Made by a program: the position numbers and the translations under genes. DNA of 64,000 nucleotides from Amyelois transitella. Taxonomy: Eukaryota; Arthropoda; Insecta; Lepidoptera; Pyralidae. The stretch is from the NCBI RefSeq assembly GCF_032362555.1, contig NC_083505.1, positions 9,663,501-9,727,500 on the forward strand, given 5' to 3'. The notes beneath the pieces are model-generated. The model was not told the DNA's origin. It saw only the letters and a list, made by a program, of their open reading frames with translations, and ran no database searches. Within the stretch, counting starts at the first letter, position 1; each line of letters starts with the position of its first letter. Below, piece after piece: positions 1 to 64,000 of the stretch.

Positions 1-2646
1 TGGCCTTGGATGCCGCGGTTCTTGCCGGCCAGAGAGCCCAGCGAACTCAGCGGCGGCACCACGCCCGCCACCACTGGGCACTCCGGCTAGGGAACAATCA
101 TAAGTCAAGTCAAATCTATCAAATAGACAGCTTAAACAATTTCAAGTATATGAATATTAAAGTTGGAAATTTTTGTGAACGAAAATAAAGCTCAAAGGTT
201 CTTCTAATTAAATAAAATCTCGTAGTTGTTGGTTTGTCACAGATTGTCATGGTGATTGTGTATATGAACTGACCACCAGTCATTGTAGAGATTGGCCCGG
301 TTCGGGAGGGTATCCCAGAACCTAGCGTAGCGACAACACAATAGAATCGTCATAGGAGAGATCGGCACAGTCCAGCGTATCATAAACTACTGTCGCCGCG
401 ATACAACGACAGCGCTTGAGAACTTGCAAGATCCATCTGATTTAAAAACATTATACGTACGAGTATGATTAGGGTTGCTTTTTTTAACGTGTTGGCCATC
501 ATCGTCATCGTGGAGATCTGCCCGGTCCAGCGAGGGAGTTTTCGCGGTACCTGGCGTCGTCGCGACGACACAGTGACAGCAGGACGAGAATTGGTTGAGA
601 CCATCTGAACTTCTGGCTTTATGGAAGGGTATGGGTCATCGTACCTGTTGGTCATCATCGTCATCGTGGAGATCAGCCCGGTCCGGCGGCGGAGTGTCGC
701 GGAACCTGGCGTCGCGGCGACACAGAGGAAGCGGCACGAATAGAGCACGCCCCGGTGTGCAAGAAAATACGCGCGAATCTCCACGCGTGCCGTCGCCTAA
801 GCCGCATACGCTCTGCTCGAGTTCCACGCCGGCGGTCATTGTCTCTGATAATAATATAGGTACCATAAAGTTAGTATTCTTAACACCATAAATCTTTATA
901 TACTTCGCTCTTCTCTTTCCTTCTTGCTTACTATTTTCTTTCTCGTCTAGGGCACCAAGTCAAAGGCCAATGGCTTGGTATTGGAGTTTATTAGAAATAG
1001 TCACTGGTTCTCTAAAGCCGCTTACTTATTTATGGCATTACTTAATTTTTCTTGTTATCAAGCATTATAGTAACCATTACAGCCACCAACATTTTGAGAT
1101 AATTTCACAAGGTTTCAAACGTTTTAAGTAAAAAGGTAAGTAACCTTTGGGTGAACTTTAACTTGATAAACATACCTACATAAATTATTGGAAAATAAAT
1201 GTCTTTACCATCAATCATCCCAATCCATCGTACAACACCATAGTAATGTTGATCAACATCCGTGGCCACTTCAACTAGCGATCCGACTCCGATATCTTCT
1301 TGCAGTTGAAGTGGCGAAGCCCTGGAAGATGCTACCGGCCGCGGGGAGCCAAGTGCTGGCGAATCGTAAACCTCTTCGGGAGCATCACCGCCGCAAACAT
1401 CTGCGAAATTGGAAAAATCTATACTAATTTTGTACAGAGGAGTTTCATTGATTGTTTGTAAGGGTTAATCTTCGGAAATACTGAATCGGCCATGAAAATT
1501 TATACATGATTAATAATATAAAGGTTCGGGCAAAGCCGTGGCGGGCCGATAGTCCATAAATAAACAAATATTAACGATAGATCAGACTGAGATAACGATA
1601 AAGTATGAGCAGCACAGCAATATGTGTGTAATGGTAATGAGATGGTAATTCAATGATAGGTATACTATAATATTTAACTTAAATTATTCAAAATATACAC
1701 ACTTTCTTCTAATTCAAAAACACAGAGAGGCACTTCGTTGAGATCCAATTCCTGTAAATACGCGTACGACATTTTTCAGGGCACACTCGTTATAACAGCC
1801 GGCCGGCCGTCTGCTACGCGCCGCTAATTTTAGAAACTAGGAAAGCTAAAATAGGACAACCTATGAACAGTTTTTGTTTAACCGGTGCTGCAGTGTTGTG
1901 TTTACTAATTGTTAAGGTGTGAAGTCTAATAAGAATGGTAAGTTGATTATTTATTATAAATCCATAATTTGGTGTAATAATTTTACTATTGTACATACAT
2001 ATATTAACCCTGTCTATATCTGTATAGCCATGCAACATGCATATACATATACAATGATTTATTTTCTCAATGTCATATAGGCATAACACTGTTATGCGGC
2101 TTAATTGGCTTCTGCTTATGACTTTGTTCATGTGGGAATTTCTAGGAATAAAATAAGCAAATACTGTTCTGGAATCTACTATGCCAAATTTCATCTAAAT
2201 CAGTATGATGTTGTTTCGGAATTTATTTTAGATATATATATAGATAGATATCTCTTCTCTTAATTATTTCGCCAATTATTTTTTTTATTGCAGATTTTAA
2301 TAATTTTTTTTTTAATTTCTTGTTTTGACATTGACATGGTTTTTTAATGTTCCCAATACACACCAACTAGGATGCCCGTTTCCACTTTCTTGGGTTCTTG
2401 GACCATTTTGCTCTTTGGTCTTGTTTCTTCTGCAGGGGTTTGTTGTGGGGCTGTATGTGTTGTTCTGCGACGTCGCTCCGGCGCTAGGTGTGCGATAAGG
2501 TTTAGAGATTTCACTCGCTCATTCTGCGGTGAGCGCTGCATAGTTCGCCTGGGGCTCCTGGGCACTGATCCATACTCGGGGCGCTCGGGCTCACGAGGGG
2601 CTGGTGGCCAACTTCCAGCAATGAGGTTGAATAGGTCAATCTGCGA
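1..2646 (-). CDS. CYLD: CYLD-like deubiquitinase, partial (C-terminal part lies beyond the left edge)
   Basis: CYLD is a USP-family deubiquitinase that trims Lys63- and Met1-linked ubiquitin chains and restrains NF-kB/Imd-type signalling. Four exons read leftward: 2646-2364, 1400-1209, 844-645 and 86-1, with compatible phases (0/1, 1, 1/0, 0). Exon 2 carries the start of the last CAP-Gly domain (GVGSLVEV, then YGVVRWIG). Exon 3 continues it (AGVELEQSVCG, then FSCTPGRALFVPL and CRRDARF). The exon at the window edge ends in GKNRGIQG, the lead-in to the USP catalytic Cys box, which is itself outside the window. Exon 2646-2364 is basic and Pro-rich and is assigned by splice phase only. Its donor (TTG|GTGTGT) is ordinary, and upstream exons were not found. 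The intron after exon 3 holds degenerate copies of that exon's 3' end. Identity is confident; the 5' structure is not. Confidence 0.88.
268..575 (-). repeat. Three decayed copies of the 3' end of CYLD exon 645-844
   Basis: Reading the minus strand, segments at about 570-490, 415-358 and 340-268 each resemble the last 75 or so bases of the exon ending at 645 (Cys-Arg-Arg-Asp run, then Asp-Arg-Ala-Asp-Leu and an acidic tail). The first copy keeps GATGACGATGATG but has small indels. The farthest copy still reads in frame in part (LCCRYARFWDTL against LCRRDARFRDTP). Spacing is irregular. None has a good acceptor of its own, so they are treated as non-coding relics. Confidence 0.7.
1703..1772 (-). 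other. Possible alternative first exon of CYLD
   Basis: An ATG at 1772 opens a short reading frame (starts MSYAYLQELDL) ending at a GAAA|GTGTGT donor after 1703 in phase 1. That phase would join correctly to the CYLD exon beginning at 1400. I do not recognise the peptide, and the frame otherwise stops within 32 codons, so this may be chance. Confidence 0.2.
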
Positions 2647-2679
2647 CTGAAAAATAATCCCAACTAATATTATAAATGC

Positions 2680-3025
2680 ATAAGTTAATTTGTTACCTCT
2701 TCGTGCATTATCTACTGAACTGAACCAACTATAAGGTATCTTTCATCCCAGCAAAAACTATAGTTCCGTGGGATTTGCGAAAAACGTGTATTCTTTTGTA
2801 GGCACTTCATTCGTGGCTTTTTGTAGGTGGTGTTTTATTTGTTGCTTTTTGGTAGGTAGTGAAAGTGAAAGTTGTTACCTCTTCAGTTTAACCACTGAAC
2901 TATTCTGCATGAAATTTTACATGCATATAGGGTGGAGTACAGAGATGGACACGGGATTTAATCCCAGTAAAAAGTAAAGTGATTTATGAAAAACTTGTAT
3001 TTTTTGGTATGTGGCATTAATTGCC
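2680..3025 (+). repeat. Tandemly doubled Lepidopteran interspersed repeat
   Basis: Two diverged units of roughly 190 bp follow each other. Each begins with TTGTTACCTCTTC and ends with GAAAAAC(G/T)TGTATT. A third relative is at about 55040-55080. This looks like a non-autonomous mobile element; its class is not determined. Confidence 0.5.
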
Positions 3026-3235
3026 AGGTTGACGGAAAAAGACCTAGAGGTCGCAGCCCTACAAGATGGTCGGATCAAATCCGATCGTCACTAAACACCG
3101 ATCTCCATAAGGCCCTCCACGACGCAAAGGATCGCAACAGGTGGAAGGAAGAGATCAAAGAGAAAGTGATTCGGCGGGGGAGTCACGACCCTCAGCAATG
3201 AGGTATACGACGCGAGGAGGAGGGCATTAATTGCG
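3025..3235 (+). mobile_element. 5'-truncated non-LTR retrotransposon, 3' end of the coding region
   Basis: The plus strand encodes GKRPRGRSPTRWSDQI, then DRNRWKEEI and RRGSHDPQQ before a stop at about 3201. This arrangement (basic GRP, RWxDxI, DRxRW, HDPQ) is typical of the C-terminal tail of insect LINE polyproteins. Reverse transcriptase and endonuclease are absent. Confidence 0.65.
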
Positions 3236-4774
3236 CACAGGCAAAATTGCAGTAAAAAAAAGCTAAACCTATAAAATTAACACAGTTTTAATTTAAGATG
3301 GCAACAGGAAGATACACATTGCCTTACCACCTGTTTTAGTTTTTTTTTTTTACATATAACCAAACAAGTTTTAAAACATTGCCTGAAAACACAGATCTTA
3401 TACTTTTCATGGACTAATAAAAAGTAATAGCAAATTCATCAGTGACACAAAAGCTGTATGTAATGTTAGTTGCTGGTGCAAACACATAGTGCCTTCCCAC
3501 AGTTAGTAAAATGACGACCACAACAGTAAGATCTTTAGTAGTATGAAGTCTCATGAATGTCTTAACACTAAAACAGATTTCAATAACTACCTATACATAA
3601 TATCTAAGTTTACTGGAAATCAGTCTAGTATGCAAAATATAGAATAATTAAGTAGCTAATTTAAAAGTGTAAAACTGAAAATAATAAAAATTACATAAAT
3701 AACCATGTAACTTTGGATATAAAATCTCAATTGAATTATTTTTTTTTGGCAAAACTTTTAATTACAATATTCTCCTCTTTCAAAGCACCAATGGTAATGT
3801 TAGTGACTCAATATATATTTTTAAATATTTTTCAAAATAATTTATTGTGAAATAGGTACGTGCGGTTAGAACAAATTCAAGAAATTTTATGATTTTAAAC
3901 CTGTGTACTTTGATTGCTGTCTGTTTCTCCATTTCCATATTTCTTTTCATCACTCATTATTTTGGCTAAGACCGTCAACTACATTGATGATAAATATACT
4001 GTTTCTAAAATGCAAAATAAAGAAGTTTACAAATATAGTGTTCGTAACAAGAAGAAAAACAAGGAGTAAGGTACCTTTATAACTTTGTTATATAGATTTC
4101 ACTAACCTGTGAGTAATTTTACAGATAAGTTTAATTAAAGATTTGAAAGTGATTCTAAAGATTTTCGACCTTCAATTTTAAAAACCGAATACTTTGTATT
4201 GCATGGATTTTTGGGAAATGTTATCTTCCAAAAATCCTATTCAAGTAAATTTTTGTAGGTACGTAGGTATTTTGTCAAGATTTTGATTTGACAACATAAA
4301 CTAAGGAAATAAAATAAATTGACAATGACACAAGTAAGACACGCCACGACGCACAAAAATCTTTGCTTTGCTTGCAAGTTCACAGATATTAAAAAGAACA
4401 ATGTCAATTTGACAATGAACCATGAACGTACATTCACAGTCAAAAGCGTTTTCCTATTTGTAACTCGGGATCAGAAAGGGGGTGCTACAGTTTTTAAATA
4501 TTTGTTTGGTATGTGATGTTTTGACCACACCCTGGACACTGCCTTATCTGCCGATCAATTACATATTTTAATAAATGTTGTTCTTACTCCTACAAACAAG
4601 CTCGTAAAGGCAAACGCGTGCTTGAAGGCTAGACCTACGGTAATGATGACCTTATACTTTATATTTGAACTTGTAATAGGGGCGTCAAATTAATTTTGTG
4701 TTCTTTTATCTATACCTACATACTACTCTGTCAAGAAAGTAGCAGGAAAAGATCAATAATACACAAACTGTTTG
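3236..4774. other. Spacer between CYLD and the mariner; no gene seen
   Basis: AT-rich sequence with short stop-riddled frames on both strands. No exon with family similarity or convincing splice signals was found. CYLD 5' exons or its promoter could lie here unrecognised. Confidence 0.5.
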
Positions 4775-5848
4775 TTATTCATCCAAATTTATTTTATCAC
4801 CTTCAAAATATGCTCCTTTAGAAACGATACACTTACGCCAACGAATAATCCAATCATCAAAACATTTTTTAAACGCTGTTTCCGGAATTGAGGTCAGTTC
4901 TCGCCGCGAATTCTCTTTTATGTCTTCTACCGATTGAAAACGGGTGCCACGAAGTGGTAATTTGAGTTTAGGAAAAAGAAAAAAGTCGGCTGGAGCCATA
5001 TCTGGTGAATATGGTGGTTGCTCGATGGTATTTGTTGAGTGTTTGGTTAAAAATTCGTTCACAATGATGGCCTTGTGCGAAGGTGCATTATCATGGTGCA
5101 AAATCCAAGAATTTTCTTTCCACAAATCTGGCCTTTTTCGTCGGATTTGCTCTCTTAAACGCCGCATAACACTCAAATAATATTCCTTATTTACCGTTTG
5201 ACCTTCCGGCAAGAATTCCGAGTGCACAACACCGCGATAGTCAAAGAAAACAGTCAACATGACTTTGACTTTTGAACGACTTTGGCGTGGTTTTTTCGGT
5301 TTTGGTTCAGTTGGAAGGCGCCACTCCGAAGCTTGTTGACTAGTTTGCATGTCAAACTCGTAAACCCACGTCTCGTCACCAGTAACAATGCGTTTCATGA
5401 ATGTTGGGTCGGAATTGACTCGTTCTAGCATGTCCTCAGCGACTCTCATGCGATTGAGTTTTTGAAAAAAATTCAGGTCTTTTGGGACTAGCCGAGCGGC
5501 AACATGTTTCATACCCAAATTATTAGTTAAAATGGTACGGATCGACTCGTGAGATACAGAAAGTTCGGTGGCTATCTCTCTCAAAGTTGAATGAGGATTT
5601 TCAGTCACTATTTCCTTCACTTTTGCGATGTTAACTTCAGTTGCAGACGTTGATGGCCTACCAGAGCGAGGCAAATCTTCCATCACATCTCGACCGCTTT
5701 TGAACGCTTTGTACCACTCATAAGCACGAGTTTTTGATAAAGTCGATTCACCGTAAGCCTTCTGTAACATTTTCAGTGACTCCGAACACGATATTCCATT
5801 GGCAATGCAAAATTTAAGACAAACTCTTTGTTCGATGTTTTTATCCAT
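4775..5848 (-). mobile_element. Mariner-family transposase, apparently intact
   Basis: An uninterrupted 357-codon frame from ATG at 5848 (MDKNIEQRVCLKF) to a stop at 4775. A longer in-frame start 25 codons upstream is hydrophobic and probably not used. The N-terminal half has the paired helix-turn-helix DNA-binding region with the GRPSTS linker. The catalytic triad is visible: Asp in TGDETWVYEFD, Asp in HHDNAPSH and Asp in YSPDMAPADFF. There are 34 residues between the last two, which defines mariner (DD34D). Length matches active mariners (about 345-355 aa), with no frameshift or stop, so the insertion is young or still capable. I could not pair the terminal inverted repeats: the left end near 4725-4750 and the right end near 5930-5975 do not match convincingly. 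Confidence 0.92.
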
Positions 5849-5923
5849 TATGAAATTAGCAATACACACTAGATATGATATAACTAAAAATAGCACTGTA
5901 TTTAATGTAAACAACAGATGCAA

Positions 5924-6381
5924 CTCAAACTCCGCGCCAAAATGGAAAACAGTTGTGCCAATCTAACAACAACAAAAAAACAAAAATTTGAATTTGGAAC
6001 CATAAATAAATAATCCATTCCCGATACTTTTCTGACTGAATGTATAATGAAACAGTAAAAATATTTTGTCTGTACATTGAGTGTTTTTGACTGAAATGGA
6101 TAAAGGGACACTTAGAATGAATAATAGAAAGCAGAAATATATTTTTTAATTTCTTGTCTGTCTGTCTGTCTGTAAGTATGATCACGATTATCTCCGAAAG
6201 TACTGAACCGATTTACTTAAAACAAAGCAATTGGTGAAAGTTTTAACTCAGAAAAACATTTAAAGTTTGTTTCATCAAAATCGGTTCACTAAAAAAAAAG
6301 TTATCGACATTTGAATGAACTCAAGGCATGAGTTTGCCTGCAAATAAGTTACGAAATTTAAAATTCAAAGTCATTTATCTT
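5924..6381. other. Repeat-derived spacer right of the mariner
   Basis: Contains a (GTCT)n-bearing segment (about 6060-6180) resembling other copies at 7290-7400, 47380-47410 and 48160-48190, followed by a 'tactgaaccgattt' type repeat body. No gene seen. Confidence 0.5.
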
Positions 6382-6712
6382 TTAAGATCGGAATAGGTAG
6401 ATTGAATTGGGGTCAATGAACTGAAACGTATATATAATATGGACATGCCTCCGTCCGGGATTGCGGGATTTGAAAATTATTAAGATTTTTTCCGGAATTT
6501 TTACAAGTGGGATGAAGAATATATTAGTGGTAGCTGTTTTTCCCCGACTTCGTTCACGTAAATTGTAGTCCTATGTTACCCGCGGACAATGTAGTTTACT
6601 GTAAGTGTAAGTACTGAAATGGAATCCCGGAAAAGAGGCTTATCCATGTTATGCTTTCTATGGTAATTCATGATGCAAGTACATAAAATAAATCTACCTA
6701 TTCCGATCTCTG
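6382..6712 (+). mobile_element. Non-autonomous hAT-like MITE, copy 1
   Basis: A 331-bp element bounded by inverted repeats of about 20 bp (inner sequence GATCGGAATAGGTAGATT at the left, its complement at the right). It is flanked by near-identical 8-bp repeats (tttatctt, tttatcat). An 8-bp duplication is characteristic of the hAT superfamily. A second copy lies at 48232-48569. No transposase is encoded. Confidence 0.8.
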
Positions 6713-6823
6713 TTTATCATTGTATAAATATAAGTGAAAATCAGTTTGATAATATTCTGGTTTTACCGTACATAACATGCGTAATTCTCACGTAAAAAGT
6801 TTTTGGTTTGTTAGTCTACTTTA

Positions 6824-7080
6824 GTACCGTGTGGTTCTCGGCATCAATACAAAAAAGAATAGGACCACTCCATCTCTTTCCCATGGATGTCGTAAATGGC
6901 AACTAAGGGATAGGCTTTCAAACTTGGGATTCTTTTTTAGACGATCGGCGAGCAACCTGTCGCTATTTGAATCTCAATTCTATCATTAAGCCAAATAGCT
7001 GAACGTGGCCATTCAGTTTTTTCAAGCCTGTTGGTCTGTCTACCCCGTAAGGGATATAGACGTGACCATATGTATGTATG
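6824..7080 (+). mobile_element. SINE-like retroposon with a perfect target-site duplication
   Basis: A 257-bp element beginning CCGTGTGGTTCTCGGCA and ending in (TATG)n. It is flanked by identical 12-bp repeats, TAGTCTACTTTA, at 6812-6823 and 7081-7092. This is the reference copy for many others here: about 9963-10184, 16851-17080, 34293-34572, 42352-42482, 54552-54812 and partial copies. The 3' end (CTACCCCG, GGGATATAGACGTGA, TATG repeats) resembles the 3' tail of the LINE fragments at 27782 and 31324. Confidence 0.85.
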
Positions 7081-7107
7081 TAGTCTACTTTAATTTCACA
7101 ACATCGC

Positions 7108-7180
7108 AACGGCCTCGATGCTCCAGTGGTTGGCGCGTGAGACTGTGAAAATTGACGGTCCAAGTTCGAGCCCCAATAAA
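7108..7180 (+). repeat. tRNA-derived SINE head (RNA polymerase III boxes)
   Basis: GGCCTCGATGCTCCAGTGGT resembles the 5' part and A box of a tRNA. GTCCAAGTTCGAGCCCC, about 40 bases further on, resembles a B box. It cannot fold as a full tRNA, so it is called a SINE relic. Confidence 0.5.
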
Positions 7181-7794
7181 AACAAAATGTTTTTTTTATT
7201 AAAAATATTTTTTTAGAGTTGTTTGAGTATTTTATTTTAAAAAAAAAACTGAAAATCAAAATACTACATAGGTACAATAAAAAGGGTAAAAATATTTTGT
7301 CTGTACATTTAATATTTTGACTAAACGGATACAGACAGACGAACAATGTAAATATTTTTTTTATATTTCTTTGTCTGTCTGTCTGTGTCTGACTGTATGA
7401 TCACAAACACTTACGAACACTTTCGTTTTCGATAATACATTTTTGTTTTTGATTGTTGTTGTATCATATGTTTGTTTTATTTATTCATTTCATCTGTCAA
7501 TTTCAATTTATTCTGTGATCTGTTTGTGGTTTGGTACATTTTGTGGTATATATGTGACCTTTCAATGTCGAGAAAGCTTAATTCTCGTTCTTCGATCTAG
7601 TTTAACAAATTACTTGAGACTTTTATGTATGTAAAATGTCCTAACGCTGTATTGTTCTGCTAAATATTTAATATTTCATAAAGAAGAAAAGTTGGTACCA
7701 TATTATGTAAATATCTTTTTCTTCAGTAGATTACATTGATGTTCCGTTAACCTCTAAAATTGTTATATCCATTTTTCAGGCTGCAACAGACATA

Positions 7795-10700
7795 ATGATT
7801 CGTCAGGGGAGCATAGATGATATTAATGCTCATCAGTTTTTAAAGATTTCAAACTATGAAGACACCGTAAGGCAGCTTGATATATACTATGCTATTGGTA
7901 TGTATGACTGTTATCTTCCTATTTTCTCACCAAGCCAATGATTTACAGTGAACTAAAATTTGGCTGCTTGATTGTTCATTAAGATTTTAGAAGTAGTAAT
8001 CATATTTTTAATTTTTCTTTTATATCTTTATATTTTTCAGTAAAAAGACAGCTATTGAGATTTCAAAGTCCAATAACTGGTCTGTTTCCCGTCATATCAT
8101 CTGATCTCCATGTGGCCAGTGTGAGGGACAGTATATATTGTGCATCTGCAGTATGGGGACTCTACCAGGCCTACAGGTATAATTTTCAATACCATCAGAG
8201 CAGTAAACAGTAGAATACAACTTTTTTGTTATCATAATTTGATTTCAAGAAAATGGAATAATGTGTTCTGCCTACCCTACTAGGAAAGAGGCACAATTTT
8301 ATGAAGTATATTGAATTAATAACAAATTGATACACCAATTGCTTATTTGTTCCAATAAAGTTCATTTTATTGCATGGCTTTTTGTAATACATTGAATTAA
8401 AAACAATTGCTTGTTTTATAATGTGGAATTAAAAATGTTTACCTTATAGACGTATTGATGATGATCGGGGAAAGTCTCATGAGTTAGGCCAAAGTACAGT
8501 GAAATGTATGCGTGGCATCCTTGAGTGTTGGGTGAAGCAGTCTGCAAGGGTGGAGGCTTTCAAGACACGACAGAGCGCAGCACACTCTCTCCATGTTAAG
8601 TTCCACCTCACTACAGGCGAGCCTGTGCTGAGTGATGAAGAGTATCATCACTTGCAGATAGATGTTGTGTCCTTGTACTTATTATTCCTCGTTCAGATGA
8701 TTACTTCAGGGTTGCAGATTATTTATACACAAGTATGTGTGCCCATAGTATGTTATTGTAAATTTTTTGAAATGCTCAAATTTTTGTATGAATTAATATA
8801 TTTTTTTTACTTACAGGATGAAGTAGCATTTGTGCAAAATTTAGTTTATTATGTGGAGCGTGCATACAGAACTCCTGATTATGGAATGTGGGAAAGAGGC
8901 TCTAAATATAATGATGGAAAACCTGAAATTCATGCTTCCTCTATTGGTAAATGTTTAAAGTATTTTGATGTGTCTTTCTTTTGGCATTCACCTTGTCTGT
9001 AATGGTGTATTTTATTTTTAATTTTAGGTATGGCCAAGGCTGCCTTGGAAGCAATTAATGGCTGCAACTTGTTTGGAGACAAGGGAGCATCTTGGAGTGT
9101 AGTTTATGTTGATATTGATGCACACAATAGAAACAGAAGTATATTTGAAACTATGCTTCCAAGAGAATCTAGTTCTAAAGTATGTAATTACTTTTGATAT
9201 AAGTTTTTCATAATATACTCTTTTATATATTTAATGTATTTTTATAATGTATAATAAAACATAAGTAAATGCTTATTATCTCTACTAATATTATAAGTGC
9301 GAAAGTAAATCTGTATATCTGTGTACGCTTTCACACCTAAACCACTGGACTGATTTTAAAGAGGGGATGAATGATTGTCAGTAAACTTTTACCGCATATG
9401 ATGTTATGGGCAACAGCGAGTATATTATAAAAGCTTAACTTTGTTTAGTGATTTGTCCTAAACATTTGGACAATACCAGTTGTTGAGGTACTTATAAGAT
9501 AAAGATATTACATCTCCTAAACTAGTTCTCTAAAATATGTTTTTATATTAACAGAATTATTATTCACAAACAACAGATCAATCGATTACATTTAAAGTTT
9601 ATTGATATTTTTATTGCAGGGTGTAGATGTCGCCCTACTACCCACCATATCATTCCCAGCCTTTGCCACACATGAAGAACATTTATTGCAATTGACAAAA
9701 ACAAACATATTACGGCGACTTAAGGGAAAATATGGTTTTAAGCGGTTCAGCCGTGATGGATACAAATGTGTTCTTGAAGATCCTAACAGGAGGTACTATC
9801 ATGAAGGAGAATTAAAGGAATTTGATGGCATTGAGTCGGAATGGCCTTTGTTTTATGTCTTCATGATCATTGATGGCGTTTTTCGGACATTACCTGAACA
9901 AGTGGAGGAATATCAGAAACTATTGAAAAATAGAATTTACATGGACGAATTCGGAGGTAATCATACATACATATACACATATAATCATCCATATATCCGT
10001 TGCGGGGTTGACAATTGGCTTAGTAATGGAATTGACATTCAAATAGTGACAGTTTGCTAGTCCATCGCCTAAAAAAAGAATCGCATGTTTATAAGGCTAT
10101 CCCTTAGACGCCCTTAACGACATCCATGTGAAAAGAGATGGAGTGATCCTGTTCTTTTTTGTAATGGTGCCGGGAACCACACGGCACATGGTGGTTAATA
10201 TACTTAAACTCCTCCAATAGACTGAACACCAACCGACACCTTATATTGTAGGTATAGGTTGTAAAATGGTGTGTATATTTATTTATTTTAAAATTTTACA
10301 GATCCTGTTATTCCTTGGTATTATTACGTTCCGCGTGAGGGCATCGACAATGAGCGTAGTGAACCCAACTCAGTACGAAGGGTACCTGCAAGTAAGTTGC
10401 GTTACATCAAAAATATCTTTAATCTTTTTAAATAAAAAAAAATATATATTACGGCAACAATCACTATAAATGTTAATGTGAAATATCGATCAGTGCCATC
10501 ATTGAGAAGGGGCGCATTTGATAAATTTTTATTCTTTCAGCTCTCGTATAATGTGTTATACAAAAATAATATGTTAACATACATTTTAAATTCAGCTGAA
10601 CAATCTATTGTATAATAATTACAGATCACCCGGCAGATAATGAAAATAAAGGTAAAAGCAACTATCAGTAGGCAAATCTTTGTTTCATCTGATCTTCTGC

Positions 10701-13700
10701 TAACATTTTATTGGCTACCAATTTCGCTTAGTGCTAATTTAAATCAAAAAGCTAATACTTTAGAATTATGAAGAAACACATTTTCTTTCCTCACTTTCAC
10801 AACTTTGTAAAAATAAACATTTTCGTTTAACTTGCTTGTAACTAAAATTTCATGTTTTATTTGTAATATCTACATTCAGTAGCAATAATCAAAAATATAT
10901 TTTGATGTTAAACCGATAAGGTTTATTTTTATAAGAAGAACTAAGCTTTTCTGTAGAGAACTTCCTATAACATTTAAATCAATAGTCATTAAGTTGTATA
11001 AGATGATAATATTTTGGGATTTCAGATTTTCCCGACTACATACAATTATCTCCGATGTATATTCTTAATTCTAAATCACCTTGCTATAAGAAGTCTATTT
11101 TAGGGCGTCACTATCCCTCACCAAAAGTATTACTTAATTCTACTCTTCCCCATAAAGCGTAATTTTAGCTTACCTACAATAGTGTAAATTTAATTTTTAC
11201 AAACCCAGCACTGCATGTTTGCTTTTTGTAGATGCCTTTTAGCAATCTCGTCGTCCAAATAAAGAGCAATAAATCCAATAGACACAATAGTAAATTAGTA
11301 GTTAAGCAGCATTTCTAGAATTTTCTAAAGGCTAATATATCATTGGTTAGACACAGGTGGATTATTTCTATGGGCACAGTCGATGTTCGTACTGGCGCAG
11401 TTATTGACTGGCGGCTTGCTTCACGTGAACGAACTCGACCCCATCCGCAGGTACCTGCCGTCTTACAACCGACCACGTCGCGCCGGGAGATATTCCGCTT
11501 TTCAGGTTATTTTACTTTTTAATGTTGTAAAATAGACTATACGCTCACCTGATTTCCATAAACTGTTGTCTGCCCGTAATTAGGATAATTTATTTTACAA
11601 AAATGCCATTATACTTCAATGAAATGGATTTCATGCATATTATATCAATGATATCCACACTAATAATAAAGAGAAAATATTTGTATCTGTGTAACGAATA
11701 AACTTAAAAACTACTGGACTGATTTTAACGATATTTAGCACAGATACTGAATAAACCTTGGAGTGACATAGGCTTTTTTCTGGAATTTCCCACGAAAGCG
11801 AAGCACCGTGCAGAAGCTAGTATTTGTATAGGTTGAACATAAGGTTAAAGTATAAAATAATGAATACTTTATACCATCACCTATTATTTTAACATTGGCT
11901 AACACTCATACTTTCAAAATTTTTACTTTCACGCACCGACCACAGGCCAAGTACTCGGCACCTGTAAGTATCGACGCACAGTCTGGGTTTCGAGCATGAT
12001 TTCTAAAAAGATAAAAATAATATATATCGTGAAATTTCTAAAAGAAATATTTGCATGAATGGAGCTCGAGTTCTATTCTTTTATATTTAATTTTTCCCTC
12101 TATATATCATTGTCGCCAAGTTTTAGATTTAATCTAATTGCTTTAAAACTAGCTTTATTTACCAACTTAAGATCTAATTTGAAACTAAAATGTGCCTGAG
12201 CTATAGTAGTGAATTTGATTATAAGATTATTAATTATAGATTTGATTTGTGTATGTGTTGTCCACTGTTCATACAAGGAAATATAACGAAAAAAGTAAAT
12301 AATGTAAAAAAGTTTATAAGAATGCAAAACGGGGAAATAATTTCTTCACCTATAAATATTATAATATGCCAGTGTTCGTTATATTCAAAATGATAATTCT
12401 CACAAATATTTATTGTGTACATAATTTTTTTAATAATATAGTATTGCAAAATCTATCTTTTATTTAAGTACATATACGAAAATGTACATTGTTTAATCAT
12501 ATTTTTATTATAATGAAAATGAAATTAGGCTTGGAGCATCTTTGCATAAGCCCGCATCTTGTGTCTAGTGCAGATAAAAAATTCACGCCTTGAAATGCAT
12601 TATGAATCGCACGCAACAAATCCTTACTATGAGTCCACCATCACTCATACTGGTATGTGCAGTTTGTATAATATTGAATATTACACAGGGCATAGCGACG
12701 GACCTAGTGGTGCAAGTGGTTCTAATAGCTGAGTCAATGCGCCTGCAAGCTATGATGGGCACCTATGGCATTCAGACTCAAACGCCGCATGAAGTTGAAC
12801 CGGTTCAAGTGAGTATCTACTACCTCACTTATCTAGAACATATCGTGTAGAAAAATATTTCCAGAACTTAAAAATAGGTTTCCTCTATCTTTTGACCGTG
12901 TCTTATGGGAAGCGGCAGCAACTATAGTCCATAATCCAAGTTGGGTAAGGTTCTCCATGTTAACTGGTCACAAGATCAAGGGAATGATGATATTTGTAAT
13001 TCCCCTGTTCTCTCTTTTTGAACACCCATTTTCTAAAAGCTCTATATGATAATTGTGTTAAGAATTAAAATCTCTATTATTGTTAACTTGTATTTAGATA
13101 TGCAGCTCGACGCAACTGGTACACGTGTATAGAGAATTAGGTGTATGCCAAAAATTGAAGCTCACCGGCCGACCAATACGTCCTGTAGGATCTTTAGGGA
13201 CAAGTAAGGCAAGTATTCATTCAAAATAAAAAAAAAAAAAAATTATTCGAATAAAATAATCATATATAAAAATAGGTAGTAAGTTGATTCTTGTGTCTTA
13301 GTCGGCCGCTTGCACCGATTTGGAGTCATTTGATGTTCAACGTATTTTATTTCCAGATTTACAGAGTTTGTGGAATGACTGTTTTGTGCTATCCACTAAT
13401 ATTTGAAGTATCAGAATTCTATCTATACCGAGACATGGCGCTTCTCATTGACGATATTAAAACAGAGCTACAGTTTGTCGGAAAGTGAGTACCTTTTCTA
13501 TATACAATTTATTCCTCATGATTATTTCTTGATGGTTGAGTAAACCATCCCTTTAGGACTCGAAAAGAAAAATATATTTTATACCTAATTCATATATAGG
13601 TAGAGCGAGTACGACTTATTTCAAATAACGTTTCTAGCGTAACGTATCCTTTTAATAAAATTCAGATACTGGCGACTGTCCGGCCGTCCGACAGTCTGCC

Positions 13701-16700
13701 TATTGGTGCGAGAAGAACACATGCGAGACCCGCACTTCAAGCAGATGTTGGATTTGTTCGCGATGCTCAAGAAGGGCCACTGCGACGGTGTTAAAGTGCG
13801 CCTCGGACGTCTGCAAAACCTCATCTCTAGCTCGTGCATGGGTGAGCACTATATAGTATTTCTAGGCATATTTCTATCGAAGAAATCAATTTTTTCCGAG
13901 AGCTATGTTGAACAAAAAATGTTTCTTCTTTTTGGAGGTACATCTTCATGGCTGAGGGTTGTGAATTTTGTAGCAGTAGCTATCGCCCGGAACTTTGTTA
14001 TTGCGGAATTCTGAAAAAAAATTATAATAACAGCTTCCTTAGTATGTTACATATAATCCTACTTTCACGGTTCGTTTGTGGCGCTAAAGTTCTCCATGGT
14101 GAGGGACCGGCTACTGTTTGCTCGTAGACATAAAAACCTGTCATTGCAGAACACTTGGACTTCATGAGCCAAGGCGAGTTTCCCTCCGAGATGTTCACCC
14201 AGTTCAAGCAATTAGAACACGAGTACATCGGCTACCAATCACTTACTGATGTCCCTCGTACCCTCACATATAAAGAGGACACAGTATCTTACGAGTCGTA
14301 CAAACACCGCTCTACTCCGGACATTGTCAGCGCTTTGAGGGCGACTGATAATATTTACGCTCAGTGCCAGTTGTGGGGCATCCTCCTGGAAAGAGAAGGG
14401 CCTTTGTATGAGGTAAGGAAAAGTTGTCAAACATTTTTTAATTTTGCCAGATCTGTTTAATTATCCTTTTGGCGTTTGTTCAGATTTGGGGATCTTTTCT
14501 GGGGAGATGCCCGGGGTTCACTTTTAACCTTTGTAAGCCCTTATCAGGGGAACCCAAATCAGCTTTGATAATTGTTAGTCATCTGAATACGCTAGTTTCC
14601 TCCTGATATCCCCCTTTTTTAATTCAGTTTAATTTTTAAAACCTTCTCCTAACACTTTTCTGAAACCCGCATCAAAATCGGTTCAGCGAAACGCGAGATA
14701 AACGGGGACAAAAATACATACAGTTCAAACTAATGTAAAGCATGAAGCTGAATATATTGCCTTTTTTGTTACTTAATTCGCAGATACTTTAAATTCTATT
14801 AATACATATATGAGTAATCTGCATCATTGCATCGTTGAAAACTGCTACTAGTTAACCATTTTAAATGGAAATACCAAGGTTAACGGCGCAACCGCGTTGG
14901 ACTCGCTGAAGAGTTTGTACCAGACAGCGGGCGTGCTGCGTCACTGGCGCGCTGTCAGATATTGTTCGTCAAGACTCAACCACACTGTGGACTCTATCAG
15001 CCCTTTTATCACTACCGTGCTGGTCAACGGGAAGCAAGTAAGGTTTACACGTTTATATCATGAGCTTCCCCCGTATGGCACGCGCGACGCAGTTTAAATC
15101 GCGCGAAAAGCTATCGCTGCCTCATTTCACGCGATAATAAATAGCGAAACAGATATCGCGCGATAAAAACGACGTCGCGCGTGTTATGCTAGAACGGGGA
15201 TGGAAGATCTTAATCATTAAATTAATTAAGCATGCAGTAGTAGATTGAATTTAAGTAAGTAGTGATGACGTCATTAAGTGGTATACCTTGTATCCCATTT
15301 TGAAATAAATCTATTTCTATTTCATATGTCTTACGATGATATTTAAATTAAAAATTGTTTGCATAGTTAATGGTAGGCGTTATCGGGCACAAGGAGACGG
15401 TGTTCGACAAGCCGATGACGCCCGGCGAGATCCAGTCCGTCATGTACTCCACCATACAGCCCTATGACGTCATCGGCGCCGTATTGCAGCAGGTACTGTG
15501 TAGACTTCTACTCCAGTTCGTAGAGTGACAAAAAAAGGTTATTTGTTAGAGAGAGTAAAATCCAGAACAACGTAACGGGATGGATTATTGAGGGCTATAA
15601 GGTCAAAAGCAATTAACATTTGTTCATCATAATGTTTTTGGCGTTTGATTTGGTAATGTAGCCCGAAGCTTGGACAACAAGAGATTCGCTTATGAACAAT
15701 TATGAAATAATATTTGTCAATTTAAAACTAGTATCCCAACATTCTGTTGATGTCGTGAGAAGCAGCGTGGGTCGGTGGGTTTTGTCATGCATCGAAAATT
15801 CCTATCGGGTTTGTGTAACACGTTCGTGTCACAAGATGCATATGTGGTATAGAAATATGATCTTTTATTTCTTGTTTAATTTTCAATATTTCAAAATTTA
15901 AATAAGAAGAATTTTGGAACATTTGGCATATTTACTTACCTTATTACAGGAAATAGTGCTATATTGCGGGCGTCTGATAGGCACCAACCCGGACATGTTC
16001 CGGGGCATCCTCAAGATCCGCGTGGGCTGGGTGCTGGAGGCCATCCGGATATACCTGCAGCTGTTCCCGGACGAGAAACGACCGGACGCCACGCTAGAGA
16101 GCCTCTCGCCGTATAAACTGAGGACGCTACTCATAACTGTACTCACTGTGTCGGACTGGGCTGATGAGAAAGGGTGAGTTGTATTTTGATAAATTATAAA
16201 AGCATAAGCGGTCGATGTTCATTATTTTGGTGTGTTTACCACTGCAAGATACCATTCTGCAATGCTGAGATGATGCCATTTGTGGGAACTATGTATTATG
16301 AGTATGACTTTGAAAGTAAAATAAATATTATTTATTCTGATCAACAGGTAAAACAATGCGAGATATGTTATACAAACATATCTTGTATTATTCTGATAAA
16401 TTATTGTACATATATATCTGTTAGTCAGAATAAATATTTTTTATTAAACATAGTCTTATATCAAACTAGTCATGCAGTACAGACTCTAGCAGTATACTGT
16501 ATCCAACCAGACTGATGAATATGAATGAGAATATGTTAGTGGTAGATTAAATTTCTGATTTGTTGCGCTTGACATAGCATTTGTATTGGATTTTCAGATT
16601 GACACCATTGCAACGAAGACAGCTAGAGGGCTGCCTGTGCAGAGTACCAAAGCACTTTTATATACAAGTGTGGGATATACTGCTTCGTACGCCGAAGGGT

Positions 16701-18894
16701 ATTATAGTAAACGTAAGTAAGCTTCAAAATATCTGTTAGCCGATACCGACTGGCTAACGCTTTACTTCAATAAATATTGTGACAATAATCATGATATTTA
16801 TTGATGTATCTTAGGCTGGATCTCAGCATACCCTCGATCTTTTTTCGATCCATACACACATATAATCACGTATATATCCCTCGCGGGCTGGACAGAGCCA
16901 AAATCTTGGAAAGCCTGATAGACCACGTTCAACTGTTTGGCTTATGATAGAATCGAGATTCAAATAGTGACAGCGATTGCTAGCCCATCGCCTAAAAGAA
17001 GAACCCTAAGGCTTTTGAAGCCTATCCCTTAGACGCCTTTTACTACATTCAAGGGAAAGAGACGGAGTTCCATCTCATTTGAAAATAAAGAAATATATTT
17101 TTAACGTTTTGTTTGGCACAGTGGTAGAATTCCTGCCTCTGACCATAGGTTCGAATAAATCAATCGGATCAAAATCGTGATGGAAAGTTCGTTTGTCTGG
17201 TATTTTTTTTGACATTAATTTGAGTTGTCTGTTGCAGGGCCACTCCATCCCAGCAGATCCGACGCTAGTGAACATGTCACGATCAGAATTGTCTTTCGCG
17301 TTGTTAGTAGAAGAAGCGTTGGTTCGGATCTCTCAGCCGGCGCGGCGCCAACTCTGCGTCGAATTACTCTGTGTCGTCGCCACTATACTGCGCCGTAATC
17401 CAGAGCTTTGTTTACAAGAGCCGCTAGACTTGGACCGTTTGTTGGATGATGCGAATTACACTTACGCAAAGGTAATTTAATGTTCCATTGATTTCTTTTA
17501 AATTTTGTTAACTCTTAAACTGTCTTTGCCATCATTCTGCGTCATAATCAAGAGCCGTTAGATTTGGACCGTTCGATACATGACGAGCACGTCAGCTAGT
17601 ACATATATTTCGAAGTTTTTCTTTATTTAAATTGGGTCAACTTTACTTGGAGTTGCTCAGTGTCCCTAGCATAAGATATGTATCATCCGCAATATGCACA
17701 GATAAACCCCAATCGGGCTATGTGACATGCACTACCTACATGTTTTACCACCTACCAGTTTTTTGCATACAATAGGCGAACATACACAAATTCACAATCG
17801 TTACAAACCGATTCTGCAAAATATTTGATTTTATTTTATTCTCATCTGTGGTTGGTGGTTGGCTTGTGGTAGGTTGGGATCATAATTTCATAAAAATCTA
17901 TTGTGCGTTTAAATATTTTATCAATCATGAACAAAAGAATAATTATTTAAATTTTTATACTTTCGATTTTGCTTATGACACCGATAACGATTCCAATTAG
18001 GTAGTTCCACACAAACCGAGTTTATTGCAACTGTTATCGAATATTGATTAAATGTCGTTGACATAATACCTACCAAAACTAGTAATAGTTTTCAAGCAAT
18101 TTACTATGATTTAATTCAACTACAAAACGTAGTTGAAATAATGTTTAGATAGTTGTCACATTGAGGTCCATGCTCCGAAGCAGTGGCGTAGGCCGCAATC
18201 GGGAAAATGTGATACCTAGACAGTTGTCACAAAGAGCCGTGTGGTTTTCGCCAGTATACATAGAACCACTCCAAATTAATCCGTGGAAACCCTAAAAGAT
18301 GATCTGGCTTGGTTGTGGTCTGGATTTCGGTCGCGGTTGTTGCGGAAGTCTCTAGCCATGCGATACGAGTTTATCATGCAGCCTTAATAGCGTTCATTAA
18401 TACTTATCAGAAAGATAACATTGGAATGGATAATATACCTGTTTCCATTCTTTCTCATCATAGCAAATTTCTGATCACATTTTCTGATAGTTGGCCTTAA
18501 AATGAATGACTCGCTTATGCTCACAATATAATATTAGCGTAGACTAAACTTTGCGACTAGTCTACGCATCTAATATTCTTATAATATTCTAAGCTTCGCT
18601 CTCAGGGATCTAGCTTCTGAGCACGGTCGAGAGCTACTGAAAAGTAGCCCACGATACATAGTCTATATCCGTGTATCCGATACACGAATCACTCACACAA
18701 TAATCACCTGATAACGAGATGCCAATCGCCCCACACAGGACAGCGGGCTGAGCGCGGAGCCGGGCGCGCTGGCGGCGGCGGCGGGCGGCGCGGCCGTGGG
18801 CAGCCTGGCGCGCGCCGTCGTCAACCGCGTGCTGCAGGCCGCCGCCGCCGCCGACCTCGTCTCCACCGCGCACCCCTCGTGCCTCGTCTCGTGA
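7795..18894 (+). CDS. PHKB: Phosphorylase b kinase regulatory subunit beta
   Basis: PHKB is a large regulatory subunit of phosphorylase kinase, which activates glycogen phosphorylase in response to cAMP and calcium. Coding exons: 7795-7897, 8041-8176, 8450-8732, 8817-8946, 9028-9179, 9620-9956, 10302-10391, 10625-10651, 11357-11505, 11946-11963, 12689-12808, 13098-13208, 13357-13484, 13666-13841, 14150-14412, 14879-15037, 15367-15492, 15950-16173, 16598-16712, 17238-17471, 18739-18894. They total 3237 nt (1078 aa; human about 1093). Beta rather than alpha is shown by [34 protein letters not shown] and YGIQTQTP. The N-terminal part is the glucoamylase-like domain. The protein ends CLVS, a CaaX-type prenylation signal as in the mammalian subunits. 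The frame stays open upstream of the chosen ATG to the acceptor at 7780, so the true start may lie in an unseen exon. Two microexons (27 and 18 nt) and one GC-AG intron are predicted. Confidence 0.95.
9283..9435 (+). mobile_element. Helitron-like repeat fragment in a PHKB intron
   Basis: Begins CTACTAATATTATAAGTGCG and continues with the 'acctaaaccactggactgattt' body typical of abundant Lepidopteran non-autonomous elements that end in CTAGT. It is diverged and truncated. Class is by resemblance only. Confidence 0.5.
9963..10184 (-). mobile_element. SINE-like retroposon copy in a PHKB intron
   Basis: Reverse-oriented relative of the element at 6824-7080. It runs from (CATA)n at the left to GGTGCCGGGAACCACACGG at the right. 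The middle is intact but diverged. Confidence 0.75.
10625..10651 (+). other. PHKB: 27-nt microexon of PHKB
   Basis: AATTACAG acceptor, 27 nt, then AAAG|GTAAAA donor. It joins in phase on both sides and yields NHPADNENK between VRRVPA and GGLFLW, where the family has a short variable linker. Without it the flanking exons still share phase, so it could be skipped. Confidence 0.7.
11658..11822 (+). mobile_element. CTAGT-ended Helitron-like element in a PHKB intron
   Basis: Starts CACACTAATAATAAAGAG and ends GTGCAGAAGCTAGT. The internal 'ctactggactgattttaacg' is shared with other copies in this window. About 165 bp. Confidence 0.55.
11946..11963 (+). other. PHKB: 18-nt microexon of PHKB
   Basis: CACAG acceptor, 18 nt encoding AKYSAP in phase 0, then a consensus GTAAGT donor. 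It sits just before the [10 protein letters not shown] exon. The family varies here, so alternative inclusion is plausible. Confidence 0.6.
15060..15335 (+). repeat. CpG-dense insert and retroposon-like tail in a PHKB intron
   Basis: About 15080-15180 is unusually rich in CG for an intron, with repeated TATCGC, CGCGATA and TCGCGCG motifs. The part to 15335 ends TTTGAAATAAATCTATTTCTATTT, split into A/T-rich runs like the 3' tail of Lepidopteran LINE-related elements. Probably one mobile element; class unknown. Confidence 0.4.
16851..17080 (-). mobile_element. SINE-like retroposon copy in a PHKB intron
   Basis: Reverse-oriented relative of 6824-7080. The diagnostic CTATCCCTTAGACGCC and GATTGCTAGCCCATCGCC blocks are present. 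The 5' end is eroded. Confidence 0.7.
17111..17160 (+). repeat. tRNA-Gly-like SINE head in a PHKB intron
   Basis: TTTGGCACAGTGGTAGAATT followed by CCTGCCT closely resembles the 5' half of tRNA-Gly. GGTTCGAATAA 20-odd bases later resembles a B box. The two halves do not form a complete tRNA fold, so this is a SINE or tRNA relic, not a tRNA gene. Confidence 0.55.
17522..17590 (+). repeat. Decayed copy of the 3' part of PHKB exon 17238-17471
   Basis: The segment matches the exon's CTGCGCCGTAATC, AAGAGCCGCTAGA and TTGGACCGTTTG blocks with scattered changes and one deletion of about 16 bases. It ends before the exon's donor. It lies about 50-120 bp past that donor. Confidence 0.75.
18234..18300 (+). 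mobile_element. 5' fragment of the SINE-like retroposon
   Basis: GAGCCGTGTGGTTTTCGCCA and AACCACTCCAAA match the head of the 6824-7080 element. The body is missing. The rest of this 1.27-kb PHKB intron shows no further gene signal. Confidence 0.5.
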
Positions 18895-19507
18895 ACTCTA
18901 CTTCCTAGATATACATACAGCGGAGTAAAACTTTCGGAATCGACCGCCATGAAGACTGATCCGCAGACCGACGGTGTTTATTGGAGATTGTTTTTGTTAT
19001 ATTCTCTAACTAGTAGAAACTTTGATGACAAACGTGTCAAACGTCAAACAAATTTTTATCAGTTCCTCCAGTCCTTCCAGTTATTGTGGGTAGTAAGCAC
19101 ACAGTCGATTTAGCAAAACCAATATTTAACTACCCAAAGCTGTGAGGGGCCAGGTGGAACTATTCAAAAAAAGACATGTAGAATCTTTATTAAAATTTAG
19201 AAATATGTATACATTGTTATCGTTCGTTAAATTTTGAAGATAAGGAATTATTGACGATGAATATTTGTGATATATAATTTAAAAATGTATAATGAAGTGA
19301 TAATTTTTTTAAAAAACAGTAATTGAAAGTAACACACTGAGTTAAGGCACTTTAATTGGCATAGTTCCTCTTAATGAATTTATTTTACTGAAGTATTAAA
19401 TTGTGCCATGAGACATAAAAAGCAAATTGTCATTAATATTCAGTATATTATTTTAATAACAATATATTTTTTATATTTAAACAAATATTTATTTAAGTAA
19501 TCAAGTA

Positions 19508-19513
19508 AATAAA
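19508..19513 (+). terminator. Candidate PHKB poly(A) signal
   Basis: AATAAA about 610 bp after the PHKB stop, followed by a T-rich tract. It implies a 3' UTR of roughly 0.6 kb with no other gene in it. Confidence 0.5.
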
Positions 19514-19575
19514 AGAATTTTTTTTCCAAATATTGTTTCATTTATGATAAAAACACCATAGACTGGGAATTGGAG

Positions 19576-19581
19576 TTTATT
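19576..19581 (-). terminator. Candidate DNAJB11 poly(A) signal
   Basis: AATAAA on the minus strand about 130 bp after the DNAJB11 stop. It lies 62 bp from the opposing PHKB signal. Confidence 0.5.
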
Positions 19582-19711
19582 TTACAAAACAATCATGTAT
19601 AACACAATACTTGGCCTCACACCGATACTCACAGAAAGTGACTTTGTTCATTTCATACCATTCACTGCACACAATTCACTACTTAAAAATAAATAATTGG
19701 AAGTATTGCTA

Positions 19712-21873
19712 CTATAGTCCATTGTATATTTTGTTATTTGGCGCCTGCTGAAGTATTTTTCGCAATGCTGGAAAAACAAGAAAAACATGGGTCTTAATAA
19801 AATACTTTTAGATCATAAAAATACTAGTTGCATTTTATCGATATAATCACATAGAAACCTTATTTTTCAGGCCAGGATGCAAGGTGTCCTTCTCTTTCTT
19901 AGTACACATGGCTCAGAAGATACCTGAGCCATCTCTCAGTCCTCCTATACACTACTCATTCTGAGGTGGCAGAGAGGTAAATCCTGAGCCCACCATACTC
20001 GTATGTGTGTGTATTTGTATAATATGAAGTGAAAAACCTCCACTTTTTTAATATGTATCTCACCTTCTTTTTCTTCATCAGTGAAGTCCTGCTTGGGGAA
20101 TTCAATGTCGAAAGTGACATACAAATTGCCGTGGAGGTTGTTGTTCTCGAAGTTGGGCATCCCCTCGCCCTTCTTGCGCACGCGCGCGCCCGCCCACGTC
20201 ACCTTGTCGCGGGACACTGTCACTTTGTGGCCGTCCAGATGATTCAATTCTAGCGTAAAACCAGTGAGAGCATCCTGCAGTCAAAAATATTGGTGTGTAA
20301 AATATTACCAATATGAAACTGAAATAGATAACTTTTACATGGTTTCAATTCAATATTGGTAATGATTGTTTTAAAATATCAGAATTTCTTTGGCTTTGGG
20401 AATCAGGCCTTCCTCCTTTTTTGATTGTAGCTGATAAAATATATCAACCTATCTATTACTCTTGTCCTTGGTTGTTGGAGAAAAGAAAGGATTTTTATTA
20501 CTACCAGAGGAAGGTACCATGACTATCTGATAGTATATATACATAGTATGATAAATATATGTGCATAGAGAGATATCACAGTTATGAATAGGCGGCAGTA
20601 TAAAAATCAAGATAATTCTTTTGAGATTAATGTCACTATTTCTATATTACAAATCAAAAATATAGAACAGCATTACATAAATTGGTCAAACTTTTGCCAA
20701 CCTGTAATGATATTGTAACATTGGTGTACAAATCATCCCCCTTCCTTGTATAATGTGGGTGTCTTTCTGTCCTGAACACTATGACCAGATCACCTGGTTC
20801 ACCATCAACATGGGGTTCACCTTCACCTCGAAGTCTAAACTTGTGTCCATCAGGTGCACCAACTTCAACCTGGAAAAACAGACATAAGCATTATTATTAT
20901 CTATTAAATGAAATAGGTCAAGGTATTACTTGTTGTCTATAGATATACCACAATGTGTTAATGTTCATGGATGTTTGATTAACTAAGGCATCATTGTTCA
21001 CAAAAGTTCAACTTCTGTAGAAAATTGGGATAAGAATATATTAACATTTTTATACTTGTTGTGCCAGTCTTTAAAGAAAATCTTATAAATTTCTGGAATT
21101 TTTTTTAAGGCTAAATGTTGTACCTCAATCTCCAAAAGTCTTTCCTCATTAACAAACTTGACATTAGGGCATTCATCACACACTGTCTGCTGCATCATCT
21201 GGAATCGGCCTGGCCCCAGGTTTCTGGTGACCATTTCTTGACGACAATTACATTTCCTCACACCAGAAGCAGCTTTGATTACTGGCTTATTACGAGTTAT
21301 CTGAAATGTATGCAAAAATTTATTTTAATTTGAGCAATCTTATTGTTTTTTTTTCTATGTAAAATGCAATTAAATTTAATTCTCATAAAAAAAATTGTAG
21401 GTAGAATAGTAGTAGATACTAACTTCTACGAAGTTTCCATTGTAAAGTTCCTCTAACGAGACTGTGAGTTCCATTACGACGTCTGCGCCGCGTGGAGCTT
21501 CTTGCTGTTGCTGTTCTCCACCAAAATGGAAGCCAAAATCTCCAAAGAAGCTCGCAAAAGGATCGTTGTTGTTCATCATACCATCTTTCTTGAGACAGTC
21601 TTCGCCGCAACGATCATACAGTTCTCGTTTCTCAGGATCCGACAACGCTTCGTATGCGGCTCCAAGGTCTTGAAACTTTTGAGATGCATTAGGATCATCT
21701 TGATTTTTATCTGGATGAAGAGCTTTAGCTAACTTTCTGTAAGCTTTTTTAATTTCGTTTGTAGATGCTGAACGCGAAACACCAAGGATTTGATAAAAGT
21801 CGCGGCCGGCAAGTGATAAAATTATAGCACTCATAAAATATATTAAACACACGTATGCAGCATTGCTGAACAT
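19712..21873 (-). CDS. DNAJB11: DnaJ homolog subfamily B member 11 (ERdj3), ER Hsp40 co-chaperone
   Basis: ERdj3 is a luminal ER Hsp40 that binds unfolded clients and passes them to BiP. Exons: 21873-21424, 21300-21124, 20869-20702, 20274-20064, 19767-19712; 1062 nt, 353 aa (human 358). A hydrophobic signal peptide occupies about residues 5-22, ending before GRDFYQILG. The J domain follows, with the HPD motif at residues 53-55, then a short Gly/Phe segment ([10 protein letters not shown]). The substrate-binding domain contains the ERdj3-specific Cys motifs KCNCRQ and CDECPNVK. The C-terminal domain reads [17 protein letters not shown] and ends KIYNGL. There is no KDEL tail, as is normal for this protein. 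The stop faces PHKB; the start faces PSMB7. Confidence 0.97.
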
Positions 21874-22440
21874 TTTGTGATATTGCCTAGGAACTAGAGG
21901 ATAAAAGATATAAAATAGAAGACCAAATTCTTCATCAGCTCAACACATTTCGCCCATTTGACACTAGATAGATTTGATATGACAAGGTTCATGTGTGTAG
22001 AACTGTAGACAATTCGTCTTGTTTTGATTGGTTGCGTTTCAGTCTCAAATTGAAAACAACCTATGTAACAGTCATCTGATTGATTTTTAATTTTATTGCT
22101 ATGAAAATTAGAACTCTTTCCCTCTTTCAACTTACAGCCTAATTCAGCCAATCAAATTCAGCCTCGTACAGCTCAATGTTACTAGAACTAAAAATTATTA
22201 GCAAGCTACAATTTGTGACTGAAGTGATATGTATAAAATCGTTATCGAATAATGTTGTAAGCTTCTGTTCTGCCTGTTCAAAGCTTTATAGAGTTTATGT
22301 CATGAATTTCCTTCATTCGTTTCATTCACTCTTTGACGTTTTGAAAGTCATTCATTGACAGAGTGATACTAAAATTTTGTGGAATTGCAAACAGAAGTTG
22401 TATATTTATCAAAGACTTCTAATTTGTCTAATTTCTAAAC
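21874..22440. promoter_or_regulatory. Shared head-to-head promoter region of DNAJB11 and PSMB7
   Basis: 567 bp separate the two start codons, with no other gene between. The interval should contain both 5' UTRs and both promoters. I see no clear TATA box or heat-shock element, so this call rests on geometry alone. Confidence 0.6.
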
Positions 22441-24081
22441 ATGGCATCTGTTTTAATTCCTGAAATACCGGAACCAGGATTCTCTTTTGAGAATTGTCAA
22501 CGGTAAGTACCTACCTACTTCAAATAGTTTTGGGTCAATTCAACATGATTTGTAAGTTTTGTATTTTTTTTTATAACATGCTTTAATTTCCTTCCAGCAA
22601 TGCCTTCTTAGCTCAAAAAGGGTTTCCAGCCCCGAAAGCCACAAAAACCGGCACGACCATTGTGGGTATTATTTATGCGGATGGGGTTATCCTGGGTGCT
22701 GATACTAGAGCGACAGAAAACACAGTTGTTTCAGATAAAAATTGCCAAAAAATCCATTATTTGGCTGGTAACATGTACTGCTGTGGTGCTGGAACAGCAG
22801 CCGACACTGAGATGACGACTCAAACTGTGTCGTCACAACTGGAACTGCAGCGGCTTCACACTGGGCGCACGGTTCCCGTGCAGACGGCCGCCACCTTGCT
22901 AAAACGAATGCTATTCCGCTACCAGGGCCATATTGGCGCCGCCCTCGTGCTTGGAGGGGTAGACCGTACTGGACCTCACATCTACTGTATTTATCCTCAT
23001 GGTTCAGTGGATAAGTTGCCATATGCGACTATGGGTAAGAGTCTTTAGTTTTCTTGTTTAATGATTGGCTGCTTTATCAAATCCTATAACGTCCCAGATA
23101 AGAGTCTTGAAAGATAATGTAAAAAAAATAAGGACAATCTTTATTAGGACTAGATTTACAACTTTTAAGAAAGTGTGGGATTAGCTATGGACTTGTAGTC
23201 ACCTGAGGATAACAAGGTACTTGCTGAGCACTGAAGATGACCAAAGGCGACGGTCTAGGGAGTGCTTACAAAGGTTCCTTGGGCAGTGAAGAGGGGAAAG
23301 TTTAGGCTATCTTGATTGATCCCCATATTAATTAGGATATTATAAATTAGGTACTGTTCTGACTTAGTATGTTTTGAGCAACTTTCTATGGCAGACAAAG
23401 ACATGAATGATTGTCTGATCTTTCATCTTATCTAACTTCTAGGATCTGGTTCTTTGGCTGCTATGGCTGTGTTTGAGTCTGGCTGGAAACCTAATATGAC
23501 TGAAGAGGAGGGCAAGAAACTAGTTCGCGATGCAATTGCTGCAGGTATCTTCAACGACTTGGGGTCTGGCTCCAATGTGGATTTGTGTGTAATTCGTAGC
23601 AGTGGCCCAGCACAGTACCTCCGCACATATGAAGAAGCCAATGTCAAGGTATATAAGTATTTAGCAATAACTGATCACATGATAATTTATTTCTCAATTA
23701 TGCAATAGGGAAATACACCAGATTTTGAAATTGTGTAGCATTTTTTGAGCTTTGAGACTGTCATCAATTTTTAGGGCCAGTAAATCTATTTTAAATTGAG
23801 AATTAAGTTGCCCACTGGGGTGAAGAATACATAGTAGAATAAAGGCTCAACCTCGTGCTTAAACAATTCTATTACTTTAGGTTCTATTGGCTTCATAAAT
23901 TTGCATCTTCATGTTTATATTGTTATTTTTGTAGGGCAAGAAACAAGGATCCTACAGGTATGCCCCTGGGACTACTGCCGTTCTAAAACAGCGAGTAATT
24001 CCACTTGAAGTAGAATCAGTAGCTGTGCATGCAGTGTCCAGGGCACAGCCAATGGAAGTGGAACCCTCATCCAGCCGTTGA
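22441..24081 (+). CDS. PSMB7: Proteasome subunit beta type-7 (beta2, trypsin-like)
   Basis: This is the beta2 catalytic subunit of the 20S proteasome, cleaving after basic residues. Exons: 22441-22502, 22598-23034, 23443-23648, 23935-24081; 852 nt, 283 aa. A 39-residue propeptide ends in KTG, exposing the nucleophile Thr (residue 40, [11 protein letters not shown]). Counting from that Thr, Asp17 and Lys33 are present in ADTRATEN and NCQKIHYL. Other family signatures are [37 protein letters not shown] and [13 protein letters not shown]. The C-terminal extension that wraps the neighbouring subunit is present (GTTAVLKQ to the end). A poly(A) signal, AATAAA, is at 24106-24111. Confidence 0.98.
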
Positions 24082-24105
24082 TCTTAATTTTGTGTAAATT
24101 TCCGA

Positions 24106-24140
24106 AATAAAACTATCATTTTGTAATATAGTCTTTTATT
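24106..24140. terminator. Opposed poly(A) signals of PSMB7 (+) and POMT1 (-)
   Basis: AATAAA on the plus strand at 24106-24111 and AATAAA on the minus strand (TTTATT at 24135-24140). Their predicted cleavage zones overlap. The interval up to the POMT1 stop at 24477 would be POMT1 3' UTR and shows nothing else. Confidence 0.5.
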
Positions 24141-24476
24141 TATATAAAAAATATATTTCGTTTAAATTGGATGGATAAATTGGACGGATTCATAGTACTT
24201 ATAAACCATTTTAACATACATAACACCATTCATACTGTACTTTTATAACTAGGTATTATTACTACAAAAAATCAGTTCCATTTATTTGAGATTCAAATGA
24301 GTATTCAAGGTGATGTGCTGTGGTGTGACAGGTATCTATCGTTTTAGTTCTTCCTTAGAGATACATTATCTAACACTAAGAACAGTTACAAATACTTTAA
24401 TACTTGCTTTAATTTACGACGAGAAAATACAATGGCAGCATTGAAAGAAGATTAAACTGAATTTAAAATAAACTCA

Positions 24477-27400
24477 TCATTTTTTATGAAGTATAAAATC
24501 CCAAGTGTCCTTCCATCTTAGATTCACGAGGTCACTTTCAGTCATATCAACATTTCCATAGTTTAGAACACTGAACTTCTTAAATGTAAGTACAACATAC
24601 GCCAGCCAGACAACTATACATAAAATAAATACGGGTATTAATCTGTGCGTATTCTCACGCAAATTAATAATGTAAAAAATATGATCTATAACAAAAGCTA
24701 AGAGAAGTATTTTAAAGATATAAGCAGGTAGATAATGGTGTAAGAAAAGAGTGCGGTCCATGAAGAAGTATGGAAGGTAATGCAGCCAGTATCCTAGGAA
24801 CAGGACATAAGCTGCATCGTAAAATTTTTGTGAAGCGCTGAGCGGCAAGTCCTCACACGCGCGACGACGGCGGATGGCGTACACGGCGAGAAAACCTCCG
24901 AACACGATGACAGAGAACGTGCCAGCGTACCACGTCACCAAGTTGCCGATGAGATGAATTTGGGCCTGAAAAAATACGTTATGTGCAAAACATTAATGAG
25001 CACTAACTGTCGAAGGCACGAACTGAGTGACTTAAAAAACAGGTTCTTTATTAATTTTCTTGATTGCAAGACGAATTATACCTACTCTACAATCTACATA
25101 TTGCTCGAATATAAAATGATATATTCTGTAAGAGATTCAATATTGATCATAGGTAATGTACCCACATATATATGTATTCAGGTATCGACAAAAAATGCTG
25201 GTTATTTCTGTTTTAAATATTTGTATCCAATTTGTTCAAACCTACGACGCTTAAGTATTAAGCAGCAATTAAAATACAGTACTAACATTAGAGTTAGGCG
25301 AGAGCCAGTAGGCTATGGAGCGCACCAAGAGCGGCCACTCGGCGGGCTCGCTGGCGAACATGTGTCCGTGCGGCGCGTCGGGCGCGTGCGCCACCATCTT
25401 GTGTTGCAGCTCTAGAAACTTCTCCCAGAACGAGAGCTGCGTCGCGGCCGTCGGGATCATCTCCGCAGAGACTAGCTCGCGTTCGCGCTCCTTCCTATCT
25501 TCAGCTGAAATATTAAGGGAACTATGTTTAAAATCCCAAATAGTAAGGGAGTGAGCTATGGTATCAACATTTCAAAACTATCTAAAGTGTTTGTTTTACC
25601 GTTCAACTCTCGATTTTTTTTTATTTTTATATATAGTATTTTTATATTTATACAATAAATACCTTTTGTGTATCGGTGCTCCTCAACATTCCAGACAGTA
25701 TCTTGGTGTGTCAGCACTTTATCGGCCACGACCTCGTGCTGATGGAAGCCCCACGGCGGGAGCTGGCGGCCGCTGTAGCGCAGGGCGGAGCCCGAGTCCA
25801 CGTGCACGAGCCGCACGAGCGAGCGGATGCTGTCCCACGTGGCGTCCTCGCTGTCGCGGTTCACGATGTCCACGCGCCAAAGGATCTGAGCCGGCATCGA
25901 TACGTTGTAGTCGATGTAGCAAGACACTTCCTGCGAAATAACAAGTTGAATTTAACGATGTGTAACGTCTAACGGCTGGATACAATAAGTATAATGGTGG
26001 AATACAAACATAAGAGGACATAATACACTCATATGTATTTGACGACTTTTGGTATACACAAAAAGCAACAATTATATAATAGCGATACGATGTCAACTTC
26101 CAGAGATATACAGGGGTTATTTTTTTCTGCAATCAGCAACATAGGACTATTAGAATAAATGGTCTACCTGCGACTTTGGCGAAACGGGCGCAGCTACATC
26201 ATAATTGAGAGTTCTGCTGGTGATAACAGTATCACAAGTATATAATAACTATTCAAGTGTATAATAATAACAGTATAGTAACTAGCTTTATGGCCATGTT
26301 AAATGGCATAACATCTACCCCGCAAGAGAGATAGACGTGATTACATGTATGTATCTATATGTCTATTAGTAAGCCAAACAGCTGTTCGTGGCCTATCATT
26401 ATCTTGAAGACTGTTGGCTCTGTCTACCCCGCAAGGGATATAGACGTGATTGTATGTATGTATATGTATAAAGGATATATATGTTACCTGCGACTGTGGC
26501 GACACGGGCGCGGCTACGTCATGAGAATTGAGCGCTCTGCTAGTGATGCCGTGAAGTAATTGCACTACGTCGCCATGCCGGATGGCGTCGGGCGGCCGCG
26601 CCACTGCCAGCGACGCTTGCTCGGGCCTCTTGACGATCCACCAGTTGTTGACGTCCTTGAAGCTGTAGCACGTCACTTGTTGCTGGTGGGAGGAGCCGCG
26701 CCCGTCTGTGTACCGCACGGGGTACACGTGCGCGTGGGAATGTAGCCAGCAGGTGCGCCCGTGTGTGTGTCTGGAAATCAATTTTGATGCTTTATTATTT
26801 TTTATAAAAAGGGTCTTCTTCTTCTCCTGGTTCCTGTCTTCTCTTTGGTGGAGGGTTCTGCCACTGTTTTTTCTTATTAATACGATTGGAGTACTTTTCA
26901 AAAGATAGTACATTTTCTTTTAATAAATAGGAAAACTCTCATTACTAAAAATGATCTTAACTAACCTCAAGGTAATTTGTGAGCCATGTGCTACATGTAA
27001 CGGTTGTCCTCGTGTTATACTGGCCAGTCCGCCTTGCAAGGAAGCCTGGAAGGCGCTCGTCATCACGCTATCATGAGGACCAGCCTTTGGCAGCATGGCC
27101 AAGTGAGCGTAGAACACGGACACATACACTCCTAGAGGTATCACAGTCAAAATTATCAGCCGCCAGAGTGCAGATAACACTAATAATAGAGTAGATTCAG
27201 CATTTCCTATTTGTTTCCATATCTGACGCCCGACAAGAAAAAGTGCCAAGTAATATGTGTACAGTCCAGAATATTTTACCCTGCAATTAAAATTGTTTAA
27301 TTTATTATAATAAAAAAAACAGTTTATCATGTGTAGTGTCTTGACAAATATTAAATAGCAATTATTTATATGTATACAGCACAGTATTTCAAAAAATAGA

Positions 27401-29882
27401 CCCACTTATTCATATGTAAATACATAAATAAATTTAACATAATAATGAGAACATACGAGAAACAACAGCCGAGAAACACAGCACCAATGCAAAGCCACAT
27501 CACACTAGAAGCGCCAGTCCTGCGAGTGCTCTTGATAGTGCACAGAATTCCACACAAGCCAAACAATATTTGGATGCTTTCTAGTAGCATAAATCTAGAT
27601 TGTGCTAGAAAACAATTCTCTGAAAAATTTTAATTAATAAATTACTTTAATTATTCACAATTTATTAGTATTCAATGCATGGTTAAAATCTAACTACCAG
27701 CTTGCAGCCAAACCTAGCACAATGACAAAAATAGGATATTGTTATTACAGAAAAATCAAATTTACTTTGTTTCTTATAATATATGAATGTGGACGAAGCG
27801 AAAGAAGTATGAAGAGATCGTGGCAAGTGGAAAGAGGTAGTCTCTGCCTACCCCTCCGGGAAAGAGGCGTGATTTTATGTATGTATGTATGTATGTATGT
27901 TCTTATAATAAAACTAGCTTTTACTCCCAGCTTCACCCGCGTGAATTAAGCGCCATTTACAAGATAATACAGTGAATGGTTCCCTATGTCCTTCTCCAGG
28001 CTCTTAATTATACACCATTTTTTTTATTAAGACAAAAAGATAAATTCAGTAGACGGACCCCGTAGAAGATAACATATAAACTTACTTTCGCATCAATATC
28101 ACTACATAGTATAAAACAAAGTCGCTATTTTAGTCTGTTTGTCTGTATGCTTAAATCTTTAAAATTACACAACAGATTTTGATGCGGTTTTTTTTTAACA
28201 GGTAGAGTGATTCAAGAGGAAGGTTTTTATGTATAATAACAAAATTTTGCGACCGTGCGAAGCCAGGGCGGGTCGCTAGTTTATATTATAAGTTGGGAAT
28301 TTACAATGACTCACCAAATAAAACTAATAATGCTGCTAAAATGGCTGTCCATTGATAGAAAGACATCTCCAGCATGACTTGGTATGTGACTGCTATCAGC
28401 AAACTACCAGCCACGGCGGGAACCAATCTTAGGGCTTTGATAGGCACATTGTCTGTGTAAGAAGACCCAATGCGATCAAATGTGAAGTTCCCGTCGTAGC
28501 CGGCGGCACGGCCTGCTAAATATAGCAGCTGCTTGCCAAGTGGTGGATGGGCATCAAAGAAAAACACTCCTTTTGTATATAATGAAACGTAACGGCCATA
28601 ATGCAACTCGTCAAATCTGTAAGCACACATATCTTATTATCTATAATAAATATAAATAACTTTTATTTTGCTATACATACAACATTAAAATCTTGATAAA
28701 GAAAGTTTTAAAGTGAATTTAACATAACTGAATCATGTTTACTTACACAATATACCTAGGCTCATCCAGATTGTAAAGCCGTGTGCCCAATGCTAATCCC
28801 AATAGAAGGATAAATACTAAATCTATCTCTAAGTGTAGGTGCAGATCAATTTGTTTAAGTGCTTCTTTTGGTGTTTCCACCAACCCTGTGGCCTCAGCCT
28901 TGTCTTCTGCTGGGGCACCATCACCCTGAATTAAAAAAAAATCCACCAATTAAAACTTTCAGCTAGGTACACCATTATATTTTTAAGTAGGATAAAGATT
29001 TATTTTTTCTCAGGTTTTGAATTACCGCCATTTCAAATTACCTAAAAATCTGTTGTGTAGTTTAGACTAGAAATGGAATACTAGGGTATACCATGGATGG
29101 CAAACTAAACAATATACACAAATTAAACTAGTCCCAAACTGGGTTTGCTACTTTTTTGTCGAATACTAATTCAGTAGTTTCTTAAAATTGGCTGACTGAC
29201 TTAACGTTTGGCACAATGAATTAATTTAAAATTTATACAGAACTGAAACCAACATAGCTAAGAACTTGATATTTTGACATGAGCATGATTTTACCACTTC
29301 TATACACAAAAAAAAAGATTAATTCAATTAAATTTTTGAATTTTATTCTGTTTATATATATGTGTATTTAATTGTTTTAACATTTTTATTTATGGAATAG
29401 ACAAATTGAAAGTGATATAATTTTTCACTCTTTTTGTAACATACATTTAATTTTTTGTCCACACTAATATTATAGAGAAAAGATAAAGTATTGTTTGTTA
29501 CGAATAAACTGAAATACTTCTGAATTGATTTTCACGAAATTTCACATAGGTATAGAATAGACATTCAGAGGTAATTTACCAAGCTATAAACTGTATTTTA
29601 ACATTATTTATGGCAACTTAAGCAACTGTATTTACCGCTTATTTACAGTCAGTCATATTTTGCAGGTGTACGACCCACTTTACAAGAAATGATGTATGAA
29701 GCAGGGACACAAAATAATATTATCATATATTTATTTATTTTTATAAAAAAATTACTACTCACTGTCTCTCGCACTTCCTTTAACAAAGTTTCTTTTTCAT
29801 CGAAAACATCTTCAATTGTTTTATTGACCTCAATAGACTTCTTTTTATCCTTTCGTTTTCTTATAGTATTTTCTAAATCCAT
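24477..29882 (-). CDS. POMT1: Protein O-mannosyltransferase 1 (rotated abdomen orthologue)
   Basis: POMT1 with POMT2 transfers mannose from dolichol-P-mannose to Ser/Thr of ER proteins such as dystroglycan. Exons: 29882-29763, 28925-28747, 28616-28315, 27619-27457, 27280-26966, 26770-26488, 25930-25663, 25504-25287, 24965-24477; 2337 nt, 778 aa. A lysine-rich cytosolic N-terminus precedes multiple membrane spans. The first luminal loop has FDELHYGRY (the acidic catalytic region). POMT1 rather than POMT2 is shown by [65 protein letters not shown] and [10 protein letters not shown]; these cover the three MIR motifs. The C-terminal membrane bundle includes [19 protein letters not shown] and ends [13 protein letters not shown]. 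The intron after exon 6 carries a copy of that exon's 3' end. Confidence 0.96.
26160..26225 (-). repeat. Copy of the 3' end of POMT1 exon 26488-26770, donor included
   Basis: Read on the minus strand it encodes [19 protein letters not shown] then a GTAGAC donor; the true exon ends [20 protein letters not shown] then GTAACA. One codon is deleted in frame. Most changes fall at third codon positions. The 5' two-thirds of the exon is not copied and there is no strong acceptor. Confidence 0.8.
26283..26462 (+). mobile_element. Two 3' fragments of the SINE-like retroposon in tandem
   Basis: Two successive tails, each with CTACCCCGCAAG, ATAGACGTGATT and a (TATG)n end, at about 26283-26350 and 26352-26462. 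The second also keeps AAGCCAAACAGCTG. They lie between the POMT1 exon 6 copy and exon 6 itself. Confidence 0.65.
27782..27899 (+). mobile_element. 5'-truncated RTE-type LINE tail with target-site duplication
   Basis: 118 bp ending in (TATG)n, flanked by identical TTCTTATAATA at 27771-27781 and 27900-27910. The body (GAAGCGAAAGAAGTATG, then CAAGTGGAAAGAGGTAGT and CTACCCCTCCGGGAAAGAGG) matches the 3' end of the longer relic at 46320-47190. It lies in a POMT1 intron. Confidence 0.85.
27912..28280. mobile_element. Opposed Helitron-like ends in a POMT1 intron
   Basis: The left end (CTAGCTTTTACTCCCAGC) is the complement of a typical 3' terminus. The right end (AAGCCAGGGCGGGTCGCTAGT) is the direct form. 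The two appear to be abutting fragments in opposite orientation. Confidence 0.45.
28926..29762. other. POMT1 intron 1
   Basis: 837-bp intron. Around 29460-29590 it holds another 'cactaatattatagag / gaattgattttcacg' Helitron-like fragment. Nothing else was recognised. Confidence 0.5.
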
Positions 29883-31248
29883 ATTAAGAAATTATAAAGA
29901 GCTCAGCTTTAATTTGTATGAAATAAAAATACTTATTCATTAGTAGAAATAAATAGATAAATTTCTGATCTGACGAAAGGATAAAACAACTTTTATCAAC
30001 GCAGATGAAATGAAATCATTAAAATGAACTTTGATTGACTGACGTAAACAAACTTTTGATTTTGAAGACATTGACAACGTGCAGTCTTTTCTTTTTCTTT
30101 TTTATATTATGGCTTCCACCGGACTTTCGGTGATTCTGCCAATGTCATGGTTTGAATAGACACGAAGTTACAAAATTGGACGGTATACAATCTGAAAGGA
30201 GATGGTTAACAAATGTACAGACACAAATAGACAAACACAACAAGTAAGTATTGTTAGTAAAAGAGAAGACAATTTAATGATTATAATGTGTAGTGAGTGT
30301 GTAAGGTATAAAAGTTATGCAAAACAAGGCACATAATAAGAGATTTCGAAAGAAGAAGAAAAAAAAGTACAGTTTATTTTTATTGCATTCATGATTTTAA
30401 AATTGGACTTTAATCATTTTAATGCTAATGAAATAACCACGGAATTTATGTACAATGTGGAAGGGGCGCCTCAATTTATGTAAGTGTCACGACGTCTCTC
30501 ACAGACCTACTATTGATCATTACCACAAAAAATGGTCCGAAATGAAGGAGATTGTAGGTATGTCTGTATTTTTAGAAACAAGCGAATGGATCTTTATGAA
30601 ATAGGTACAGTGAGTCTTTTTTTTTATATCGGTACATTAACGTATACATGAGGATTATTTTGTTTTATTTTGCCTTCATTTGTAAACCCAGCAAATACTG
30701 ATTAGAAAATATAGCAGACCATCTAATGAGCTTACAAACATCAATCAGGTAAGTCATTGTAGGAAGTAATCCAAATTCAAATTCACGAAATCCAAATTCA
30801 AATTCAAGTATAGTTATAAAAGTTATTTAATTTCTACAGAAGAAAGATGGAGAAAAGAGGAGAGAAATAATCAGTCAAATTATATTACGAACATAAAAAT
30901 TGGGAAGCTTTTACAATAAAAATTATTTGTGACATAACTCACTAACAAAACCATGGCAACCGTTGCTACGGCGTCTAGCAAGAAGGTTGCCTACAGTCAT
31001 ATTCAGTTATCGTGCAGTATCTTCAAATAAAAGTAAATAGGTACCGATTTATTGATTATAAGAAACAAGGCCTAATTAGTTTATGAGTTTTTAAGTGAAT
31101 GTAAGACACACTCTACATAATAAGATACCTATGTTCAGTAAAAACTCGTGAGACTTAAGTTTGGCACTATGTAATTTGTATTCAGCAAGGTGAAAACAAG
31201 TAATAAGTCGACTGAATTCACATTGACAGTTGTTGACAGTCTGACTTA
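29883..31248. other. POMT1 / WRNIP1 divergent spacer, proximal part
   Basis: AT-rich, with no coding exon recognised. A stretch at about 30100-30242 ends ACAACAA|GTAAGTATTG and might be a 5' non-coding exon of WRNIP1, but only the donor supports this. Confidence 0.4.
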
Positions 31249-31254
31249 TTGGAC

Positions 31255-32119
31255 TTAGGGTTGCCAACTATTTTTACAAAAAAAAAACGTATAAAATTGT
31301 TTGAACGGAAAAGAAATAAAGTACATACATACATACATAAAATCACGCCTCTTTCCCGGAGGGGTAGGCAGAGACTACCTCTTTCCACTTGCCAAGAAAT
31401 AAAGTATTTGGAAGATAAAAAAGTATTTTTAAAATTTTATGGTTTTATTGCCTCAAAAACGTATTTTTGTGTGCTTTTAGCACATGCTAACAATTTCTTG
31501 CAACCTTTAAATGTTTCGAAGGTTGTTTGACAATCAAAATTTAAATTTAAATAAATAAATAATTCGTTTTTTATTAAATTTAATGACGCCCTATTTCTCT
31601 CTTCTCGCCACTTCAGATTAATTACAGAAAAAAACTCTGTCGATGAAAGCTGAAGTGGCGGGAACGGACAGGAAATAAGAAATATTTTTTTTTACATTTG
31701 GTAAGTTATCAGATGAATTTTTAAGTATATATTGCCATTTTTCAACTGTACTTTTCTCTGAAAATTCTTAACCATTATTAGTAAATCTTTGGATCTCTTT
31801 AAGTCTTATTGACTCGGAATATAAATCGTCCATCTTAATATTTAATCTGTCTTGCAATTTGGCCTTTCAAAATGTTCAAATTTAACCTCATTTCGTTCAG
31901 AAATTATGAATAGTTTCCATCATCTGGTTTAACTTATATGTACAGTTAAATAGTTATACTTATAAATACTTACCCATAATGAGTGTTTTGTTTTACGCAC
32001 CACAGTAAAAGTTGGAAATAATGTATTTTCGCATACTTTATTTGTATGCAAAAGTATAAAGTATTATTACCAAAAATAAAGTAGGATACGTTATTATAAA
32101 GTATGGTTGGCAACCCTAA
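31255..32119. mobile_element. DNA transposon-like element with 14-bp inverted repeats
   Basis: 865 bp bounded by TTAGGGTTGCCAAC and its exact complement, flanked by direct repeats TTGGAC (31249-31254 and 32120-32125). No transposase is encoded. It contains a nested LINE tail at 31324-31393 and an inverted CGCCACTTCAG / CTGAAGTGGCG pair at about 31607-31660. Superfamily unassigned. Confidence 0.75.
31324..31393 (-). mobile_element. 70-bp RTE-type LINE tail nested in the 31255-32119 element
   Basis: Reverse-oriented copy of the tail seen at 27782-27899, starting with (CATA)n. It is flanked by identical 13-bp repeats AAGAAATAAAGTA (31311-31323 and 31394-31406), so the insertion limits are exact. 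Confidence 0.88.
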
Positions 32120-32290
32120 TTGGACCGTAGGTACAAACGATTTGAAATCAATCAAAACCCAAAAGTTGGGTAGTAGTAGATAATACAAAAGGCAAATTAA
32201 TGCAATGTGATTTGTTTTGCTTTCCTTTTCAAACTTTGTTTTTGACCGTACATTAACTTTGACCATATATTGCAAGTGGCTATCTTAATT

Positions 32291-35200
32291 ATGGAAAAGC
32301 ATTCTGATATTGAAAAAAGAGAGACTGTTGTTATTTGCCCAATTTGTAATAAACACTTTCAACAGAATATTATTGAGGAACATGTCAATAAATGTTTATT
32401 TCTTAACACAGAAGATATAAACAATACACCCAGTTCTAAAAGAAATGGATCACACTTGAAAAATTTGACACCAAAGGACAAAAAAATTAAATTAGAATCA
32501 ACTCCCAGTCCAACTTTTCCCAATAATAATCAGGTACGAAAAGTTACACAAACATTTTATATAATATTTAACAACCTAGGTGTTGGTTAGAAATGAATGT
32601 TATGAGCAATGGGGCTCACTATGAATTGATACAATATAAATAAATGGCTATTTTCGGCAATTAACAATAATACAATACAATAATTTTAGAATATATTATA
32701 ATGTTATTAACAAAAATACAATTATTTTATACAATTTTGACAATTTATTTATTTTTAGGTGCCACAATTGAATAAATTCAGAGATTCCAAAACTTCTAAA
32801 GATAAACATCTTCCTTTAGCTGAACAATTGAGGCCCCTATGTTTGGATGACATTGTTGGCCAACATGATGCATTTGGTTCTGGCTCCATGCTAAGGTCTA
32901 TGCTAGAGCAAAAAAAAGTGCCAAACATGATATTGTGGGGTCCACCGGGATGTGGAAAGGTAAGTTAAACACACCACATGTATGGAAACCCTTCTATGGT
33001 TCCGAGTACTGGAAGGGTTTCGAGAGTGAAAAGTCGGAAACACTTCTGTGGAGGGTGCAATCCGGAACATGCAGAAATGAGAGAGAGAATATATTTACAG
33101 ACATAAAGGCAAGCTGGATACTATAAGAATACTACAAAAGTAATAATCTCATTTTATTTTACAGACATCTTTGGCTAATGTTGTGGCAAATATATGTAAA
33201 GAACAAAACAACATGAGATTTGTGAAACTGTCTGCTACAATGGCTGGCATAAATGATGTGAAAGAAATAGTAAAGGTGGCTAAAAATGAATGTCAATTCA
33301 AAAGGCAAACAGTGTTGTTCATGGATGAGATTCACAGGTATGATCCATCTCTGATAATTTCCTATACATACACCACATCTTTATCTATCTAGCCAAGAGA
33401 AGAAGTGAACCCACATTTAGCTGAATAGTTTATGATAGAATTGTGATTCAGATAGAGTTGCTAGCCCATAACCTAGAAGAAAAATCTCAAGTCTAGAAGC
33501 CTTTTTTGCCTTGATTGACTTATATGATCAGGGTGAGAAGTGATATTTTTCTTTCCATCCAGATCATATAAGTTTGTCAAACATTGTTTTTTCACTAGCA
33601 GACCAGCATTTTTTATAAATATTTATGCAACAAAGGTAACCTACATTCAACCCAGTAAACAAATAAGGGAAAGCTCCATATATATTTTTCCCTTAAAAAA
33701 ATTCAGATTCATTTAGGGAGTCTTCAGAAACCTTTAGTGTAAGCAACATCTTCTATTACTTTAATTTTATACTTACTTACATATATCTTTACTATGAGTT
33801 TGTTTCAGAAATGGCCAGGTCAATACATTCAATAATTTTGTTTTCCAGGTTCAACAAGCTTCAACAAGATACATTTCTGCCACATGTTGAGAACGGAACT
33901 ATAACCTTGATAGGTGCCACTACTGAGAATCCTTCATTCAGCCTAAATAATGCCTTGCTCAGTCGCTGCAGAGTGGTTGTTATGCAGAAGCTTAGTGTAG
34001 AAGATGTATTGGTTATCTTAAAACGTGCAATAAATTCCCATGGACAAGTTCAAGTAGTTTCTGACAGCAAAGAATTAAATGATACTGGCACACCTAGGTA
34101 CGTCTGGCTCTTTGATTTAAGTATATTCAAAAGTCTGGCTTTAAAAAAAATACTACTTGCAATTAATACAGTAATAATACATATGCATAAAATATTGACG
34201 AAATAGTTGGGTATCCTAGTTGCTGCCACAAAACTAATAATAGCTATGGAATATGATTGAAGGCTTTATAGTATTATTAAAAACTATAACACTGCCGTGT
34301 GGTTCCCGGCACCAATAAAAAGAAAGAATAGCACCACTCCCTCTCATTCCCATGGATATCGTAAAAGGCGACTAAGGGAAAGGCTTTTAAACTTGAGATT
34401 CTTCTTTTAGGCGATGGGCTAGCAACCTGTCACTAATTGAATCTCAATTCATTCTTTTCTTTATCGTTTTCAACAGTCGGCTGTTTGGCTTATTGGTAAG
34501 CCAAACAGCTGACTGTTGGCTTTGTCTACCCCGCATGCGATATAGACGTGCGTGAATGACGTATGTATGTATAAAACCTATACGTCGGCATCACTACACC
34601 TCGTTTAAAACTAAAATACGCTTATTAAAATTCATACTTGTTTTAGATTCATAGTAGAAAAAGAATCACTAAAATGGTTGGCAGAGGTGAGCGACGGCGA
34701 CGCCCGCATTGCTTTGGGTGCTCTTGAATTAGCTCTGACGGCCAGGGATCCGGGAGATGAATTGCATGTCACTGGCCCAGTCATACTGACACTTGACGAT
34801 ATCAAGAATGGAATTAAGGTAGGTACTTAATTTTTTGCCATCTAAACGCCTTTAAGTCGTACTACTTTTAATTATGTCTACCCCGTAAGGGATAGACGTG
34901 ATATGTGTGTATAATAAGGTCTTAAAAAGGTCAAGATCTTTGTACTTTGTGAAATTTCTTTCTCCATTCGAAAAATTCTTAAAAATTCAGTGGGATATGT
35001 ATTTCATCGCTTGTGACGAAACCAAATAAACTTCCAAAATCAAAATTAGTTATATAAGAGGTAAGGAGTTCAGTTCAGAAGAAATTGAAGAATCGGAAAC
35101 CTGTCGGTGCCGACGGGCCGATCGAGGCCTAGTAGGCGATGGGTCCTCGTGGTGTGGCAATATTAACTAGTTTATTTAACCGCATACTCTACCCTGGTAT

Positions 35201-37765
35201 AATACCCGACCAGTGGAGGCTGAGTAGGTATTATTATTCCAGTGCACAAGGGAAAGGAATCAGAGCAAGAGTCAAGCATTAATAAGTGGGGCAGAAGGCG
35301 TACATCGTGCGCGTCTACTGCCTCACTAGGGTCACTTCCCGACCCTGGGATGGAAAGGGCGACCAGCAACTTATTGGTTTCCATACCGTACCCATTACAG
35401 CAAGATTCCCGGCATAGACGCGCCGGGCAGAGGGCATCGTGGTGAAATGCCTGCGATCCCATGATGCCCTCAAGAAGGGCGCACGGAGGGGTTTTAGTGG
35501 GTAGGCTAGTACATTTGGTGCCAGAAGTCCCACACTCTCCCGGGAGGTTGTCCGTAAAAAGGATTTCCCCTTCGATAACAAAAAAAAGAGTGTAGCAACT
35601 ATCGCAACATAAAGATCACGTCTAACCATGAATTCCCTTATTCGTGACATGGCGGACAACAAAAAAATTCAGGAGAGCTGACTACACTGGTACGGTCACG
35701 TGTCGTGGAAACCTGTGTTGTAGGTTATCTGGGTATTGAATGTCTGGCGATTGTTCTCAGTAGAATAGAATAGAATATTCCCCGTAGTCCCCTCTAGTAG
35801 TGTTCCCGGGTGACTACCGGGAATATTCTTCTCAGTTTCCAGACAATTTTTTCCATCTGTTCCCTTCTCATCTGAATCAGAGGGGATAGGTAATTTTTAT
35901 TAATGTCACCCGTTACCCGTGACATCCGGAGGGGTGACAAAAGCTACTATTCCTTCCTTCTCTTCCATCAAGGATCTTATCTTTCTCCTACGATATAACC
36001 AATGGTTTAACAGATTCCTTGCTCTAGAATCAGGAAAAAAAATACTGTCTTGATTTAGATGAAATGTTATGAATTAGAAAAAGAAAACAATTTTCACAAA
36101 TATAAATTTTAATGAAATAGGTACGTATAGAAATTTTTTTACAGTATCATCACAAATACTTAAGTTTATATAAGTTGTAACAATACAATTAAATACAATA
36201 TAATACAATTTGTTATATTTAATCCGAATCAGGACAGAAATGTTTGCGTGATGTTAGGACCAAAAGCCAATAAATAACTGGTTATATTATGTCGTAGAAT
36301 CAAGATAATATTTGATAAATGAGAGTGAACAACTGGGAAGGAATTGCAGCGTTTGTCATCCCTCTGGTTGTCGGGTGGCAAGTTAGAAAAAAATAATTTT
36401 ATTAATTTACTTAATTAGAAGTTGTATATTTAGATAGGGAGAACAAGGTGGAAAGTCACCCCAGGGGTACAGTGCTACAGGGGACTACTGGGGATTATTT
36501 GGTAATCGGTGGTCCGACCCGGGTAGAAAGGGCAGACAGACAGACAGATCTGGCTTGACATCATTAAAATGACATGCGTGCCAATGAACTGAAAACTGAA
36601 GACGCCGCAGATCAGACTAAGTGGAAAGATAAGTTTAGGATAGCGGACCCGAGGTCCAGAAACATTATGGTGGAGGGTGTTAATGCGCAAAGATGATAAA
36701 GAGATAAGAAATAAGGTGAGTTCTTTAGAGAAGACTTTGAGGACACTATATTTTTTCAGCGGTCGCATATGCTGTACGACAAACAGGGAGAGGAGCATTA
36801 CAACACGATATCAGCCATCCACAAGTCCATTCGAGCGAGTGACGATAACGCAGCCCTGTACTGGACTACGCGGGCATTACACGGAGGCGAAGACCCTTTG
36901 TATATTGCGCGCAGACTCGTAAGGGCAGCATGTGAAGACGTAGGTAAATATTACTTGACATCTTCAAGAGAATGGATATTGTTGCTGCTACTTTGTTTAT
37001 CGTCAAGTTAAGAGAAATCATTTATTTCTTAAACAAATAATGACAATGCAGCAAGAGGGGCCTGACAAAATGAGCGTGCTTTTACGAGGGAAAATTAAAA
37101 TATAATTGTTTCATATAATCTTGATTATGATATAGGAAATTTCAATACATATGTAAAAAAAATATGACTATTTCTACCAATCTAACTTCTTTACTCTACC
37201 CTAATCCCTTTGATCGCGCTTGCATAGCAAGTTTATAAACCTACTTGTTTTTAATGCTATAAAATAGGTATGAATAAATTTGGCTCCAGGAATTGCAGAC
37301 CCTAATGCTCTGGTAGAAGCCGTGGCATGCCTCCAAGGTTGTCAGCATATAGGCAAGCCCGAGAGCGACATATTGCTGGTACAGTGCGCAGTGAGGCTAG
37401 CCAGGGCGCCTAAGAGTCGGGAAGTGTACAATGCCATGAAACGGTGTCAACAATCTTTGATGGAAGCGAAGGGTCCTTTGCCACCTATACCTCTTCATTT
37501 GCGTAATGCTTCTTCGAAGCTAATGGGACAAATAGGTAATGACGTTTCAGTTTAGTAGAGAACATTTGAAATAAGTGGGGAAACCCATTGTAACTGTAGG
37601 CTGACAAAATCCAGTCCTTGTTTCTTGGTACTAATTCTGTTTTACCTGTTTTCAGGTTATGGAAAAGGCTACAATATTCTACACAAAGACGAGTCTGGAC
37701 TCGAATATATGCCTGAAGGGTTGGAACATGTAGACTTTTTTAATTCTAACACCAGCATAGGGTAA
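32291..37765 (+). CDS. WRNIP1: ATPase WRNIP1 (Werner helicase-interacting protein 1 / MgsA-RarA family)
   Basis: WRNIP1 is an AAA+ clamp-loader-like ATPase that acts at stalled replication forks and binds ubiquitin. Exons: 32291-32533, 32759-32959, 33165-33337, 33849-34097, 34647-34818, 36760-36943, 37290-37535, 37656-37765; 1578 nt, 525 aa. A Rad18-type UBZ4 zinc finger is at the N-terminus (Cys16, Cys19, His31, Cys35 in [20 protein letters not shown]). After a basic linker comes PLAEQLRP and DIVGQ, Walker A GPPGCGK, Walker [10 protein letters not shown] and sensor 1 [10 protein letters not shown]. The arginine finger region is ALLSRCRV. The C-terminal tetramerisation domain includes [40 protein letters not shown] and [12 protein letters not shown], then GYGKGY. 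Intron 5 (1.9 kb) is filled with repeats. Confidence 0.96.
33395..33500 (-). mobile_element. Diverged SINE-like fragment in a WRNIP1 intron
   Basis: Reverse-oriented pieces of the 6824-7080 element (GTTTATGATAGAATTGTGATTC and GTTGCTAGCCCATAACC, each shared with the family). The intron also has an inverted pair ACTTATATGATC / GATCATATAAGT at about 33518-33585. Confidence 0.45.
34293..34572 (+). mobile_element. SINE-like retroposon with an internal inverted duplication
   Basis: Full-length relative of 6824-7080 in a WRNIP1 intron. Inside it, 34471-34492 and 34497-34518 form 22-bp arms (one mismatch) with a 4-base loop, because the AAGCCAAACAGCTG block is present in both orientations. Other copies carry this block once. 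Confidence 0.8.
35165..35600. mobile_element. Probable non-LTR retrotransposon remnant in WRNIP1 intron 5
   Basis: GC-richer than its surroundings. It has GGGTTTTAGTGGGTAGGCT-like and AGTCCCACACTCTCCCGGG blocks followed by GTAAAAAGGATTTCCCC and an A-rich tail. I associate this pattern with the 3' untranslated ends of Lepidopteran LINEs. No intact coding frame. Confidence 0.5.
35601..36759. other. Rest of WRNIP1 intron 5
   Basis: Mixed repeat-like sequence: a GAATA-rich run at about 35760-35775, an inverted TATTCCCCGTAG / CTACCGGGAATA-like pair, and a (GACA)n stretch at about 36530-36545. No exon seen. Confidence 0.4.
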
Positions 37766-37845
37766 CCTTGATCTCCGGGGACATGATATAACCATTTATT
37801 TTTTGTTATGCACAAAATAGTATGACTATAAGGAAACACCCTGTA

Positions 37846-37989
37846 CAAGATGTCTGGTAAATCGTGTTACATAATGAAAGATAAATAAAATATGGGGTGA
37901 AATATAAAAGCAAGTGTGCAATTTTGATATTATTATTTTTTTGATTATTTTTATCTTTAAACTAGTGACGCGATTTATCAGACACCCTG
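37846..37989. mobile_element. 144-bp MITE with CA-GGGTG-type inverted ends in the WRNIP1 3' UTR
   Basis: Imperfect inverted ends of about 25 bp (TGTCTGGTAAATCG against TGTCTGATAAATCG in the complement) flanked by TA on both sides. The right terminus, CACCCTG|TA, matches that of the element at 47817-48063. The likely WRNIP1 poly(A) signal (AATAAA, 38024-38029) is just downstream. Confidence 0.65.
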
Positions 37990-38023
37990 TATAATACAAT
38001 GTGATAAAAGTTGGAAACTGTAA

Positions 38024-38056
38024 AATAAAGTCCAGAAGTCCTATCAATGTTTTATT
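38024..38056. terminator. Opposed poly(A) signals of WRNIP1 (+) and TOP1 (-)
   Basis: AATAAA on plus at 38024-38029 and on minus (TTTATT at 38051-38056). The implied transcript ends overlap. 38057-38865 would be the TOP1 3' UTR and contains nothing else recognisable. Confidence 0.5.
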
Positions 38057-38865
38057 TATTTGGATAATCTCTTTTCACAATTGCATGACATGGTAAAAAT
38101 TTATTTACAAGTACATTATTTGTAATTTAACTTTTAACATTGTACCTTTTTAACATTGACGGCTTTGTTTTGCCACAATTTTTGATCTTAATTATAAAAA
38201 TAAAATAAAACTATTTCTTACTTTACAACATTGTGCACATACACACCAAAATAATTTACATCTAGCTACGCGCTTCACTGATTTTTTTATGTTGTCATCT
38301 TTCTTACTAAGCACAAGACATGTAATCTATTGCTAATTTGTAATATACTAACTTAAGTAGATACAGTGTAAAAGAACCTGCAGTATTATTATATACAAAA
38401 CAAAATACCAGAAAACAAACATTTCCACACTAAAATTATGTAAAAATGATGTCCTGCAATGTTGTCATATAATGCAATGCACCTGGATTTCCTACACTTT
38501 CTCACTATGTGAACATTATCAGAATGTCAACGCAATCGATATAGAATTTAGAATGTACCACAAATCTATATAAACAAACCCTAAACTAATATCATTCTAA
38601 TGCTATGGCTTAGCCTAATATTCTAAGAAGAGCTTGAAATTTACTAAGTAAAATAAATTAGAATCAGACTTCTAATTTGGAGCCCAATTAAAGGAACAAT
38701 ACATCAATTTTTTTTGAGTCAAATATAACAATACTACAAATTAACACTATCGAATTTCATGTCAAAAATTAAAACATTCGAAGTGTAACTAAAGTACAAG
38801 TGGAACGTTTACATAATTATTCAAAAAACTGTATATAAATATAGCTAATGCTAATCAGATTGCCT

Positions 38866-41800
38866 TTAGAAAACGTACTCAGGTCCAGCCATATCGATAG
38901 CCCATCGGAATTTGTCTCTTTGAGTCTTATTGTAAATCTTTTCGATAGGCACGCCATGCTTCTTGCACCTGTAATAAAAATAATTTGTTAAGACATTCAA
39001 TGCAGAGTCAATAAATAAATATTTATACTATAAAATTAACGAATATAAATTGTAAGTAGTTTTAAATCTAATAAACCTGGGATTCTCCTTTTAGGCAAAA
39101 GTCTAGCATGCTGTTTACTATCTGAATCTCAATTCGATTATTAAGGCACAAAGCTGAACATGGGGATGTGATATAAGTATGCTTAAAATAAAAATTGATC
39201 ATCAATCAACATCAAATTAGACTACAATCATATATAAATAACAAAAACATAAAATGAATAAAAAAAGGGGTATAAAATGATGTTTATTTACAACAATACA
39301 TACCATGCCACAGATATACGTGGATCCAAGTAATTTAGTTTTGATGTTCCCAGAGCAATAGTTTTATTTTCATCACGATCTGTCTCTTGTAGTTCCAATT
39401 TCTTTAATTGCTCCTTCAGGCGCTCTAAAGCTTTCTTTTTCTTATCACATATAATCTTTTTCTTCTCAGAGCCTCGTTTTGCTGCTTTTGTTGCATCTTT
39501 TAGATCTCTTTCTGCCTCCTCAACCTGATCACGCTTTGCTTGAATCTTCTCTTTGAGAGCTTCCATAGATTTGGAATGTCCTGAAATAATGAAACACAAA
39601 AGTGAAATATTAATACTGTGAACAATATATACTTCATAATAAACGAACATGAAATAATAATGAGCGTCAATGGTCTGTCTGTATTCCGTAAATGTGTTAT
39701 GCGCATAAAGGCACAGGTTCAAATCCAACCTTGGCCATGTACTAAGCACTTTTTTCGAAGTTATGTACATAAAATACTAACAGATGCTCTTAGGGCAAGG
39801 GAAAACATTGTGAAGAAACCTGCACGAAGCAATTGGATGTGTAAGCATGATCGAATGTGGCCTAAGGTTACCCTGTAATGGTTGCAAAGTCACTGTGTAA
39901 AAACCTGACTCACCAATCCAGGATTCATGGTCAAGGCCCCACCATTATATTAACCAGGAGGAAGTAACAAACATCAAATAAGATATTTCAATCACTTACC
40001 TTTGGGCACTGCACGCTGATGGTTACAAAGGACAGCAACTGCGCGATTTGCTCTGTTGTAGGCTAAAATTTTTTCAGGAATTGATGCTTTAGCATCTGTA
40101 AGTTCATCCAATTGCCTTTGTAATGTGATAGAAGCATTGTAGGTACGAAATACTTTAGCAGTAAGACCAGGCATCAACTCTTTCAAATGTTCGTTCAATG
40201 TCTGTGTATTAAGTCTATCAAAGAGATCATCACTATCTTTCTTATTTTCCATGAACAGTTCAAGATTCTTAAATACTCTCTTTTCTACTGCAACTTCATT
40301 GTAGTATCTGATGGAATCCTTACCAAGGAAGTCAAACACCACTACATGTTCTTGGCCATCCTTTTCCTTGTGAAGTTCTATATGTTCCACTCTGAGTGAA
40401 CAGCAACCAACAGTGTCAGCCTGATCATCGTCTTTTTCATTACCTGCCCTTAAAGCAAGGCGATCTATGAAATATAGTGCCACTGCACGCTGCCGTACTC
40501 TCATCTCCTTAGCTTTCCAGTCATTCCGATAAGTGTCCCTAATTTTATCAATACACTTGTGAAGTTTTCTTGCAGTTTCATATTTTTGCCAATCTTTTTC
40601 ACCTTTCAATTTTGAACTAGGATTAAGCATAACATATTTAGATTGTCCTTGTACATTTTCTGTCCAGGATGCCAACCAAGTAACTGTGTTATCATGTCTA
40701 ACTTCCTTCCATTTATGTCCAGCTGGGGGTTTAGGTATCTTGCTGTCTTTGGAACAATTGATCAAAACATCTTCTGGCATGACACGCCTCTTCAACATTC
40801 CCATTTTGGGATGTTCCCCTCTACCTCTAAATAATCCAGGGGGTTCTATTCTAAAATTACCAATCTTTTCTTTATGACCATCAATTGTACAAAAACCATA
40901 TTCTTTTTGTATTTCTTCATTTTTAGCTTTCAATGCAGCTTTTTCCTCCTTGGTGCGATTTTTGTTCTTTTCTGACACACTTAGGAAATATGCTTGCATT
41001 TCTTTAAAGTCACATTTTGAAAGATTCGTAATAAGCTTGGTTTCCTCTTTTGTCATGACTTTACGCCAGTCGGCAAAAAAATTATTGTTGAATGTGTCTT
41101 TAGTGGTATAATCATGATCCAACATTCTAGCATAGAATCCAGCAACTTCTTCGGCATCTTGCGACAATCTCACCTCTTTACCGTCATATCGGAATTTAAC
41201 GTTTGAAGGTAATGGTTCATATGGAGGAGCAAATAAAGGCCCTTTGTGTTCCAGGAATGTCCATTTTGTTCCATCATCCTTCTTTTCTTCTTCCCACCTG
41301 TAAATAGGTTAACCTTAATTTGTTGCTTACATAAAACCGAAACAATTTGGAATAAAATAAGTAAAATTTTATAAATGGAAACCTTATTCTACGAACTCTC
41401 AATTCCTTTTTAATGATAATATTAAAAGATTTCAATGATTGAATTCTTTTATTTTCAAAGAAGCACCTTATTATTACATTAAACATACTTTGAAATAAAA
41501 ATAACCTCAAAATTGTGCGCTTGTGACGCCATCTATCAAATAGTATAAACACTTGTGATGCAAACTAAATAGTAAAGTGCTGTTACGCTAGATGGCGTAA
41601 AAACATAATTTGCAATAACTTCTGGATAAATATGTACACAAAGTATTTTTTTTTTTATATTTGTATAAAGGAGATACGATAATCTCCGTGCGTCCCTGTA
41701 AAAATAGTAGGAATATGTGAAATTAAATTTCCAGTAAAATGATGTACCCAAGACAGAGTGCAACATACCATTTCCAGACCTCTTGTTCTTCCTCTTGCTT

Positions 41801-44800
41801 TTTCTTTTTTTTGGTGGGGCTGACAACTTCATCAGGCTCTTGCTTTATGGATTTTCTTTTCTCAGGTTTTATTTTCTTCTTTTTGGGCTTTATTTCCTCG
41901 TCTTCTTCATCATCATAAATTGGTTCTACAACAAAAATAATAATAATGGAGCGTAAATTAAATGGTGAAAATGGAGAGCAAGAATTTTTAATGTTGTTAT
42001 GTTTCAGTTTCATTCATTAAAGATTTGCTAAGACTAGTGCCACTTCAGGGGCTGTTACAGTATTTAGCAAAATTTTGGGAATTGTTTTTGTTGCCTCCAA
42101 CAACATACATGATGATTGGTCCTATTTTCCTATGTGGCCAATTGGCTAGTGATATTTCACTGCCGAAAAAAATCACAAAATATTAAATATTGGCTTTCGC
42201 CCGCCGGCATCACCCATCTGAAATGTACCTACCTCATGTTGTTTTCTTGATTCTACACTAATGTATAAGAAATGAGATTGGTGCAGTATTTTATTTTAGC
42301 ATGCAGGTGAAAAAAGGAACTTTCATAAAACTAGTTTAGATTTTTTTTATTGATGATGGGCTGGCAACCTGCCTCTATTGGAATCTCAATTATATCATTA
42401 AGCCAAACAGCTGAACATGGCCTATCAGTCTTTTCAAGACTCTGTCTACCCCACAAGGGATATAGATGTGATTTATGTATGATTTATTATTTACCTTTTT
42501 TTACTTTCTTCTTTAATTTTTTGCGTTGTAGAAGTGGGATATCCTCTTCACTTTCACTTGCTGGACGTTTCTTAGAAGCCATCCGTTCAAGCTGAAGGAA
42601 AATTAAGATATAATTAATGTTGTTATTTTTAATAAAATTACCTAACATTTTTTTTTAAAGTAACTCACTACTGTCTATGCTCATTTTTTTCAATATTATT
42701 CTTTAAATTGACTGGTGGTGAAAGTGCAACAACTTGTTCATCATTTGCACATTGCTACAAGCTAATTTAATAAAAGGTTAAATAAATGGTTAAATTTCTT
42801 GAATTTTTATTTTCTTTTCATACTGAAGAGAAATTGAGCTGATTTAGGGTTAATTAAAGTCAATCAATTCTGGGTAAGTGCTGGTAAAAGTTGAAATAAT
42901 TGCTTAATGCAATTGTTACTCCATTTGTATGAATTAGTTACTGAATTATGTTTATAGAATATTGTAGTCAAGTGGAATAGGTTATATAATACTTACCAAT
43001 GGGATGTCTTCTTCACTGTCTTCTTCTTGAGGTAGTTCTGATAGTGGTTCATCCTTAAACTGGGACAAGTTGTAGTCACAAGATGACATCGTGGTGTTGT
43101 TAAAACGACCATATCCATCTTCCGGCTCCTCTTTTATTTCATTCTTAACCACAGGTTCATCTACCTGTTAAATAATTAAAACATAAAAATTATTTAAGTC
43201 ATTATATTTTTTTTTGTCACATTGTAAAAAGAAAAATGTTAGGTATAAATTTTATGAAATTACTGCTTGGTGTAATAAACAGTTGCAAGAAGTTGCAGTT
43301 TTGTATAAAGAAAAACCAAGTATGAATGAAAAAAGATCAGTTACTAGGTATATTACATAAAAAAATATCTTTACATTTAAAAACCTTAACATGCATCTTT
43401 ACATTTCTAATAACAGAAATATTACTCAGTATAACAGTATTATTTACCTGAATAGGGTCCTGTTTAACAGATGATTCTCGAGAACTCTCTGATTTAACTT
43501 TCTCATCACTCTTATCTTTACTTTTACTGGAACTGCAAAAAATTACACAATATTATCAAAATTGAACCAAAAATACAAACAATAATATTAAGATCTTCTG
43601 AACTTGTCAATTATATAACTCCAACGAAAATAATCAAATATTCTTCTATTTGCCATTCCCATTTATTACAACTGTTGATTGTACTTTAGATTTCACATCA
43701 AAACTAATATGATATATCAAACTGACAGAACTATGAATAACAATGACAGCTTTTCAATAGTCAAAATTTAAAATAATATCAAGAATTATAAAAAAAAACT
43801 GGCCAAGTGAGCGCTGGATTCGCGTGCGATGTTTGTTACCTAAATATTTATTTTTTTATATTCATGTTTCTACCTGTTATTGAAATCAACAAAAAAATTT
43901 ATTAAAATTATGACAAAATGTCATCAAGCATGAATCAGTTGAACTACAATGCGGTCAGTAAATACCATGTAGCATGTCTACTCTTAATAAGTTAAGAGAA
44001 TTTAATTAGATGGACAAAATATGTTTGTGAAAAGAATGGTCCAGTAGACTGATTTTCACCAAATAGGCACAGATTAGACCTTCCAAGCCCCTCCCTGAAA
44101 CGGGACAGTAATAGGATTTCAAGAGATAAAAATAGGTGTCGCGCATGCCATGCTATGGAAGCTGATCACATAGAGACACCATAAGTGATTAATTTTAAAT
44201 TGGTCTAGATTTTTAACACACGTCTTGTATCAATTATGTGGCCTAAATAAATGTTTCCATTGATCCAGTTGACATCAGTGTGAGCACACTTGTATTTTAC
44301 ATAAGAATATGGAAATTTTATAAAGTCACTGACCTGTGCTTGTCTTTAGAAGTTGAATGTTTATCCTTATCACTCCTATGTTTATCTTTATCACTTTTGT
44401 GCCGATCCTTCTCTCGCTCACGGTCCTTATCCCTGTCTTTTGATTTGTGTTCCTTCGAGGAGGAACTCTTGTGTTCTCTGTCCTTTTCCTTATCTTTAGA
44501 TGATGATGATTTCTTTTCTCCATTGCTACTCCGGTGCTTGTCTTTATCACGATCACTCCGCTCCTTGTCTTTGTGCTTGTCCTTGTCGCTGCGATGCTTG
44601 TCCTTTTCACTTCTGTCTTTGTCCTTGTCATTGCGATCTTTATCTCTGTCACTACGTTCCTTATCCTTGTCGCTGCGCTCTTTGTCTTTACTAGGCTCCT
44701 TACTCCTGTCTTTGTCGCTGCGTTCCTTGTCTCTGCTTGATGACTTATGAGAGCTGCTTTTACTACTTGAATGTTTGTCTTTATCCTTATCTCTAGAAGA

Positions 44801-45368
44801 ATAAGTTAAAGTTTGATCAAAAGCAGTATTTTTGAGTGAATAAAAGCGCAATCTATAGAACTTTCTCGAAAACTAACCTGCTAGAACTGTGTTTTGAACT
44901 TTTATGGTCGCGGTCTTTATCCCGGTGTTTGTCCTTGCTGGATGACTTGTGACTTGACTTATGCTTTTCAGAGCTGCTGTATCCGTTTTGAATACCGTTC
45001 ACGTGTTCATTTTTATTGCCGTTTACCTTTCCCTGTGACCAAACCATGCGACATTTAATTATTATTTAAATAAAAAAAATGAATTAAACACCATGTTTAC
45101 ACTTTATAATTATATTAAAGTAAATCAAAGCGACAATTTAAAAGCAATTCTGACCGACGCTTCGGTTTTGTTCTTGTAATATACTTGACGCCATATTGGG
45201 ACTTAGAAAATTTTCGCTTCGTGAGGCTACCGTACACTAGTAAAGAGAAGTAACCAGAGGTTTATGCACTTCAAATTACTTACAAAATGAACCATTTTAA
45301 AAAGATAAATATATTTAAAGACTTACAGGATCGTAATCATTATCACTGACCGGGTTTTCGACACTCAT
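38866..45368 (-). CDS. TOP1: DNA topoisomerase I (type IB)
   Basis: Topoisomerase I relaxes supercoils ahead of replication and transcription through a 3'-phosphotyrosyl nick. Exons: 45368-45327, 45032-44878, 44792-44334, 43532-43448, 43164-42997, 42591-42495, 41925-41769, 41297-40000, 39580-39304, 38968-38866; 2841 nt, 946 aa. The N-terminal third is the usual disordered tail, mostly [15 protein letters not shown] repeats, then acidic patches and poly-Lys nuclear signals. The core starts at [20 protein letters not shown]. It includes [10 protein letters not shown], the catalytic Arg/Lys regions AGNEKDDD and FDFLGKDS, and [13 protein letters not shown] coiled-coil linker follows ([20 protein letters not shown]). 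The active Tyr, by my count residue 904, lies in [14 protein letters not shown]. The protein ends GPEYVF. Confidence 0.97.
39081..39185 (+). mobile_element. Diverged SINE-like fragment in a TOP1 intron
   Basis: GATTCTCCTTTTAGGC, TGAATCTCAATTCGATTATT and AAGCTGAACATGG correspond to the middle of the 6824-7080 element. Ends not defined. Confidence 0.5.
39640..39975 (+). mobile_element. tRNA-derived SINE of a second family in a TOP1 intron
   Basis: A B-box-like GGTTCAAATCCAACC at about 39716 is followed by TTGGCCATGTAC, then GGAAAACATTGTGAAGAAAC, CTGCACG and TGATCGAATGTGGCC. This is the body of a common Lepidopteran SINE. The A-box end is weak. It fills most of the intron. Confidence 0.6.
42352..42482 (+). 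mobile_element. 5'-truncated SINE-like retroposon in a TOP1 intron
   Basis: Starts at GATGGGCTGGCAACCTG and runs through AAGCCAAACAGCTGAACATGG to CTACCCCACAAG and ATGTATG, matching the 3' half of the 6824-7080 element. Confidence 0.7.
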
Positions 45369-46229
45369 TTTGTCTACGTATTACCAACGTTTGTTCCAAA
45401 TTTCATGAAGCTGGGCTGGCGGACCGAGCGTTCGCAATTTTCTAAGTGCCGTGAAGTGACGAATGCGCATGCGTCGTCTTGCACCAACTTCATGGACATC
45501 GGTTCATTGTTCGAATTTGTTGACAACATCTGTTTGTAGTTGAGTTTTTAATGTCGCCAGTTGCATTTTTAACAGAACTACTATTTTAATTATTTATTTT
45601 TTTCTCAACCGACTAACAAGGAGAAGCTTCTATATTTGATTACAATAGCATAATATAAATGTAAATATAATCCACACTACCAACAAAAAGAAAAGATTTG
45701 TATTTTTGAATGGTTTTATCGAATTAACTCCAAAACAACAGAACCGATTACAAAAGTTCTTTAACCATTAGAAAGATACAATATCCGAAAGTGCCAAATG
45801 CAAAAAAATGTTTTGAAATCTATATTTATAAAATAATCCGGGGAAAAAGCGCTTCCGAAAACATTTTTAGGCGTTCGCTGGCCACACGGTTGATTATTTG
45901 TGTACGATGTACTACAGAAATGTAGTTTTTTAATAGATTTATAAAAACGTCCGCGATACAACACATTTATCTTCTATAATTAAGTAACTATAGGGTATTT
46001 TATAAGGTAAAAAGTTAATGTTAATTAAAAGGCTAATTTTAAGCATTATTACGCAAGGATTTATCCATAACATTAAAAATGATTTCATCAAGATAATTTG
46101 AATTCAAAAAATTTGGCCATTGACAGCATATTATTCGAATTTATAGGTTTTAATAACATAAAACTAAAATGCGTGCTCCGAATTATGTTGGTACTAAAAC
46201 ACTCGTACTGATATACTGTTGACCACGAC
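45369..46229. other. Region upstream of TOP1
   Basis: Presumed TOP1 promoter and 5' UTR next to 45368. It includes a GC-richer patch at about 45410-45500 and a diverged Helitron-like fragment around 45670-45850. No other gene seen. Confidence 0.45.
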
Positions 46230-46319
46230 TAGAGCATCGGCATCGGCTTTGGGTATCGGTGTTCGAATGCATTGATTGCGGACACTGCGTGTGGACGGGT
46301 TCAGATCCTACCTAGGTTT

Positions 46320-47190
46320 TGTAACGATGACAATGTTTAAAATTGAGGAAGGTGTAAGACAAGGATGTGTTGCGTCACCGAGCTGTTCAACCTATTTATG
46401 GATAATTGTTTAAGAGTCTGAAAGTGGATTATGCATGAATGAGTTAATCATCAAATGTCTTCTCTATGCCGACGATCAGGTAATACTGGCGTCGTCAGCC
46501 GAGGCGTAGGTAAGTAAAGAATGTAAAAGGAATGTAAGTAAAACAAAACATTGGTTTTTGAAATTGACAGCCATGAATATGTATATTTTGATTGGAGGAG
46601 AAAAAGTGGAGTATGTGAAGGCGTTTTTATATCTAGGATCAAAGTTTACATCCGATGGAAAGTGCAAGTTAATAGAGCGTTGCATGCCTTTATGAGTAGT
46701 CAGAAACAGCCCAAAAAGTCTCGCCTGGCTGTGCACAAAGTCGTGTTGGTTCCAACATTAATGTATGGAAGTGAAAGTTGGGTGTGGCAAAAGAAGCAAC
46801 AAAGTGGAAATGAGAGCGTTAAGGAGTATGATCGGTGTGAAATTGACAAGATAGGAAACAGCGTGTTATGGGAACGTTGTGATGTGAAAAGTGATATATG
46901 TTTATGGTATGTTAAGATGGTTTGGTTATGTGGTGAGGATGAATGAAGGCATGTTGACTAAGCAAATATACAACGAGAGTGTGGATGGAAATGCCTAGAA
47001 GAACATACCTTGATCAAATTAACGACGTCCTAGCAAAAGGTCAGGTCAAGAGTACCCGAAACCGCCTGTTTGCATGAGGACAGTTATGAATGTGGATGAA
47101 GCGAAAAAAGTATGCCGAGATCGTGACAAGTGGAAAGATGTAGTCTCTGCCTACATCTCCAGGACAGAGGTGTGATTTTATGTGGTTATG
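46320..47190 (+). pseudogene. Decayed RTE-type LINE, reverse transcriptase to 3' tail
   Basis: Broken frames on the plus strand carry reverse transcriptase motifs: GVRQGCVASP near 46350 and LLYADDQVILASS near 46460. Downstream are FLYLGSKFTSDG and a RWFGYVVRMNE-like segment, and finally the DEAKKVCRDRDKWK tail near 47095. Several frameshifts and stops interrupt it. The 3' end (CAAGTGGAAAGATGTAGTCT, then GTGTGATTTTATG) matches the short tails at 27782 and 31324. It is non-functional. Confidence 0.8.
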
Positions 47191-47816
47191 TATCTAAAAA
47201 TTATTGTGATGAAACATTTCCGCGGGTTCTTCCGCTAAAATTTCCCTCAGAAATCCATATACATATAATAAAACTGTAACTGAACTTTGTACATTGAAGA
47301 TATTTTAGAAAAAAAATGATAAGGGGTCTTTTTAGTCTTTTGTCAATAGAAGCCAATTGAATTTTTTTTAAGAATTTTTGTCTGTCTGTCTGTATGTTTG
47401 TACGCGCATCACGCAAAATCTACCGAACGGATCTGAACAAAATTCGGCACAGATATAGTTAGTAACCTGGATTAGAATATAGGCTACTTTTTATCCTGGA
47501 ATTCTATCCCTAGGGGATGAAATAGGGGGTGCAAGTTTGTATGGAACTTCGTAATTTTTATTATATTAGATATATAAAGCTATAAATAATATGAGTATAA
47601 ACAGCTGGTCTTGTTTATTAAATTCAATATCGAATTTACCCAATCTAAATATTTATAGTGAAGTACCTACCTAATTGAGTTTTTGTGGTTACTGATATAC
47701 CTATATAAAAAATATGCCAATGCTAACCTGTCTATATATATTTTACTGAACTGGAAAAAAATTAGTTATTTTTACTGCTATACTTATAGTAAAGAAATCT
47801 ATATTCTATATACATA
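47191..47816. other. Repeat-derived spacer
   Basis: A (GTCT)n-bearing Helitron-like unit lies at about 47380-47575 ('ctgtctgtctgtatgtttgtacgcgcatcacg' class, with 'tatcctgg' in the body). The remainder is AT-rich with no gene. Confidence 0.45.
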
Positions 47817-48063
47817 CAGGGTGACATTTAAAACAACTGCATCCTTTTTAATATAGACTATACCCATGCTTCTGAATCTTACGCGTCGCTTTTCCGCCGG
47901 CCGAGGTGATATGACGTATTTAGGATCGTGGATTTTGATACTTTTATTTTTTTTCGTTCTTTCTGAAATATGAACCGATATTTTTCTTTTAACGTTTTTA
48001 AATATCCTTTAGATGAGTACACTTAACAGTTAAATTTATGCAGTTGAATTAAAAGTCACCCTG
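47817..48063. mobile_element. 247-bp MITE with 26-bp inverted repeats
   Basis: CAGGGTGACATTTAAAACAA at the left and the complement of CAGGGTGACTTTTAATTCAA at the right, continuing to CTGCAT in both; 3 mismatches in 26. TA flanks both sides. Terminal sequence is shared with 37846-37989. No coding capacity. Confidence 0.8.
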
Positions 48064-48231
48064 TATAATAAATCTGTAGTAGGGTCAATTCTGTACATTG
48101 AAAATATTGAAATAATAAATAGCAGGGGGTGTTACTGGATCGAAACCAAAATATGTGATTAAAAAACTTTTTGTCTGTCTGTCTTTCTGTATGTTCAGGC
48201 ATCACGTGAAAACTAACGATTACATTACGAT

Positions 48232-48569
48232 CAGAGATCGGAATAGGTAGATTGAATTGGGGTCAATGAACTGAAACGTATATATTAATATGGACTTGGA
48301 CATGCCTCCGGGATTGCGGGATTTGTAAATTATTAAGATTTTTTCCGGAATTTTTACAAGTGGGATGAAAAATATAATTAGTGGTAGCTGTTTCCCCCCG
48401 ACTTAGTTCACGTAAATTGTAGTCCTATGTTACCTACCCGCGGACAATATAATTTACTGTAAGTGTAAGTACTGAAATGGAATCCCGGAAAAGAGGCTTA
48501 TCCATGTTATGCTTTCTATGGTAATTCATGATGCAAGTACATAAATCAATCTACCTATTCCGATCTCTG
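48232..48569 (+). mobile_element. Non-autonomous hAT-like MITE, copy 2, with 8-bp target duplication
   Basis: 338 bp, highly similar to 6382-6712. The inverted repeats begin CAGAGATCGGAATAGG and are exact at both ends. Direct repeats ATTACGAT flank it perfectly (48224-48231 and 48570-48577). It is inserted inside an older (GTCT)n Helitron-like unit that resumes at 48578. Confidence 0.9.
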
Positions 48570-48577
48570 ATTACGAT

Positions 48578-49400
48578 GAAACTTGGTGTAATTATACCTT
48601 ATTATCCTGGGCATATAATGGGATACTTTTTATCCTGGAAAAATATCCATAGACGTTGTTCTGTAGAACCGCGAACACACGTTGCGTTACCCGCAGTGGT
48701 TCAGCCGCGGCGTTACAAGTTATGGCGCTAAACTTCAGCGCCGTAACTTGTAACGCCGAAAGTCGGATTTGGCTTGAACCGTTTGCTTTTGAAGTCATTT
48801 ATAAGACTGTTCCGATCAGTTATTTGTAAATACTTTTGTAAATATTATAGTACGTACGTAGTTTAAGTTTTCATCGTAAATTGGTTTATTTAGGTTGGTA
48901 TTTTATTTTCTTTTTGTTTCATCTTTGGAAACATAGGTATAGATAGTAATTAGGTTATAAGGTAGGTTAGTTAGAAATAAACCATCCACGCGAAGACTGA
49001 CATCCGCGCGGACTGAGTCGCGGGCGGAAGCTAGTATTAAATAAGTACTTTGTACTCCGAAGTATGCGCTATGTTTTGAATTTTGGTATTAATATCTTAA
49101 AGTTACACGTTTAGAAATAATTCCTAACTAGGTATACTTATGAAAAGATTCAATACTTATGAATATTGTTTGAGTGGATAAAACAAGAAAAAGAGGTAAC
49201 ACACCACAGATATATAAATTGTAATGTATTTAAATTTGTGTAATCAACAAACTAAGAAGGATATTAAATAATGGGTATGATGAGAAATGCGGTAACATGC
49301 ATAATAAAAATATGGTCAAATTGAGAACCCTTCTTGCCTTTTTTTAGGTCGGTTAAAAAGTAATAAGGTAAGTAATAAAATATAATTTCACAATTTATTC
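48578..49400. other. Spacer between the hAT MITE and RNMT
   Basis: Continues the interrupted repeat and ends near 49035 with GGGCGGAAGCTAGT, a Helitron-like terminus. A strong hairpin is at 48708-48758. No gene. A minus-strand AATAAA (TTTATT at 49394-49399) probably serves RNMT. Confidence 0.5.
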
Positions 49401-49456
49401 AAATTTACTTGTTTAACCAGTATATCACAAAATTCAATAAGACACATCTTCATAGT

Positions 49457-51032
49457 TTATTGATTCTCTTTAGATGACATTTTATACACCAGTTTGCCAT
49501 TTGAATCTCTGTAAGATTTTTGTTTCTTGAATGCAAATGCCATGTAAATTGCTGAAAAAAGAAAATATATTGTTACTGTGATTCACTGTAAGTACCATGA
49601 CTGTAAAATTATCATACTATACTTGAAACTGCCAAAAGTTAAGCATGGCATTTGAGAAAAGTGAAAAGAAATTTTTTTGGTTTATAACGTCTTTAAGAAA
49701 TAAATGTACCAACTGTGTATCAATACAATGTTGTGTTCAGTTACTATGGTACTGACTACCTATGTCCAAAACTATACAGACTTCAACAGCATATTGATTA
49801 CTATGGGCACATTTACTTTTTATAGATTTTGTATTCTTATTACTGTAATTTATTATTTATTTGAAAATATGTATGGTAATTATAATGTTTGAATACATAC
49901 TAGCAACTTCCCATTCACATTTGCTCATTGTACCAATTCTGTCACGCTCAGATCTCTTTTCCATACTCTCCCAAAAAGCATGTGCGTGTTCATATTCAGC
50001 CTCTGCACCAATCAATTCCTTGCCTGGTGGAGCAGGATAGCTCTCTAAGCAAATAATTCGTTGTAACAATTGCTTGTAGTTCTCTGAATGATCTTTATAG
50101 AAATCAGCAAATCTAGCTTTATAAACTAACTCTAGGCCATACTCAGATGCCAATTTAGTGAGCAAATCAAAATTTACTAAGAACTCTGGACAATCAACAA
50201 CTCCTTCTAGGTGGAAATCATATTTTGCTCCAAATAATGGATATCCATTTGCAATGTCAAAAAGCAATTTTATTTTTAAAATACGATTTTCAAAAATCCC
50301 ATTTGGTGACTTTTTAACCCTTGATACTATTTCATGAGCATCAGGTATTGTGCCAAAGAAATAACCATCTGGCTTTAAACATTCTGATATATTTGTCAAC
50401 ATTCTCCGAGCTTGAGCTAAGCTCTCAAAACTATAATGTAAGCCAAACTGGCAGCTGACAAGGTCAAAATTTATTGATGGATCTTCAAATTTGTCTCTTA
50501 AGGTTTCTTTAGTACAGTCTGCTGCAATAAACTCTGCAGAATATAATCGACCACATCTCTTTTTGAGGTCTTCATAGCGTGTTTGGCATTGCTGAACTGA
50601 AACTGCAGCAATATCGGCAAATATAACTTTTTCAACACGAGCCTTTTGCCATTTGCTGAGATCTCCCCCTTTTCCACAGCATATATCAAGTATTTTCAAT
50701 TGTCTCCCATAATCTTTTTCTCTAATTTTGTCAGTGTATTCCTGAATTAATACACTTTTAACCCAGTTATTGAAATTTCTTACATAAAATATAGGAGAAT
50801 TAAATCTTTCTTTCAAACCCTTTTCTTCCAAGTGATTATAATGTGCTGCCACCACTGAACTGTGTTCTGAATTTTTCGGAGGTACATGTGGGGTTGCAAC
50901 CCCATCATCATTTTCTTGCGGTATTATAGGGGGCGCATCTCCATTGTCATATTTAGGTTTTTTTCTTGAGCATGTATCAGTGTCAAAGTCGTTGGGGAAT
51001 TGAGATTTAGATTCACTTTCAATTGATGACAT
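49457..51032 (-). CDS. RNMT: mRNA cap guanine-N7 methyltransferase
   Basis: RNMT methylates N7 of the cap guanosine on nascent mRNA using S-adenosylmethionine, in the nucleus. Exons: 51032-49901 and 49551-49457; 1227 nt, 408 aa. A disordered N-terminus (about 60 residues, with a basic RKKPK patch) precedes the core, which begins VAAHYNHLEEKG. The RNFNNWVKS helix and the SAM-binding motif LDICCGKGGDLSKW follow. Further signatures are DIAAVSVQQC, FDLVSCQFGLHYSFES, GYFFGTIPD, GAKYDFHLEGVVDCPEFLV and SYPAPPGKEL. Exon 2 supplies the last strand (IYMAFAFKKQ). The start ATG is followed by acidic, low-complexity residues. It is oriented head-to-head with the candidate transcript starting near 51.95 kb. 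Confidence 0.96.
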
Positions 51033-51940
51033 TTTTGGGTGATAGAGAATACTTAATTATACAAAAATATTTTATATATTACTGCACAAAAGTATAACAA
51101 AAATTTTCTATTAAAATACCACGTACCTACGGACGCTCGCTCACTCGAGTTTACTTACCTACTACTACTGTACTGTAACAAAACAAAATTGCACAGTGAA
51201 TGGGTGACAGTGACTGACAAAGCCAAATGCAATGTTGCCAACTGTCACTGATGAAAACGCGTCGTAGTTCATAAAAAACGCAACGCTACTGAAGCTTTTA
51301 CCATCAGTCCCTACTGGTGGACACTGAGAAGATATGAGTTGCTGACAAACGTCCATGGACGCTATGCTATATCGCAATGTATTTATATGGGCATAACAAT
51401 ACATTGCGTGGCGATAGGATATAGCAATTTGTTACTATGTATGTATCTTACTGAATTCAACTAGTCTTGTCGCTCCAATAGAGGGCTACCTCGTAAGGGA
51501 TAAAGACGTAATATAAGTGTGTGCTATTTTGCACCAACACTATTATATGCCCAATTTCATGGATATCGGTTCAGTGGTTTTGTCGTGAAAGACACACAAA
51601 TACACTTGTAAGTATGGATGTGTACAATACAATTTGGTAAGTAGGACTACCTAGGTATGCAATGAATTGCAATGTGTGTTCGTGCATCCATAAGCTGTTA
51701 CCACATATCATACAGCCTTGTTTGGCTTTGGGCCGTATGCCTGTTTACATGCATACGGCCCAAAGCCAGACAAAAGTTCATAATATTAGTCTTTTGAACT
51801 GAGCTCATAAAATAAACCCTTATTTTTATGTTTAAACGCTCAAAAGAGTTATATAATATTTTTCTACCTACAGCTTTCGTTAATATATCCTATTATTTTG
51901 GGTCAACTATGCGATTTAAGAAGCAAACAAATAGCAAGCA
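51033..51940. other. Spacer between RNMT and the next plus-strand leader
   Basis: Presumed RNMT promoter at the left. Weak SINE tail at about 51460-51520 and a strong hairpin at 51718-51773. No coding region recognised. Confidence 0.45.
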
Positions 51941-52498
51941 GTTAGTGTAAACATTATTATTGTGCATTGTAGTGAGTGCTGAGTGGCGGTTAGCATGTAG
52001 TGAGGCAGGGACAGGTTCTGTTGGTGGGCCCCAGGGACGGCGGCGGCGGGGGCTTCGGTGCCGTTACGTGCGCGCGCGCGGCTCCGCTGCCACGACGCGG
52101 ACGTGCTTCACTCAGTTCGTGCGCGAAAGTTACCTGCGTCACTCGAAGGCATTTCCCTTGCACGCGAACACCGTTTCCTCAGTGCGATTTGGTGAAACAA
52201 ATTAGTTTACTAAGCCAGGACGAGCAGTGTTTGGTGCGAAGTGATCGTCAAAGGTGTATTCGGGAGCAGACTCTGTTAACCTATAGATTGTGAAGTTGTG
52301 AGAAAGCGTGTGACGTCAGAAGGGCCGGCCTGCGCGATCATATGTTGGACGCGGATGCAGTGATGGAATGTGGCGTGTTGTTATGGTGACGTGATGGTGA
52401 TGTGCCTCGGATTACCTTAAAGCTGAAGCGCCGCCACGGAGCGGATCCTTCACGAGAACGATGCGTAGAAAAAGATGAGCCAGGATGCGGAGAGCTTG
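51941..52498 (+). promoter_or_regulatory. GC-rich leader and possible first coding exon of an unrecognised gene
   Basis: Base composition changes abruptly: about 52020-52480 is GC-rich and CpG-rich amid AT-rich DNA. Several small upstream frames precede an ATG at 52475 in a fair context (AAAAAGATGAGC). The frame MSQDAESL runs to a G|GTAATA donor after 52498, phase 0. This resembles a CpG-type promoter plus 5' UTR of a plus-strand gene with a very long first intron. No continuing exon can be proven in the window. Confidence 0.4.
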
Positions 52499-54390
52499 GT
52501 AATATCACTTTTATTGCCGTAAAATGACAATTTCGCCAAATACTGATTGAACTACGTCTCGATCCCTACAAAGATGTTAGGTATATGCATAAACTTGCAC
52601 AGGCAATTTAAAAATTGGCTATTTATAATGATGATATAAAACGTAGACGTTACGTATTTATTCTACATCTACATCGGACTATGACGTTCAAGGCTACCTA
52701 CGTTGCCACACGGGTCTGATTGTTGCAATACTTGTTTTATTTACCCATCACTTATTATCCTTCTGACAATACATATTCCAAACCTGGGTAGGTCTGAGAA
52801 TTTAACATTATCCTTACTGTAGCCATATAAATAAGTTTCGGGCGTCAAATATAAAAATGTTTGCGTAACTAAAATGTAAGTTTCCGATGATTTCCGATAT
52901 CTTAAACCTATTTATTATTTCGTATTAGAATTCTACTGGCCTCTGTCAAAGACCTGATGATTCATTTGTGTAGGAGTACAGCGATACATGTGGGTGATAC
53001 ACGGTTTTAATCGGTTATTGACTGACCCAAACGATCGTGGGGCACTCAAATTGGTTAACACCTTCCTTCCTCCTACCTTCTTGGTCATATGCGATTGCCA
53101 AACCGTTTCTTTTTGCGACTATATATATATAAATATATATATAGTCGCAAAAAGAAACGGTTTGGCAATCGCATGGTATTTTATATATATATATATATAA
53201 AATACCTATCTAACACATGTGTGAGTACGATTTATTTATAGTATTAGCAGAATCGTGTAATGTATAATTATTCATAAGTAAGTACTTAATTTCGAAATTT
53301 GCAACGACGGCATTGCCGGTTGCATAACTTTGCCTAGGAAAGAGTATATGTTTTACGAGTGGTGGTGCCACATTGCTAGTGATTGCATAAATACCTTCTA
53401 CTGAGTGTATGTGTACGAGTATTAATGAACTTTTAACAAGGTCTCTGGTTGATTCGAATGGGAGGATGGCAAAAGGCACGGACTAGGCAGGAACTGCAGG
53501 AAACTGAAAAATACTATATAATTTTGCCATTTCCTCTCACGTCTCCAATGGGATGCGTTTAAAGTGGTTAAAAGAAGGTCGTGCCGCAAAAATCATGACA
53601 ATTGACAACGCTATAAAACTACCTACAGCACAAGCAATATCGTGGTGTCGAAAGCGTCCGTGGGAGCGACGACTTCGAGGCGCGGTTTACCTCACTCGAG
53701 CCGCTCTAGTTTCTGCGCCATTGTAAATGGACTTGAATTTCTTCTACCCAAAAGATGGGAATATTAATTGAGGATTTTATAAATTTGATGATGTAACCAG
53801 TGCAGGCAGTTTCCCCAAAGTTGACTTCTTCTTCTATCATCAACCAAGTCCCACCTAGTTCCGAGATTATTTAAGTCTCAGAGGGTGTAAAGAAGCTCGT
53901 GCTAACTTCAGAATTCAGTAAAGACCCGACCTTATGAAATAGAAATAAATTAATCAGATCATCTTATCCCTTTATTGCTATACCTAATTATTGAATTCAA
54001 GAGTATTTAAAAACTCCTCAACTTGAATGAATATTTTACTTAGCAGCATGAACACCAAACCTACGTGATCAAATTTACTTTTTTATGGTAATTCGCCTGG
54101 TTTCTCCATTCAATCCTGTTCACGCATATCTACATTACGTTCGTAATAAGCAATAGTAAATTGTAAGTGTTAGATAACTGAAGTTTATCAATGTAGCGAA
54201 ATCTTCGAAGCGGCGCTTGGCAGTGCTAACTACGGCTTGAACTGTAAATGTTGTAACGCAATTCGGCAACGTCGCATTTTTCCTTAGAAAGCAAAACCAG
54301 CCGGACCTTTAACGACACTTTCACGTCATGTTACGTAGAAACTGAGCAAAACTTTTGTAGATTTTTTTTGTCTATTTTTACCCGAAAAAT
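52499..54390. other. Probable long first intron or intergenic DNA, part 1
   Basis: No exon recognised. The notable structures are the palindromes at 53089-53206, reported separately. Confidence 0.4.
53089..53206. repeat. Two adjacent perfect palindromes
   Basis: 53089-53174 has 42-bp arms that pair without mismatch around a central AA. 53175-53206 is a second palindrome of 32 nt (GGTATTTTATAT and complement) built on an AT run. Both would form cruciforms or long RNA hairpins. Confidence 0.9.
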
Positions 54391-54867
54391 CAAATAGGCA
54401 ACTCAGTATGCAATTACTTTATATCCCACTTAAAATTATATAATAAAAATTTATACATTTTTTTTAATACCATGTGATATACTGAACTAAACCAACCAAT
54501 GTGATATAACTAAACCATAAGTGGAATATTTAATAATTGACCCATTGTATTTGTGCCGTGTGGTTCCCGGCACCAATACAAAAAAGAATAAGATCACTCC
54601 TTTCTTTCCCATGGATGTCGTAAAAGGCGACTAAGGGATAGGCTTACAAACTTGGAATTCTTTTTAGGCGTTGGGTTAGCAACCTGTCACTATTTGAATC
54701 TCGATTCTATCATTAAGCCAAATAGCTGAACGTGGCCATTCAGTCTTTTCAAGTCTGTTGGCTCAGTCTAACCCGCAAGGGATATAGACGTGACCATATG
54801 TATGTATGTTTTTATGAGTACATTGTATTAAAAACAAATAGGCAACTCAGTATGCAATTACTTTATA
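54391..54867. repeat. 33-bp exact direct repeat flanking a SINE-containing block
   Basis: 54391-54423 and 54835-54867 are identical (begin CAAATAGGCAACTCAG) and similarity continues weakly after them. Between them is the SINE-like element at 54552-54812. Confidence 0.8.
54552..54812 (+). mobile_element. SINE-like retroposon, near full length
   Basis: Good copy of the 6824-7080 element, from TGCCGTGTGGTTCCCGGCAC to ACCATATGTATGTATG. No clear target-site duplication was found. Confidence 0.85.
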
Positions 54868-56730
54868 CCCAACTTATATTATAAATGCGAAAGTATGTTA
54901 TTTTTCTTTTCATGCGTTATTTACTGGACAACTCTTCTTGAAATCATATTATCTAATATCGCGTAAGTATATTAAAATAATCAAGAGTCTAGAGAAAGAC
55001 ATAGAGTTTCATCCTGTGGTAAAAAGTATAGTTTATGTGGGAATTGCGAAAAACCTGTATTCTTTAGTAGGTGGGGCTAAATATGTTGCTTTTTGTTATA
55101 GCCAAGAAAGCTAGTCATTATATAAAAATTAAAACGCGTTGAAGTCTTTTCTACGAAAATTAAAAATAATTAATTTTATTTTAAAACTGTAGAAAATGTA
55201 CTTTCCTACGAGAACTCCTATGCCATTTTTAAGGAAGTTCGATAGCCGAATGTAGAAAAGGAACCATTAGTTGGTTAGGCCATGTGCGTCTTTCGTATGG
55301 GTGTGACAGACCTTTATTTGGGTATTTTGTGAATTGTGCTATTGGAGGATATTTGATTTAAGTTCCCCTTCGTTCGATATCAATCGAAAAATTTTTAAAA
55401 TCGTAAAATTTTAAAACCCTTAGTGTAACAAACGCTTTCCTGAAAACCGCATCAAAATCGGTTAGGCGAAACGCGATATAATAATCACAAAAAAGTCAGG
55501 AATTCCATAAAAAATAGTAAAAACACAAGTCGGTGGACGTCACAAAACCATTATAGTAAAAACAAAACCCATTACAAAAATTGTAAAAACATTAATTAAA
55601 ACTCTCGCTAGCTGCATGAGCTATCGCTTTAATTTTTATATACAAATATTGTTCGTTTAATAGGATATAACTGGGCGGTGCGTAACATATAATGTACTTA
55701 TTTTAATATAACACAATATTTAGGTAGCATTGAATCAATAGGTTCTTCTATTAATATACTAATATTATAAATGAAAAAGTCTGTCTGTCTGTCTTCAACT
55801 GATTTTTATTAAGTTTTATGTGAATATTGTTCGAATACGGGTATATCTGAGGTCAAACTACAAGTACTTTTTGCAATAAATTTTCAAGGGAACGGAGAAA
55901 ACGATAGGTTATCTAAGTGTTAAGTGGGTGGAGTTGCGGGAAAAAGCTAGTTTTAAATATGTAGTTAGATATTAAATTTTTATTTATTATCAGAAAGTTG
56001 TGTGGTAGAAAATAGCGATTGCGGTCAAGGTAAGGAGCTTTTTAGCGACGCGTGACGTGATGTTAAATTGGCACATTGGTTTAGTGCGGCTCGCTAAACG
56101 AGTAAAAAACATGAATAAAAGGCTTTCTTACATCCCTCATATGTATGATAGGTATTATTATTGCGACAAATAATATTTTTTTTTATATACTCGTAAATCA
56201 TCATTTAGGTACTTTATTTATGTTATGTAAGGCTAGTTATAGTTTGGCCGCAGCGGTATTCCATCTTACGACTATTACTCGGAAAGTTTAAAAGTGTGCA
56301 GCAATGGATTATCCAGGGTAGCGGCTGTAAATCTTGATTTTCCTACCTGCTTGACTTTACTCTATTAATAAATGATGAATACTATCGGAATTAGGTCAAC
56401 ATCATGAAACACGATGTGCGTTAACCTACGTTGATTGTAGGACTCGACTTACTCGTAGGTGGTATCGAATATTTGTTGCGAGATTAGACACTCCTACTAG
56501 ACTCCTAATAAATACAGCATTAATATATTAACTATTACTTCCTCACTATCGTACGTAACGCCTTAAGGTAGGTGACACATTTGTGTGCATGTATCTACCT
56601 ACTTCATAAATGGATGGATGTTTAGGTCCAGTCATGACGTAGGTTATCAAAGTGACGTTGCCGTTTGGAAAATACAAGAGAAGCCCGCACATGCGTGGTT
56701 CCCTTATATTTCTGTCTTTATAATGTCCTC
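54868..56730. other. Probable long first intron or intergenic DNA, part 2
   Basis: Includes the GAAAAACCTGTATT repeat at about 55040-55080 and a Helitron-like unit at about 55745-55955 ('actaatattataaatgaaaaagtctgtctg' start, AAAAAGCTAGT end). No exon recognised. Confidence 0.4.
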
Positions 56731-57000
56731 AGTTGAGCGCAGACAGACCGCTACTCGTCGCTCAGTCAGACGTCGCGCGCCCGGCGATACGCGCGGAAGG
56801 GCTTGTCAACATTTTACGAAACGTGATTTCACTCAGTCGCTTGTTATCAAAATACCAAAAATTGTTTACATACTATAAGTGCTAATAGACGAATTCAGTC
56901 TTAAGTATATACTTTAAATCTAATTGTGTGTTATTGTGAGTGCGAGGACCAGTGCTAACATTATATTCGAATGTTTTGGTATGTTGTAAATCGAACCGGC
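56731..57000 (+). promoter_or_regulatory. Candidate alternative promoter or 5' UTR block
   Basis: A second isolated GC- and CpG-rich patch (about 56735-56810) with GCTCAGTCAGACG, a fair insect initiator match, then a leader-like AT-rich run. No coding exon or definite donor could be tied to it. Inference from composition only. Confidence 0.25.
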
Positions 57001-59340
57001 GTTTGTACGGTGGCAGTAATTTGCATTGTAATTAGTTATACCTGAACCAATTAAGTTTATCAATGTGTGTCGTAGTCAATGCCAAGTGTATAATTTTTTA
57101 CTGACGATCACTTGATAAATAATTTCGAAAATTATTTTATTGTGTGATTACACAGCAGAGGAAATACCTAAAGATACCTAGGATCTGGTTAAATCCACCA
57201 CTTTATCAATTTCCGGTAAAATACCTGTACAAACTTATGTACTTACATGATTTAAGGAAAGTGTCTTAGTTCTCGACGAATTTAGCTTATAATTATTATC
57301 TATACCTAAGAGAAATTTTAATAAGTTACTTTATTCATTTATTTTCCAGTAAAATATATAAAAGTTGAACAACAAGGTGCGATGTGCACCAAGGACCAAT
57401 GAAATCTACCTTTTGTACTTATTGTGTGTCACCACATTCCGCACCTGACGGGTCCTCGCTTGCCACCTGTCGATATACATACATACAAATTCGGCAGAAA
57501 GCTGCCATGTTAATAGCTACGCCCAAAAAGGGCGAAAATTGCTCAGCACATGGACGCTAAACCAGCAGCTGTCAGCCCTTAAGGCTGTGATTGGCAATCA
57601 AGTTTTGATCTTACAATACTTGGTATTTGCCGTTGGATGAGACTTTCAAATAATAATGTTTTGCGTAATGGGCGATGCAAACAATGAAAATGAGTTATTT
57701 ATAATTTTAAAATCCCCTCTATTTTTCGACAAAGCCACTTAATCCTCAATACACTGAAATCTGAAATCTCTCCATTACTTATACATACTCATAAATAAGT
57801 TTACTTTATAGGACTCTTTGAATTTAACCTAGATAGCGTCTGTGTAGGTACTGAGTCAGCCGCTCCCATCCTCAATTATCCAATTTCCTTGTCAGATATC
57901 GACCTAGTCACTAGTAGTTACGGAGCAATCCAACATTGAGTGCCCAACTTGTGTTTTTTATTTGTACTTATGATTCTACCTCTACGCGTACCAATCTTTT
58001 TTCTGGCGATGTTTTTCCAAATGTTTTCACTTTATCCATTTACTGCGTTTTTACTCTTTTTTTATCATTTCGGAGTACGATAATGTACAGATCAAGAAAA
58101 TTGACACTACAATGTTATCACATTATTCATTGTTGACAGTGAAGATAAGATGATAGATTATGAGATGCAAGAAATGCTACGAAAAATAATCATAATTACT
58201 AAAGTCTCTCTAAATAACTACGAATTTGAAACATTTAAGGATTTAACCTGCTTTTATTTCCAAGTCCGTTCTGCATAAATGACTCAGGTATAAAAGATTA
58301 CCTGAGTATCTGCCTGTTATACCTGAGTCTTTTATTTAATCACTCTGAAGAAGTACCCCTAGTTAAAACTTATTTTTATAAGGTGTTCTAACATTTTATC
58401 TCACCTCGTGTCTGTATATAGTAATGAAGATACGTACATTATAAGTATCTAATGTATATGAACGATTTATATACAACTGAAAACTACTCCCGACATCTTG
58501 ACGAATTATAATATTTTTTTTCTAGAGTAGTAATAATAATAGCTGCAGATACATAAATATTTTATAGGCAGCAAATTATCCCACAGTAATGTAAAAATGT
58601 TCCATAGTTAAAATGTTTAACATTAAAATGTTGTGATTTAAAAGACAACATGCCTAATTACGAATAAACACAACTATAATTAAGTGTGTGGGACTTCTTT
58701 TTGTTTGTTTGTAAACACTTTTGAGGATATTTTCCAGTGAACCAGGGAAATTACTTACGCATTATTTTAATACAATTTTTTTTATTAAGGACTGAAATAT
58801 TTTATTAAAATCTAAAAAGATTGTTGGTCGTTGCGTTGTAAAATCAGTTTATCAATTAATAGGAGCACCGGTGATAAAGTTTCAATCAAAGAGGCGCAAA
58901 TGTATCAATCAGTTTCGTGAGTAATAATAGCTTGACCTCCCCGACCTAGACCTTGGATACTCTTCATATTTGATCTTATCATCTAGGTCGAATTGTCGGA
59001 CATGTCCAGAGTAATATCTTCATACCGCGTGGTAGTTTGTGTGCGAGTTTCAGTTATCGGACATCAAGGCGCCGAAAGAAAGCATAGCGGAGGGTTTATT
59101 ACTTGCATTTACGACTTTTTTACAATGCCAGCTATTGTTTCACCCCACCTCATAGGACACCCATTACTTACTTTTCTAACTATTTTGTTAAGGCATAGGT
59201 ACCCTTGGTGTTGACTACAATGACTAACTAAGGTAATAAATTATACTGTTAGTGAAGAGTAAGTTTTTGCGCAGCTGATGCATGGCATCGGTATTTCGTT
59301 AAATTCAAATTCAAATAATATAAAGTATAAAAAGACATAA
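57001..59340. other. Probable long first intron or intergenic DNA, part 3
   Basis: No exon recognised. A small stem of 13-bp arms (GACTCAGGTATAA, 58281-58293 with 58317-58329) is present. Confidence 0.4.
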
Positions 59341-59354
59341 AAATATGAAGATTA

Positions 59355-59577
59355 GTGACATTATCGACGGAGACATTACGTTTGATAAAGAGGTCGGTTG
59401 AGATGTTGGTGCGGGGGTGTGCGGGGGGTGAGCTGCGGCACTCGTTGGCAGAGCGCACCAAAGCGCTGGCTGCGCGCTGTCATGCGCTGCGGTCGCCAGC
59501 GCGCGCCGACCAGCGCAGCGCTGAGCGCCGCCGCCCTAAGCACCGCAAATCGCAAACCCGATGGTATGTCAAGGTAA
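59355..59577 (+). CDS. Possible coding exon of an unrecognised gene
   Basis: A frame from ATG at 59355 (or at 59403) reaches a strong AAG|GTAAGT donor after 59577. The later part is GC-rich against AT-rich surroundings and encodes an Arg/Ala-rich peptide (RHSLAERTKALAARCHALRS, ending SQTRWYVK). TATAAAG and TATAAAAAG lie just upstream (about 59318-59332), so this could be an alternative first exon. I do not recognise the peptide and no partner exon is visible. Confidence 0.35.
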
Positions 59578-62500
59578 GTTGGTGACCTGGATGGCGCATT
59601 AGTGGCATTAGTCTTCTTTGGCTGTTTTTTTTTATATTTATACCCAAATTTTAAGAATAAACGTGATAATTTGTTATGATTTTTTATTAAGCAAGTGAAT
59701 GTACTTAATCTACATGTAAACCTACGGGTATACCTACTAGAATACCTACTAGACTTAATGTTTCTTTCATTTGTTTTATTATACTTTATTTTATGAATAA
59801 ATCCAACAAACGTACAATACCTATACATATCTTCTTACTTCATTTGAGCACAAAGGCTCACACAGGATATTGTTGTTTACATAGAATTCTCTTCGTGGTA
59901 TGAATCAATACCGTGATTAAACCTATTTATGACCGATTCATTCATGCTGTCGGCGTCATCTTTGTACGTACCTTTTTGTAATGAGTACAAAAATTGTATT
60001 GATTGCTATGCAAAATTAAATTACTATTTGTATTAGTAACTCAGATCCAAAGGAACTTTGATTTTGTTAAAAAAATCGTCAGTTTGTTATATGTGTTGAG
60101 TATTTTCATTAAGAAATTTTTACACGAAAATAATAATGGCATCAAAAACATCTTGTCAAAAAACCAAGTCTCGCAGCTCAGTCTTTCTACCGTAAAAAGT
60201 TGTGAGATCCATGTAATACCAAGTCGGTTAATCTATTTAGTCTCTACTTAAAGGACCTTCTGCCTTAAGTTATTACATAAGTTATTACCATGCCAATATT
60301 AAAAATATTTTACGTTTTTAATAAATAGATCGACTTGGACCACCCTATACCCCCTCCCGTTATGCATCATATAGTAGGTAGGTACCTACTAGTACCTGTA
60401 GATATCTACACCTATTATTTTCTATTATACAGTAATAATGATTCATTAACTACAAATGTAACCTTGTAATCCTATACATTTATATGGGATTACAAAGTTA
60501 TTCATGCAGTTGGTGTATTTAGAAAACTGGACCGAAATTACATAATATTTATTCTAAATTGGAAGCGTCTATGACTGCTAGAAGTTCCTTATAATTTTGA
60601 TGAGAGGTGAGTCAGTGAGTGACAAAATTCAGAAACTTTAACAAGTTGTCATTCTTAAACTACTGATTGTAATTGACTGAAATTTTAAATATACCGTGTT
60701 TATACAATGCCTGATTAGTTACTGAAAATTCTTCTCGTTTTATCTACAACGAAATTAAAGGGGGTCGAAAATAGCCTGAATTGCTTCGAGTAAAGATCAA
60801 GCTCCTTGGGGTAGACAGAGTACAGACTTCGAAAGACTTGCGACAACTGGCTCTGTCACGAATGCCACGATTAGCTATATAGGCTTGGTTTAATGATGGA
60901 AGTGCGATTCAGTGAGTTTAGATATTTTATAAGAAAGTACGTTTCTCTTTATACAAAAAGAGTCAAACTTTTAAAAAAATGGCAGCAGCATTGAGCTTAT
61001 TGGTTGAAAGTAGCTTCATAACAAGTCACTCTTCCATGTATGCTATATACACACAACAACAAACTGAGGTTCACAATAAGTCTGTATTAGTGAAGTTTAC
61101 GCGATCTTAGATAGGCTTATCTTGTGAGTGCAGGCTTCGTTAGAAATGCAGGTCAAGGATGTGAGTGTGAGTGCGAGTAGGTCGGTGCACGGCAGTGTGT
61201 AGTCTGCGCAGGAATGCAATGGTTTACTGCATTATTTTAGTTATGCTATTGATGTATTTAAACGACACAAACATTTTTAATTAAGGGTGTAGTTGGGAAC
61301 CGCATAAAACATATAATGGGGTTGTAGTTGGCCTTCGATAAAAGTACATACATATAATCACGATTACTTCCCTACTATATGGACACGGATTAAAGTACGA
61401 GTATGTATTAGGAAATTTCTGAACCAAACCAATACTAACTAATTAGTAGGTATCTTAATTTTAGCTAAGACATAAAAACTTTGAACTTGAAATTTTTATC
61501 ATTGCCTTGACGATAATATGCCAGGAAACACTTTATCAGGAAAGATTATCGCCGGTTTGGTGATAAAATACGGTCAAAGACCTTTTCCCGATTTTAGCCT
61601 GTACTCGTATAGTTATCTGTTGTTGGGCAGCGTGCCAGACTTGGTTCCAGACTTTACACATTGCTATTCCGCATATAGGTACCTATTCTGTCTGGATACT
61701 ATTTATTGGGATTCCTGGCAATGCAGAACTAATCTTTTGTTTTAGAAATTCTTTAGAATTGAATAGTCTACTGCAATCGAAATATTGACGCGTCCGTAAC
61801 TTGTTATGTTATCGATGCGTATCTTTCTATCGATTAAGTTTATTATTGGCTTAATGTGTACTTGGACTTGTAGTTTTAAATTGTCCCACTCCAAACATAG
61901 AAGTTTCAAGAACTGAAAATATTCTTGGGAAATAGGTATAAGTAAATTAAGTCACGGTTATTTCACTCTCCTGGTTGAAAAGTAGGTCAAATACTTTCAA
62001 GGCCGTATCCAAAGCCCGAGGGTCCTTTCTGATGTTTCCCTGAGATGTTTGCACACCCAGGTCGTGTTCATTAAAATTGTGCTTAAAGGACATATATACT
62101 TATTGCTTTTTATGTGAACATGAAGCGTTAAAGCATAATCCTCTTTGATACATTATCCTCCTTGCATTGTCCCAGTTGTGTTCTTGCTTATGTCTTATCC
62201 TACCAAATCATGATCTGACCATGACCTTAGAGTGGTGAAGTCAGATCGCGGCCAGCCATTTCTTCACATTTTACAACTTTGTAATATGGCAGTTTACAGG
62301 ACAATGACTGCAATTAATCATAATATTGTCCGTAGTGTACTACAGATTTAGGTCGGATGTATGGCCTCTGTCTCTATAGTAAAGTTTGTGTGACTCACGT
62401 TTATGTTGTGTCACCAACTAAGTAATCATACGATGTTTACGAATTTAAGTGGCCCTGACATTGACCTGAACTGATTAAATTCCAAGAAGAGCTATTATAA

Positions 62501-64000
62501 AATGCGAGTAAAACGTTAAAACGTTTTCGCAAAGAAGCCAACATTCTCAAAAAAAAAACAGGAATGCCAAGTTCTGCTGTATTGAGATGGAAAAAGGTTG
62601 CTCGTCCATCGGCCCTAAAATCGGAATCTCAATTTTCCTTTCCCAAGCTTTTCCCCTATTTGACAATTACAATCTACATGGGAAGAGAAGCGGCTAGCAG
62701 ACACTATGGTCTTTCTACCAGACCTGCATGAAAGCTTGCACTGAGTGAATGTGCGCCTGAATGTATGTTGAATGAAAGGTCTCTAGATTTCCGATGAGAC
62801 ACTTCTGAGATGTAAGGAGGATTTAAGGATTTAAGATAATCATAACAAGAAACAGCAAAAGCGGTAAAAAGTTCCGTAAGATACCTATAAAATATTTCAT
62901 AGTGTCATTACCTGTTGAACCTAGTAGCACAAAATCAATGATTTGCCAGGTCATCTTTCCACAGGTCGCGGGTTCACGACCGTCTTCCGAGTTTAGAAGC
63001 GGTGCTCGAACCGTATCGATTGCAAAGTGTTGGGGCCGACGAACTCCGACCACTTAGGTTTCATTATCATGGAAACTAGTCATCCTTACTGGATTCACTG
63101 TTCCATAACGATGAACATGTCTCTAGTAGGTAAGCAATTCGTTGTCCCGCAAGTCGGAAACAACTACCTACAATTAATGACTGTTTTGAGTGGTAAGATT
63201 TTTATTATACCTAAACAGCTTATTTTTAAATAATTTTACTTAAAACACGTAAAACAAAACAAAGAGTCAATAAGAAAACCTTACATAAATTGTGATGAGT
63301 GACGTATAAAAAAATTGGTAAAAAATCGTAGATTGAAAAAAATCTCCTCGTCCTTCTATTGTACATACACGATCGTTAGCTATAAGGTAGTTGTACTGAA
63401 ATCTGTTACAATTTTGCTAGTCCTGAGTGTATTAAGAACACAGTAGCAATGGTGACACAAAGCAAACAAATAATCACAAGAGGGTGAGTCATGACCGATT
63501 GTAATAGCGCCGAGTTAAAACCAATACAAGGCAGACCATTGTACTTCAGGCAGGTCGTGGTCTAGATATCCATGTCGCTTTGTACTTCGATCCACTTTTT
63601 TAATCGAAACAGACACTTATCGCTGTGATTATAACATTTGTGTTATAGATGAACCGTTAGGCTAAAAGTAAGTGTATCTAAGAGTCTACAAGTCATAGTC
63701 AATTAGTCACTATAGAAATCAGTTTACTACAAACACTACAAGGCTAGGTATGTCTTGACTTTATAAAAAGTACTTTGTTTTATAGTATAATAAATTTCCT
63801 TTTTACTACCTATGTATATGTACAGACTATTCGTTGAATGACATAGGCGGTATCTTAACCGTCGCCGTCACGTGGCAGTTATGCATTACTTCATAAGGGG
63901 AAAAAGGGTACTTGACTAATACGGTGAAGAAACTAGCACATGCCTTTTGAGTTCATTCTCGGTGAAAAGATATGGTGACGGAGTGACCGACATTGTATGT
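59578..64000. other. Right end of the window; no gene recognised
   Basis: AT-rich, with only short open frames lacking similarity or coding composition. A small stem is at about 60462-60499 (CTTGTAATCC / GGATTACAA). About 60810-60900 resembles a worn SINE tail (GGGGTAGACAGAG). Confidence 0.45.

Follow-up and report, generated by a model that had tools for sequence, protein, structure and literature searches.

Short tandem duplications that take in part of an exon belong to a described class of variation. According to PMC2891723, citing Emerson et al., 15 fly lines yielded 1901 duplications, mostly tandem and with a median length of 367 nt, of which 624 contained some exonic sequence without spanning a whole gene. 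Local copies below 1 kb are further known as doublets (Thomas et al. 2004, as cited in PMC2671141) and RDs (Pace 2009), in which captured pieces are inserted at a break; the human set described in PMC2671141 includes four partial exon/intron donors. Tandem-duplicated segments that carry a splice site are reported for potato RdRp (PMC4974935), where duplication of an upstream intron-exon structure represents the acceptor-side type, and for Drosophila near-intron pairs (PMC2891723). Whole-exon tandem duplications and mutually exclusive exons (PMC6071210) likewise arise within genes and partly include flanking intron. Exonize, as described in PMC12343006, requires a match to cover at least a set share of the query exon, and partial copies of the kind presented here are therefore expected to escape its detection.

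Here we analyzed a stretch of 64,000 nucleotides from Amyelois transitella (contig NC_083505.1, positions 9,663,501 to 9,727,500; hereafter the window) together with 250 kb of the same contig beyond it, 314 kb in total; coordinates outside the window are given relative to it. The copies found in this moth resemble the fly duplications in being short tandem DNA events that may include part of an exon. However, the fly duplications segregate in populations, whereas the moth copies come from a single assembly, are of greater age and smaller unit size and, where linked to exons, all lie downstream of the exon. Unlike RDs and doublets, they carry intron copied in register at four loci; unlike the potato and Drosophila near-intron cases, no intron was gained and the extra donor sits inside an existing intron; and unlike whole-exon duplications, only part of the exon was copied and the acceptor is absent.

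The initial annotation had proposed partial exon copies in the next intron of CYLD, PHKB and POMT1, and our alignments recovered all of them, including the three copies downstream of the CYLD exon, with the gene assignments backed by Pfam and PDB matches (Table 1).

Table 1. Exons, copies and associated features within the window (a slash marks the exon-intron junction).
Feature	Position	Strand	Remarks
CYLD exon, CAP-Gly end and acidic linker	645..844	-	copy source; donor CAG/GTACGA at 644
CYLD copy 1	487..587	-	resembles 3′ part of exon; decayed donor CAC/GTTAAA
CYLD copy 2	346..430, ends approximate	-	~71% identical; 1 stop; 2 frame-breaking gaps of 8
CYLD copy 3	279..340	-	75% identical, E 0.007; head to tail with copy 2
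CYLD duplicated unit, intron part	588..644	-	counterpart ~430-486; anchored alignment
PHKB exon, C-terminal domain	17238..17471	+	donor AAG/GTAATT
PHKB copy of 3′ exon part	17522..17598, ends approximate	+	15-bp gap; decayed donor position CTA/GTACAT
PHKB duplicated unit, intron part	17472..17521	+	counterpart after copy, from ~17599; anchored alignment
POMT1 exon, MIR domain	26488..26770	-	donor CAG/GTAACA; Pfam MIR E 6e-19
POMT1 copy of exon 3′ end	26165..26224	-	3-bp gap; donor CAG/GTAGAC retained
Interspersed repeat, 166 bp, between POMT1 exon and copy	26314..26479	-	own-genome search

The CYLD exon received an ab initio score of 31.9 and takes its gene name from the PDB, where query residues 3-53 matched CYLD CAP-Gly chains, since its Pfam CAP_GLY match (E 4e-5) falls below the Pfam cut-off. 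Copy 1 is 82% (BLAST, 101 columns) to 86% (ungapped columns) identical to the exon, with E 3e-20 in a self-search of the window; copy 2 is more decayed and runs into copy 3. Among the best candidates scored in the moth's own genome, matches to this exon at E ≤ 0.001 comprised only itself and copy 1. The PHKB exon is identified by Pfam KPBB_C (E 1.6e-11) and by the phosphorylase b kinase beta chain (PDB 8jfk). Its copy has a BLAST core of 25 bp (17549-17573, E 0.023), with further gaps of 4 and 2 bp near the edges of the gapped alignment. The pair scores 40, and control pairs with unrelated flanks reached 30 or more in 0 of 6 × 149 pairs per side; the query of exon plus copy returned only itself among the best genomic candidates scored (E ≤ 0.001). 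The partial exon copy at PHKB is weakly discernible.

At POMT1, the copy matches at 84% over 63 columns (E 1e-11). With the copy left out, the protein translated from the joined exons 26488-26770 and 25663-25930 can be aligned to a PMT MIR chain across the joint. The repeat between exon and copy begins 8 bp past the exon donor and belongs to a high-copy family (3179 first-look candidates in the genome, the best 40 scored). Among the best candidates scored at E ≤ 0.001, the POMT1 query matched only itself and, over query positions 300-467, this repeat. Without the repeat, the spacing between exon and copy would shrink from 320 to about 154 bp.

Outside the window, the scan revealed four further downstream cases, one of them weak, and no independent upstream case. 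The array at 105618-106145 consists of units of 117-121 bp, each comprising the 3′ end of a PDZ exon, the donor and intron, with four copies in all; at 100209-100650, the original is followed at an offset of 127 bp by one full and one partial copy. These two neighboring loci thus form head-to-tail arrays of four and three units, respectively. In the LUBEL case the main match lies mid-exon (positions 129-174 of 226), and in the weak case at -169427 it covers exon positions 59-113 of 168 and does not extend to the donor, with a second piece closer to the exon matched by eye only. Two of the four outside cases lie in apparently one gene.

Whereas the copied segment had been described as reaching the donor in CYLD and POMT1, this holds as stated for POMT1, which terminates at a CAG/GT donor; under lenient gap costs the CYLD alignment extends 50 bp further. 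The PHKB copy, thought to stop short of the donor, does not clearly do so, as similarity continues across the donor position and through 46 bp of intron. The corresponding extensions are 47 bp at 105618, 18 bp at 100209 and 35 bp at LUBEL; with the same settings the alignments of POMT1 and 105618 were stretched too far, up to the exon start, and for these two only the donor-side ends were used. In shuffling tests anchored at the donor, which superseded a looser version and used intervals picked after the copies had been seen, the observed intron score was reached in 0/2000 shuffles at both 105618 and 100209, 2/2000 at PHKB, 57/2000 at CYLD, 142/2000 at LUBEL and 582/2000 at POMT1. The looser test gave 0/500 for each of the first two, and 50/500, 49/500, 44/500 and 175/500 for the others. 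A duplicated intron segment is therefore seen at four or five of the six clear loci: in register beside the exon part at 105618, 100209, PHKB and CYLD, weakly at LUBEL, and not detectably at POMT1, where the case for a tandem origin comes from the common layout and the position of the repeat 8 bp from the donor.

Each case very probably represents what is left, after decay, of at least one DNA tandem duplication about 117-156 bp long, whose breakpoints lay inside the exon and 20-60 bp into the next intron. The duplicated unit would run from the 3′ part of the exon across the splice donor into the start of the intron, giving the order exon-donor-intron-copy-donor-intron. The original exon, its acceptor and the first donor would remain intact upstream and be spliced as before, leaving the copy hidden within the intron to decay neutrally. 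Tandem geometry with an intact upstream original would account for the downstream position and direct orientation of the copies, for their derivation from the exon's 3′ part and for the donor that most of them bear. Because tandem duplication forces a downstream copy lacking the 5′ part of the exon, neither an RNA-based nor a directional process is needed, and the layout alone is no proof of a directional mechanism. The molecular route may be replication slippage or end-joining repair. Head-to-tail arrays occur at CYLD, 100209 and 105618, and similar duplications are present in non-exonic DNA, where direct pairs outside predicted exons have offsets of 186 bp (96%), 175 bp (99%), 119 bp (77%) and 120 bp (71%). 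Tandem duplication across an exon end is an ordinary type of mutation, of which the individual cases are most likely scars. Several points count against a tandem origin: the undetected intron homology at POMT1, the weak intron result and mid-exon match at LUBEL, the match at -169427 that ends before the donor, the looser intron test, in which about 10% of shuffles reached the score at CYLD, PHKB and LUBEL, and the account of PMC4056370, in which only 2 of 50 polarised Drosophila insertions were tandem duplications. The copies are also apparently commoner than the non-coding background, an excess that calls for more than neutral duplication and a filter.

The scan of exons against their own flanks over 314 kb supports the single layout and local process that had been suggested, and the downstream excess recurred outside the window. 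Before removals it gave 13 direct matches, at nine exons downstream and four upstream. Chance was rejected as their cause, since unrelated flanks used as control gave about 0.33 direct matches at 34 bits per full set of 204 exons and two flanks, and no control pair among 6 × 149 per side reached score 30. Two downstream rows were removed: 105828, itself a copy within the 105618 array, and -76591, which pairs with -76350 (both predicted to be coding, in the C-terminal part of a LUBEL-like protein). All four upstream rows were likewise removed, -82734, 105828 and 105945 being copies themselves and -76350 the partner just mentioned. This left six clear and one weak downstream copies versus no independent upstream copy (sign test 0.031 for six, 0.016 for seven). 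Three of the seven were picks of the initial annotation, which leaves four that do not depend on the hypothesis; of these, one is weak and two come from apparently one gene. By splice site, copies accompanied 9/145 donors and 2/141 acceptors before removals, and 7/143 and 0/139 after; the exon set was predicted ab initio, seeded with 14 hand-picked window stretches and then self-trained, so these denominators contain false exons.

The simplest reading of this asymmetry, which was seen in small numbers and with self-predicted exons of one species, is selection against duplicated acceptors. The mirror event, duplicating the intron end, the acceptor and the 5′ part of the exon, would place a competing acceptor ahead of the true one, and such events may mostly have been eliminated by selection. 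The downstream excess proposed earlier is borne out, while the layout that came with it follows from tandem geometry. That exon-end tandem duplications reach fixation nearly exclusively at donors (about 4-5% of those predicted), either because acceptor duplicates are purged or because donor regions are hot spots, is a tentative proposal that we consider possible rather than probable. A donor/acceptor asymmetry was stated in none of the titles and abstract openings found in our literature search.

A directional or donor-targeted mutation process, in which transcription-linked breaks or GC-rich exon ends, for instance, would make tandem duplication more frequent around 5′ splice sites than in other places, is the best-surviving alternative, if an improbable one. 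Besides the downstream excess, it draws on the contrast between 7/143 donors and random non-coding anchors, of which 34/4000 carried a copy, or 27/4000 once seven rows showing the CYLD and POMT1 copies from the copy side were removed. With a simulated 1.6-fold correction for detection, P was 0.003-0.004 for at least seven cases and 0.009-0.011 for at least six. However, a 2.5-fold correction raised these values to 0.022-0.026 and 0.053-0.058, and a 4-fold correction to 0.13 and 0.22. The anchors covered the + strand and the downstream side only, and the remaining 11 keys represent just eight separate non-exonic loci (P was computed with 11 and repeated with eight). Furthermore, selection against acceptor-side events would yield the same asymmetry, and zero acceptor events are unsurprising against this background (P 0.24).

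Repair-mediated capture of nearby DNA, as in RDs and doublets, would place fragments of an exon in the intron with no tandem arrangement. Proximal copies of at least 50 bp are a class documented in PMC2671141, whose human set of partial exon/intron donors offers a precedent, and capture would fit POMT1, where intron homology went undetected. It is nevertheless an unlikely account: the in-register intron at four loci and the head-to-tail arrays speak against it, and it predicts upstream and inverted copies too, whereas the independent direct matches, seven in number, are all downstream. Inverted matches occurred at only two exons, both upstream (-179589 and 35917), and none of at least 34 bits was found downstream within 1500 bp of the 204 exons.

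Returning to neutral remnants of tandem duplication, the substitutions in 11 copies of six exons, some from one array and hence not independent, fall at 45/264, 30/264 and 58/259 of first, second and third codon positions (0.17, 0.11 and 0.22), with 37 synonymous and 69 other changed codons and two stops. This pattern fits a neutral copy next to a constrained exon and points to copies without coding constraint. That the copies are alternative exons, in use now or recently, would accord with the strong donors kept in several of them (POMT1 6.8, LUBEL 7.9 and 100209 9.8 bits, with 9.8, in a slightly shifted register, and 12.1 in the first two 105618 copies; median predicted donor 7.3). It would also accord with the main gaps at PHKB and POMT1, both multiples of three, and with exon calls at -82734, 105828 and 105945 (scores 7.9-9.2) and 26168-26216 (2.2). 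We regard it as very unlikely: besides the lack of coding constraint and the two stops, the length of many gaps, among them the smaller ones at PHKB, is no multiple of three; the 49-bp POMT1 pseudo-exon would shift the frame, and the POMT1 protein aligns without the copy; and the donors of CYLD copy 1, PHKB and the last 105618 copy have decayed. Donor decay did not show the expected link with identity, CYLD copy 1 having lost its donor at 86% while others kept theirs at 83-88%. An assembly artefact or re-integration of nascent RNA, both raised earlier, is scarcely credible, given copies only ~70-92% identical (~8-30% diverged) with changes that differ between copies, the insertion of a high-copy repeat that separates the POMT1 exon from its copy, unspliced runs into the intron wherever intron is detectable instead of the spliced sequence of a retrocopy, and the two neighboring arrays.

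If the donor-side bias is true, introns would preserve duplicated 5′ splice sites as fossils while their 3′ counterparts have been purged, as expected if the first-transcribed site is chosen. Should the asymmetry hold genome-wide, it would give a simple evolutionary view of the choice that cells make when a splice site is duplicated, would supply decoy donors as well as starting material for new exons, and would call for caution in gene prediction, several such copies having been called as exons here.

Self-comparison of the sequence confirmed all three sets of partial exon copies reported in the initial annotation, at CYLD, PHKB and POMT1, with the layout described there. The window (C1:9663501-9727500 of a 327-Mb genome in 33 contigs) was examined together with 250 kb of neighbouring DNA, giving 314 kb of contiguous sequence. 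Similarity far exceeds chance at CYLD and POMT1; the PHKB copy is weak by BLAST (E 0.023), yet it outscores every unrelated-flank control. In a search of the source genome (E <= 0.001, best candidates scored), the exons find themselves, and the CYLD exon also finds copy 1. Gene identities draw on MIR and PMT domains (POMT1), KPBB_C and phosphorylase b kinase beta chain (PHKB), and PDB chains with a CAP-Gly match below cut-off (CYLD). The POMT1 protein alignment runs through the exon joint with the copy skipped, indicating that the copy is dispensable for the normal protein.

Two further features of the window were observed. A mariner-type transposase reading frame between CYLD and PHKB has no internal stop (Pfam Transposase_1 E 9e-19, HTH_48), and no flanking inverted repeat of at least 20 nt was found at 4500-6300. 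A low-complexity coding repeat, rich in Lys/Asp/Arg/Ser with 21- and 42-bp units, lies upstream of, and on the same strand as, an exon presumably of a TOP1-like gene.

Ab initio exon prediction, started from the window, yielded 204 exons scoring >3, each of which was searched against 1500 bp per side. This search added four downstream cases to the window's three, and an inverted match lay upstream at two exons. One case falls in a HOIP/LUBEL-like ubiquitin ligase gene, called LUBEL here. At -169427 the main match falls in the middle of the exon; another piece, which extends to the exon end, was paired by eye only. In the LUBEL-like gene, two neighbouring predicted coding exons, 26 bp apart, are ~70% alike over 111 columns; they are perhaps an old internal repeat, or the intron may be mis-predicted.

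Principal features. Coordinates are those of the window; negative values and values above 64000 lie outside it on the same contig.
Feature	Position	Strand	Remarks
CYLD exon	645-844	-	copy 1 at 487-587
PHKB exon	17238-17471	+	
POMT1 exon	26488-26770	-	
HOIP/LUBEL-like ubiquitin ligase exon	-82992		Pfam UBA_HOIP, IBR, RBR C-terminal
PDZ gene exons	100209 and 105618		seemingly one gene
Weak downstream case	-169427		
LUBEL-like predicted exon pair	-76591 to -76188		
Mariner-type transposase frame	4775-5962	-	
Low-complexity coding repeat	44576-44735	-	
Interspersed repeat, 166 bp	26314-26479		starts 8 bp past POMT1 donor
Young tandem duplication	-151446 to -151066		96% over 195 bp, offset 186; outside predicted exons
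Young tandem duplication	88716 to 89068		99% over 178 bp, offset 175; outside predicted exons
Direct repeat, 55 bp, 91%	54386-54440 and 54830-54883		offset 444, outside predicted exons

At 105618, four copies spaced 117-121 bp form a simple tandem array, each unit comprising the exon 3′ end, the donor and the intron start, with the final copy decayed; at 100209 the offset is 127 bp, with one full and one partial copy. These arrays provide the model for the remaining loci, namely tandem duplication in which one breakpoint would lie within the exon and the other a short distance into the intron. Its key prediction is that the intron stretch separating exon and copy would recur after the copy. 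In an intron test anchored at the donor, with six bases omitted, the observed score was matched by 0/2000 shuffles at both 105618 and 100209, 2/2000 at PHKB, 57/2000 at CYLD and 142/2000 at LUBEL, and intron duplication past the donor was not detected at POMT1 (582/2000). In a less stringent version used before it, about 10% of shuffles reached the score at CYLD, PHKB and LUBEL. With lenient gap costs, the alignment continues past the donor for 47 bp at 105618, 18 at 100209, 46 at PHKB, 50 at CYLD, 35 at LUBEL and 3 at POMT1.

The POMT1 result is plausibly explained by the interspersed repeat that begins next to its donor. This repeat is very common, with 3179 first-look candidates in the genome, the best 40 of which were scored. 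Without it, the POMT1 exon-copy spacing would drop from 320 to about 154 bp, within the range of the other loci. By eye, the same repeat was also recognised near 16900-17060 and within the intron that follows -169427, and it separates exon from copy at two of the seven loci (POMT1; -169427 by eye).

Across six exons and their 11 copies, mismatches occurred at rates of 0.17, 0.11 and 0.22 at first, second and third codon positions, and changed codons comprised 37 synonymous and 69 other, with two stops. Judged from sequence, this pattern is as would be expected for a neutral copy against a constrained exon, not for two constrained exons. Donors survive in the copies at POMT1, LUBEL and 100209 and in the first two at 105618. 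The PHKB copy has a weak one, and the final 105618 copy and CYLD copy 1 have lost theirs; among the copies compared, donor retention showed no correspondence with copy identity.

Tandem duplication across an exon end would leave only a 3′-part copy, downstream, and across an exon start only a 5′-part copy, upstream. Since the process fixes both exon part and side, the layout previously taken to hint at a directional process is by itself geometry, and the directional claim stands only as a downstream excess in count. After removal of exons that are themselves copies (-82734, 105828, 105945) and of the pair -76591/-76350, copies accompany 7/143 donors (six clear, one weak) versus 0/139 acceptors, no independent upstream copy being found at these acceptors in the 314 kb. 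With seven events counted, P is 0.016 by sign test and 0.015 by Fisher's test; with six, it is 0.031 and 0.030. Only four of the seven cases are independent of the initial hypothesis.

Selection would be the simplest reading of this asymmetry. A donor-side event would leave the true donor still first; an acceptor-side event would place a competing acceptor before the true one. This argument draws on general knowledge of splice-site choice. Tempering this reading, donors also exceed the background of random non-coding anchors with a match (27/4000 after removals). In a simulation with the exon mostly frozen, the detection span was 1.6-fold longer at donors, which puts the expectation for 143 donors at about 1.5 events; at least seven events then have P 0.003-0.004, and at least six 0.009-0.011. 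These values rise to 0.022-0.026 and 0.053-0.058 at a span ratio of 2.5, and to 0.13 and 0.22 at 4. At the 1.6-fold ratio, finding no acceptor event has a probability of 0.24. Donor excess may therefore contribute to the asymmetry as much as acceptor loss does.

Local direct duplicates also occur outside predicted exons, at offsets of 119, 120, 175 and 186 bp and of 422, 477 and 444; two local inverted pairs passed as well. The two near-identical pairs (96%, 99%) lie outside predicted exons, and these young duplications, at -151446 and 88716, are suited to reading breakpoints.

Earlier work offers context. A fly survey cited in PMC2891723 counted 1901 duplications, mostly tandem, of which 624 included some exonic sequence short of a complete gene. 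PMC2671141 treats local duplications arising by repair, whose set includes four partial exon/intron donors; PMC4974935 and PMC2891723 describe intron gain through tandem duplication, and PMC6071210 mutually exclusive exons linked to tandem exon duplication with the intron partly copied. The search described in PMC12343006 requires a copy to span a given fraction of the exon, so partial copies would be expected to be missed by it. Tandem duplications made up only 2/50 polarised Drosophila insertions in PMC4056370, which counsels caution against assuming a high insect rate.

The seven cases belong to an already known kind, and the possible donor/acceptor asymmetry is the only part that we deem worth following up.
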